Assembly: GCF_030704535.1 (NCBI RefSeq)
Contig: NC_081818.1
Span: forward strand, 1,439,001-1,503,000
DNA from: Vitis vinifera
Lineage: Eukaryota; Streptophyta; Magnoliopsida; Vitales; Vitaceae
DNA: 64,000 nucleotides
Reading direction: 5' to 3'
In this document: positions 1 through 64,000 of the stretch, one piece after another
Layout of the letters: each line of letters starts with the position of its first letter
How positions within the stretch are numbered: position 1 is the stretch's first letter
The notes under the pieces: model-generated
What the model was told of the DNA's origin: nothing
What the model saw: only the letters and a program-made list of their open reading frames with translations
Database searches by the model: none
Made by a program: the position numbers and the translations under genes

Positions 1-55
1 TCCATTTTTATTTAATAGTAAAGGATTTAGTACTAATCATATGAAAGAATGATAG

Positions 56-722
56 TTACATTCTCACACCCCTCTTCACGATGAAGTCGACTTTGAGTTC
101 TTGGGTGGAAGCAAGAAGACAATACTACAAACGAATGTTTACACAAATGGTGTAGGAAGTAGAGAACAAAGGATTCATCTATGGTTTGATCCCACCTTGG
201 ACTTTCATTCCTATTCCATTCTTTGGAACCATTATCAATTAGTGTAAGTCGATTTGATTTGCTTTTCTGACAGATAAAATGAATTATAGTAACTTATTTT
301 TTTAATCTTGTAATTTTTAATTTGATGGGTGTTTCAGGTTTTACATAGACAATATCCCCATTAGGGTTTTCAAGAACAACACAAGACTTGGGGTAGGGTA
401 CCCTACGCAAGGAATGATAATAGAGGGGACTCTATGGAATGGAGAAGGGTGGGCATCCAATGGGAAACCCATAAATTGGAGAGAAGGACCCTTTAAGGCC
501 ATCTATGAGGGTTTCAAAATTGAGGGGTGCCCTTCAGAGGGACCCATAATTTCACAGGAGTGTGAGACCTCAAAGTATTGGTGGAATGGAGAGAAGTTTA
601 GGCAACTTGACCCTGTACAACAAAGGGCCTATGAAAATGTGAGAAGAAAGTATGTGAATTATGACTACTGCAATGACAGGTGGAGGTACCCAGAGGCCCC
701 TCTAGAATGCCAAGAGCAATAA
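56..722 (+). CDS. Xyloglucan endotransglucosylase/hydrolase, 3' part (5' exon outside window)
   Basis: Cell-wall enzyme of glycoside hydrolase family 16 that cuts xyloglucan and rejoins it to another chain (or to water). Two exons are visible: about 56-243 and 338-722, joined by a GT-AG intron with donor GTAAGT at 244; the junction restores Q-L-V-F-Y-I-D in frame. The catalytic motif [10 protein letters not shown] starts at base 77, with both active-site glutamates present. Later landmarks are [24 protein letters not shown], and the C-terminal XET domain with KYWWNGEKF and paired cysteines ([11 protein letters not shown]), ending at TAA 720-722. The left exon boundary is uncertain: AG at 54-55 is in frame, but the residues before HDEVD are weak. 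The first exon with the signal peptide must lie left of base 1. The gene is tail-to-tail with the TOPLESS-related gene. Family assignment is firm; subgroup is not resolved. Confidence 0.9.
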
Positions 723-1386
723 ATAAATTTATTTATTTATTTATTTAAATTTTTTTGGAATCAAAATTGTTTGAGTGTTCTTTGATTTGGTTGTATAACA
801 ATGAGAATAATTCAAATTTATCAAATTTGATTATGTTATTTTATTTTATTTTATTTTTCAAATATTAATTTTAACACATTTATTATCTTTAATTTTAACA
901 CATTTTTACTTAGATTAATTCTGATCCATAATTTTATTTAATAAATAAGATAATTTTTCAAAATATTTATTATAAAATAATAGTTCGGATTATGGAGTTA
1001 TTGTTGTAAAATATACTCTTTTCAGATACGAGCAAACAAGGTTTAAAGATTTGAGATTAAAATAATATTAATTATTTTGATTTAATATTTAAATAACATA
1101 TTAAATAAATATTTGATAAATCAACTTAATAACTTAAAATGATTTAATAACATAATTTAAGTTATTAAATAAATTAAATATATTTGATACAACAACTTAA
1201 TAATATAACTTAAAATAAAAAATAACTTTAAATAATAAATAAAAAAATTAACTTATTCTTAAATCCACATCTTCATTTTTACTTTTTTGTCCTCATTTAT
1301 CCTACTTACGGGATTACGACCTACTCAACTCTCTTTGTCCTAATTGTAATTTATGAGAATAAATATGTCAATTTAATGATTTAAAA
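723..1386. other. AT-rich 3' flank of the XTH gene, no gene
   Basis: Begins with an ATTT-type microsatellite (about 724-746) and is otherwise A/T-rich DNA rich in TTAAAT-like words. No coding signal is seen on either strand. It probably holds the XTH 3'UTR and poly(A) site. Confidence 0.5.
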
Positions 1387-1396
1387 TAAATTTTTA

Positions 1397-2013
1397 GAGC
1401 AATTGTGTTTTGGACCTAGTTGGATCCAAAAATTAAGTTTTAGTCCATATAAGTTCACTATTTAAGCCTAAGACTTAGAAAAAATGTGAAAATTAAGAAG
1501 GATATGGATTTTTTATCTTTTCAAAAATGACATTTATTGATTATGGAAAAAAAAGAGTAAAAAAACATTAATTTAAATTTTATTCCTTTTGTAAACCTCA
1601 ATAAAATTTAATTTAATTTAATGATTTGAACAAAAAATACATCATTTTCCAAATAAAAATAAAAATAAATTATTATTATTATTATTTAAAAATCAAACAT
1701 CTTGAAAATATATATATTTAAAATTATGTATGTAAAAAATAACCAAAACTATGTCAAATTTTTTTTTAAAATGATGTATTTTTAGAATATATTTTTAAAA
1801 AAAAATTAGTTATAAAAATAATAAATTTTCAGAATAATTATTAAAAAAAATTAAGATAAAAAAGTTTATCAGATATTGTGATAGAAAATACTCAAAATAG
1901 TTTTAAAAGGTACATTGATCTCTTCAATTTTATATCTTTTTCATCAATTATGCAACTTTTATGGACAAAATCTTAATTTTTGAGTCTAACTAGGTCGAAA
2001 ACACAATTATCCC
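1397..2013. mobile_element. MITE with about 60-bp terminal inverted repeats (Mutator-like)
   Basis: The left end (about 1397-1455, GAGCAATTGTGTTTTGGACC...) is the near reverse complement of the right end (about 1955-2013, which read in reverse starts GGGATAATTGTGTTTTCGACC). The flanks TAAATTTTTA (1387-1396) and TAAATTTTAA (2014-2023) match at 9 of 10 bases and look like a target-site duplication. Long inverted repeats with a 9-10 bp duplication fit a non-autonomous Mutator-like element. The 617-bp interior is A/T-rich and non-coding. The element class is inferred from ends and flanks only. Confidence 0.7.
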
Positions 2014-2524
2014 TAAATTTTAAATTAATTTTATCAAACAACTTTAATAAGTAAGAATTAAATAATAAATTTTAAGTTAACAAACTAAAATATAAATCAA
2101 CTTAAATCATTAAATAATAAGCATTAAATTTTACCAAAAACGTAACTAAAATTATTAAATCATTAAATTGATTTATCAAACACCCGACTGCAATTCAATC
2201 CATATTCAGTCCATCTGTTTAATATTATCATTCTTAAACTCCTTTTATCTTAATGAGAATGAATTCATCAAAAAGGAAGTAAAGAATCGCTGCATACATA
2301 CAGTATTTTTGTAAGAACAGTGTATAGAACAGCATAATTATGAATCAGCTAATACAAACAAATACAGTCTACAAGAATGTCTAAACCATTTTTGACGGTC
2401 AATCTTACCTGTGACAAGCGGACATTTTATGCAGGAATAAATATCTAAAAAAACTACACTGGTAGAATACAAGTCAGAAGAATTTAGAAAGTAGAAGTAC
2501 AGGGGGGAGGAGGGAGGAGAGGTC

Positions 2525-5500
2525 TCATCTTTGAATCTGATCAGGTGTGTGGTTGCTTGTGGTGGAAGACGATGCAGTTCTGGTAATCAGTATACCGTTC
2601 TCAGCAGGCGGGGATACGCCCCACTTTCCCTCTGATTCTGGGGGCTCGATGACTTTGACACTACCGTCTGTCAGGCCCACGGCTAGTTGGTTGGACTCCT
2701 GTGGATGTGATGCCACAACAACTGGGTAGGGAGGTTGGCTCCTGCAAATATGGGGCAGGATTCGTTTGTAAGATTCCGGCGATGATACCATAAGGTTCTA
2801 TAAAAGCCTATGCTGCTAAGCATATTGAGGTGAAAATGGAAGCAACTACAATTAGTATGAGAGGATGAAAATGGAAGTGAGACCGAGGGACTTGGAAGCA
2901 ACTATTCTATGAGGAACTGGGCTCTGATAAAATAATACGAACAAACAACCCAAACCGCTCTGAAAAAGGCTCAGCAAGCCAGCCCTGAGATGTCCCCAAG
3001 GAAAGTTGCCGCATGGGCATGGGCAAGAAAGAATAATAGCTCGGCTTTGGGCAGCAATTTGCACAAGTAAAAAACTAAATGAGGCAATCCAATGACCAGC
3101 AAAAAACTAATTCCTAAAGTCCCATGTTGATAACATAACCCACTTGAGGAAAGACAGATTACTGGGGCAGATCATGGACATAAAAATTGGAAAGAAAAAT
3201 GAAAAATGTGTGGTTGTGTGTGTGTGTCTATATATATATATGTGTGTGTGTGGGGAAAGGGAAAGAGAAAAGGCACAATGATAAGTTCACCCTAGCTTAC
3301 CCATTTAATCCTGCTTGTGATAAATATGCTGATGGGGCAATGCGGCATCTTAATCTTAGGCTATCAGCGTCAAAGACCCCGATGTTGCCATCACAAAAAG
3401 TAGCATAAATTAGTTGACTGTTGCAAGAGTAAGCTGCATAAGATATGGGCGCAGATAGTCCATCTTGTGGGATCCACTGCAAGTACACATAAGAAACTTA
3501 TTACAAAAATTCTGATGTCAAACATTGAAGTAAGCTGAGTCACTGACTAAACTTTCTACCTGACGAATCCGCTCCATTTTTGAGGCATCATATGTTGCCA
3601 ACTGTGTTTCATGGAATACCAGCAACCGGATTTGATCAGAGTGAAACTGTACTCGAGTGTCACCAATTGGCGCCTTCCCAGCAGGCATTTGGATTGAGAC
3701 TGACTTCCTTTTCTCCCATGTATCAATGCTCCACATGCAGAGCTACAGAAATAATTTCTATTTTCAGTGCTCAAAAATCCAAAATTACCTTACTTGCCAA
3801 TGTGTGTAAGAAACCTCCCTCATAACACCCTCAATTAAGAGGAATGCCATCTGACAAGAATAGAGGATTGGTAAATACTCAAGGAGTAGACCACACATTT
3901 AATTATAATAATATAAATTCTGTTCACAAAGCCCACATGACAGCAGCAACACAATTTGAAAGATTGCATGAAAAAGTGGTACTCAGGCTTCAAAGCAAAG
4001 AATACTGAGGGTTGTGGCCTGACACATTAGGCATCTACTACCCTATTGTCCATCAACCAATAGATCTCTTTCCCATAATATGAGGTGAGTGCCTGCCTAC
4101 CAATTCTTTTTATCTAGTTAAGGACATGGATTCTAAAAGCAGAAACACCAGTAACAAACAAAAAGGTGAGAGAAGACTTAACTTGAGGAAAATATCAGAA
4201 CACAAAATTATAGATGATATACCTCCATGCAACAAGGAGAACGTACGAGGTAAAAGGGGGGAAATGAGGCTTTAAATGACATAGAGATCAAGTATGGTTA
4301 TTTATCCCATATAGCGTACCTTGCCTTAGATATAGTGGTAGCTCAAATTTTTTATCCATGTATAAACTTGGGGTTAAATGGGGACCAGAATATTCCAAAT
4401 GGTGGTATGTGAATAAACCAAAGTCAAAGCCAAAAAGAGTCAAGAAATCTTCAAGAAAAACTATCTGGCATTGGATGGTGCTTTTCTTTTCGAAAGGAGA
4501 GCCCCTTCAAATTACCTGAGCATCAGCACCAGATGAGACCAGGATGTTTAGACTGGTGGAAAAAGCTAAACCAGTTACGCGTTTTTGGTGTCCCTTCAGT
4601 TTTGATTTTACCTAGAAGCAGCAAACATCAGCATCAGTTAATAGGGCTACACAAACCATTGATAAGACTTGAACAATGTTATCATGTAATTACCTCATCT
4701 ACCCGAACATTGTAAATGTGGATGGTAGAATCCTCCATTCCTATGGCTATGATGTTATTGTCTTGAGGATGGAAGGCTAGGAAGGTTGAAGCAGGGGGAG
4801 GTGACATGAATGTTGTCATTACCTACAAATGAAAGCAACATCATGCTAAACCATTTCAAATGCCAAATTTGATGAAGATGCAAAACTGTGATGTTTAGAC
4901 ATACCTTGAATGTCATCATGTTGAAGAGGGAAACTTTTCCACCACAGGCCGACATTACATATGAGTCATTCTTCGATAGTGCTATGCATGGGACTGCTTC
5001 TTCAGGGTTGACACCTGAGACATCATTAGTCATAAGAAGACCACTGTTTGGTTGCCAATGCTGTGGAACAACATTGGAAGTGGCCTTTGGAACATAGCCA
5101 GATTCAGAAATCCATTTTATTCAAATTGTTTCTGGACAAAGAATAACAAAGGAACAAGCAAACTTATTTCTAGCTAACATTACCTTTCCACTTGGATTTT
5201 GATCATTACGGAACCACTTCCATAGTTTTTGAACACCATTTGATCCAAGTGCCAAAATGCCAACACCAGAATTCGTATAAAGAAGACGGGAAACCTGGAA
5301 AACATAGATGTGCAGCAAATCATCACATGGTAAATGATTTGTGCTACAAAACACAATAATGAGAAGCCACATCACTCACCTTGCTGGAACTATCACTGTT
5401 GTCTGACATGGTAACCTGCCGGCACTGCCCAGGTTCGACAATTTCAGCCAACTGCCAGGGTTTGGATCTGTCAGTTACATCTTCGAGGCTTCTTGGCTTT

Positions 5501-8500
5501 TCTGTGCTTCTAGCCGCTGTGTCAACTCCATTCTAAAAATAGAAAGTCAGACACTAATCAAAATTTTCCAGCAGAATACTTGCCAAGCTACAGTAGTTTA
5601 GGTCAGAGAAGAATCATAGGATATCTTTGCCCAGGAAGCAAGAAGGATCCGGCACAGAATTTTGATCTAACAGGTCACCAATTTTAACAGTTTGCTTGCT
5701 GCCTTTAAGCATAGGAACATGCTCACCATTCATGATTGGTGATCAGCCATGTATGATTTTGGTGATCAGCCATTAGGAAATAAGCAAACTGAAAAATGGG
5801 GAGTGAGTACCTTCATTTCTAATATGCTTGTGGTAGGAACTATAAATCCCCAAACTAGGGAATTGAAGGATTTAAGTAGTACCATTGGCTAATATATTAG
5901 ACTCAAGTCTAGTTAATCAATGTATATAATTACTGCTTTGACTAACATATGGAGCTTTAATATAAAATAAGTTAAAAGAGAAACTGGCATACAAGAATGG
6001 AAGAAGGCTTAATGGGAGAGCTCCGTTCCACTTTAGGTTCATTTGGACTGATATTTGCAGCAGTAGCAGAAGTACCAGCAACCTAATTTCAATGAACAAA
6101 AAGAAAAGGCATTTATACAACCCATGATGTATGTATCTCTGAATGGAAGTTATGAGAACTAAGACTTATTTTGACCTTGAGTGCAGAAGCTTCAACAGGT
6201 GTTCTCAATGCTTCAAAAGATGGGGTTTCGATTGCTCTCAAAGATCTGAGACCAGCAGCAGTTGCAAGTATCTTAAATCCATTGTCTGCAGTAGTAACAG
6301 CAAGAAGATTTCCTTCCTTGTTGAATCTCAAGCGAGGAACACTCTGGAGCATTTAATGTGATGTTGTCAGTTCCTGATTCAATCATGCAGATATTTCGCA
6401 TAAGAATAAAAGATTTATTCCTGCAATACTGACCGGAAGTCCACCATCCGCATCAATACTTGCAAGGACATTAACATTGTCCATATCCCAAAACTTTATC
6501 TGGTTATCTTCACCAGCAGCCAGAAAGTGATTTTGTGTTGTGTCAAACTGCACAACACCAGCTGATTTCTTTCTAAACCCATTATACGTCCTCTTTATTG
6601 CTCCTTCACTTTCATTCCATTCAACCAAAAAAGAGTCCCCATCTTTACTTGTTCCACAAGAGAACAATCTGAAAAGAAGAAGAGGAAAAAAAAAGTCACA
6701 AATTAGTTACAAATGTTCTGTCAGATATATTTGATCAAAAGTAGCACAGTATGGTATGAAAAGACAACTATAACAACATTACAGAAAAGTTGAAATTTTA
6801 AATTGAGCAAAAAGAAAAATAAAATAAAATTTTATTAGGTCTGGAATTGTGAATTTCACCAATCTTACCTACTTCCATCAGCACTGTAAAGCATTGTAGT
6901 GCACCATAGCCCAGGAGCATCATAGTCAACTCTGGACCCAATGTTGTCATACAACCAGGCTTTAATTTTCCCATCCATAGCAGTTGAAAATATGAACTGC
7001 AAAATTTACGAGTGGAAAGCAACATATCATTAGAGAATGTCTGTAACTATAACTCAACTAAACAAAACCTTAATCCCAATTAGAAATCATATCTTCAATA
7101 AAGAAAAAAAACAACAATAATAATAATAACAAATGTTCATCTCAAATACATGTTTCAAGGAGACAGCTTACAGTTTAATAATTATAAGAACACCCCTCTT
7201 TCAATAATGTTGAAAAGGCAAAGAGCTAGGGAAAAGAGAAAAAAAAGGGAGGAAAAGGACAAAAGGACAATTTTATTCCTTATTATATATATGAACTTCT
7301 TTATCATAAACAAACATTTCATTTCATGAAAATGAATGAATGACACAGCATAAAAACAAAGAGAAACTTTCCTTGAAAGATGGATACAGCAATCCTACAG
7401 AGAAAAATATAGAGAGAAAAAAATACATCAAAACCAAAGAGTGAACCTCAAAATGAAAAATCTGTCACAAAGGACACTAAGTGAGGCCCCACATTTAGCC
7501 AATCGGTTTGCAGTATGATTGGCCATCAGAGGATTGAAGAGATGGAGCAGCTCAAAGCTCTTTTTTAAGCTCCCAGGAGGCTTATTTCCACAGACCCATG
7601 TTCCTTTGAGAGACCCAACTTATTATCATGGCTGAGTCTCCTTCTACCACTAAATTGTGGTAGCCCAGTGAACTCACAATATTTAAGCCTTCAAATAGAG
7701 CAATGAAATGCAAAATTCTATAAAGCATGCTCTAATATGTTCACCATGAACTCACACTTAAAACCATGCATGGGCAGATTGACATGCATGTGGGAAGATT
7801 CATCCATTTATCATCAATAAAATTCCAAATATGAATTCTATGGCATGTTATAAATAACTAAAAAATTTAACCATGTCTCCTCAAGTAAAATCAGCCAATT
7901 TCAATTTTAACTAACATGTATCTATACCTTTTTTATGTTGAGCTACTTGCTATGATGGGCCTATAAGCTGTTAAAGGGTAAGCCTATTGAAAGCCTTGCA
8001 GGAAAAGTGAACAGCATTAGTGTATTAGGCTCCATGGTTGCAGAAAAAAGTATATGGTATAATTAGGCTCCACACAACTCAACATTCGATAACATTTTTT
8101 CCATTTTTCATACTAGTGAACAAGTACTAAGAACACTAGTCAAGGAGTCACAATAGGGGTTGCAATTAAAAATGTATTAACATGCAGCCCAGCCCAGAGC
8201 CATTCAACTGGATTTTGGATTGAGATAGTTGGGATGAGAGATGGAGCTAGTAAACATTAGTTGGTTTTAAGTTTGCATAACTATTATTTGCTTGATGTTG
8301 TTTTACATATGCTTGTAATTTGTATCTGCTTCCATTCAATACACATTTAATCATGTAGTTGGTTAACCAATCCCATCCTAGCACTATTGGAGCTAGCCAC
8401 ATACATACAGGCACACAATCAGATTAAGGTTCTGTGTGCATGCAAACACATGTAATAGAATAGGGTCAGTATAGGGAAAAAAATATTGAAACTGGCGATG

Positions 8501-11500
8501 GATTCAGGGAGGAGTATGTACGAGATAACTCAGAATGTTTTGAGGATAAACAGAACCCTTCCACAAAACACACACAACAGACAAAGGGCCAGTTTCTCAT
8601 TATTATTTATATTTTATTGTACAAACTACCCATTGGGTCAATTGAAGCATTGAACTTTAATTGGTACCCTATGAAAAAATAGCCCATCATTTGTAAAAAG
8701 CTTGTGATTATTATTCACACTGACATATTGTTTCTATTAATGGGATAGCTTTAAACTAACACTTGACATATTCTCATTTGAAATTAGATGGGATAAATTA
8801 AAACTAATACTTGGCACACTTTTGTTAGAATAAACATCAAATGCATAAGTTAACAACCAACAAAACCTCTTGTTTTAACTGATTTACCTGAATGCTCTCC
8901 TTGTGATGGGGACATATAGAATATACTGGAGCCTCATGACCTTCAAAATTAAATAGTTTCCTCCCGTTCATATCCCAGACCTGTTTCATTTCTTTCACTT
9001 AGAGAACGTAAAAAGGAAAAAAGAAGGATTTACAATTTAAACAAAAAACACTCATGAAAACTCCCTTTCACCTTTATCAGTTTATCATCACCACAGGTTA
9101 CTACACAAAGTTGTTTGTTTGGATGAGCAAAAGCTATGTCATTAACACAACCAACATGAGCATCAATCTGCAAGAGCAAAGCAAGCAAGTCAAATAGCTA
9201 TTAGGTTTGGCCTTTCTGGAAAGGCACCAGAATCCGAACTCACCTCTAAATGTTGGCGTAGTTCATTTGACCCAGTATAAGCATACAAATGAATCAAATG
9301 CTTGGTAAATGCAACCCCTGTAAGAAGAAAAACATCAAGAAACACTCGCATTAACCTTATAAATTTCATTTGGTAAAGCATCCATACCAATAAAATTTCC
9401 ATCTGGACTCCATGCAACACGGCTGACAGGTATTGATGCATCTTTGGCAATGGAAGCCTGCAACAATCTCTTAACTGTAAGTCGCTGACATAAGTAGTCA
9501 TTTCAAATTCTTGAGCACGAGAATAAAAGGTGCAAATGAAAACCAACACAGCTGGCACAACATTAGCATGAGTAGATTAGACTTATTTTCTTGATCTTTG
9601 AATATGGTTTTAACAATTCCAATGATAACATCAAGAATGAATACTAGCCACAAATTAGTTAATATTCAATTTAAACAAATATCATAGGCAAAACCAAGAA
9701 GCATCAAATATAAATTCCTAAAAGATCTCCCAATCTACTAAAGTATATAATAACACATAAAGCAGAGAAGATAAACCCAATAATTTTACTAAAAAGCAAA
9801 TGGAATATAAAACTGCTAGAAAAATATGATGTGAGAACCTGAACTGGTAATGAACAAGCTGTCACGTCCCATATCTTGAATTGTTTTGTAACCAACCTCT
9901 CTCGCAATGCAACTTCCCAAAGTGTAATATCACCATTACCAGAACCAACTGCTCAAAGTATTCTTAAAGTTAGAAAATGCCAAAAAAAAGGGAATAAAAC
10001 AACTAGACTGTAATCTATCTTTTGGAAATTAGCTCTTTAATCACTAAGATACAGAGAAAACAGAAGTTCATACCAAGAAGTAATGTGTGGTGAGAAGGAT
10101 GAAAATCCATGCTTGTGACAGTGGATCCTTGCTGCATGGTAAAAGCTACCATCCTTGGCAGGTCATCCAGTGACCAAGAAGCTTGTTGGCGAGATGCCGG
10201 ATATGTTACCTAATTATTAAAGGAGAGAATAAAATAGGTCAGTGGCAGAAGCAAAAAAGGCATGATGAGGTGCTCAAAATTGCATAATGAAATAGTAACA
10301 ATTAAATTTACCTCCTCAACATTCTGTGCAAGCCGCAAGCGTTTCATTAGTTGCTCCTGTTCAAGATTCTGATAATCAACCATACCCAAAGTAGCTGGAG
10401 GCGTTATTGGACGTTTCAAAATTGAAACTGTGAAAAGAAAAAGGCGAATCATATCAAGAAATGACAACAGAGAAATAATTGAAACGGCAAAATTTGACCT
10501 GGCACTCATTATTCATTGCATATACCAAGATTAGTTACCATAGGCTACTAGGTCACATGAATGCTTATTGCAGCCAGTTGTAGCACAACAAAATATTGGA
10601 CTGGCAATCCTCCATTACAACCTCTCATATTCACTCTCTAGATGTAAGAATTTGAAGATTACAAGCTTTTCAGGAGTTTTTCCTTCACAATTTTGAATGT
10701 AGGATCCACAAGATATCCTAAGGCCACTAAATTTTCTGCTAAAATATTCTAAAATATAAGGTTGTTATAAGCATAGTATCTAAGAAACCTCTCACTTTTA
10801 ACCATTACTTTGTTTTCCAAAGCAAAATGCAATTTCTGGAATACCAGCTTCAACTCAAGCAAAAGAAATGACCTTGATTCGGGGGCATTGGCATGGATGA
10901 AGCAGTAACCACAGATGCTTGAACAGTTGACGAAGCAGCTGCATTTGCCATCCAACCTGCTAAAGCGCTGGCATTAGCAGCTGCTGCAGCAGGTGGAAAG
11001 GGCTAGAAGCAATAAAGGAAAGAAAAAAGGCATCCATCAGTAAAATGCAGGTCAGTGCTCTAGAAAATAAAGGGAATTTCTAAGATGTATAACACATACA
11101 CCATGCGTTCCAAGTGATGTAAAGGCAGCAGGCTTTGCAACTGCAGCAACAGGAAGATTGACAGGTGTAGCTCCAAGAGCCCCATTTGAAGGGGCACATG
11201 TATGGTCTGTGAATAATGTCTTAATGTCTGGATTTGGCCGGGGGTTCTTGCAAAGCTGGTGCTGCCAATTTAAACTGCATACACCATGGACTCATTCATA
11301 CTAGAGTTTGATACAACAGGTCATATATGTTTGAGTGTGTGTATGCGTGTAACACACAGCAGTATATGTAAAGTAACAAGCAAAAGAACAAAAGAAGCCT
11401 CCAAGATCTTCAAAGAGAAGGGTATAAGGCTCCCCATACTATGGATAAAGCCATCTATTTCTTAATAATATTAATTCTTCTAATTGCATGACAAACGCAT

Positions 11501-14333
11501 ATTAGAACATGAAATGAACAAGCTAAACTTTTCTGCTCTTTTTTCCTCTTTTAATTTTCTTTTCTTTTCTATGCATGTGTGTATGTGTGTGGATAAATGA
11601 GCAATCTGTATTAAAAGACAGCACAGGGCCCAAGTCCCAGTAAGCCTTTGTTAAAGACAGGACAAATTGTGAAAGATGGTATAGTCAAAACAATAGATGG
11701 CATATTAGTAATTTAATGAAGTAGCCAACAGAAATTGAACTTCCTGCAACAACAACAAAAAAAAAAAACAGAGCTTACACTGAATATACTTTGATATAAC
11801 TGGGGTGTTTTTGAAACATAAGTGCCACAATTAAACACAGTTTTCTGGTTTAATGTAACAGACTAACCTTTTGCATATCATCTATGATTATACCAACTTA
11901 CCTTTGATTGATTAGAGTTCGCAATCTTGATGACTTGAGAGTAGGAAAAACAAGCTTGTCACGGAAAAGAGGATTTGCTTCAATTAGTTTTTTAAGCTCT
12001 ATCAGCATTATGCTACGAGCTGTCTTGGTGTCACCATACTTGGACAGCTGCTCATTTTCCCTGATTTTTAAAGCAAAACCATTTATCAGCTCAAGAGATG
12101 CACATACACACCCACATCTCAAGTTTCGTTTTAAAAAAAGGAACAAGTAGTGCAACTTCACAAATTTACCCTTTGCATAGGAAAACCAAAAAAAAAAAAA
12201 AAAATCCAAACTATGTCAACTAAATTTAATTGGTCAGTAGGTGGACTGTCCTTTTTCCCACAAAGAATTAAGAATGTTGTAAAAGAGAAGAATGCAGACA
12301 GAGAGGATGAAGAAGCTAAACCCAGCAAAGAAACAATAAAAGGAAAAAAGGTAAAAAAAAAAAATTCAATAAAAGAGCGTAAGATAAATGAAGATAATCA
12401 AAATTATACATGGTCAGAGCTCCTTTTCCCATGAAGTCCAAAACATGATTTTCTGTTAGTCCACCCCAACTGAACCCACTCCCTCAATTTTCTCCTTCAA
12501 ATGTGCCACATTATATCAAAGATCTCCCTCAACTATGGCTATATGCATCTATAATAGCACTATCCTCTTTTAGTCCAACTGAGGGCATACAACAAACCAT
12601 TCAGCCCATAGTAAAGTAAGACACTTCAATATGATAGCAACCCATGCATCAACAGGTCCAGAAAGCACAAAGACCAACCCAGATTCAAAGTTGTAATAAT
12701 AGAACTGGACCATATCTAATTTGGTTGACAGCAAACAACCACAAAAGCTCAACATAAGAAAACCCAAGAGAGATGACGTCCAGTCAATAGATTAAGCAAA
12801 AATGTGATTAAAATGAACTAGCCAGAGCATTTGGATCTTTAATAATTTTGAAATGGGACTGCAATTAAACCTGGTATTAAAAGGATAAAAAACTTTAAGA
12901 TTTAAAACTTTGGTTTCTAAAGATTATTTTCCTTTCCTTGCATTGCCTCAACAAAAGAAAAGAGCATAAAGGAAGAAATACATAACCATTTTACATTCAC
13001 TCTTTGTCACTTATATGAAGAAAACAAAAATTACCTGAAATTGCCAAGGGTCAAAAGCTGAGTGATTTCTTTATACAAGTCTTCATTGAAAGTTGAGAAC
13101 ACCCTTAAATCTGTCACTAATATCTCTACAGCCTTTGCCTTGTCTTGCCTGAGATAAATCAACACTCCATTACTTAATCAATTTAGTATCTCCTGATACA
13201 AACACAGAACTTCCAAAATATAGATACAAAATTTACCGATCAAGTGCTTCAAGATATTTTTGCTTCCTGATTTCAAAAAATATCTTCATGGAATATCTGT
13301 TATCGTCAACTTTGGTATATCCGGATAAATACTTCTCAACTTCATCCCATTCTCCTGCCTGTACTTTCTCCTCAAAGTACTTCATATTGAAGAAAAACCC
13401 TGACTCTTTCTCAAGCCTACAAAACACCAAAAAATAATTTCCGTTCAAATTAAGATTAATTAACTACACCAAACTTCCAAGAAAGTGTAAATTGGAAAAG
13501 AAGAAAAAAAAAAAAAGATGCCTTCTTATTTTTTGCTTCTTAAAATTGAAAAATGCAACTCAAATAAGCTTAAATGTTGTATTCATCCCAGTTTTTTTTT
13601 TTTTTTAAACCTAATAACCTTTGTCTCAATATCTTGATCTCTTTTCATTTTCTACATTTTCTCAACAACAGCCTAAGCTGAGATTTTGAATCTAGATAGA
13701 TGTCTCACAAACCTCCACTGAACAAAACAATACAAATATAAATAAAATGTCCCTATAAAATAACAAAAATTAAAATTGTCTCATGAACCCAGTAGGACCC
13801 ACTATACTAGAATTACGACCAAGAGTATACAAAAGCAAATGATAATCCCTCTGACTCTCCCGATTGCTTATAAAACAAAAACATGATGTGTAATTATTTA
13901 TTTATTTATTTTTTACAAAATGAGCATTTTTGCATTGTAGCTTGTCGAAAAGCAATGCCATCACTTCCCGGGAAGGGCTTCCCAAACAGATACAATGGCA
14001 TGCCTATGATTTTTCACAAAGCATAAGGGCATTTCTGTGGCCTGGTTGAAAAACCCAACATTTACACAAAATCAAAACATTTACTACCAAAATTGTAGCT
14101 AACAAAATGAAATTTCCAATTTTCATTAATATTTCCCCTTCCAATTCCTCTGCTTACAATCAAGAATCAATTAATCAACAATATAATTAGCCCGAGCTCC
14201 ACAATACACAATCTCCATCCAAAAAATTCAAGCTGACACACGAAGATACTCACTTGTGTACGGACTCCTTAAATTTCTCTTCTTCTAGAAACTGGAGTAT
14301 GAGGAACACCAATTCTCTGCTCAAAGACGACAT
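2525..14333 (-). CDS. TPR2: TOPLESS-related transcriptional co-repressor (TPR2/TPR3 clade), complete
   Basis: Groucho/Tup1-type nuclear co-repressor that binds EAR-motif repressors (Aux/IAA, JAZ/NINJA and others) and recruits histone deacetylases. I read 25 coding exons: 14333-14254, 13416-13237, 13148-13035, 12060-11902, 11274-11100, 11002-10873, 10427-10312, 10209-10074, 9948-9839, 9457-9388, 9317-9244, 9167-9072, 8980-8888, 6996-6869, 6668-6434, 6343-6176, 6082-5993, 5532-5380, 5294-5184, 5084-4905, 4822-4694, 4611-4516, 3742-3560, 3476-3301, 2741-2525. They total 3399 nt with every phase consistent, giving 1132 aa, the usual family length. The N-terminus MSSLSRELVFLILQFLEEEK is LisH, followed by CTLH (KESGFFFNMKYFEEKV) and the conserved FRENEQLSKYGDTK block. 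A proline/alanine linker follows, then two WD40 arrays (for example FEGHEAPVYSICPH, SKNDSYVMSACGGKVSLFN), ending in TPDQIQR. The linker words GMVDYQN, EQLMKRL and WSLDDLP point to the TPR2/TPR3 clade rather than TPL/TPR1/TPR4. The exact paralogue is inference. Confidence 0.96.
3207..3252. repeat. Compound (TG)/(TA) microsatellite in a TPR2 intron
   Basis: A TG run, a TATATATATATA block and a second TG run lie side by side inside the intron between the last two coding exons. It is simple-sequence DNA with no gene; short peptides that can be read through it are repeats of cysteine and valine and are not genes. Confidence 0.85.
7270..7735 (-). pseudogene. Decayed LINE-type RNase H fragment inside a TPR2 intron
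   Basis: Read on the minus strand, about 7735-7590 gives EGLNIVSSLGYHNLVVEGDS and then AMIISWVSQRNMGLWK, the central RNase H segment carried at the end of many plant non-LTR retrotransposon polyproteins. After in-frame stops, about 7515-7480 reads ANHTANRLAKCGASL, the usual final RNase H motif (xANxxADxLAKxG). In-frame stops and a frame change show it is dead. It lies in the 1.9-kb intron 6997-8887 in the same orientation as the host gene. Sequence below about 7460 may be the element's 3' untranslated part; upstream ORFs were not recognised. Confidence 0.65.
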
Positions 14334-14660
14334 TTCTCCTCACAAAACTCAAATCCAACTCGACGCCTATTCAAAACTCCGCGAAAACGGAGCTGAAAAG
14401 AAACACAGCGCCCTCAAGCAAGCGTAAGAATCGGAGAAACTGAAAAGTTGAGGGCTCGAATCTGAGTAGAAATGGGTGAGAAATCTGGAAGGAGTGGTAG
14501 GTCTAGGGTTTTTTCAGAGGATCGAGAAGTGTACGAAGACGGAGAATTTCTAGGGTTTTGGTGATCGAGAAAGCTTGAGAATAAAGGCTGCTGAAGAGCG
14601 AGAGAGAGAAGATAAAGATGAGAGAGAGACCTGGTCTCGCTATCTTCGATGCGTTTTGCA
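14334..14660 (-). promoter_or_regulatory. 5' leader and proximal promoter of TPR2
   Basis: The ATG is at 14333. The 300 bases above it are more GC-rich than the flanks and contain, on the minus strand, a pyrimidine-rich CT stretch (complement of the GAGAGAGAGA run at about 14598-14630). Such Y-patches are common near plant TATA-less start sites. No convincing TATA box is visible. The transcription start is not determinable from sequence alone. Confidence 0.4.
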
Positions 14661-15467
14661 GGAGTCTTTCTTTTTCAGCTGACTTATCAGCTGAAAGGTA
14701 CAATCACTTATACAGAGAGCTAATCCGGTGCTCCTCCACCTCACGTCTAAATGTAGACCTTCATGGTGGAATTAGTCCACGTACTCGCTTGTCTCTGATG
14801 ATGTTTTTATTTATGGTAAATTTATCTAATTCCGAGCATATCAGCTTGGGTAAAATTGTCTTTTGGTGCACACTTCTTAAGAAAAAAAAAGGGTATTTAT
14901 AAAATTTAAATTTAATATACTCAACTCAAAATAATTAGGATTTTATTTACTGTTAATTTAAAAAATAATACTAAATTATTTTTTTTAATAATTCAGGTAC
15001 TATCTTTAATTAAAAACCATATAAAAAATTTGAAGTTTTCAGGTTTTTATTTTTTTTTTACGGAAGTGAGCCATCAAAACATAAATTTTCCCTTTTAAAA
15101 TGTTTTTTTTTTGTGAGAAGAAATTAATTATTTTTAAAATTATATTCTTTTAAATATGACTAAAAGAGCATAAAAATTTTAATTATTTTTAGAAGTTTTC
15201 AGTTTTTTATTTTTATTTTTTCCAAAAGTAATCTGTCAAAACATATTTTTTCCCTTAAGTTAAAAATATTTTTGATAAGTTTTTAAATAAAAATAAATTT
15301 TTAATAATTTATTTTGAAAAAATATTTTTTATAACAAGATTATAATGTTTATTTGAACGCATTTCAAAATTTCTATTTTTAAAAACAAAAAATAATAATA
15401 ATATATTAATATCTATATAAAATATAAAACTTATATTAAAAATATAAAAAGCATGTTTGACCATGTA

Positions 15468-15782
15468 ATTTAAAAACGGTTTTCTATTTAAAAATAAATA
15501 AAAAGCTGTTTTTAAGAATTTTTAAAATAAAAAATTATTTTTTAAAGTTTTTAATATTGTTTGATCGTTGTTTTTTTAAAAATAATTTTTAAAAATAAAG
15601 TGAAACAAATAAAGAAGTTTATAAAATAAATAAGAGTTTTTCACTAGTTTTTAAAAATAAAAGAAAAATATAAACCCATTTGATAATGTTTTCTAAAAAT
15701 TATTTAAAAAAATAATTTTTTATCCTTTAACTTAAAAACAATTTTTAAAAACAAGTTTCAAATAACATAGCCAAACGGGTCC
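15468..15782. mobile_element. MITE-like A/T-rich inverted-repeat element
   Basis: The left end (TGTTTGACCATGTAATTTAA) and the reverse complement of the right end (CGTTTGGCTATGTTATTTGA) match at roughly three quarters of positions over about 30 bp. The interior is dominated by AAAAATAATTTTTAAAA words. The imperfect ends suggest an old element. Flanking DNA from 14903 to 16170 is otherwise A/T-rich with no gene seen. Confidence 0.45.
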
Positions 15783-16169
15783 TAATTATTTTTAAAAACT
15801 TGTTAAACAATTAATTTATTACCTCAAATCCCAAATTTTAGAAAAATAATTTTAAGGTTTCTATTTTTAAAATCAAAATATAGGAAATATATCCGTAATT
15901 TTAAATTTTAGTTTTAAAAAAACCGTTTTTTGAGAGCTATTTCAAGAGACATCGCCCAACAAATCTTTTTGACTAACTTGGATCAATCTCACTGGAGGAC
16001 CACACAATACTGCGGTGTGTGTGGATATAGGGGTGAAAATCCTAATAGATGACGAGTGATAAGTACTCAGTTGGTTATCATTGCGTGAGATGGTGGAAAA
16101 AGGCGTGTGCGGTGTGGCGGATTCGAAACCAGAAATCAAATCTAATGAATATTCTTTGTTGACGTCCAT

Positions 16170-16310
16170 TTATTAACACTGTCGCTTTCCCACCTCGCTA
16201 TCTCGCCTACGGATTTCTCGCGCGATATTGTGGCGCAGCGAGATCCTCAGTCTTGTCCGGCGGCGAGTATATCCTTTTCGCCGCCACGTGGCGGCTAAAT
16301 AAGAAATATT
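16170..16310. promoter_or_regulatory. GC-rich island with a perfect 16-bp G-box palindrome
   Basis: Within strongly A/T-rich surroundings this 140-bp stretch is rich in CG and contains GCCGCCACGTGGCGGC at 16280-16295, a perfect palindrome centred on CACGTG. G-boxes bind bZIP and bHLH factors. On the minus strand it sits just above a 75-codon open frame starting at 16169, and about 1.9 kb above the TPR2 start. No recognised gene begins here, so its target is unknown. Confidence 0.45.
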
Positions 16311-16545
16311 AAAAAATAATTAATATATTAATGGTTTTGACAAATCCTTTAAGGAATATTGCCACAATTTTTATTTTTAAAAAATTTAGGAGTGCATTAT
16401 TTTCTATGTTAAAATAAAAAATATTTATGTAAATAAAATTAATTCTCTATTTTAAAATTTTAGAATTTAATAATATTAGTTGAAAAATGGTATTAAAAAG
16501 CCCCCATTAAAATGTTTTATAATTAAGATAATGTTAAATTTCCTA

Positions 16546-16812
16546 ATGTTATGTTTGTTCCCGAAAATGATGAGAAAATAAAAAAAAAATGATAAAATAA
16601 TTGTTTTTTTATATTTGATTTTATTATAAAAAATACGGAAAAAAAAGTTAAATATCATATATTTTAAAATGATTTAATTTAGAAGAGTTAAATTCTTGAC
16701 AAAATGTGAAGTAATATATAAAAATAATTTATTAATTTTAATTTTTTTTCCTTATATATATTTTTATTATTTTCTTTTTTTTTTCAAACTTTCCAAAAAC
16801 TAAATACAGCCT
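16546..16812. mobile_element. Degenerate MITE, family with ATGTTTGGTTCC ends
   Basis: Starts near TGTTATGTTTGTTCCCGAAAA and ends near TTTCCAAAAACTAAATACAGC, an imperfect inverted pair. The layout (A/T-rich interior, AAAAATAATTTATTAATTTTAATTTTTTTTC near the right end, partly described to keep it short) matches the better preserved copies at 24613-24938 and 35467-35633. Confidence 0.45.
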
Positions 16813-16918
16813 AAAATTATTTAAAAAATCAAATATCAATTGTTTTAAGAAACAAAATTTTATTTTAAAACACAAATACAGACGATTTCATCACTGTCCT
16901 CTTATATATAAAAAAACA

Positions 16919-17484
16919 CTCTGAGTGTTTGCTACACGAGAATTTGAAATGAAATAAACATTTTGGTTCATTCTAATTTGTTGGTAAATAAAAATGAATT
17001 TGGTGATTCAATTTTTAGTGTTTTGATAAACTTATGAATTCAAGATTTGAATTATTATTTTTTTTCATTTTAATGTTGGAAGATAATGAAAAATAAATAA
17101 ATTGATAATAATACTTTTATACATAGTTTAAAATAATTTTTATATTTATATTTAAAAAGAAATAAATTTTGAGAGTTTATTTTTGTTACTAAATAATAAG
17201 ACTAAAAAAATAATTTTATCACGAGATGAAGAGGCATCGAGATTTTATAAATGAAATCATAAAATAGTAATTTTAGATTATTTTATATTTTCTTACGGAA
17301 TGAATAATCATGATATCAACTATTTGCAATGAATTGAAATCCAATTTATAAGTAAAATTTGATTTATGACGAAATCATTATTTATTTCATTCCTATCTTA
17401 ATAGAATTTATCTAAACATGAAGGAAAAGAATGAATGATATATCTATTCTCACTTCTCATTCCCACATACCAAACACTCTTTCA
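16919..17484. mobile_element. MITE-like element with GAGTGTTTG ends
   Basis: The left end GAGTGTTTGCTACACGAGAA and the reverse complement of the right end GAGTGTTTGGTATGTGGGAA agree at 15 of 20 positions. The interior is A/T-rich with GAATGAAAT-like words and no coding capacity. This looks like a non-autonomous DNA transposon of unknown superfamily. Confidence 0.5.
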
Positions 17485-18339
17485 TAAAAAAATACACGTA
17501 ATACATTTAAAAAGCCAAAACAATTTTTTGAGTTAGAAAATATATATGTTTTTCTATAAAACAAAACATAATAATCGATAACAGTTTCAAAACAAATATT
17601 TTATTTTTAGATTAAACAAATATTTTATTTTTAGATTTGACTTGACTGATGTTCAAAGTTAGATCACAATTAGGCTACATGCAACTCAATCTTTGCCAGC
17701 TACGAACCATTTGGCACGATGAAGTAAAAAAATTTGCTGAAAGGTAGGACTCCAAAACATCCGTCGTTGTCATGTATCTCATTACTTACGTAATTTAAGA
17801 ACAAAAAGTTAGTTAACTTTGGGGAATTCTACACGCCAATGCTCCAACTAATATATACACATAAACGTCCTCAAGCGTGTCCATGTGACAAAGGTCAAAG
17901 GGGAATATGTGTGGACATTAGGTACAATGTTAAAACATGTGGTGTTGCCCATTAAGGTGGTACCATGTGCTTTCCTACGTTGAGACTATTTTGAATGGAC
18001 TAAACTAAAGTCTATATCAACCTCTTTTCTTCTTCTTCATCCTTTCAAAACCCAAATATTCTTGGTGGGTCATCGAGGGTTGGTCGACACCATAATTATA
18101 TTTTTGGTTTATTTATTTATTTAAAATTGTATTAAAAAATGTTTTTATTGAAAATAAATATGATTATGATATTTTTAATAATTTAAATTACATAAAAATT
18201 AAAATTATTATTATTATTGGAATGTGAGTAAAAGTTAGAGAATGATTGGTGGGCGACCCACTGAAAACGAAAAAAAAATCAAAGTATTTGGTAGCGGCAA
18301 TAATATAATATTGGAAAAAATGGTTATGCTTTTTTGTCT

Positions 18340-18565
18340 ATCCCGTGAATTTATCGAGTGTGACTCACGAGATGAGACGACTAAGTGGGGCCCACATAGC
18401 TGAGTTCCACTTCAACCTCCATCACAGATGCCTCGTGTTGCCCACGCTCGGTTCCTTAGCGCGTGGACTCACGTCCCCCATCGCTGAAAAGTGGCCTTTG
18501 GCGTGCACGTGGCCCGCCTAGAAAGAAACTTGTCTCTTCCTCTCTCTCTGTCTCTCTCTCTTTTT
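18340..18565. promoter_or_regulatory. Orphan GC-rich, promoter-like island
   Basis: A sharp rise in GC content with GGGGCCCACA, GCGCGTGGACTCACGTCC and GCACGTGGCCCGCC words is followed by a TC-rich run (about 18531-18563, CTCTCTCTGTCTCTCTC). This order resembles a plant promoter plus pyrimidine-rich leader reading rightward. No coding exon follows; DNA from 18680 to 19665 is A/T-rich and empty. It may serve an unrecognised non-coding RNA or be the remnant of a lost gene. Confidence 0.3.
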
Positions 18566-20329
18566 TATTTTATTATTATTGGTTTTTTTTTTCTAAATAT
18601 ATAATTATTATATTATATTCACATAAAAATTCGATTAAATTGAAACAAAATTTTTTTGATTCCGAGTCAACGATTTATTAGATTTTAAAATATTGAGTCA
18701 AAAGTGATAAAAAAAATAGTATAATAATAATTATTTCTAATTCTATAAAGGTAATGGATGCATTTGTGAGATTATTTTTTATTTGGCCATTTTAAAAATA
18801 TTAAAAAACAGGACAAATTATATATATATATTTACCAATTATTAGTTTTCAAATATTATCATTTTAGATAAAAATAAATGTAATAATTAATTTTCAATAT
18901 CAAAAAAATAATTTAACACCTCGATATTAATAAAAATAAATAACTTGATATTTAAATTTTTTAATGATTAATAAAAAAACAAATTAATAATATTTATAGT
19001 TAAGTCAGCAACCATTCTTTATTTCCAAAAGCGAATTTGTTTATTGGGGCTTGATTTATTGAGTCACGTGGTCTCCGTTTTAAATAGGACAGTTTTGAGT
19101 TCAATAAACTCTTTCATCAAGAGGCTTGTTTCTAATAATCAATTCAATTTATTTGAATCTAAATTGCTAATTTTCTCTCAAATCTATTAATTTATTCGGA
19201 TTAAATAAATTAGTTGGTATATTAACCCATATAAGAGTTAATTTAATTTATTTATTTTTAAATTTGATTGTTAGTCTTATCTTCGTATTTGAATTTTATT
19301 ATTAAAATAAAAATAAACTCGATATTTAACTTTATTTAAATATCAATAATAACCAACAAACAAACAAACTAAATACTCAATAATATTCAATTTTATTTAA
19401 ATTTAAGTCAGATTTAAGACTCTTAATATTTCTGACAACAAATGTCCCATAAGTTCTTAACATTACTCATTTAATAAGCTTGTCATTACAAAAATATATT
19501 ATTTTAAATATAAATTATTAAAATAAAAAATTATGGAGTGGTGGTGATGGGCATGGTCAACATAAGGAGGCTAGACTTTGTGAATGTTTACCAAACTGGT
19601 CAACTTATTATTGCAAGTGGTCAACTTTAAAAAGGTAAGGAAAACAAATATATATATTTTTTAAATATAGAAAATAAAAAATCATCTAACCATACCCCAA
19701 TCATAAAAAAAATATGAAATTTTAAAACTTTACTTCTTTTCTATTTATTTTTGGTGTAAAATGGAAAAAAATTATTGATTTCAAATTTGTTGTATGATTA
19801 CCCTCAAAAGTAAATGACAAAGTACACGTTAATTTAATACCACATGTTAATAAGTACATGTGTCATTTATTTTTATTATTTTTCTCACATTAATATATCT
19901 CCCTTACCACTTATCACGTTTCCATTTTTTTTTTCTCTCTTGCCACCATAATCCATTGTCACCTATTATAGTTTTTATTATAATTTTTTTTCCTTTATAT
20001 TCTTTTTAATATGCTCATACATTTTCTCATAAAACTTCTTTAATTTTAATTTTTTTTTACTCTCTAATTTCTCCATATTTATTGATGTTAATTATTTTTT
20101 TGACATATTAAACTTAAAATGATGATATATATAATAAATAGTTAATATAACAAATTAAATAAAAACAAAATATATAATGGACAAAAATGAAAATATTATC
20201 CCACAAATAATATATTCTATGATTTTAAATATTAATTATAATAATTCATTTTATAAATTAAGGTTTAAATTTAAAAATTCTATTTTATTATTTAGAAATT
20301 TATAATATATGATTTTTTATATTAAATTT

Positions 20330-21046
20330 GGTAATATTAGTACATCATTTACAAATTTTGGTACATCATTTACAAATTTTGGCACATCATTTACCAAATT
20401 TGGTACATCCTTTATTAAATTTGGTACATCCGATCCTATTGCTTTCAGGACTCCCATTTGAACATGGATGATCCATGATTTCATTTTGGAATCCATAAGG
20501 AAGTGATTGGGGTCGATCCCCACCTCGGAATGCACTTTGGAACCCTTAGTACATCCTTCATTAAATTTGGTACATCCTATCCTATTGCTTCTGGGTCCCC
20601 CATCTGAATATGGATGGTCTATAATTTCATTTTGGAACTCATAAGGAAGTGATTGGGGGTCGATCCCCACCTCGGAACACACTTTTGAACCATTGGTATA
20701 TCATTCACAAAATTTGGTACATTCTTTATTAAATTTGGTACATCTGATCCTATTGTTTCCAATACCCCCATCTGAACATGGATGGTCCATGATTTCATTT
20801 TGAAACCCATAAGGAAGTGATTGGGGGTCGATCCCCACCTCGGAACGCACTTTGGAACGCTAGGTACATCTTTCATTAAATTTGGTACATCCAATCCTAT
20901 CGTTTCCGGGTCCCCCATTTGAATATAGATGGTACATGATTTCATTTTGGAACCCATAAGAAAGTGATTGTGGGTCAATCCCCTCCTCAAAATGCACTTT
21001 AGAACCCTTGGTACATCCTTCACAAAATTTGGTACATCTTTCATAA
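20330..21046. repeat. Tandem repeat array, left half of the foldback element
   Basis: Four copies of a roughly 146-168 bp unit, marked by GATTGGGGTCGATCCCCACC-like cores at about 20505, 20651, 20819 and 20966. Each is preceded by a varying number of 21-bp subrepeats of the type GTACATCATTTACAAATTTTG, which explains the unit-length differences. Open frames of 121 and 141 codons on the minus strand are by-products of the repeats: their peptides repeat with the DNA unit (DVPNLI, HFLMGSKMKS). I do not treat them as genes. Confidence 0.8.
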
Positions 21047-22030
21047 TGTACCAAATTTTGTGAAGGATGTACCAAATTTTGTAAATAATGTACCAAATTT
21101 TATAAAGGATGTACCAATGTTGCGAAAGTCCGTTATGAGGTGGGGAACGACCTTCAATAACTTATCGAGGGCCTCTAAATGAAAAAATTGACTATGAAAA
21201 TGGAGATAAGTGTTCTGTTAGTTCAAGGATTGGATGTATCAAATTTTCTCAATGATGTACCTAAGGTTCCAAAGTCCATTTTGGAGTAAGGAACGATCTC
21301 CAATCACTTCCCAAAGATCCCTAAAGGAATAAACGGATCATGGGTAATAAGATAGAGGTTTCAATAGCACAAGTATATACCAAATATTTTTAAGGATGTC
21401 CCAAATTTTGTAAAGGATATACCAAGAGTGGCAAAGTTCGTTCTGATGTGGGGAATGACCTTCAATTACTACCTAATGGTTCTCAAATGATAATATGGAC
21501 CATGGGAAGATAGGTAGGGGTCTTGATAGGCCAATGATTGGATGTATCAAAATTTCTTAACGATGCACCAAATTTCCTTAAGGATGTACCTAAGGTTTCA
21601 AATTTCGTTTCGGAGTAGGGAACGACCTTTAATTACTTCCTAAAGATCCCTAAAGAAATAAGCGAACCATGGGTAATAATATAGAGGTTGTGGTAGTTCA
21701 TGGATTGGATGTACTAAATTGTTTTAAGGATGTGCCAAACTTTATAAAATATGTATCAAATTTTATAAATGATGTACCAAATTGTCTTTAGAATGTACCT
21801 TGGTTTCCAATGTCCGTTTTAGGGTGGGGAATAACTTCTAATTCTTTTTCAAGGATCCCAAAAAAAATATATGAACCATGAAAATGAAAATAGGGGTCTT
21901 GGTTCCTCTAATAATGGATATACCTAGGATCTCAAAGTTTTTTTTGGGGTGGACAAAGACCTCTAATTTCTTATTGAGGGTCCCAAAGGAATATATACAC
22001 CATGATAAGTATAATAGTGTTTCTGGTTAT
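21047..22030. repeat. Tandem repeat array, right half, opposite polarity and more diverged
   Basis: Six degenerate units with GGGGAACGACCTTCAAT-like cores at about 21145, 21291, 21453, 21620, 21829 and 21952, each the reverse complement of the left-half core, with GATGTACCAAATTTTG subrepeats between. The polarity switch at about 21047 is visible as GGTACATCTTTCATAATGTACC. Spacing varies from 123 to 209 bp, so this half has drifted more than the left. Confidence 0.7.
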
Positions 22031-23008
22031 CCTAAACATTAATTTACCTATTTTTTTTATGAAATTAATATAAAAGGTTAAATACAATTTTTTATGAAAA
22101 ATATATTTTATTTTAATTAAAAATTAAAGATTTTAACAAAAAAAAAAGTTAGATCCACAATCAATTTAAAATCATAAGAAAAATGGTAAAAACACAATTA
22201 CTTATTATGATTTTGATATGATAAATTTAAAATGAAAATTAAAAGAAAAATAATGTAAATAATAAAATAGTATTACAATAATTTTTTTACTTTTACATGT
22301 GATAGAATTTACAAAATAAATAAATCTTTTGTTTAGTATTAATATAAAAAATCTTATATCATAAACTTCTAAATAATAAAATGAAAATTTTAAATTTAAA
22401 CCTTAATTTATAAAATGTATTATTATAATTAATATTTAAAATCATAGAATATATTATTTGTGGGATAATATTTTTATTTTTGTCCATTATATATATATTT
22501 TTTATTTAATTTGTTATATTAACTATTTATTATATATTATCATTTTAAGTTTAATATGTAAAAAAATAATTAAAATCAATAAATATGGAGAAATTAGAGA
22601 GTAAAAAAAATTATAGAAATTTTATGAGAAAATGCATGAGCGTGTTAAAAAGAATATAAAGGAAAAAAAAGAAAAATAATAATAAAAACTATAATAGTGG
22701 AGAGGAAAAAAAAGAAAAAAAGAAAAAAAGAAAAAAGTGGAAACGCGACAAGTGATAAGAGAGATATATTGATGTGAGAAAAATAATAAAAATAAATGAC
22801 ACATGCACTTGTTAACTGATGGTATTAAATTGATGTATACTTTGTCATTTACTTTTGAGCGTAATTGTGGAACAAATTTGAAAGCGCTATTGGAGTGCAG
22901 AATAGACAATATTTTTTCCCATTTTACATCAAAATAAAATATTACATCAAAATAAATCTCATATTTTTCATAATTGATATATGATTATATGATTTTCCCT
23001 TTAGAAAA

Positions 23009-23740
23009 ATAGTTTTAAAAATATAATTTTTTTAAATAATAATAAGACATGTTTGTTCTTTTTACTTCTTGTTAAAAGTAACTTACTTTCAATTTTTATT
23101 TTTTTTTTAACTTTTTTTTTGCTTCTTATTAAAAGTTATTTAGAATGTATTTTAAAAAAAAAAACTTTTTGTTGAAAGTAATTTGCTTTTAAATTTTAAT
23201 TTATTTATTTTTATAATTTTTTTTTATGATTTATTAATTATAAATTTTTTGTTGAATACAAAAATCAAAATATTATGTTTTGTCTAAATAAAAAATAATA
23301 TATTGATTTTTCTTTAGTTAAATTAAAAAACAAACACCTATTTACTTTGGGATTTTATATTACTTGTTTTTTTTTTATTTTTAGTTAATTTATTACTTAT
23401 TTCTTAATTTTTTTATTAAATAAAAAAATAAAATATTTTATTATTTTAATATGAAAATTAATATATTATTATTTTTAATTTATTGATATTTAATAAAAAT
23501 AAAATATTAGAAAAAAAAAAACAACTTAATTTTTAATACTATTGAGTACGATTTAGTTTTAAGTTTTATTTCGAATTAAGTTAACCAAATTTAAGTCAAA
23601 AAATAAATACATCTAAAAAATTTCTAATTCCAAATTGTCATTAATTATATTATGTAATTAAAGGTAATATTAGTTTTGGATTTAATTTTAATTTTTATTG
23701 GGAAAAAAATATGCAAAAGAAAAAGAAAAAAGAATTAAAA
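23009..23740. other. A/T-rich spacer, nothing recognised
   Basis: Long runs of T, A and TTTTTATT-like words with no coding signal on either strand. CTTGTTAAAAGTAACTTACTTTC-like words recur near 23070, 23130 and 23180, suggesting short decayed internal repeats. Confidence 0.4.
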
Positions 23741-25346
23741 AGATTGTAATCTCCTGCTTTGCGGAACTCCGTAACTCTAGATTTCTTGAAATGAACGGCT
23801 GTGATTGAGAAGAACTAGTTTATATCATGTAAGAATTATAGAGGATTTCTACCTTCGCTACAAAAAACCCAAACCGTTTCGTCCAAGGTAGGACCAAGAC
23901 CAAACCAGTGTGCTACTATCCACCGAGCTCGCCGTTGCTCGGCGGGCGATTTCCACTGATCCGGTGAGATCTCCGATCAGGTTAGCTTCTGTACGCTCAC
24001 TAACGAGAGTGTCATACTTAGGAGTTGATGATCTCTTCTTTATCCGTTCATTCAGTTACACTCTGTTTGGTTGCTATGTAAACGGAGGATAATGAAACGA
24101 AAATGAAATGTTGAAACTTATGCGATGTTGTTGCGGTCTCTAGAAGTGGAAAAACGATGCTCAATTGAGCTAAATTTTCCGTGGTTAGGGGCAGAGAGGC
24201 GGAGGTGTATGCTTTTGTTTTTATCGGGGTTCAAAAGGATGAGGAATTTTATGAGTTGATTTTGTTTATATTGCTTTCTCGGCAATCAAACAGAGAATCT
24301 TAAGCGTCTTAAATTTTTAATACATGCTTAACCGGGGCAATCCTCGGTGGTTGGAGGCGGTTGAGTGGAGATTCCTGTCTTTGTTCTCTCGGTTTCCATA
24401 TTATAAAAGAATTTTAAGATTTTGATTTTGGTTTGTTTTCTCTCTTTTTTTCCCCTTCGTTTTCTTGGCTATCAAACGGATCATTGTTGAATCAGTTCTA
24501 TTTATAACATCTTCCTCATTTTCCTTTTGATATGCTCAAGCGATCAGGCTTTGCATGAACAATCTTGGTTCCGCTTGGTTGCATTATGCTTGATTTTCTC
24601 TCGTCTAATTTAGGTTATGTTTGGCTCCTGAAAAGCATCAGTGAAAAAAATATATATGTTAAGGAAAACAATTTTCTCACACTTGGACGTGCTATGAAAA
24701 ATATTAAAGAAAATCAAACATAATTAAAATTAATTAAAAATTTATATATTTTCAAATTATTTAAACTTTATAGGGAAAAGTTAAAACGAGGAAATGAGTT
24801 TGAAGTAGTATATAAAAATGATTTATTGACTTAAAATTTATTTTTTATTTTCCTTTACTTTTTTTTTCCTTTCACTTTTCCTCTTTATTTTCTTTCCTTC
24901 ACATTTTCCCTCAAATTTTCAAGGAACCAAACATATCCTAAGGATTTTTCGGTAGGGAAAATAGCTTTCCTCTCGAGTGTATGAAAATGTTTAAATTTTT
25001 TTCTAATTCTCATTGTAATTTTTTATTTTTGTTTTTCCTTTTTTCAATCCAACCAGACACCCTAATTGATGTTTCTTCCATCTTTTGTTTTTCTTTACTT
25101 GTTTTAGAGATTCAAAGAGAGCCCATGTGTAATTAGTTTTGTTAATATGAAGGTTTTCCTATTCTAATTTTCTTATATATAGTGAATTGCTTAGAATGAT
25201 ATAGTCACTGTAAGTTTCTCTCCCATGGTGATGCAACACTTGTTATGCTTGATATCTATGCGACAAAAATGGATGATTTCAGCAACCATAAGCTATTTCT
25301 GTAAGTATAACCTATAATTATTTTGCTTTTGTAGGATCAATCAAAT
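23741..25346 (+). promoter_or_regulatory. Fumarase promoter, 5'UTR exon and leader intron
   Basis: GC content rises at about 23750. A likely 5'UTR exon ends at a GTGAG donor (exon end 23963; an alternative GTAGG donor lies at 23887). The leader intron ends at TTTTGTAG (25334), so the second 5'UTR exon begins at 25335, twelve bases before the ATG at 25347. No clear TATA box is seen. The intron carries a MITE at 24613-24938. The transcription start is not determined. Confidence 0.55.
24613..24938. mobile_element. MITE, family with GGTTATGTTTGG ends, in the fumarase leader intron
   Basis: The left end GGTTATGTTTGGCTCC (24613-24628) is the near-perfect inverse of the right end GGAACCAAACATATCC (24923-24938). 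The interior includes AAACATAATTAAAATTAATT, shared with the copies near 35467 and 39265. Non-coding and about 326 bp long. Confidence 0.7.
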
Positions 25347-28300
25347 ATGGCGATGTTGAGAGCATACCGTTGTGGCTCATACAGATCATTGATGCCTCAA
25401 TTCATGGAAATGCTGCGTTATGATTGTTTAAGGGCATTTTCAACCTCGTTCAGGGAGGAGAAAGATACATTAGGAACGGTGCTCGTTCCTGATGACAAGT
25501 TTGTATTTTCCATTTCCTATTCTCTCTTATATCCATCATTCTTTTGAAAAATTTGGAAGATTTAAGTAGCTTTCATTTGATCATTTTGGGAGTCTTTTGT
25601 ATGTAAATTATGTAAAGCTATTTTGAGTTGGTAAGAACAGCTCATCCAAAGGTTAGCTGGTTTTAATGTCAGTGCTAGGTGTGCCTTCATATTGTGCATG
25701 AATAGATTTTTGGCCAGGTAAGTATAAGGTTGGCAAGGTGAATAGGTTATTTCAGGTTCAATCTGCTGTAAGTAATCTTGTCCTGTACTGTTTTCATTAA
25801 GCAAACTAAATTATATTCCTTTTACAACACAGGAAGAGGCATATTTATCTGTTTATAGAATGTTGATGTGATATATTTTGAATTTCTAATCCATTTATAA
25901 ATGAAAAGAAAACATTATTATCAAGGGTAAGCACATCAAGAGAGGACTCCCATATATTTGTCATAATTTTTTGCTTTGATCTTATATCATGGCATTTCTT
26001 GTGACATATGCACTCGACCATCTTTTAGGGGTCTGTATAGCCTGCACCCTAATTTAGAAAATGGGTACATGCTTTAGTCAAAATTGAAATTCTAGATTGC
26101 TCCAACGTATTTAGAAAAAACAATTTGAAATTTTGAGCTATGCTAGTAACCACATGGCAAGGAACTTGGCCCAAAGTTTTACCAGTGAAACTCATCCATG
26201 GCTCCGGATGGACTGGTCTTGCTCTTATTTTGTAGATTGTATACACATGAATTAATGGAAGATTTTATGCCAAATATGAGGCCTTTCTCTATGGTATTTT
26301 TCTATCCTTAGCTGCTTGTGCTTTTTTGGTCCAACTTGATGCAACAAAATGATTTATTTTTTTCAATCTTTAGGAGTCTTTTTCGAGTTAATTATACCTC
26401 ATCAATTCACCTTCCTAGTATTAACTTCAAACCTATCCCCTTCCCATCCCACAATAACCGACATGTGCCACCATCTATTAATCTTAGAAGTGGAGCTTGG
26501 GTGTTGCAGCTACATGTTCTGAAACCAGAAAGGTATAAGGATCTGTTTAAAGGGGGATTAGTCTCCACCACCATTGGACTAGTGTCAGAAATGGACCTAG
26601 GTAAAATAACTTGGAAAATGCACGGAAAGGTTATTTCCCTCTCAGTGGAATACTTGAATCTGTATGATTTATTACATAACAAGGTTTCGTGCATGTTACA
26701 CTGAGTAAAAGGGACATTCTTAAGTGGAGGGTTGATAAGCCTACAATCCCCTACAATTTAATCTTTCATGCTTCTAGAAATTCTAAGAGTCCCAAGATTT
26801 TGAACAGGATTTTTAGGTAAAATTGCATTTTAAAACTGATTAAATAACTGATGTTAAATTTTGTGATATTGATTGAATTTTCCTGTAATTGACATTTTTT
26901 AGGTTGTGGGGTGCTCAGACTCAAAGATCATTGCAGAACTTTGAAATTGGTGGCGAGAGTGAGCGAATGCCTGAGCCGATTATTCGGGCTTTTGGGATCC
27001 TTAAAAAATGTGCTGCAAAGGTTGACATATAAATTCATTACTTGATAGTAGATATTTCAGTTTCTTTAATTTTTTTTTCTTTTTAATTGTTGTCTTTATT
27101 ATGTTGATTGGCTTTGTGGGAATTGATTCCTTTTAAAACTAATCTAACAGCCTTATGCCATTTATTTATTATTAGCCCATGGTTTCCTCTAATTGAGTTT
27201 TAATGGTAACAAAATGAGGTTAATGGTACTAATGGTTCATCAAGTTCACTATTTCAAGTTTTCAAGAAATTAAAACACAATCAAGTACCAATCAATGGAC
27301 AATCTCAGTTTGATGAGATCTTAACCATGGTTCCTAAGTCTTCATCAAACTGAGATCGTCCATTGATTGGTACTTGATTTTGTCTTAATTTCTTGAAAAC
27401 CTGAAATAATAAACTGGATGAACCATTAACCTTGTTTTGTTATCATCAAAACTTGATTAGGGGAAACCTTGGGCTAACAATCTCCTCCTTTTTTGATAAT
27501 GACACAACTAGGCTATCTAGGGAATTAATATATGCATAGTAAATAATCAAAGTTAATCGAAAATAGATAATAGACAAATTGAGCATAATTCAATAAGAGA
27601 AAGATGTCCTATATGCCTAGATGCCTACATATATCTCCTCCTTTGGCAACATCAAAACAAAGGAGGAAAGATGTGGCTCAAGGCTGAGGTGATGGAAAAT
27701 AGGTGTGTAGATAGGCCATCATCTCCTGGTGCTCAGCCTGCATGTCCTCCAGGCAGCCTAGAACTGATCAAATTGGCCCTGGAAGTGATCAAACTTCCTT
27801 GAACTTCAGGCTGTCTCTTGAACCGAATGGATATGTCATCCTGAAAGTGGTCAATATGAAGACCTAAAGATGAGAAATGGTGGTCACTCATCTTCGATAG
27901 CTTCTCAAGTTGAGTGCCAAGGGATCCATCCAATCTTTGCATACAATCCATCCCAATGCTGGTGATCAGAAGCAGGTGGAGCAAATGTCTCAAGGTACTC
28001 AGGAAACTTGGAATGTGGCACCCCAGTATGGGTTTGAGCTGTAAAAAATGTCTCCTTGGGAAGTTGGGATATGGGAAAGGCTTCCTCATGTTGAGCAGTG
28101 AGGAAAGTCTCAGTCTTCATACCTTGTATCATTTCTGCATCTCCAATACCCTCCTGAACACCTCAAGCCTCCATCCCAAGGATCTTAGCCTCCTCCTTGG
28201 TTCTATCCTCATGAATGTGCCCTGACCACCTCCTTTTTGTACCCAAGAACCATCATCTAGTTTTTCAAAGTGCATGCGGTCCAATGATTTGGCATTGTAA

Positions 28301-31300
28301 GTGTTGTAGATGGTAGGCGTCCAAATGTCCTTTTACCACTTAAGGTCCATACCAAAGGCCTTCAAATCTTAGTAAGCAATCTACCATAAGGAGCATCTTT
28401 GAATTGCTTGCACAGCACTTCTTCATGTGCTAGAAGATAATAAATCCCTAGTTCATTTTCCAACCTGTCAGAATGGAGTTCATAAAAAAGGCCTCCTTGT
28501 AAGATACCTCATCTTTGTGCCTGCCCTTGGGTATAAAAATATAACTGATCATATGGTGGAACACTCTACTGGTGATACTCAGTGCATGGGTATGAGGCCT
28601 AGAGGTGATGATGTCCATGGGTAAATCACAAAGCCTTTGGACAACCCTACCAACATCAAAATCATCAACAGAGGGACATCCCTTGGACTTGAAAAGACAA
28701 AGTCCCATACAGTGGATCTCTAGAATGTCACAAAGGAGATCCACAGTCAACTCAATATCAATTCCTTTCACAGAGGAGCTAATTGGTCTACCCATCTCAT
28801 ATATCATATTTCTTTTGTCTAAATTTTGGGGGTTTTTTTAGGCTGACCTTGGTAGAACGTGGAATATGATACACAGTGTGCCTATCCTTAGGTCATCATA
28901 TAAGCTGATATGAGATGAAATGCATTTAGATCCTTTGATTTCTTTGTTCTTTTTTCTTTTCACTTTTGCTCTCCATATCTTTCATTGAGAGGTGAAACCT
29001 TAATTTACCAGTTTATATTAACACTATAAAATGTTCATCTTTCTCATGCACCTAACTTCTGCCTGATGTCGAATTTACTTAAAAATGATTTCTATTACAG
29101 GTGAACATGGAGTATGGGCTGGATCCATCTATAGGGAAAGCAATAATGCAGGCAGCCCAAGAAGTGGCTGAGGGGAAGTTGAATGACCATTTTCCTCTTG
29201 TCATATGGCAGACAGGCAGTGGGACTCAAAGTAACATGAATGCCAATGAGGTTAGCACATTTATTTATACTTCAGTCCATAATTATGGTGGAATGGTACA
29301 GGTAGCATATGGGGTCATTGGTAAAGTCTCTAGCTTTTTAGCCTCACTTTTTTTTATTTATTTTTTTTAGCCCCGTGGTGGGAGAGACGTGACTTCATGC
29401 CTTTCCACTTGTAGGTTCTTAAATTCTTTAAAATTATAGGAATATATGATGAATAAATAGATAGGATAATGTGATGTACCACTTATAAAAGGTGGGTATG
29501 GTAGCAGCAGCCTGATACATGTATGGATTTTGTAGAGAAACAAAAAAAAAGGTCATGCTATTTTTGGTGATAATCTCAGTTTAAGAGTGAAAATCCCTGC
29601 AAAGGGTTAAAATGTTCAATGTTGTTTTGCTACTGAGGATCTGAAATGATAGGGTCAAGCAACTGCTGAAAAATAGTTCCCTTCTTTTGCATTAACTTCC
29701 TACATAGTGCTTCAATATATATATGTATATATATGATGTGTGTGTGTGTTATTGATACAAAATGGAGACAAATTTATTAAAAAAGGGAAGTCGGATGTAT
29801 AGGCGGATGAATATCGTCTACAACATTATGGCTAAATCCCAACCCTGAATACAGCCCATCTAAAAAGAAAGAAGCTGAGGACCTGGAATTTACCTACTTC
29901 CTTGAGAGGAAAAGCAGTTGCCTCTCCAGATCCAGAAAGATCAAACTAAAAGGAATGCTCACAAACCCTTTGGTAACAGATTCCCTAAGAAACATGAAAA
30001 GGCTTATCCAATCCCTTAAATAGATCTCTATCCATGAAATCTTAGCATTCCTCTTCATCCAAATCCCAGCTGTGTGAGTAGCTGTCATACAGTTACATGC
30101 ATTATTCTTTCAAGCAATTGGAGTATGGCCAGGACAAGGACACTGTCAATCTGATTTCCCATGCCTAAATATGTTAAGAAGTAGAGCTTATAGTCATCTA
30201 ATTGTTTTCTGTTGTTAATTATCTTGTTTCTTTCTTTACACACACACATGCACACATATACCATGTTTATTGACTAGTTCTTTCCAGGTAATTGCAAATA
30301 GAGCAGCTGAGATTCTTGGCCACAAACGGGGTGAAAAGTTCGTGCACCCAAATGATCATGTCAACAGATCACAATCATCAAATGACACATTTCCGACAGT
30401 AAGTGCTTGGTGTCCTATGGGAATTTTAGAACTTCAGAAATGTGAGTGGGTCTTTCTAATACTAGTAAATTCAACTACTGTACCTTTTAAAGATATAGTA
30501 TCTTTTAGTTTATTTGGGATGCCAGAATTGTCTAACCATTTTTTCTTTCTAGTACAACTAGTGGGTGTTGATTCTAATGAATTGTTTGGTTGCTGCTTTC
30601 TTCAGGTCATGCACATTGCAGCAGGAGTTGAAATAAATTCAAGATTTATACCAAAATTAAAGCAATTGCATACTTCACTTCATTCCAAGGTTGGATTAAT
30701 TCCTTCCTTAAAAAGAAAAAAAACAAAGAAAAAAGAAAATGCTTCAATGATAAAATTGTTGTAGTGATAGCTGTTGGTTTTTGTGATATAGGAGATCAAG
30801 TAGTTTCAATTTTGGTGGTCTGTTAATATATTGCTTTTACCTATCAAAGAAAGAAATGACAGAGCATATCATCCTAGATAGAGCTACATGTTAAAGCAGT
30901 ACTGCATTGGTCCCCAAATTAGTTGAAGTTTTGAGGTTTTCTTGAATTTGGTTGAGCTCACTGTTTATCAATATCAACTTTGGTTATGATTCAAGATTGT
31001 CTCAGCTGAATATAGATGCTTACATTCTTGTAGTTTCCACTTAAAATTCAAAAACATTTCTCAGTTAAAACTCATAAGTTTTGCTTTCGTTTTATGTCTA
31101 TGTTTGCGTATATTATGTAGAAACAGGTACTTTCTTTTATATGGCCATAAACTTTTAGGAGGGAATTCCATATGAGTGTGTTCTTGTAAATATAAGCTAT
31201 GCAGCTTGTTGTGAAGCACTTTTCGACTGAACTAGTATTCAACTATTCATTATGTTGTCTCGAAGTATGAGAAGTTAAGAAATTACGTAAATGAGTTGAA

Positions 31301-34300
31301 GATGAACTTCTGCTCATGTAATCAGTGGATGGTTCATTTTTCTCTCTCTTGGTTCATTGAGAATCTTTATTTCATCAAATAATGGCAATGTGTTCAACAC
31401 TGTTTTACTTCTGTTGTCTTGTGAATACCTTACTGATTTATGCATTCCTGTATTTATCTTTGTTATGCCAGTCCCTTGAATTCAAAGACATTATTAAGAT
31501 TGGACGGACCCACACCCAAGATGCCACACCTTTAACCCTTGGGCAAGAGTTTAGTGGCTATTCAACTCAAGTGAGTTCTTTTTCCCATTAGTTACAACCT
31601 TAATGTTTTGTTGTTTATTACCTAAAAAATTTATAATGATGATGCTATATAGACAAGTCTGATATCAGGTTCATAGGGACCTCAAAGTTGTTCTTTGGGT
31701 GCAGGTAAAGTATGGAATCGATAGAGTCATGTGTACACTACCTCGCATGTATCAGGTCAGCTACTCAAAATTTTAATTCCTGTATTTTTCACCCATCTTT
31801 ATAATTTTTCCTGATTGAAGTTGTCCTTAAGAGTATCTTGCTCAAGGTGGAATGGCTGTAGGCACAGGATTGAACACTAAGAAAGGGTATGTTCTCCAAG
31901 ATTGGACATTTGTTGTTCTCCATTCAGATTTATATGCCATCGTGGATTTTTCTTAATCCTTATTTTGTATATTTGTTCTTCATATGGAAATATTCTTTTG
32001 TTCATGTTCCTTGGGTTTCAATTCTGTTTAGTGGGTAGCACTTCAAAGTTATATTTGTCATTTGATGCTGCATTAGGCCTTTCCATTCAGCTACTTTTTC
32101 CATCGCACTAACTTAATTGATGGACTGTGTGGCTAAACATTGGTTCCACCAATGGGTAGTGAGAGGTATAAAGCATACATCACTGACTAATAAAGTAGGT
32201 TTGAAATAAAATGAAAGGGGTGTTTCTCAATTTGGGGGATTGGATAAATGGAGGTGATTGCATGTTCATAACCTTTTATTGCCTGAATGTGTAAATTGAT
32301 AAGATGGGATTACATATTGGGTACATTCTGAATAAAGTTTCTTCAGTGAATATTAAACTTCATTTGTTTATATTTTACTGCTATTGCTGATGTGGTATAT
32401 ATTGAGTTTGTACCATGTGCTTGCACACAAAAAATTGCTTGAAAGTTCGGACAACTGTAATGAAGATTGGATGATAAGGTAGGACACTGCAACAGAGAGG
32501 CTGAGTGACCATCCTATTGGGCTTCTTCTACATTCTAGCATTTGTAGGAGTGTAGAACCATGTTAAGTTCATGCTTTTTGGTCGATAAACTCCCTGTCAA
32601 TAGAGCCTTCTCACATAGACAGTGCTTCTTATACCTTTGGATCTCCTTTTCTTATTTTATCATGGACATGGATGTTGGGAACTGGTATTGATAATTATAA
32701 AGATGATTCCTTTTTTGCTAGTAGGGAAAGTCTTATGCATTTCTATCTATCATTACTGGTTTAACTTCAGTATCTACACAAAACTCATTTAACTAGCATT
32801 GGACTGATCATATATAGTTTCACTTATTAAATTTCGGCGAACAGATTTGATGTAAAAATTGCTGCTACGGTAGCTGAGGAGACTAATCTGCCTTTCATAA
32901 CATCTGAGAACAAGTTTGAAGCTCTGGTAACCTTCAAACATTGGACTAATACTTTATCATCTTTTTGTCTTGTGTTTTACTAACAAAATTTTGTGCTTCT
33001 TGCTCAAATTTTTTGGCTAGGCTGCACATGATGCTTTTGTTGAGACTAGTGGGGCCCTGAATACAATTTGTGCTTCTCTTATGAAGATTGGAAATGATAT
33101 AAGACTTTTAGGAAGGTAAGTGTGATAGTTTTATTCACTACTGTTTCTTTTGTGTTTGTATAAATTCAGGAGGTTCATAATGCTTTTGTTACGTAGCGGC
33201 CCACGCTGTGGCCTTGGTGAACTTACACTTCCTGATAATGAACCAGGCAGCAGTATCATGCCTGTGAGTTCTTTACCTAAAACCATTCTTTTTTGTTCAT
33301 TTCTAATTTCCTGTTGACAAAGAAAGGCTTTTTATATTTAATATTCTGGGAGTTAATTTTCATGTATAGCTTCTATTCGAGGGAAAGGTCAATCCAACAC
33401 AGTGTGAGGCTCTGACTATGGTCTGTGCTCAGGTAACTTTCAGCCACATATATTTTTTTGTTTTATTCTTTAATTGTTCAAGTTAGTTGAAATTTGTTCA
33501 TGAGGAAGATGGGTTTATTTATTTTTTTCATTGTGAAGTTTTTGTTAGTAATTGATGGATACTTTTGTTTTGTTGTATAACAAGTACTTTCTAGTTGGTG
33601 TAAGCATCATTATGGAATTGTCATACTAATACTTGGTCAAACAAGGAGTTCTTTGCAGGTTATGGGAAACCATGTGGCCATTACAGTGGGTGGATCAAAT
33701 GGTCATTTTGAGCTCAATGTATACAAGCCGCTGATTGCTAGCGGCCTCTTACGTGTATGTTTTAGTTGCTACTTGTTATTAATGTTTTGTACTTTGTAAC
33801 TTTAAAGAAGCTCCATTTAGTTCTATTGGATATTTTTCTGCATTGGCTTCTTTTCTTTTGGAATGGACTTCTTTTCCTTTGATAGAAAATGACAAATACC
33901 CATTTGTTTCTAATAATAACAATGGTGTTATTTGTGGACTTCTAGTTACCCTCAACTGAGTAGTTGAAACAACTTCGACCCAACCTTGAGGAACATTGTC
34001 AAAGATTATGGGTAGATGAAAGAGTTGGAGGAAGTTTTTTGATGGAACAAGTATTAGATGCCATCAAGCAGGCTTAAAAATGGCTTGTCTGAGAAGGATT
34101 TGACTGATGATGACTTACTATTCCCAAATGGCTTCCATGAAACAAAAGGAGCTGTGGCAAATTTGTCCTCTGGTGTATTATTTCAGAAGAGAACTGTTAG
34201 AGAGCATGATATATATTGTGGGTCCAAATATTACCTTGTTTAATGGGAGGTCATTAGTTCAAATCTCACTGTTTATTCATTTCCTTAATTTAGTGCACCC

Positions 34301-35739
34301 ATGTGCAAGCACAAAGGAGGTGGTTTGTGATTTATTTGCCTATTGTTTGCTTCACCTGCATGACTTTAGCTATTAGGAAAGTTGGTTACTCAACAAGAAC
34401 AACCTTTTCGTCAGTGATACACTGCATGTATTTCCAATTTCCATTTTCCTTTGTCACTTTAAGTTTCCTAAACAAAATGCATTTCATGAAACCTTCTTAC
34501 ATGCAGCAACTATTGTGCTGATGGATAGCCTATTACTTGAACCAGAGAGGAACTGGTGATGACAACACATAATCTGGAAAATTTTGGCCCAAATACATGC
34601 TATTCAGATCTCTGCTTTGTAAATGCTCCATGTAAACAATTTGAATCAAATAGATAGTTTATATTTTTTTTGGAGAACCATGCTTCACTGTCCACCATAT
34701 TTTGGGATCCATATGATGGATGAAGTGATAATTCTTCAGTTCTTTTCTCACCCACATTTGGGTGTATCCTATGCTTGAAATTTCCAAATTGATGGGCCTA
34801 TGATATTCCATTATTTCTTTATGTAGATTTAACATTTTTTTCTCTCTACCCATTCTGAACTGCTTAAACACTAAGGATTCAACTCTTTTCAGTCTCTGCG
34901 GTTGTTAGGGGATGCATCTGCCTCCTTTGAAAAGAACTGCATAAGGGGAATCCAAGCCAATCAAGAAAGGATCTCAAAATTACTACACGAGGCAAGTTTG
35001 AAAACTCTCAATCAGAATGGTATCTTAGACTTGAATATCATGTGGAAGTTCAAAGTGAGTGATATATTTCCCATTTTTGGGTGGTTTTCTTGGTCTTGCA
35101 GTCACTGATGCTTGTTACATCTTTAAACCCTGTGAGTGTTTTTCCTCCGCCATCATTTGTTTAATCATCTTAAGATTCAGTCCATTTTATTTTTAAATTT
35201 TCCTTCTCTGCCTACTTGTGTTGGATGTGGCAATGGATTTTGATCGACTTTTTACTTCATGAACCAGAAAATCGGCTATGATAATGCTGCAGCGGTTGCC
35301 AAGAAAGCTCACAAGGAGGGAACCACTCTTAAGGTGGTCTTATTTTCCTTCCTATGCAATAACTGAACCCTCGTGCATTGTGTTAGGAAAATTATTAACT
35401 CATTTCACAATAGTTTGATGCATTGCAGATTTGGCTGTGTACACTGTAAATCCCTGGTCTCTAATGCTATGTTTGGTTCCATGAAATACTAAGCAAAGAA
35501 AAAAAAATGCTTAGGAAAATGATTTTCTTGGTTTTACTATGGGAAATAAGAAAGAAAATTAAATATAACTAAAATGACTTAGAAATTTGTATATTTCATG
35601 TTATTTAATCTTCATAGGAACCAAACATAACCTAAATTTTCTTATTCTGCAGCATGCAGCATTAAACCTAGGGGTGCTCACAAGCGAGGAGTTTGAAAAA
35701 CTTGTTGTACCCGAGAAGATGATCGGCCCATCTGATTGA
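25347..35739 (+). CDS. FUM1: Fumarate hydratase class II, mitochondrial
   Basis: TCA-cycle enzyme interconverting fumarate and malate, homotetramer in the mitochondrial matrix. Seventeen coding exons: 25347-25498, 26903-27020, 29101-29250, 30288-30398, 30606-30689, 31472-31570, 31705-31755, 31834-31886, 32845-32926, 33021-33115, 33197-33263, 33382-33432, 33659-33754, 34893-34991, 35102-35131, 35268-35333, 35653-35739. The total is 1491 nt, or 496 aa, close to plant FUM1 length. The arginine-rich, acid-poor start (residues 1 to about 35) is a typical mitochondrial presequence. Substrate-site blocks are present: [10 protein letters not shown] (about 128-137), [14 protein letters not shown] (about 160) and the lyase signature GSSIMPGKVNP (about 349-359) with its catalytic serine. 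The intron after 34991 begins GCAAGT, a GC-AG intron. The exon 7/8 junction gives one extra tyrosine (MYQ-Y-LAQGG) compared with the family. The symbol follows the mitochondrial form. Confidence 0.96.
27165..27485. repeat. 320-bp near-perfect hairpin element in fumarase intron 2
   Basis: Sequence from about 27165 to 27330 returns in reverse complement from about 27335 to 27485, centred on ACCATGGTT. Matching words include TTAGCCCATGGTTTCC at the ends and AAGTACCAATCAATGGAC in the middle. Such a foldback is typical of a MITE or the end of a larger insertion. It adjoins the retroelement remnant on its right. Confidence 0.7.
27490..28850 (-). pseudogene. Decayed retroelement ORF (putative plant transposon protein domain) in fumarase intron 2
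   Basis: The minus-strand frame 28807-28448 reads [20 protein letters not shown] followed by [18 protein letters not shown]. This strongly resembles the plant domain Pfam calls putative plant transposon protein (typical HHMI...LPRGGHRDEVSYYEAFLVDSILTG). Further down the same strand (about 28130-27735) two frames carry fragments such as [21 protein letters not shown], split by stops and frameshifts. No protease, reverse transcriptase or integrase was seen, so it is a truncated remnant. It is inserted antisense to fumarase. Confidence 0.55.
35467..35633. mobile_element. Short MITE, ATGTTTGGTTCC ends, in the last fumarase intron
   Basis: CTATGTTTGGTTCC at 35467-35480 is inverted as GGAACCAAACATAACC at 35618-35633. 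At 167 bp it is the shortest copy of the family also present at 24613. It lies 20 bases before the last coding exon, close to the branch-point region. Confidence 0.75.
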
Positions 35740-36600
35740 AACAGAAGAGTGGTAACACTCTTATGAACTCTTCTTTGAAATCCCAAGATTATTTGCATGA
35801 TGGTGGTGGAAATTGAAAAGCTAATAAGGCTATATTATCTTCAGCCTCGGATAATTAGGATAAAAGATTTTGTTTGAGTTGAGTATTTTCTTCACCAGTG
35901 AGCAGTTCCCTGGATCAATAACAACAGTCCATCCCTTACAGTTTTGGTAATAGGAAGAGCACCAAACCATAGGAAATCATGTTGTGGTAAATTAAAATGA
36001 AAGATTGATTTTTTGAGAATTGTTTTTCTTTGTTTGTCTAAATTTTTTTGTATTTTTTGTATTTTTTTTGCCTTGGTAGGATAAATTGTTGTATTGTGGA
36101 AGACATGAAAATTGAATGGTAGCAATCAAGACCATAGTATTAAAAGATCTGCAGAAGAGAAAATGACATTGAGACTCTGCAAGTATTGCTCAAGACTCAA
36201 CAGTAAATTTCCTCTGTGGTACTTTGACCCATGCAAATCAAGTTTCTGCATATTCAGCGTTCAAATACATGTCACAGAAGTTGTCGGTAAATTTCATTAA
36301 ATTTGATATATAAATGATCTTAATTTTATAAAATAATTATTTTTTAATTTAATAATAATAAGCAAACTCTAGAAGGTATTGAAAATTTCAATATATGCTA
36401 TTGAATTTGAGTAGATGAAATTTCGTAATCAGATTGTATAGTTTATATTCTTTCTTACAGACTAAATTATATTTTAAGTTAAAAAATTAGTTTTTATTTT
36501 AAAAAATAAAATCTGTTTCAATTACAATTTAAAGCAGGCCAAAACTGTGAATTGTAAATTTGAGATGGTAGGTGATGGTAGCTTTTTTCTTATTAAAATA
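35740..36600. other. Fumarase 3' flank, no further gene
   Basis: Contains the fumarase 3'UTR (start after TGA 35737-35739) and then A/T-rich DNA. No reading frame on either strand looks like a conserved protein. Confidence 0.5.
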
Positions 36601-36757
36601 AAATGGATAAAAATTGCACCACCACGGTACCACCACAACGTCACAAGTGATACAATCATTCTCAAAATTAACAGTTTATGAACCCTCGAGATTGGTGCAT
36701 TGCGTGTCCAAGCTCCTCCCTCCCCTTAGTCCTTCCCCACAAACGACATATTCCTCT

Positions 36758-36869
36758 CTCTCCCCACCCCCACCCCCACCCCCCCTCCTCTGCCTCTGTC
36801 TGTCTCTGAATCTGTACATAATGTGTTACGCCATTGCTTGCATTTTAAGGTTCCTCCATTTCAAATTCC

Positions 36870-36910
<41 letters not shown>
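36758..36910. repeat. C-rich run and (TC)n microsatellite
   Basis: At 36762-36789 the plus strand has CCCC-A-CCCCC-A-CCCCC-A-CCCCCC, so the minus strand holds four G tracts separated by single bases. From about 36872 to 36910 lies a nearly pure TC repeat. Open frames through the region encode proline or Ser-Leu repeats and are not credible genes. Confidence 0.85.
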
Positions 36911-36913
<3 letters not shown>

Positions 36914-37704
36914 TGCCCTACAAGAGGGGAAAAGCAAAAAAAACCCAAACCCCCTGGGCCCTGCAAAGTCCCCCACTTTCTAAGGCAAAATGCTCCCATA
37001 TCTCTACACTAGCCTTAGGCCGCCTACCCTGAAAAACCCCACCACATGGTGCTATGCCACACTGTTTCACTACACTTTCTGAGCCTTCCTCCTTTCATTT
37101 GTTGGTCAAACTCTGCCTGCCCACTTCCTTCAATTCCTGTTTCTCCATGTTTGAAACTAAACCAATCATAAAAATTGGAAGATTTAGTGATCTCATCTAT
37201 AGAGAATTAATGGGGTTTTGGTGGATGCCACTAAATAAAGTAGAATCATCCATGGAGAGAATTGATGGGTTTGTGGTGGATTAGATTTATAGTTGATGGG
37301 TTTATGGGTGGATACATTTCTGGTTGATGGGTTTCATGGATCCCACTAACAGACAGTTTCATGTGGGTTACATGGTAAGCTGGGGTCATCATGATTCCCT
37401 CTTGACTCTCAGTTTTGCTGATTACAAAATTGTTTGTTCAATAAAATTCAAGACCATACATTATTTTATGATTTTTGTCACGCAATTCAAAAGTGTTGGA
37501 GAAAAATATCAAAATATATTTTGCAACCACAAATTCCACGTTGTCTCATTGAAAAACCTTAATCATTTTCCTCAAATACTTCAAATTCCACATTTTGACC
37601 ATCAACCCATTCGAGAAATGAACTAAAAATAGCCAATAGAGGGGAAAAGGAGAAAACCCACCATTCCATAAACCTCAAAATCTTTGTTTCTCAGTGAGAG
37701 CTCC

Positions 37705-37860
37705 GCCACAAAGGAAGAGGATGAGGAACCCATGTTGGAGAAGGGGAGCACGTGCAGAGCAGATTAGAATTTGTGAACTGCACGTGCAGAGCAGATTAGA
37801 ATTTGTGAACTGCACGTGCCCTGCTTCTCCATCAAGAGCTTCACACCCATCACATATATC
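37705..37860 (-). ncRNA. MIR164: microRNA 164 precursor hairpin
   Basis: On the minus strand, 37831-37811 is identical to plant miR164 (starts TGGAGAAGCAGGGCACG, ends TGCA). The opposite arm, 37754-37734, reads CACGTGCTCCCCTTCTCC and on, matching the usual miR164 star strand. The two arms pair almost fully, with the star placed 3' of the mature strand. miR164 guides cleavage of NAC-family mRNAs (CUC1/CUC2/NAM type) and controls organ boundaries. The loop of about 56 nt contains a 32-bp tandem duplication. A TATAAATA box lies upstream on the same strand. The order of downstream protein genes suggests orthology with Arabidopsis MIR164C, which is inference. Confidence 0.93.
37748..37819. repeat. 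32-bp tandem duplication in the MIR164 loop
   Basis: On the plus strand, GCACGTGCAGAGCAGATTAG and the following 12 bases occupy 37748-37779. They are repeated exactly at 37780-37811, and a third GCACGTGC begins at 37812. Thus GCACGTGC occurs three times. The mature strand's 3' half could pair with the middle copy as well as with the genuine star arm. Confidence 0.9.
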
Positions 37861-37966
37861 ATGTAATTCTTCTTCTTCTTCTTCACACCCCCAATGTCAT
37901 GAACTTAGGTGTTTGCTAAGCACTCTTATATGAATGAATGAAGACGAAGAGAAAGCCCATGTGTAG

Positions 37967-37974
37967 TATTTATA
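37967..37974 (-). promoter_or_regulatory. TATA box of the MIR164 transcript
   Basis: The plus strand TATTTATA reads TATAAATA on the minus strand. It lies 136 bases above the mature miRNA 5' end, which would put transcription start near 37935-37945, leaving a leader of about 100 nt before the mature strand. Plant MIR genes usually have TATA-containing Pol II promoters. Confidence 0.55.
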
Positions 37975-37999
37975 CACACAAACACAATATTTAGTGGAG

Positions 38000-38428
38000 A
38001 AGATTGGAGAGTGAGTTAAAGCGATGGAGTCTTGAAGTGGGCATTCTTTTAAAGACCCATTTGTAGAAGCAATCAAGTATATGTTCCCAACTCCCAAGTG
38101 ATTGCTGCTGTTGTGTGCGTGTGGCCATGCAAATTCTTCAAATCCAACCCTGGGTATTTTTGGAAAAACAAAAAAAAAAAAAAGTAAATTTTTTTTTACA
38201 AGATCTGAATTCAAGCGCGTGGATACACGCGCCAACAAAACTCAATGGTTACTTGGAGGTCTTAGTTTGGGGAGTGCCTCCCACGCGCTTCGGGAGGGAG
38301 GTGAGTTTGACATTTGGAAGACGTAATAGCAACCCATGTTGGATTTGACTCTCAATTTGACGTGCCCCAGTAAATCTTATTCTTACCGGTTTCATCAACC
38401 GTTTCCATTTCCAAAATACGAAAATCCC

Positions 38429-38459
<31 letters not shown>

Positions 38460-39264
38460 ATTAATTTTTTTGAAATAGGTCCTTCATCAGTCAATTCAAT
38501 CCATGATTTAGAGAAGCAAACAAATTGTGAGCCGTTAATTTTAAACCTAACATATAAATTTGAATGATAGTAGTGAAAATTAGGTATGATATTGAATGGC
38601 ATGGATGGTTGCATATTGATAAAAGTAGTGATGGAGCAGTGACGAAAACGGAGAAGACCTTTGACCAAAGAGACTGATGGAATGATGGGAGTGAAAGAGA
38701 GGTGTAGGGATTGGATGGTGGAGGTGGTGGATGGGCTGAGCATAGATTGGTAAAATGGATATAATGGTGCAGAAGAAAGACAGCAGAACAGCAGAAGCAT
38801 CAGACGAAAAGAACCCACAACAGACCCAGACCCAGACCCAGACCACCCCAGAACAGCACAGCACAGTGTAAGATTTGCACGTTGGGGTTGCGTGTTGGAC
38901 GCAACCTTTTCATTAACCCCCACCTCATCTCTTATCTCTTTCTCTTTAACTCCCCCCACAGATGAAGGTCTGTGTTTGTGTTTTTTTTGGGTTTGGAGAG
39001 GGAGAGAGGTGGGAGAGTTCCAAGGTGGATCTGATGCCTCTGTTTCCTTCATGCTTCTACTGGGAGAGACTAGAGAGAGAGAGGAGGAGAGAGGAGAGGG
39101 GTTTGCTTTTCATGTTATTTTTCCTTTTGTTTTTTCTAATACCCCCCATGGTTTGTGGTGGGTTTTTTTGATATCTGCTTCTGACCGCTCATGCCTTGTA
39201 AAATGTGAATTAATGCTGCCCACATTCACCCCTACCCCCACTTAGCTTCCCACAATTACTGAAA
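38000..39264. other. Upstream region of MIR164, no protein gene supported
   Basis: A poly(A) run of about 29 occurs at 38429-38457. The minus strand holds a 267-codon open frame (39052-38249), but it includes a poly-Phe stretch that merely reads the homopolymer, and it lacks conserved features. The region probably contains distal MIR164 control sequence, including a GC-rich patch near 38260-38300. I found no evidence of a second gene. Confidence 0.4.
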
Positions 39265-39500
39265 AAAGCAAAAATGCTATAGAAAATATTTTTTTTTTAT
39301 ATTTAATTTCATTACTAAAAAGTAAAAACAATAAAAAAATAAAACATAATTAAAATTAATTAAAAATTTATATATTAGTAAATTATTTAATTTATATATA
39401 ATAAAAGAAAATAAATAAAATCAATTTAAATAAATATATAAAAATAATTTATTAATTTTAATTTTTTTTTCTTGTATTTCCCAGAGAAAAAAACATACCT
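39265..39500. mobile_element. MITE remnant sharing the interior of the 24613 family
   Basis: Contains AAACATAATTAAAATTAATT and AAAATTTATATATT, the same order as in the copy at 24613-24938, and AATTTATTAATTTTAATTTT as in the copy at 16546. The ATGTTTGGTTCC ends are lost, so the borders are approximate. Confidence 0.45.
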
Positions 39501-39803
39501 TTACTATTTCCACGAGATAATTTTTTGTGTTATATTTTGTCATATGGGACATGTTACTCTTTAGTCTTTATACAATGATGTTTGTATTGACTTGTTTTTA
39601 TTGTACAAACAATTATGATTATGATTGATGATAGAAGCTGAACTCAATTATATATAATTGATTTCAAGGATGTAGATGATGGTTGTAATTAATGGCGCGT
39701 AGGGTTCAACCTAATCAGTACTAAATTTTTAATGTTTGTGTAAGGATTAGACATCCTCGAGAGTTATCTTTTCAGACTATGAATTGCACCCAAAGAAGGG
39801 CAT

Positions 39804-40382
39804 ACAAGATACGCAATTATAGGATAATATCCCAACTTGCATTATTTTTCAAAAATTTATAAAAAATAATCAGAGCTCCTTTGAATAAGACTCACATTAC
39901 ATGCTCCAATGAATTTATGTAAAGAATTCATGTTTAACAAAACACACTATTTATAGACCTTCAAATCTTATCCACATGATATAGATCAAATTTGAGGTTA
40001 AATGCTTCAACTATTATCATTCATCTTATCGACTCTTTAAGAGGCTCGAACTATTTGCCACTTTATCTTGTTGCATGCATTCCTTATCTTTTACAAGATA
40101 CACAATTATAGGATAATATCCCAACTTGCATTATTTTTCAAAAATTTATAAAAAATAATCAGAGCTCCTTTGAATAAGACTCGCATTACATGCTCCGATG
40201 AATTTATGTAAAGAATTCATGTTTAACAAAACACGCTATTTATAGACCTTCAAATCTTATCCACATGATATAGATCAAATTTGAGGTTAAATGCTTCAAC
40301 TATTATCATTCATCTTATCGACTCTTTAAGAGGCTCGAAATATTTTCCACTTTATCTTGTTTCATGCATTCCTTATCTTTGA
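39804..40382. repeat. 289-bp tandem duplication
   Basis: 39804-40092 is repeated at 40093-40382 with about seven single-base differences (for example TACGCAATTAT against TACACAATTAT, and GACTCACATT against GACTCGCATT), so roughly 97-98 percent identity. Both copies run from ACAAGATAC to CATTCCTTATCTTT. High identity in otherwise decayed DNA implies a fairly recent event. No gene lies within. Confidence 0.92.
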
Positions 40383-41640
40383 TCTTGTCATTTATTCCCA
40401 AATTCAACGACCAACTTATCACTCGTCATAGAAACTTATCTACACTTGTTTCATGTCATATGCTCATTTGTTTCAAAAATTAGTTTAGTTTGTATCATGT
40501 GTTGTGTCTTGCACATCTTAGCTTGCCAAGCGTCATGCTCTTATTGTGCTAATAGCCCCTCACTTAGGATTCCTTCAATGTTAAGGTACCACACTTCTTT
40601 GTCATGCCTTAGTGTTTGCCAACACTGCTTGGACTCTTCTCAATGCCAAGTGTTGCATGTAGTCAAGCCTACTAATATCATTCAACCCACTATTTTGTGT
40701 CTAGGTAGTTTTGTGTCTAGGTAGTCTATGTGTGCTAAGACCCCTTTTAACCTTCATGCTTGTGCAACATTGCCTTGATGTGTTAAGCCATTTTCTTAGC
40801 TCATGATTCATATTTGATGCTTCCATCCAAGGCATGGATAGCCCATATCATGGGCCATAGTCATGCCTTGTATTATCACATCCATTAGTTGTACCATGCT
40901 CGTGACATTGTGCCCATGCATGCTAGCAAGACGCACCATCACCTTACTTATATTCAAAGCTCTTATGCCATGCTTTTGTTGTGATATAGCTTATACTACC
41001 ATCACCAAATTTGAGTGAATCACTTATATTAAGTCATTCTCATGATACCAAGAGGAGATATCATAGGTACTTCCAAAGGAATAATAATTTTTTTTAAAAA
41101 AATCAAGAAAAATTGAAAAATCATTTTCCCAATTTGCCATCCCTTTTTCAAGATATTCCCATTTGAAGGGAAAATGTCAACTTCCAAAACTCCACACTCA
41201 TGGCGATACTCCACTTGCATTAACATGATCCTTGGCCTCACTTATCACCTTGTCTCACATTATAATAGATCAACCCACATGCCATAACACTCGTGGTGCA
41301 AGGTGTCATCACATGAGACCTTGAAATGGTATCATGTCAACTATTTCAAGGTGTTGACCATTGACGACTCACTAAAAAAATTTAACTTATTAGGAGAAAA
41401 TAATATTGAAGTTTATATGTCTTTTTCCTCTTGTAATTGATATTGATCTTGAAAAAAAATGGTAAGACTTATTTGATTGGTTTCGAAAAAGTCGAAAGTT
41501 GAATTTTAAACTCATGTAAAAAAAAAAAATCTATATCTATTTAACTAATTTTATTCGTGGTTTTTGTTATAATTCTTTTAATTTGTACACAAAATTCTTT
41601 CATATTTAGTGAAACTTTTATCTTATCAATTCTCCGTTTG
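40383..41640. repeat. Probable retroelement-derived spacer (LTR-like), no intact ORF
   Basis: Balanced base composition compared with neighbours, no intact conserved coding frame, and a short internal duplication (TTTTGTGTCTAGGTAG twice near 40695-40725). This is the look of an old LTR or other noncoding retroelement part. I could not identify paired LTRs, a primer-binding site or polyprotein motifs, so this is tentative. Confidence 0.3.
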
Positions 41641-41773
41641 AGATTTTTGGTTATAGCGTAAGGGTTTTCCATTCACAGGGTAAAACAACATACCAAATCA
41701 TTTGGGGAAAAACCCTTCATTTCAAAAAAAAAAAAATAAAAAAATTCCACAAAAATGGTTGTCTATGAGTGCC

Positions 41774-41935
41774 AAGCCCACAACATATATCTTCCATTTT
41801 CATTCCACAACTCAAAAGGTTGGGCCCGAAGGCATGAAGCCCGAAATCCTAAAGCCCACAATCATCTGGCGAAGTATAAAAACGGCGTCGTTTCAGAAGA
41901 AGAATCACAGAGAGAAGCGAAGAATGAAACCCTAG
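41774..41935 (+). promoter_or_regulatory. Promoter of the L18 ribosomal protein gene: site II elements, TATA and telo-box
   Basis: AAGCCCA words (about 41774-41780 and 41852-41858) and TGGGCCC (41821-41827) are site II-type elements (TGGGCY). TATAAAA lies at 41875-41881, and AAACCCTAG at 41927-41935 is a telo-box. This combination is well known in promoters of plant ribosomal-protein genes and of nuclear genes for mitochondrial proteins, and it fits the gene that follows. Confidence 0.7.
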
Positions 41936-43874
41936 CCATCTTTGCGAGTTGGTAACCGTTGGAGATTCGTAGCGTCGACCTTAAGACCTTACCTGAGAAA
42001 AGTCTCTTTGGAAGGTGAGAAAGCTTCTTGCTTGATTTATTTTCCGTGATTCTCTTTCTAGGAAATAAACAAACTTAGATAATTTTAAACATTTTCTATG
42101 TTTCCGAGAAAATGTGCGAAAATCGAATGAATTAAAATTCTGAACACGGATGCCGCCTAAACGATAAGATTGGAGATTTTCTTTGTTCTTCTTTTCCACT
42201 TTTCTCGGCAACCAAACGGAGGGTTTTAATAGCTTTTTGCTTGTGTTGTTTATGATTGTGGTGAATGTGTTGTGTGATTAGAAATTTTGCGATGCGACAA
42301 ATGTTTGATGAAACGCTAAATGGTTTGGATTTTGCTGTAAACAGATAGACACAATGGCAATTCGTATAACCAGTTTGTGTTACTGGTTTGTGGGTATATT
42401 ATGATTTCCATTCGTTTAGAAGGTTATTGAAAAATCAAATTCAGGGTTGGAAGTTTTAATTTTCTTGGCGGTCAAATGGAATGTATTAGGCTTGTCAACC
42501 TGTTGCATGATTCGATTTTTGCTTTCTGATGGGTAAGAAGCAAACATAAAAAGAAAATCCAAAGGACGAAAACTTTGTCATTTGGTTGTTATAGACTTGG
42601 ATTGATTTCATAGACGATCTTATTTCTCCATCTTTTCCAATCTGGTTCTATAAGCGGCTCTTTATGCAGTTTGGTTTTGGTTTTTTTTTTTTTTTTTTTC
42701 CAAGTTACATTGGTGGTGCGGCATTTAATAATTAATTGTCTACTTTCAGTATTATATATTTGTTCATGTTGTGTGCTTGTGCGTGTATTTTTACATTGAC
42801 TTCAAACCCCTTTCTCTACTGATTAATCAGTCCAAACTTGAGTGAAAATCTTGGATTCCAAACATCACAATGGACTCAAGCTTATTGTCTGACCTTCCTA
42901 TTGTACATCATTTTGGGGTTGATGGGCTTTTATTACTTTAAGGGACTTTATCTACTTAAGAATTAAATTCTATATCAGACATCTAGTGCTAAATTGACAT
43001 GGAATTTGGCTTCTAGATAATAGTTCTTGTTGATTTCATCATATCAACATGATTTTGGGGCTTTGCTAGGGTGTTAGACAAGGGGATCATTGGTTCTGTA
43101 GCATTGAGGTAAAATTTAGATGTCACTTTGTTATCTCAAGGCAGTTTTAGATGTTAAGTTTGGTTTCATCCTAACTGTTTGGGACTGGGGAAGGCTACCA
43201 TTCCTCCCATGTCTCATGGTTTCCTGGTGGAAATTTTATGCAATGGTTGTCAGTTCTCTTGCTCATTATCCAGTTTCAACAGTAGCTTTATCCTCCTTTA
43301 TTGTGTGTGTTTTCCTTTAATTTTGAGTTTTATCTGTGTATGAACTTCCTTGTCTGTGACCCACTTGTATATTCTGTCTGCGAAAGGAGATTTCGGCCCT
43401 TGAATCTTGGACTGGCCCAAAGGGCTGAGACCTGGACTTTTGCCTGGCTCTAACTTAGTGTCTTAATCTGGGTGTCAATTTTTTATTCTTACTTTGTTTT
43501 TATTGTTTTGGGGGGATGGTGGTAGCGGTTGGTGGGGTGGAAGGAACAGCTGTGAGAGATTGGGTGGGGTAACCTGTATGTGTCATGACCCAGAAAAGAG
43601 CCTGGCCTGGGGTAGCCATTGAACTACTGGTTCTGATTACATCCTGTTTGTGTGTATGCATGTGTCTATAATCATGACCTGTTCCCCATTCTCTTGTTCC
43701 TATTGAAGTTCCTCCTTTGATGAATTTGATGATCTTTATCCAACTTCTCTGGCTCTAACCTTATATAAAGATGAAGATAAACTATTTTTTCCCAAAAGTG
43801 CAATCAACTTACATAATTTTTTCCTCTTAGCTTTGTTCTTCCCATTATATTGATATCATACTTGCAAAGCGGAG

Positions 43875-44219
43875 ATGGTTATTCCTCCACCCATCAAGCC
43901 ACCAAGAATTATGAAGTTTCTCAAGCCATATGTCTTGAAGATGCACTTCACGAACAAGTTTGTAAATGCCCAAGTGATCCACTCACCAACTGCCACAGTT
44001 GCCTCAGCCGCAAGCTCACAGGAGAAGACCCTGAGGTCGACCATGGAAAGTACTCGGGATGTGGCAGCAGCTGCAATGATTGGGAAGATACTGGGGGAGC
44101 GCCTACTGCTGCAAGACATCCCTGCTGTTACCGTTTTCTTGAAGAGAGATCAGAAATACCATGGTAAAGTGAAGGCCGTAATCGATTCCTTAAGAGAGGT
44201 AGGTATCAAACTACTTTGA
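43875..44219 (+). CDS. L18-type (uL18) ribosomal protein family, probably mitochondrial
   Basis: A 114-aa protein with the whole frame in one exon, starting MVIPPPIKPPRIMKFLKPYV and ending REVGIKLL. The family binds 5S rRNA in the large subunit. The length and sequence match the plant Ribosomal L18p/L5e family protein represented, from memory, by Arabidopsis AT5G27820. A 5'UTR exon (ending 42014 at GAAG|GTGAGA) is joined across an intron (42015-43869) to the exon that starts five bases before the ATG. Site II and telo-box promoter elements upstream agree with a translation role. The C-terminal block AAAAMIGKILGERLLLQDIP and KYHGKVKAVIDS is the conserved L18 core. Organelle location is inferred from the family; there is no obvious long presequence. 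Confidence 0.9.
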   Translation: MVIPPPIKPPRIMKFLKPYVLKMHFTNKFVNAQVIHSPTATVASAASSQEKTLRSTMESTRDVAAAAMIGKILGERLLLQDIPAVTVFLKRDQKYHGKVKAVIDSLREVGIKLL

Positions 44220-45900
44220 ATTCAGGAAAACTTCTCTTTGGATTCTCTTATGAAAACTTCATTTTCTGGCATTTCTGAACTTTCTGAAGAGGGGAATATA
44301 TGGTGGGTCCCATTTTTTATTTTCTTCTATTTAGCCATGTATAAAACTAGAACTATAAACCCAGGTATTGCATGCATAGGGCCATTCCTCTGTATTTACC
44401 CATACCCCTTGAATGTCCTGGTGGACCTGCTGAAAACAGACTCAAAGGTCTTAGTGGATTCATAAATGCGCTGAGCTTATTTCTTGATCCTGACTTGTAG
44501 GGTTAAATTTTACAAATCTTATCTTGATTCCCTTGTGGGCCCTCAAAATTTGACCCAATAATTCTTTCTTGAATAGAAGGATTAGCTTAGTAGGACCTAA
44601 ACTCAAGTTTGATACAAGGAGAAGTCTTATTTGTATTCCCCCTTCAACCTTTATCCACTCAAACCCTAATTGAAAGGCCCTCAATTGCTTTCCTTTCTAA
44701 ACCCTAATAGGCTCCTCTTGTATTTTAATTTGAAGTGGTAAAGTTTGGAAGGAAAGAAAGTGAGGGAGAGGAAAGTGGGAAACAATTAGGGTTTGGGTTT
44801 TAGGTTAAAGTGACCGAAGGTTGAAGGTATAGGGAATGTACATTTAGGTGTTGTTTGTTTTTTTTTGCTTTTTGTTGAAAGCAATTGTTTTCAGAATTTA
44901 GGTTGTTTGTTTTTCTATTTTTTCATGACTTATTATAAACTTTTTACTAAATTAAAAAAGCTAAAATATGTAGCTTTTTCTAAATATAAAAAATAATATA
45001 TTAGTTTTTTTTTTTTATATATTTTAATACTTAGTAGAAATAAAATACTACAAAAACAAACAATCTAATATTTAATACTATTAAACATTAAGGTTCTATT
45101 TAGAATTAAGTAAAAAAGCAAACACCATTAGTCTAAGGGATGAACTCCCCTTCATGTGGTGTTACATATTATTCAACAATTTTGCTAATTCCTTCTTTGA
45201 AAACTAAAAAAATTTGTCTTCGAAAGCTATTCTTAAAAACTATTTTTTTGATAGCCTTTCGTACTCTCAAATGGATTTTGAAAATTTGTTCTTTTAGAAT
45301 TGTTTTCAAATATTTCTTAAAAGATTTCTCTCAATTTCAACTCTTAAAAAGGGAAAATTGTAAATGATTTTTCCTTCTATTTCCTTTATATAATTCTTAT
45401 CTATAGTTTCTTTTCCTCAAACTTATTAGAGAAGCAAAAAAATAGGAATTAACATTTATAATGTAACGTGAGAGATAGAAGATTGACCTAATTGATGTAA
45501 ATGTTGTCCCCTAGGGCACGACATGGATAACAATGAGCCCATTCCACAATGTGGGGCATTAGATTATAAAATTTATAAGTATATAATTCTTTAATTATTA
45601 GGTTTTGGGTTAGGCCAAATAATTGCACTCCTAAGCCTTTTGCTTTATTGTGAAGGGGACAAAAGGCAGACCAATATGACAAACGGGGGGTTATCTTGTT
45701 TGAAAGACCTTAAGAGTTAGTAGTTTCACGTCAACAAACACTAGCACAACTCACTCTCGGCTGCGCGTGCTTCCACGCGCAAATAACATTCCATTTTTAT
45801 ACTCATGTTGTATTAACATTTTAACTCCTACAAATGTTTTCAATTCAAATATTTTTAGAAGTTGCAATTGATATATATATATTTTTTTTTATAGAATTTA
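44220..45900. other. Intergenic, no gene recognised
   Basis: Contains the L18 3'UTR and then moderately A/T-rich DNA. Short frames on both strands (for example minus 44684-44460 and 45682-45488) show no conserved motif. A GTTTGTTTTTTTTTGC-type A/T-rich patch near 44855-45125 may be another decayed MITE. Confidence 0.4.
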
Positions 45901-45903
45901 AGG

Positions 45904-46200
45904 ATATGTTTGAATACTATTTTTTAGAATAGTTTTTGTTTTTTATTCTTAAAACCAGAAAATAAAGTGTTTTTAGAAGATTAAGTGTTGTTTTAAAAAA
46001 TAATTATATAAATACATAAAATGATTAAAAATAAAATATTAGATATAAAAATAATTTTTAAATATATTTAAAAATATTAAAAATAAATGAAAAATATTTT
46101 AGATTTTTAATTAAAATTTTATTTTATAAAAATTTAAATAATAATTTTTAAAACCTATTCTTAAAAATTAATTTTTAGGAACAAACTCTTTTGAATAAGA
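45904..46200. mobile_element. Possible decayed MITE
   Basis: A segment bounded by ATATGTTTGAATACTATTTT and the reverse complement of AAACTCTTTTGAATAAGACT, with an interior of AAAAATAATTTTTAAA words. It resembles the element at 15468. The ends match poorly, so this is a weak call. Confidence 0.3.
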
Positions 46201-46589
46201 CTTAAACATTTTTATGTATTATTTAAAAGGTTTTTTATATATTATTTAAAAAGTTTATTTTTATTTTCGCCATGGATGTGTGGGTTGGACGGTGTTCGAC
46301 ACGCGTTTCTCAAGTGAGTAGATGTGGTCATCTCCAATTCCCACTCTCTTGGCTTACTTGGGTTGCAATAGGCCATTAATTTCTCATGATATGTATTTTT
46401 TAATCTCACCAAAATATCGAGGAGATGTGGAATTTGGTTAGCGCACTTGCCAATTATATCTTTTAATAAAAAAATATTTTTATATAAAAAATGGCTACAA
46501 AAGAATATTCATATGAAATTTATACGAGTGTGTTTAGTAATGTTTTTTACTTGAAGTCTTTATAGTAGAAATGTTTTCTTGGGAAGAAT

Positions 46590-47110
46590 CGGAGAGTGAT
46601 TATAGAAAATGTTTTTAATATTTTTAATTCTTGAATTTTAAATATTTTTAACTCTTGAAAAAAATTATTTTTAAGTGTTAGAAGGGTTAAAAATATTTCA
46701 TACAATCATTATTAAACAAGTTTTTAGAGTCCGTTTCACAGTGATTTTATAAAACATTTTTAACTTTTTTAATACTTGAAAAAATATATTATTGAAGATA
46801 TTAGAAACGTTTTTAAAATCAGTATTAAATATATTTTTAGAGTGCGCTTAATAGTGATTATAAGAAATATTTTTAACATTTTTAATATTTATAAAATAAA
46901 AATTTCCAAGTGTTTCAAATGTTGAAAACATTTTTTAGAATTACTATTAAATGCACTCTTAAAGTCCATTAAAGTCCATTTGATAGTGATTTTATAAAGC
47001 ATATTTAATATTTTTAGCATTTAAATTTTTTTATTTTTTAAGCTATAAAAGAGTTATAAATGTTTTCTAAAATCATTATTAAATATGTTTTTAATGTTTC
47101 TTTAAAAAAA
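46590..47110. repeat. Four diverged tandem repeats of about 113-145 bp
   Basis: Units are marked by AGTGATTATA or AGTGATTTTATA at 46595, 46740, 46853 and 46985. Each is followed by a TTTTTAATATTTTTAA-like run and ends with AATCATTATTAAA-TTTTTAGAGT-like words. Homology is clear by eye but old. Non-coding. Confidence 0.6.
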
Positions 47111-48049
47111 AATTATAAAGTGATTTTTCAATTCTTAAATTAATTTTTTATATTTTAAAAAATGTTTTTTTAATTTTTTTAAATATCTAACTTTTTTTAG
47201 AAATAATTTTTTTAAATTAAAAACACTTTTTAAAACACGAACTCTAAATTTGATAGGGGATGATATGTTATATTAAGTTAGTGTGCTATGAAAAGTATCT
47301 TATTATTTAAAATTTAAACGAAATGTACAAGTTGTCCCCCTCATAAGAATCATGCTCACTTCATCACATAAAGTTATTATTGAAACTTTAATTTTATAAA
47401 TTCATGAATAAAAAATAATACAAAAGCTTATCATACCACTATTAGATTAATATTTAAACTAAGTATCTAAATCTTTGCTTTAAATATAATTATATAATTT
47501 TCAAATCGATCACGGTCTCAGTCTCGGTTTCATATCCTAAAAATGTTTTTTTATAGTCAAGTGCCTTGAAATCATAATCATTTAATTTAAATTAATAAAT
47601 ATATTTAATTTAATTTATTTAAGTAGTTAAGCCATTATAGGTTCATCAATTTTAAATTATTATTTCTTTCATTATATTGTTGAATATTTTAATCACCCTT
47701 TTTTTTCTTATTGGGTTCATATTATTTATATTCAATGGGGACAAAAAATAATGTGAATCTTATCGTCTCGTGAAATCCAACTCAAAATTATAATTTAAAA
47801 TTTATGAAATGGAATTTTAATTTTAAATGAAATTGTAATAAATTTAATAAATATTTAAAATGAAAATTAATTTAAAATACGAGTTAATTTCATTTATCTC
47901 CTTCACGATAAAATGCCGATTAATTGAATATATCAGACGGCGGCTCTGAATTTTGGGTGGGGCCCATTAGTTGGCACTCTCGTAATTTCTTTAATATTCA
48001 GGCCTATTTTTGCCTCATTCAATATGGGGTAATTTGGGCTTTCGAAACT

Positions 48050-48240
48050 GACCCATCACGTGACGACCCCACTATCTTTGCGCCACGTGTCGTCCTTACT
48101 CTCAAATATCGTGTCACGTCTGATCTTATCTATACGTGTGCCACGATTGCTCGTCCACGTCATTCCAACATCTCAGATCCGGATCGACGGTTCAGATTGA
48201 TCCAAACTCGACCTTTGATGTCCTCGTTTCCTCTTTAAAT
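48050..48240 (+). promoter_or_regulatory. Promoter of the DRM1/ARP-family gene with G-box/ABRE elements
   Basis: ATCACGTGACG (CACGTG at 48057-48062) and GCCACGTGTCG (CACGTG at 48084-48089) are strong G-box/ABRE cores, and further ACGTG or CCACGTC words occur near 48133 and 48155. These are binding sites of ABA- and light-responsive bZIP factors. The family is known for dormancy, sugar and ABA response, which fits. The element function here is inferred. Confidence 0.55.
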
Positions 48241-48338
48241 CCCCCACTCCTTGCTCACTATCTTCTCCTCCATTGTGGCTGTGGTTTCTAGAGTAAGCCG
48301 GATTCGCTATATTACGCCGGATTCAGCAAACTTACGCC

Positions 48339-49795
48339 ATGGGCCTCCTAGACCAGTTGTGGGACGATACCGTCGCCGGGCCCCAGCCGGATCACGGCCT
48401 CGGCAAGCTTCGGAAGTACTCCACCTTTAACTCCCGACCGACCTCCGGCAAGGGTACGTTGGGCTCGCTAACGTTGCCGGTCGCGGAGATTTTTTAGATT
48501 GATGAAGTTTTATACGATCCAGGATTAAATAACCGGAAAAATTAAGATTACAAAAGTAAAATCAATTCTAAAACCGAAGGACTGAGGATTTTTTGTTTTC
48601 GCTTTTTTTTTTTTTTTTTTGGTGATTATTCACTGTCTGGTTGGTGATTGGTTTCAGCGGCATCAGACGGTGGAAATGGAAGATCGTACAGCGATGATTC
48701 GTCGGAGGAGGCGATGAGAGTTACACGTAGTATTATGATAATAAAACCTCCGGGATTCCAAAACGGATCGCCGCCGGTGTCCCCGGCCGGATCTACACCC
48801 CCGGTATCTCCTTTTTCCGGTAAGCTCGCAGAATTTCCTTTAAAATGCCAAAAATGCCCTCGCTTATTTGTTTCATATGCGAAAGCCCCACTCCATGAAA
48901 AGTGGAGGTGGGGAAATCTAGAAAGACCCTACACAAAAGTAAAACGGGCAGTATGGTAATTTTAGTTGACATGTTTCCCAGTCAAATGGATGTAATGATA
49001 ATGGGTGAGAGAGTAGGAGTTAGGTCATGGAAATTTATGGTATTGGGGTTTGTTTTGGTTGGTTAGAAAATGACGTTTTTGTCCTCATCCACGTACAATA
49101 ATGCAATGGGCCATGTTTGCTATTTATAATGCTTTATTTTTTTGTTAAACTATTCGTGCCCTTCTTAAGACGTACACATAAGTTTAGTAAATACATGAAA
49201 GTTTTGGCCTTTTTGGGTTGGATTTCATCTTATTTTATTATATAATTGTTAGAAAATTGATGAATTAAATTATATGCTGGTAAACAATTCCATATATAAG
49301 AAAAGGTGGCATGAAATAAACCTTACACCCTTGTCTTATAGGATGCAAGATGGATCTTGTAGTCTAGATTTAGTGTGATGAAGCTTGAATTATGGGTGTA
49401 TTTGGAGGTTAGATCTAAAAATAAACCCCATGATTCATTGATATGTAGATGTTGATTTCATGAATTCTAGTACAAGTATTGGAATGAAGCCTTATATCCC
49501 ATGTTGAATATCCATCCAAATATAGCTTCATGGTATTGTTACATAATTCTATGTGTTAGAATGAATTGTTTTGATGGTGAAACATGGTTATGGGTGTATG
49601 TATTTCATTGAAAACATAGAATCTAATGTTGTTATTATTATTATTATTATCATGGTTCTTACATTGATTCCATGGCTGGTTTACATACAAGGTGGGAAGG
49701 AGTCTTTCCGGTTTCGCCGGCGATCTACATCGGATGCTTACGAGAAGGGGAATGGGGTTGGACCAAGGAGCCCTCGTCCTCCTTACGACGTGTGA
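48339..49795 (+). CDS. Dormancy/auxin-associated family protein (DRM1/ARP type)
   Basis: Three exons, 48339-48453, 48658-48819 and 49692-49795, total 381 nt and give 126 aa, all GT-AG with consistent phase. It begins MGLLDQLWDDTVAGPQPDHG. The middle exon gives VTRSIMIIKPPGF and SPAGSTPPVSPFSG, and the end is RFRRRSTSDAYEKG followed by RSPRPPYDV. These are the conserved blocks of the auxin_repressed family, a group of small, largely disordered, proline- and serine-rich plant proteins induced in dormant buds and repressed by auxin or sugar. Their molecular role is not established. The sequence is closer to the AT1G56220-type members than to DRM1 itself, from memory. Confidence 0.93.
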
Positions 49796-49920
49796 GATCT
49801 GATCCTGGAGATCTGGTTATCTGGTTGCACCAGCACCCTAGCTTCTGGCTTCTTTTTCCATGTATCAATCCCACCTCCCATGATCATGTACGTGAGGAGG
49901 AGCTACATAAAGATATGAAT

Positions 49921-50455
49921 ATGTGTGTGTGTGTAGTGTTTGCTTGTGGGTTGTGCATGTGGCTAAGCTAGCCCTGTAAATATGGGGATCTCTGCATGCA
50001 TGCATGCATGCATGGATCCTAGTAGTCTGTTTTGTAATCAGTAGACTCTGTAGTTTGTAATGTAGAAGTCTGCTATCTGTATCCATAGGAGGAGGAGGAG
50101 AGGAGAGGAGAGGAGAGGAGAGGAGAGGAGAGGAGGTTTTGTGGTGAGTTCCCTTTTGGTGGTGTAATGTGATAATGTAGTGTAATAAAAAAGAAGTCTG
50201 TGTTGATCCCATTATGATGTGTTTGATTTGATTTTGATTTTGATTTTGATTTTGACATTGGTATTGATTTGGGGTCTTTTGCTTAGGAAAGAAGTGGCAA
50301 ATGAAACTTGGTGGGGTTGGGGTTATAATGAGGCCATCAAGAATGGTGGACCATCAACTCTGAGAGGATATAGGAGTACTAGGTGCTTTGTTTTGTAAGC
50401 ATGGAGCATGGTGGGTGGTGGGTGGTGGGTGGTGGGTGGATGGTGGGTGGATTCT
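49921..50455. repeat. Cluster of five microsatellites downstream of the DRM-family gene
   Basis: (GT)n at about 49922-49934, (TGCA)n at 49993-50014, (GAGAG)n at about 50089-50136, (TTTTGA)n at about 50222-50255, and a (GGTGGGT)n-like run at about 50410-50450. The first ones probably lie in the 3'UTR. Small open frames through them code for simple repeats and are not genes. Confidence 0.85.
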
Positions 50456-50589
50456 GTGATTGTAGGCCTCACTTGGGACCTTTTGGCTATTTGGTTCACG
50501 ATGTCCTGTGTGTCCACTTCATTTGTATGTGTTTTCCCTACATGACCGCCTTTACGCTTTACGCATTGCGATTGGGACATGGAAATGAA

Positions 50590-52220
50590 TCATAGTATTT
50601 GAAGAATCTTATGTTAAAAAATAATAGTAAATATATAAAAAAAAATTGAAAAATAACAGTAATGGAAAATAAAAATAAAATTTTTATTTTCATTCTTTAT
50701 TTTAATTATTTTCTCTTTCCTATTTTAATATTTCATAATAATGTGATTAAAAATGAAAAATGAAATAAATCGGCAATAATAACCTTTTGTAAAGTTTAAA
50801 ATAATTTTTTATTTTCATTTTAAAAGAATATATATAGTAAGAGTTTTTCTTTGAAGAAAATAATATTTACATGTCATTTGAAAATGAATGGATAAAATAG
50901 TATATATATTTCATTTTGTGGATGAATTGAAATATCTCATTTATGAATAAGATTTTATTTTATACAATTATTTTTTATTTTATTATTATTATTATTATTT
51001 AAATTATACAAACTTGAAAATGGATGAGAAAAGGAATGGGAATATCCATCTCTATTCCTCCTCTTCCCTTCTCTTGTATCAAACATGACTTAAGAGTTAG
51101 ACTTAGAGGTGATTGATAATCTTTTAGAATATTAATTATAATAATTTGTAGATTCTTTACATGTAAATGTAAAAAGTAAATGGAGAAAAAGGAAAGGGGT
51201 GATAGGGATTTCATTCAAGTGTAATGATATGAAAATTTTATAATTTTGTAAATACGAGTTTCAAACTATTTGGTTAAAAAGGGATAAAAGGAATTTGAAA
51301 TAAAATGAATATTATTAATATTGAGGAAATGTTTAAATATACTTTTCTTCTTTTAATCTTTGACATATTTTACATTTTGTGCTATCACGTTTAAAATTCA
51401 ATATTTTCTCCTCCAAACTTATTAAAAACTAAGGGCTTGTTTGGGAAGTATTTGCCAAAATTGTTTCTGTTCTCTAAAACATAAAAACATGAAAAAGTAT
51501 ATTTAGTAATCAAGTATTGTTCTTTTTTTATGTTTTATGTGTTCTCAAAATCTTATTTTTGGATAACATCTTTAAATTATAAAAGATATCGTCCTTTTTC
51601 ATACTTTGATTTGAGCATTAGTTTGAAATTGAGTAACATCAACTTTAAATTTGTAGCATTAAAGCAAAATTTTACAAACATTTTCAAAATATGGTAATTA
51701 TTAATTTTGAATTTTGATTTTAGAAAGATGTTTGTATGACAATGTATGATTTTTGCATATAACTAGGAAGTGTGACAACTTCGAACTTATGTTTTTAATT
51801 TTTTATTTTATTTTAGCCTTATTTATTCACTTAACAAATTGTTCATATATATTAAAGTTTGGAGAGCATTTTGCATTTAACTAAATTTGGAGAGAAAAGT
51901 ATAAAACAAATAAAAAATTAGGGAGTTAAAATATATTTAACCTTTAGAGAAATTGATGTAAATGGCATGAATATCATTTTAAATATATTAATAAATGAGA
52001 AATGAAAATAGATTTTTTGAACTTTCAACCATGTCTTAAAATTATTGATCATCGTTACTGAATTATCTTAAATGAATTATTTTGTTTTGAATAGTTTTTC
52101 TTATTGAATTATTGGAGGAGTTTTCCATCACATCTTTAAAAGTCAAATACTGATGACATTAACTATGATAATTTTTTTCTAGAAATGAAAAGATCATGGA
52201 AGAAAATATTGTAAAAATAT
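50590..52220. other. A/T-rich intergenic DNA, no gene
   Basis: Long A/T-rich stretch with occasional short inverted segments. Words such as GGGCTTGTTTGGGAAGTATT near 51430 resemble MITE ends seen elsewhere in this window, but no matching partner was found. Nothing coding is recognised. Confidence 0.35.
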
Positions 52221-52790
52221 TATATGTAAATATCAACTCTCGATTATATAAATATTGTTTGTTTTGATCCCAATGAGTTCTTAATACTCTAAAATTCGTC
52301 TATAAGACTAAGATAAATTCGTATATATGTAGTTCTAAAAATTTTCTTCCTTGTTTAATGTGAGATATCATAATCACCTTTATACAAATATGGTGTTCTT
52401 GTTGTGTTTCATAAGATTATGGGGTCAAGGGTCTAATAAACAAAGACTCACATCAAGGCTACATATTAACTTTGATACCATTTGTAATGATTTACTTTCA
52501 ATCATATAGATATTATTTATTTTGAACTCAATGAACCTCGTAATTTTAAGATGCATTTACAAAGTTAAGATGATTTTATATATATATAACTCAAGGATTT
52601 TATCGTGATATCCTACAGGAGAAATTTTTTTATGCTATATTAGTATGAACTCCTTTTAACTATATAAACACGTTTTAAAGTTACGATGACCTCTTAGGCC
52701 CAGAGTAAACAATGTTTGCACGATTAGGAACAGGTTGTGATAAATGATATCATAATTGATCCTTGACCCTGGTGTAGAGTTTGGTTAGGT
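52220..52790 (+). repeat. Degenerate LTR-like remnant
   Basis: An imperfect direct repeat of about 110 bp (52235-52340 and 52500-52610, sharing ATATTGTTTGTTTTGA-like and ATTTACAAAGTTAAGAT-like words) is followed near 52733 by GGTTGTGATAAATGATATCA. The last resembles a decayed tRNA-Met primer-binding site (TGGTATCAGAGC) just inside a 5' LTR. No coding sequence is attached. Confidence 0.4.
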
Positions 52791-53646
52791 TCATAAAAGA
52801 GAATGTTTACACGATTGAGACTGAGTTGATATTTGTGAATAAAGAATATTTTATTAAAGTAGATAAAGATAAAATAATTTTTAATTTTGACTTTGTGAAC
52901 ATAAAAACATTAATTATATCAGTACCTTTCATATTAATGTTGAATGTTAAGAATTTTTGTATTTAATAAATATTGATCAATTTTTATTAGCAAAATTAGT
53001 AAGGTTCTCTCTTCAAACATTATTATTTCTCTTTTATATTATAAAAAAAAAGATAATTAAAAATAATTTTATCCAAACAATATTCTTAAGTTTCTAAAAA
53101 GTAATTTTTTTTAAAGAAATAAAAATATTCTTTTAATAACAATATATACGAAAACTATCTCTATTTTCAATTGGATAAATTTGTTCATAGACCAAAAAAG
53201 AAAAAAAGTAAGAAAGAAAAATTAAATCAATGAAAAATGAGATATTTGTATTCATTGTTTCATCATTAGAAGTAATATTTCAAGTACTAAGAAATTTACA
53301 TTTTAGGTGATGCCATCATTTATTTTCTTGATTTTAAATATTTATTATATTTAATATGTAACAAAATATTTGAAATGTATTTTAATATAAATAATTATTT
53401 CTTTTATCAATGTAGAATAAGAGCACTTCAAAAAGAATTTTCAAATTTTCACTTGGGTTTTATAAACCCTGGCCCAATCCAAATTTCAGTGGATTCCATT
53501 TCCAACCCGACCCGAGCCCACTCATGCAATGGGTTTCCCGGTAATCGGGTCATACAGGTCTTTGTGTTCTGTTTGGATTATGAGAAAGAAAAACCCCCGA
53601 GCGAGTCAAGTGACTTTGTACGTAGAATCCGTTCTTGAAGAAGAGA

Positions 53647-56600
53647 ATGGATTGGAAAGCTGTGTTGTTTCTGCTATTATTGTTTAATCTCCAAATCCTT
53701 TTTTCCTCTGGTAAGCTTCTTTCTCTTCTCATCCATCTCTACGTTCAACCCTTTTACTTTCTATTATGGCAAAGCTCTGTATTTTTTTTTGTTGGGTGGG
53801 TTAGGGTTTCATGTACTACAATAGCAAATCTCAGAACGTTTGTGCTTTGTTCTATGATTATTTATTTATTTATTTTTGGGTAAGTTTTAGGTTCTTGTTT
53901 TGGATGTGGGTGAGTGTTGAAATCGTCTATTATTGAGAATCAGGCCATAATTTTTGAGAGTTTTGTCATATGTAAATGTTTTCTGTTGTGTTTTCTTCTA
54001 TGGCGTGTTTCCCTGCTGGGACTTGAGTTGTGGGGTAGACTTTGATTCTATACTTGTGTTTTGGATTTGGGTAAGTCTTGAAAGCGTCTATTTTTAAGAA
54101 TCAGGCCATAAACATGGATGATTCTAGCATACGGGTGTATGCTTTATCTTGTGTTTCCTTCTAGGTGTGTTTCTATATCATGGTAAAACTAGCTTCTTTT
54201 TTTTTTTTTTGTGTTTTTGGTCAGGACTTCATATACTACAATAGCGAATCCCAAGAAGGTTTCTGCTTTTTCTGTACTTACTTTTTGGATTTGGGTAAGT
54301 TTTAGATACATATATTGGATGTGGGCGAGTCTTGAAATAAGCTATTGTAGAGAATGTAGCTGCAGTTTTGAAGAGTTTTATCATATGCGCATGCTTCTTT
54401 GTTGAGTTTTTCTCAATGGTATGTTTCCCTGATGGGGGCTTGGGTTCTGGGGTAGACTTTGATTCTATAGTTATATTTTGGACTTGTGAATGTCTAGAAA
54501 TTATATTTTGGGTTTGGGTGAGTCTTGAAATCATCCATTGTTGAGAATCAGGCCATGAACATTGAAGTTTTATCATACATGTATGTTTTATCTCGGGTTT
54601 TCTTCTAGGTATGTTTCACTGAGGGGACTCAGGATGTGGGGTGGAGTCTGAATCTATACTTAATTTTTGAATTTTGTTAAGTCTTAGAATCACCTAATGT
54701 TGAGAACCAGAAGATAATTTTAAGAGTTTTATGATATATGCATGTTCTCTTTGATTGTATGTTTCATTGATGTGGGTAGAATCTGATTCTAAATTGTTAA
54801 AGGATTGGATTTGGGGACTTTTGGCACATTAATTAGGTTATAATACAGTTAGTATTGGTGCATGATTGCCGTTAGTGTTGCGGAACCATTGAAAGAGAGC
54901 AGGCAGTTTGATTGGAAGAGATAGTGGAATCTCTATCCTCTCGATATGTCCAGGAGAGGTGGGCTTGCCTTATTTGAACCCTAGGATAGCATTGCATTGT
55001 ATGGCATGCCAAATGGGGCAAGGCTTGATAAATGTACTTGAGGAAATTTTACAGGTAGCGGATGATGAATTTGTTCTTTGTAAGGGGGCTCTTTATTCAG
55101 TTACTATATGTTGATTATGCCTAGGATGAAAGTGACAGGATGTAAGGTAGTTGTTGGAACTGAAGTGACCAAGGATAACATGCAGAGTCCAAAAGCAACA
55201 GTCTTTCAATATTGGGATGCTCTTGGTATCATGGATTGTGACATGTGCTAGACTAGGGGTGTTGAAGAGTTGAATAGGTTTTCTAACGTTTATTCGTATA
55301 TGAACTCTAAAAATTAGAGTGAAAATAGCCTAAGATTGAATGGTTAAGTTCTAAGTTAAGGCATGGAATTTTTTGTTTTTTTTTTATTATATCCCATTGC
55401 CTTGTTTTAACCTTTTAGCTCCCTTGTATGCTTTTGTGTGCTCTTTTGTTAGGTGTTGTTAATATAATTGATCTTTGCCTATAAAAAAGAAAAAAGAAAA
55501 AGAAGAAAAAGAAGATTGAATTCCTATTTGAATTTGTGACTATATCGCAATTAAATCAATTAATATGAAAAGAAAATAACACGAGGAAAATAAAAAGAAT
55601 TAGGACATGGTACTTTTTGAGGTGGAAAGACCCTAAGAGATAAAACCATTGGACCTCGTCTGGAAAGCAATCCACCATATTAAAAAGGCTTACAAAGATA
55701 TTCTAATATTATCATCACTACATCCAATCCTAATCCATAGATCTGCAACTTGAATCTTCCTAAATATTCTTTTCCATGTCACCAACTGTCCATGATTCCT
55801 TGAATGCTGCTAGCAAGATTGCTTCAACGATCTGGAAATCACCAGATCATGCTCTACTGCTATCAGCATTTGATCATAGGTGACAAAGGTTTTTGGGGAT
55901 CCATTTTCTTTCTAAAAAATTTCTCTATAGTGTTTTCATAAAAATTAATGATTTCTGGGAGAAATTCTGTCTCAAGGCTTTTTTAGATTTGAAGAGTTCT
56001 AGCAGAGAGAGATATGTTTTCCATCTCTTGAAAACCTTCAAAATAAGTCTTGAAAAAGTTTTGGAAATGTTGGAAGTCCAGAAAAAGCAGATTTATATTA
56101 AAAAAATGTGTTTTGCTCTCTCATCAATCCAAGGTGGGTTGTGATTAATCTAAGAACAATTATCCTATTCAATGGATCCATGCACACCTTGATCCAATTG
56201 AAGAGCAAATAATGAATTGATTGAGATTGACCTTGCATATATCAAAAGAGAGTTTAACTCTTAGCGAGCCCCTCTGCAGAAATCAAAGTCTTCAGCTTTT
56301 AACAACTGCCTTAGAATCTTGGATATCACAAAAGCCTTTTTAATTTTCTCAAGATTTTGAATGTTATCTGTTTACAGGTAGTTTTTCCATTGGATTGGAT
56401 GTCCCTTGATGTTGCTGTACATCAGTGTTATGTACATCTGTTAAGCATTCATAGAATTATGTTTTCTAAGGGTATAGCAAGAGGTGTTTGTGGCAATTGT
56501 AGATAGTATGAACATTGCTTTCAACGCAGGCTTGAAGGAGACTAACAACAATCAGAACCAATTAGAGACTACCCCTATTCTGCTTGTTTGGGTGTTAGCA

Positions 56601-59600
56601 AGCTTCCAAATGATATGTTGTGGAAAAGACAATACACACTGGTGGTAAGCATTGCCTTGTTCCATTGTATCTATGTAAGTCGCTCCACTCACACCAGTCT
56701 CCTTGTGTTGGGACTCCCATGGGTTTGTAGACATCTCTTCCTATGTTTGCTAGAACAGAAGGTTTTCCTATTTTTGAATGTGGATGTTTTGCTCTGCTTC
56801 TAAAGCCTTCTTGAGACATTGTAGATTGTAACTAACTATGGAATCTTGATGCTGTGTGGCAAAAATTGGAATTTGAAACTTACTTTTCAATATTGTCTTT
56901 ATAAGTTAATTCATATTTATTCTTGAGGTTTGAAGGTTTTAGCTCCCTAAACACTTCTGGTAAGTGACCTAAAATGATATTCAACTGAGCTTGTGATAAA
57001 CTGTACTAACTGTTTCTACAAAAGGGAAAAAAAACAAAAGAGGAAAAGAGCTCTATGACCTGTTATCACTCTGAAATAATGATACCTTGATTAATTGTAA
57101 TTACTTTGTAAATAGCTTCTAGCTTTTAAGATGCTTTGAATTTATCTCAATGTAGGCAAACCTGATGGAGTATGTATCTCTCCGGGTGGACGCTTTCCTC
57201 CATTCTCCTCTGAAGGGAAACCGCCTAAGAAGGTCAGCAAAGGACCCAAAGATTTGACCCTTTGCAGGGTGTTCCGCAGAAAGACATGCTGTGATGTATC
57301 CCAGACACATCCTGCTTTGCTGTCTATCAGGAGGCTGGCTTCAACAGGGGAAGCCAGCCAAGAATGCTTGCAATTATGGGAATTATTGGAATGTTCCATC
57401 TGTGATCCACATGTTGGTGTTCAGCCTGGACCTCCGGTTATATGTACTTCTCTTTGTGATAAAGTCTTTCAGGCTTGCTCTAATGCATACTTCTCTATGG
57501 ATGCAAAAAGGCAGGTTAGTGGATAATCTCAGGACTACTAGATAACAGAATCCATCCGAAAATTGTGAAGATCTCTGCATATGAGATGATGCTTCCTTGG
57601 AGATTCTACTCCCTAGACTGATATGATTAGGTTATGGTACACAAATCTTTATGGTTAGACTGAAACTTAATAATGTATGGCTCCATAAATGATTAAATGG
57701 GTGCTTCTAAACTTCAATAAGGTCTGAAAGCTCCCGAGTTGGACTGCATAAAATTGTCCTCACCATCCCCCTTTAAATGTTTTCCAGGTTCCCTATTATC
57801 ATTACTTTTGGACCAGTAGTATCGTTTTAAAAAAACAGATAATAATGTTCTTTTATATAATGCTTGGCAAAATTCATTTCTGATTAGATGTTCTATGCCA
57901 GGTTCTAGCACCTTGTGGAGTAGGCGACTTTGTTTGTGGCAGGGCTTCTGAATGGATTTCTAATGGCACAGACCTCTGCCACGCTGTGGGTTTTTCTGTC
58001 AAACCTTCTGATGCTGGCATGGAAGAAACATCTTGTTATGGTGGGAAAGCCAGTCTAGATTCCATTGCTGATTCTTGGAAGGCTTCTCAATCTGAGACAC
58101 CATCGAAAATTGAGAACGTAGGTGTTTTAGATGATTTTCAGCAGTGGGTGAGGGAAATGGCATTTAGCGAAAGAGTTTCTTGGGCAGTGGGAGGAATGGT
58201 TCTTACAGCAGGACTCTTGTTTTTAAGGTCAGATCACTCTCTTTATTGGCATTTATAGTCTCATTTTTTTTTTTTTTCCAATTAATGTTCTAGTTTAGAT
58301 GCTGATGTTTTCAGACTTGCTGGTTTCTTCCTCAAGCTTAACTTGCTTCTAGTTTGTTCATGTTAAACTCTGGTCCATGTTTCAATCTCCTAATTTCCTA
58401 TTGCTAGGCAATTCTTGATGTGTCCTCTTCTTTTTTTGTTTCCTCTTCTTATCTTAAGGTCATGAATATTTAGTGGTTAATGCTTGGATGGGACATGAAT
58501 TTTCATCTGGATAGTATCCATGTAGACTATGTATCTGCATCTATGAGGGTGCATGGGTTTGGCCGTTGAGGCAAGGCAACAAGTGGATGCCTAAAGTGCT
58601 TTGAGGGCCCAATTTCATGGACTCATGCCTTGAAGTGAAACTATAATGATGGAAACACATTGAATGTACCTCACATAGTGATAGGCACACCTGTAATAAT
58701 TCTGCATGTTCTCCCTGCCTCATCCTGTGGGGGGGGACAAAACCTTTTCTGGCACCTGCCATTTTATGCAAGAGACAAGCCACACCAACCATCCTTTGCA
58801 GTATTATTTGTTGGTTGGAAATATGGATTTTTTTTTAAGATGTAATTTCAAATCTGGTGGCTAATGGGCCGAATTTGGACTTGGATAGGGCTTAAATTAA
58901 ATTTCTGAAAAATTGAAGTAAAGAAATTATCAGCTGTAATTTTGGAAATTTAGTTGAAATGCATACAATCTAGTGGGAAGAATTTCTAGAAGTTTGTGAT
59001 ATGTATATTACTGATTGGTTGAACTATTCAGATGAATATTTAGTAACTTTTAGTGAAATTTGAACCAAAATATCTGAAATTAAAAAATTCTGGGTCAGAT
59101 ACCAAGGATTGTTACCAACCTGTCTGGTAGAAATGGCATTCTTGTTTGGCACAAGAACATGTGAGATTCAGCTGAGTTGATTGATTGTGTGGAAATCCTA
59201 CCATGTGTCAAATTTAAGAACCAGAAAGTGGGTTTCCCACTCTCGTCCCAAATTGGTGATAAATTTGGCAATTTGGACAAGTTCATGTTTTGGTCAGAAC
59301 AGATCTATTCATCATTGTTTGGTTAAACCCAATGTTAGATTGAACTTCTCTTATTCCTAAAGAATTTTGTTAGTTTGACTTGTTTGCCAAGTGTGCCCAC
59401 TGTCAAGGGCTTGATGTTTAATGTAATTCATCCATGGCCATGTGATGGAGGACTTAATGTCATGCAATTTATCTGTGCTCAACTCAGTTATGACTACTTG
59501 GAACAGTCCTTATCATACACAGATCAGCTTTCACTGTAATCAGGGTAGGATTTCTAATACCTATTTTGTTCTTATGTTATTTTCCTTGATAATATTTATA

Positions 59601-60102
59601 TCCCGCCTTTTTTTTCTTGGCAATGAGAATGTACACTGAAGGACCAAATGGGGGTGAACTCTTAGGATGTAGTAAGTATGCAGAGGATTGCCTTATCATG
59701 AATGGCCAAAAAAAAATAAAAAAAAATCACTATTACAAATCTGTCAAACCAATTGCCACCTTGTCTACAAATAGAAACTTTTGCTTCTCCAAGCGTATCT
59801 GCTGAATACATGAAACAAAATGTAAGTATAATACCTTTGAGATTTGTTGCAAAGAAGTCAGTCCTTTCATGATTGTGTTTTGACAAATTGTCATTAGGTC
59901 TTACCTTCAGTCCTTTATTATTGTTTTTATTTGTCAGCTATTTCTCATTTTGTATATATTTTCTGTGCCATGCAGCAAAAGAAAGAGCCATAACCAGCGC
60001 CAGAAGCTAGCAGCCATTCAGCGCACTGCCAAGAAACTGGAAGCTAAGATAAATCAGAAGCATCCAGTTAGTCAAGGAAATAGGAGAGGAGGTGGAAGAT
60101 GA
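53647..60102 (+). CDS. Folate-receptor-like, cysteine-rich membrane protein
   Basis: Four exons, 53647-53710, 57156-57514, 57902-58227 and 59976-60102, total 876 nt (291 aa) with consistent phases. The start MDWKAVLFLLLLFNLQILFS is a signal peptide. Exon 2 holds a cysteine-rich module (LCRVF, KTCCDVSQTH, ECLQLWELLECSICDP, ICTSLCDKVFQACSNAYF) that continues in exon 3 (APCGVGDFVCGRASEW), the folate-receptor-like fold. Near residue 230 WAVGGMVLTAGLLFL is a single membrane span followed by a basic tail (SKRKSHNQRQK). It is expected to be type I, with the Cys-rich domain outside or in the lumen. It corresponds to the plant folate receptor family (AT5G27830 type); ligand binding has not been shown for these to my knowledge. 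An upstream TTG in frame at 53635 is not needed; the ATG at 53647 starts the signal peptide. Confidence 0.9.
53935..54720 (+). repeat. Five diverged tandem repeats in intron 1 of the folate-receptor-like gene
   Basis: Units are marked by GAGAATCAGGCCAT or variants at 53935, 54096, 54350, 54543 and 54702 (spacing 161, 254, 193 and 159 bp). They share GGATTTGGGTAAGTCTTGAAA, GTGTTTCCCTG and GGGGTAGACTTTGATTCTATA words. Each carries a GGTAAGT-like string resembling a splice donor. Non-coding. Confidence 0.75.
55375..55513 (+). mobile_element. Possible LINE 3' tail
   Basis: TTAGCTCCCTTGTATGCTTTTGTG, shortened here, is followed by GTTAATATAATTGATCTTTG and CCTATAAAAAAG with an A-rich tail. This resembles the 3' end of plant LINEs, where a TTAATAT...TGCCTATCAAAA pattern precedes poly(A). 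No coding part was found upstream, so it would be a 5'-truncated copy. Confidence 0.35.
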
Positions 60103-61577
60103 ACGTCTTCTTGTAGGTGCACATAATTTTGTGGTGTTAACTTATAGGTTACTCAGTGAATTTATTATGAACAAAAAAAATGATGTATTTGCTTAAGGAT
60201 TGTTTCTTCAATTTTGGAGCCCTCAATTATAATTTTGAAGCATTCCCACTATAGTGCGGATGATCCCCTGTAGTCCTAACCAGGTAAAAGTCTATGGTTA
60301 AGCAGGTAAAGAGGTTGGAAACCCCTTTACATTCCTTCCTCAGATGGCTTTGATTTCTACTCTCTTGTAACAGTTCTTCAGCCCTTCTCATCCGAATCTC
60401 GTATCTATTTTTGGGAAGCATTTTTTGGTGGTTATATAGCAATTCTACTTGTGTTTCTGTTAAGATCACATTAATGTGGTGAATGTAGTGTTAAAGACTG
60501 TTTGTTAATGTACTTGTGTGCTTTTCTTTTGATGAACCCTTAATTATTATTCACACATGCTTTCTAGTAGACACCCAAAGGAGCTCCTCGAAATGAAATC
60601 ATCAGTGTGATACGGATGGTTTTATGCTTTCTTATAGAAGAATTTTTATGTAGAATAGGCTGTCCATCACATTTCCATGGCCCCATATGCAGAATGCAGC
60701 CTCAAAGTTTTAGAACTTTGGGGTGGCTTGGGATTGTTTTTGAAAACAGTTTATATTTTAGAACAAGAAATGGCTTTCTAACCTGAAAATTTATATTTGG
60801 CAAAGGTTTAAGATGTTTTCAGAAGTTTGTGAAGTGTTTTAAGAAATCATGAAATATATATAAAAAAATGTTTTATAAATTTTTACATTGTATGCAAATT
60901 GGGTGGTGTCTTTATGGAGACCATGTTTTTTGTGGATGAATTCTTAACAAAAATTTTGTTTCTAAAAACATTTGAGAACCATTTTTAAAAATGCTTCCAA
61001 ATAGGCCACCTTGCTTTTCTCATTCATTGCTTTCTTCCATGCAGAGAGAGAATCCATAATGTTATTTCCAGAATGATTCTGTAGGGTTCATTAGCCTGAG
61101 AGTGAATAAAAATGGAACCTGATATTGAGAGTTAAGTAAGAAATACCAACTAATTGACTACAATATACTGGGTATTTGATCAATAAGAATAACCGAGAAC
61201 AAACAACAGAGAGCACCTGATGTACAATACACTCACTCAGTCAAAGGTCTTACGGCAGGTCCATATCCTCAATCAGTACTGGCAAATTGAATGCTAATTA
61301 GCAGATACAGTACGTAATCAAAGATTGTCTAAAGCAAAAATCTCCATTCCTGCACAGAAGACATTGTGTTTTGTTCATTTACAGATTCTACAACAACTCC
61401 CATCTGCAACTAAATCATTGGCAAGCTTCAATATCATGAAGGATTTAGGTCATGATCGGAACTGGAAAGCTTCTCAATTCTGAAACCCATCCATTACCAG
61501 ATGATTCAAACTCTAGCACAAGTTGATCATTCCCTTTTCAACTGAAGACATCTTCAAATACCCTTCTTTTTCATGTA
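60103..61577. other. Convergent 3' flanks between the folate-receptor-like and PP1 genes
   Basis: Holds the 3'UTR of the plus-strand gene and that of the minus-strand phosphatase. No other gene is recognised. The region 60700-61010 includes GGGTGGCTTGGGATTGTTTTTGAA and TTTTTAAAAATGCTTCCAAATAGGCC, parts of which may be ends of another small inverted-repeat element (sequence abbreviated). Confidence 0.4.
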
Positions 61578-63132
61578 TCAGATCTTTCCAGGTTTTATGG
61601 GCTGTTCAAAAACAAAGACAAGAAAAGAGGACCTGGTCAACAAAAGAAAAGGAACTTTCATGGCACCAACATTGGATGCCATGAACCCTAATCTAGTCAA
61701 ATATTTAAAGACGCAATATGATATAAGTTTGTATTGTATTGTGTATACCTTCTTAAGATTCAACTTAGGTACAGTAGAACCGCTCAATGATGCTTTATTA
61801 TCAACTGGTTTCATTATCTCAAAGGAGCATACTAGATCTTTATCAACACTCAAAAGAGCACCGGCATTATCAAACTCTCCACCATAGTTTGGTGCTGAAA
61901 AAATTGTGACTAATCGTCGTTTAGCAAAGAATTCATATCCATCCTCCACCACCTGCAATTCAGCTTAGAACGATTTTAGTCTGGACCACTTGTTTTTAGT
62001 ATGATGTTATCAGACACCAGTCCCTAGATATGACTCAAGCTGGCTGGTATGATACGCATATGAGGGTGTGGTACCCATTCTTTAGATGCAATAGATTACT
62101 GTTACAAGTAGCATAGAGTAGTTATAGGGCTCTTGTCAGTAGGGATACAGCTGAAGCTGGTTGGTACCTACTAGGCAGTGGGAAGATATGGCAGTCAATA
62201 AAGTTGATTGATGCTTGCTACATTTTCCCGTCTTATAATATCTTAAGTGTGCAAAAAATGGAATGTATTACCATTATAGAAGGCTTCAAATTGGAAAAAT
62301 TGTCGAATGATAGGTACTATAATGGTAAGTGGTTACAAACATTGGTAATAGCTTTTCTTTCTTTAGAATATTTATAGATGATGTAAAGGTCCAGGGATGC
62401 TTCCAATAATTAATCTCTCAGTGCCCATTTCTAATACCATGGTTGGATTTATTTCACATAGATGACTTTATTTGGCTTTAATGAATTGGGATGCTCTTAA
62501 AACAACTATATAGAACAAAGTAGGAAAAGTACATGAATGTTATCAAGCATTGTGAATGAGAACTTTGCTTACCTGATGACCTCGGCAAATGAGATCAAGA
62601 TCATTCTTGTCCAAAAATTCAGCAACCTTATCAGCTCCAAAGGTACAAGAAACACCTCGATCACTATCTGCCCAACCATCAACTCTAGCATCAGGATCAG
62701 ACCAAAGCAGATCACAAAGGAGACCGCTATCTGGAACATCAGTAGGTCTCTGAATTTCCTTAATTTGATTCAAATTTTGCAACTCGGGAGAGAGGCCCCC
62801 ATGCATACAAAGTATCTTTTCATCAATGAGTGCAGCCACAGGCAAACAGTTGAAGCAGTCGGTGAATATCTTCCAAAGCCTAACATTAAACCTCCTTTTA
62901 CATTCATCATAAAAGCCATAAATCCGATTGATCTTTGCATCTTCATGGTTTCCCCTCAAGAGGTAAAAGTTGTCAGGATATCTTATTTTGTAAGCCAGAA
63001 GCAAACATATTGTTTCCAGACTTTGCTTTCCACGATCTACATAATCTCCAAGAAAGAGGTAGTTTGCAGCAGGAGGGAATCCACCGTATTCAAATAGCCT
63101 CAATAAGTCTTGGTACTGTCCATGTATATCAC
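61578..63132 (-). CDS. TOPP8: Serine/threonine protein phosphatase PP1 catalytic subunit, 3' part
   Basis: Exons 63132-62573, 61952-61749 and 61601-61578 (stop 61578-61580) have consistent phases and encode about 262 residues; the N-terminal 55-60 residues must come from an exon beyond base 64000. Metal-site motifs are all present: [38 protein letters not shown], and later [22 protein letters not shown]1 dephosphorylates many nuclear and cytosolic targets, with specificity set by regulatory subunits. The tiny last exon codes only seven residues (PIKPGKI). The symbol rests on sequence type plus gene order next to the folate-receptor-like and L18 genes as in Arabidopsis; PP1 identity itself is certain. 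Confidence 0.93.
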
Positions 63133-63519
63133 CTGCAAAAGGCCTGCAATATTAGAAAAAAATTCTACCAAAGAATGATAGGATAGGATAACAATCGATA
63201 TTAACTGCACGCTCCAGTGGCAAATCAAGTGAGTTTGGGTAAGTGATTCAAAAAGCCTCAATTTGCACCCAATGGTTGGTAAATGAGCTGAGAATTTATG
63301 AATCAAGATAAATCAAGGTGTACCATTAAAGGATAAGTGGGTATCTTCAAGAGCTGAATCAGGGATGAAATAAACCCAAATCAGCTCATCTTTATGCTAC
63401 ATTGTAAATGCAATGAATTAAATCTTAATCCGATCCAACAGGCAGTCTCCTAGAAGGAAATTTGGCTCTATTCCCCACATGAGTCCTAGCACAAAAGAGT
63501 AGCCACTACAATGCCTGTG

Positions 63520-63956
63520 CTATTGATTGCCAATCAAGCCTGGACACATGGGGAAGGCCCTATAGCAGCGGCTCCCTTTTGATGTGCGAGATCGAGATTC
63601 TACATCAGCTTCATCAATAGATGTTGTCGAAGTTGTGGTTGAATCATCCATTTCAGTTGAATCGATGGAAGCCAAGTGTTCAGGAAGCTCACTCTCCCCC
63701 AAATAGGATATTCCTGGCCAAAGGGAGAAATGACTTTTCTTTGAAGTGATTTTGGTTCATCATCAACAGGAGAACATCTATTTTTCAGCTCATTTATGGC
63801 ATTCGAATTATTTCTCCAGTTTCTAAACTTTTGGCACCTAGTACCGTACTGTAAATCTTCTATTAATTTTTCCACAAACATCATTTCATGATCGAGAATC
63901 AGGATTATAGAGAGAAGAATCAACAAAATTTTCTCCAAGGATTCGATGTCCTCCAT
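63520..63956 (-). other. Unidentified open frames upstream of the PP1 exons
   Basis: Two overlapping minus-strand frames occur: 63956-63600 (starts MEDIESLEKILL) and 63702-63520. The second ends in a plausible protein tail: ISYLGESELPEHLASIDSTE, then a serine/threonine-rich stretch, then RCYRAFPMCPGLIGNQ and a stop. Codon use looks protein-like but I recognise neither. They could be a last exon of another minus-strand gene, an alternative exon, or chance frames in the PP1 first intron. The missing PP1 N-terminus was not found here. Confidence 0.25.
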
Positions 63957-64000
63957 TCTTCTCTTGCATGAAAAAATATACAGATTTGATGCTAATAGAT

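Follow-up and report, generated by a model that had tools for sequence, protein, structure and literature searches.

The window analysed here, a 64,000-nucleotide stretch of what looks like chromosome 14 (C14) of Vitis vinifera, carries a MIR164 hairpin followed by the genes for a mitochondrial-type uL18 (uL18m), a DRM protein, a folate-receptor-like protein and a PP1 catalytic subunit. An earlier note on this DNA had claimed the order miR164 hairpin, L18, folate-receptor-like and PP1, and all four were found in that order. A pattern search of the window with the 21-nt sequence TGGAGAAGCAGGGCACGTGCA returned an exact match on the minus strand at 37811-37831, the mature miR164, and a match with three mismatches on the plus strand at 37736-37756, the star arm on the opposite side of the hairpin; shuffled sequences gave a mean of 0.00 matches to this query. 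The precursor hairpin (37719-37848, minus strand; arms 37719-37757 and 37810-37848) folded at -57.3 kcal/mol (z = -7.0), a value reached by 0 of 200 shuffles, and its arms were also recovered as an inverted repeat. As in the miR164 family generally, the hairpin is stable and its 5' arm carries the mature sequence UGGAGAAGCAGGGCACGUGCA, which PMC2831844 lists for the grape genes MIR164A, C and D.

The hairpin loop contains a tandem 32-nt unit in two perfect copies (37748-37811, no strand assigned, 100% identical), the unit taking in the inner end of the mature and star arms. The Rfam MIR164 family (RF00647) scored 59.5 and 42.8 bits against the hairpin, one match per strand; both lie below the gathering score of 64, hence a strict Rfam scan of the window gave no match. 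The longer loop may be the reason for the sub-threshold score.

The uL18m gene (43875-44219, plus strand; Pfam PF00861) has an intronless coding frame for 114 amino acids, and its best PDB match was chain 6xyw_Ao, deposited as At5g27820, with 86 of 113 residues identical. A genome search showed it to be single-copy, three further matches reaching just 28-35% identity. Between it and the folate-receptor-like gene lies a DRM/ARP (dormancy/auxin associated) gene of three exons (48339-49792, plus strand), which matched PF05564 when the exons were spliced by hand, one exon searched alone having retrieved no Pfam family. The folate-receptor-like gene (53647 to approximately 58258, plus strand; exon borders provisional) was identified from the exon at 57140-57526 on the plus strand (PF03024, 9.1e-15); by reading, its first exon, at 53647, resembles a signal peptide and its last extends to about 58258 and encodes a hydrophobic tail. 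This last exon matched no Pfam family. The PP1 gene (61578-63151, minus strand) has a core exon at 62543-63151 on the minus strand that matched PF00149; PP1 catalytic subunits predominate at the top of its best 60 of 90 PDB matches. Its C-terminal exon, placed by reading at about 61578-61964, matched no Pfam family, and its N-terminal exon (C14:1503741-1504097; STPPase_N, PF16891) lies 0.7-1.1 kb outside the window. PP1 of this type occurs at a single genomic place; six further full-size PP1 loci are 81% identical to it and none is near another MIR164 locus. A TOPLESS-like gene at 2.3-12.2 kb of the window might be TPR3 (At5g27030).

A gene absent from the earlier note, encoding a class II (mitochondrial-type) fumarase (26907-35739, plus strand), ends 2.0 kb from the hairpin. 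Fifteen exons from 29101 onwards, joined by hand, gave one open frame of 406 amino acids to a stop codon, with AG at all 15 acceptors and, at the 14 internal donors, GT in 13 and GC in one; the borders were hand-chosen, with that at the beginning of exon six in doubt, and an upstream exon near 26.9 kb was placed by motif only. The product matched fumarate hydratase (E 6e-189), with Pfam Lyase_1 on two exons.

Sequence comparison was extended to 271 kb of C14 around the locus, excluding 1603001-1613000. Beyond PP1, at 139 kb from MIR164, lie genes for cytosolic eL18 and an epoxide hydrolase; the interval from PP1 to eL18, of about 110 kb (10 kb of it left out), is rich in DUF538 and transposon frames. 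Other eL18 matches were located on C14 at 12.06 and 14.18 Mb and on C17, C11, C3 and C12, several with stops, whilst C5 carries an eL18 with no MIR164 match.

Further miR164 loci were found on chromosome 7 (C7) and on C8 and C9; for the last two, the flanking sequence covered was 3-kb pieces and, at C9, another 4 kb. The mature sequence is identical on C14, C7 and C8 and thus cannot by itself discriminate between paralogues, so it proved useless for assigning them; the C9 microRNA is divergent (CAUGCU). The hairpins of C7 and C14 give the best alignment and have their mature and star arms in common, whereas those of C8 and C9 diverge. Two near-matches, on C17 and C19, showed no miR164-type hairpin (none on C17, another short fold on C19), and by reading they resemble NAC target sites in reverse orientation.

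On C7 the order is an MHX-like gene, a photolyase-domain gene, MIR164, U1A, eL18, epoxide hydrolase and fumarase, which is the locus-number order from At2g47600 to At2g47510 in the surroundings of Arabidopsis MIR164A; UTP14-, PARP- and LOR-like genes interspersed among these markers fall outside the part of the At2g47 order that could be checked. The C7 sequence compared amounted to 70 kb, excluding 3698501-3722500 (24 kb between U1A and eL18) and the stretch from 3732501 to the fumarase. None of five C14 queries, uL18, folate-receptor, DRM and PP1 among them, matched these 70 kb. Conversely, ten C7 queries searched against the 271 kb of C14 matched only eL18 (95%) and the epoxide hydrolase (58%), besides LOR with one 13-residue match (E 0.96); the MHX, photolyase and U1A exons, all present on C7, had no match there. 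The fumarase beyond eL18 on C7 is stop-free in the three exons matched, and further fumarase matches (C5, C1 twice and C6) all contain stops. MIR164, eL18, epoxide hydrolase and fumarase are pairs common to C7 and C14, as would be seen in duplicates of the gamma event. As fumarase adjoins MIR164 on C14 but lies past eL18 on C7, at least one rearrangement is required.

The Arabidopsis side of the comparison consisted of published locus numbers and the one PDB chain, 6xyw_Ao. The numbers given in the earlier note, At5g27807 for MIR164C, At5g27820 for uL18m and At5g27840 for TOPP8 (PMC4091783), each proved to be in print, although a table in PMC9824793 contradicts the last by labelling At5g27840 as RPL18e. 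MIR164A is At2g47585, with FUM1 (At2g47510) near it, and published locus numbers place eL18 near both MIR164A and MIR164C. The literature search retrieved no paper with two or more of six At2g47 codes. Judged by titles and the beginnings of abstracts, none of the papers listed dealt with MIR164 synteny between grape and Arabidopsis, which is no proof that such synteny is unpublished.

Since MIR164A-type flanking genes lie on C7 and the private genes of the two loci do not cross in the sequence compared, the C14 gene is, by position, the orthologue of MIR164C. This had been proposed in the earlier note and is supported by the chain from At5g27820; the opposing outcome, grouping with MIR164A by flanking genes, was tested and did not appear. 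On C14, uL18m adjoins MIR164, and PP1, putatively of the TOPP8/9 type, and eL18 follow in order. A folate-receptor gene, assigned by Pfam, comes after uL18m and DRM; its putative Arabidopsis counterpart is At5g27830, taken to be of the folate receptor family, a code that was found in none of the papers retrieved for it. Within 271 kb of C14, the U1A, photolyase (PHR2) and MHX neighbours of a MIR164A orthologue were not found.

Orthology of the C14 gene to MIR164A, or to MIR164B (At5g01747), is very unlikely: the mature sequence shared by C14, C7 and C8 would allow it, but the MIR164A-type neighbours are on C7, of which just eL18, epoxide hydrolase and fumarase were found in the C14 sequence compared. 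Fumarase was dropped as evidence for this orthology, as C7 has its own stop-free copy beyond eL18. The same gene bears on another account, in which MIR164A and MIR164C are both co-orthologues of the C14 gene, having separated only within the Arabidopsis lineage at the beta or alpha duplication. The fumarase 2 kb from the C14 hairpin, with FUM1 near MIR164A in Arabidopsis, and the eL18 near each Arabidopsis gene are consistent with such a history, yet C7 has a MIR164, an eL18 and a fumarase of its own in At2g47 order, and its U1A, photolyase and MHX exons are without counterparts in 271 kb of C14, leaving co-orthology improbable. That common gene families gathered by chance near a miR164 site is the least probable account; eL18, fumarase and epoxide hydrolase do each occur at more than one genomic place, but uL18m is single-copy, the window PP1 type is unique, and MIR164C, uL18m, TOPP8 and eL18 by printed loci, with At5g27830 taken as the folate receptor, stand in order.

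Judged from sequence, the C14 block very probably represents conserved microsynteny, and its MIR164 corresponds by position to Arabidopsis MIR164C as orthologue; the case is one of ordinary conserved synteny in which the paralogues can be cleanly assigned. The conserved block would comprise MIR164, uL18m, DRM (in grape), the folate-receptor-like gene, PP1, eL18 and epoxide hydrolase. As C14 matches the MIR164C order and C7 that of MIR164A, the two genes seem to be ancient duplicates that have been inherited separately. The simplest history, we infer, is that the core-eudicot (gamma) triplication multiplied one ancestral region with MIR164, eL18, epoxide hydrolase and fumarase, and that two of the copies were kept and had become MIR164A and MIR164C by the time the grape and Arabidopsis lineages split. 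As an ordinary source of miR164, the C14 gene would be transcribed from the minus strand, its hairpin diced and the product directed to cleavage of CUC/NAC mRNAs, the predicted targets, with its own promoter presumably setting the place of action.

Two papers cited in PMC10967242 connect these genes, by their titles, with organ form in Arabidopsis: Nikovics 2006 ties MIR164A to serration of the leaf margin and Baker 2005 ties miR164c to the number of petals. If the two loci split at the core-eudicot triplication, this leaf/petal division of labour may far predate the Brassicaceae, and the grape C14 and C7 genes offer a testable comparison for its age. Eudicot MIR164 genes could likewise be named by their neighbours rather than by a near-invariant mature sequence. 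The DRM gene, which the earlier note left as either inserted in grape or lost from Arabidopsis, lies about 10 kb from MIR164 on C14; because a DRM relative lies 42 kb from the C9 MIR164, the evidence leans towards loss in Arabidopsis. That MIR164-DRM linkage predates the core-eudicot triplication is conceivable, though less likely than not; were it that old, Arabidopsis would have lost DRM from its MIR164C block, and the C9 microRNA, with its divergent sequence, would stem from an earlier duplication of this block.

Three Arabidopsis regions resemble the C14 locus. The locus numbers along At5g27807-At5g27850 place MIR164, uL18m, PP1 and eL18 as on C14, and the folate-receptor position would agree as well, with At5g27830 taken as that gene; the features of C14 that set it apart from this MIR164C block are the DRM gene separating uL18m from the folate-receptor gene, the fumarase gene at 2 kb from the hairpin, and the DUF538- and transposon-rich stretch of about 110 kb from PP1 to eL18. 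At At3g05580-At3g05600 (TOPP9, RPL18B and an alpha/beta-hydrolase), the sequence of PP1, eL18 and epoxide hydrolase is as on C14, the C14 eL18 and epoxide hydrolase corresponding to At5g27850 and At3g05590/05600, beside TOPP8 and TOPP9. We know of no MIR164 in that region, whereas C14 has kept the microRNA. The MIR164A area (At2g47510-At2g47600), together with C7, shares with C14 a MIR164 hairpin whose mature and star arms are unchanged, along with eL18, epoxide hydrolase and fumarase, but has U1A, photolyase and MHX where C14 has uL18m, the folate receptor and PP1.

The order proposed in the earlier note, miR164 hairpin, L18, folate-receptor-like gene and PP1, was confirmed in the window: the hairpin is followed by the mitochondrial ribosomal L18 gene uL18m (43875-44219, plus strand), a DRM (dormancy/auxin-associated) gene (48339-49792, plus; PF05564), the folate-receptor-like gene (53647 to approximately 58258, plus; PF03024) and PP1 (61578-63151, minus), the N-terminal exon of which lies just past the window end. 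To the left, a class II fumarase (26907-35739; its exon borders were placed by hand) runs towards the hairpin in convergent orientation and stops 2.0 kb short of it, and an XTH 3' exon (PF06955) is also present. Genome-wide searches found uL18m to be single-copy and PP1 of this type to be unique. The TOPLESS-like gene at 2338-12215 (minus; PF21889) has a candidate relative in TPR3 (At5g27030), on the Arabidopsis chromosome that carries MIR164C, hence synteny may extend further.

Mature miR164 (37811-37831) and its star arm (37736-37756) were located by sequence match in a minus-strand hairpin with a fold z of -7.0, which scored below the gathering score of the Rfam MIR164 model. Across 37736-37833, RF00647 scored higher on the strand opposite mature miR164, and its consensus reads like the precursor's reverse complement. 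The loop (37748-37811) carries a perfect 32-nt tandem duplication with a GCACGTGC palindrome in each copy; this was absent from the C7 MIR164 hairpin (C7 and C14 being the contigs taken to be chromosomes 7 and 14, the latter containing the window as C14:1439001-1503000) and is thus probably recent, and may reflect a variant of the haplotype or of the assembly. The 495.6-Mb genome (21 contigs) matched the 20-nt miR164 core at six places with at most one mismatch. Four of these (C7, C8, C9 and C14) folded as miR164 hairpins, UGGAGAAGCAGGGCACGUGCA being the mature sequence in three and the remaining one ending CAUGCU, in agreement with the four grapevine genes in a table of PMC2831844, from which we take the genome to be grapevine. 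The C17 match gave no miR164-type hairpin and that on C19 folded only into a different, short structure; by their sequence, both may be NAC target sites viewed from the opposite strand.

Right of PP1, C14 was read except for the 10-kb piece 1603001-1613000. A DUF538 array with interspersed transposon frames (C14:1512290-1585565; 13 frames counted by eye, both of the two scanned confirmed) separates PP1 from the cytosolic ribosomal gene eL18 (C14:1615832-1617955, plus), after which lies a minus-strand epoxide hydrolase (plant epoxide hydrolases in PDB, E 8e-34), whose two fragments matched no Pfam family. We take the Arabidopsis folate receptor to be At5g27830. Published locus numbers place MIR164C at At5g27807 (PMC5608315), uL18m at At5g27820 (PMC6953067), TOPP8 at At5g27840 and TOPP9 at At3g05580 (PMC4091783), eL18 at At5g27850 and At3g05590 (PMC3585428; PMC9824793) and an alpha/beta-hydrolase at At3g05600 (PMC3538058). 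A table in PMC9824793 instead labels At5g27840 as RPL18e; the TOPP8 label was preferred.

Whether the microRNA could instead be a MIR164A orthologue was addressed through the C7 MIR164 (C7:3668522, minus), around which 70 kb was read in two pieces (3638501-3698500 and 3722501-3732500). These contain an MHX-like Na/Ca-exchanger (3638.7-3639.4 kb), a DNA-photolyase-domain protein (3642.4-3643.6 kb), UTP14, PARP/WGR and LOR (LURP-one-related) genes, an RRM protein (3693.1 kb) whose first PDB match was U1A, eL18 (3723-3726 kb) and an epoxide hydrolase (3726.8-3729.1 kb); three exon matches to fumarase lie at 3870-3871 kb. The UTP14-like and PARP-like genes occupy both sides of the C7 MIR164 (C7:3661000-3679000; pieces L027, L028 and L030); their Arabidopsis counterparts are presumably At4g02400 and At4g02390, which would mark a further related region without MIR164. 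The Arabidopsis MIR164A neighbourhood comprises MHX (At2g47600; PMC3095359), PHR2 (At2g47590; PMC6928806), MIR164A (At2g47585; PMC5608315), U1A (At2g47580; PMC545797), another eL18 (At2g47570; PMC9824793) and FUM1 (At2g47510; PMC6387960). From its position we infer that the photolyase-domain protein is PHR2 and not CRY-DASH; it scored 162 bits against the NCBIfam DASH model, below the cut-off of 317.

None of the five queries uL18m, DRM, PP1 and both folate-receptor exons matched the 70 kb of C7. Conversely, of ten C7 queries against 271 kb of C14, eL18 and the epoxide hydrolase matched, the only other match being a 13-residue LOR stretch (E 0.96). When C7 frames were separately compared with C14, 23 rows came out; on reading, these appear to be the hairpin of MIR164 itself, low-complexity sequence and frames from transposons. 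The earlier note had named clustering of the microRNA with MIR164A/B by flanking synteny as contrary evidence; for MIR164A this was checked, and flanking genes of that type lie instead around the C7 MIR164. Together with a first PDB match of uL18m to a chain named At5g27820 (86/113 identical, E 1e-54) and the printed At5g278 locus numbers, this separate block supports the proposed MIR164C orthology, the Arabidopsis side resting on locus numbers, that one chain and the label assumed for At5g27830.

The C7 and C14 MIR164 genes have identical mature and star arms with a few differences outside, and eL18 and the epoxide hydrolase share order and orientation. Three eL18 exon matches were 91-98% identical and a fourth, running into an intron, 71%; the epoxide hydrolases were 52-58% identical, and identity of the C7 fumarase exons to the query from the window was 72-95%. 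Fumarase flanks the MIR164-eL18 pair on one side in C14 and on the other in C7, a difference that takes one rearrangement to explain. A third multi-exon eL18 occurs on C5, with scattered additional matches on C14, C17, C11, C3 and C12, several containing stops. Grape chromosomes 5, 7 and 14 are, we assume, a triplet, and the duplication would date to gamma, the core-eudicot triplication. A genome search placed DRM at three loci, with matches on C9:505219-505470 (56% identity; also PF05564) and C10 in addition to the window. The C9 gene and the divergent MIR164 of that contig (C9:547811) are 42 kb apart, echoing the C14 arrangement, and we therefore lean towards DRM being old in the MIR164 block and lost in Arabidopsis, a post hoc observation on a single pair.

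The C14 locus can help in naming MIR164 genes and in testing the age of the MIR164 A/C division of labour. The C7 block has MHX, photolyase, MIR164, U1A, eL18 and fumarase in common order with Arabidopsis At2g47600-At2g47510, and the window block is a well-behaved example of a known phenomenon.
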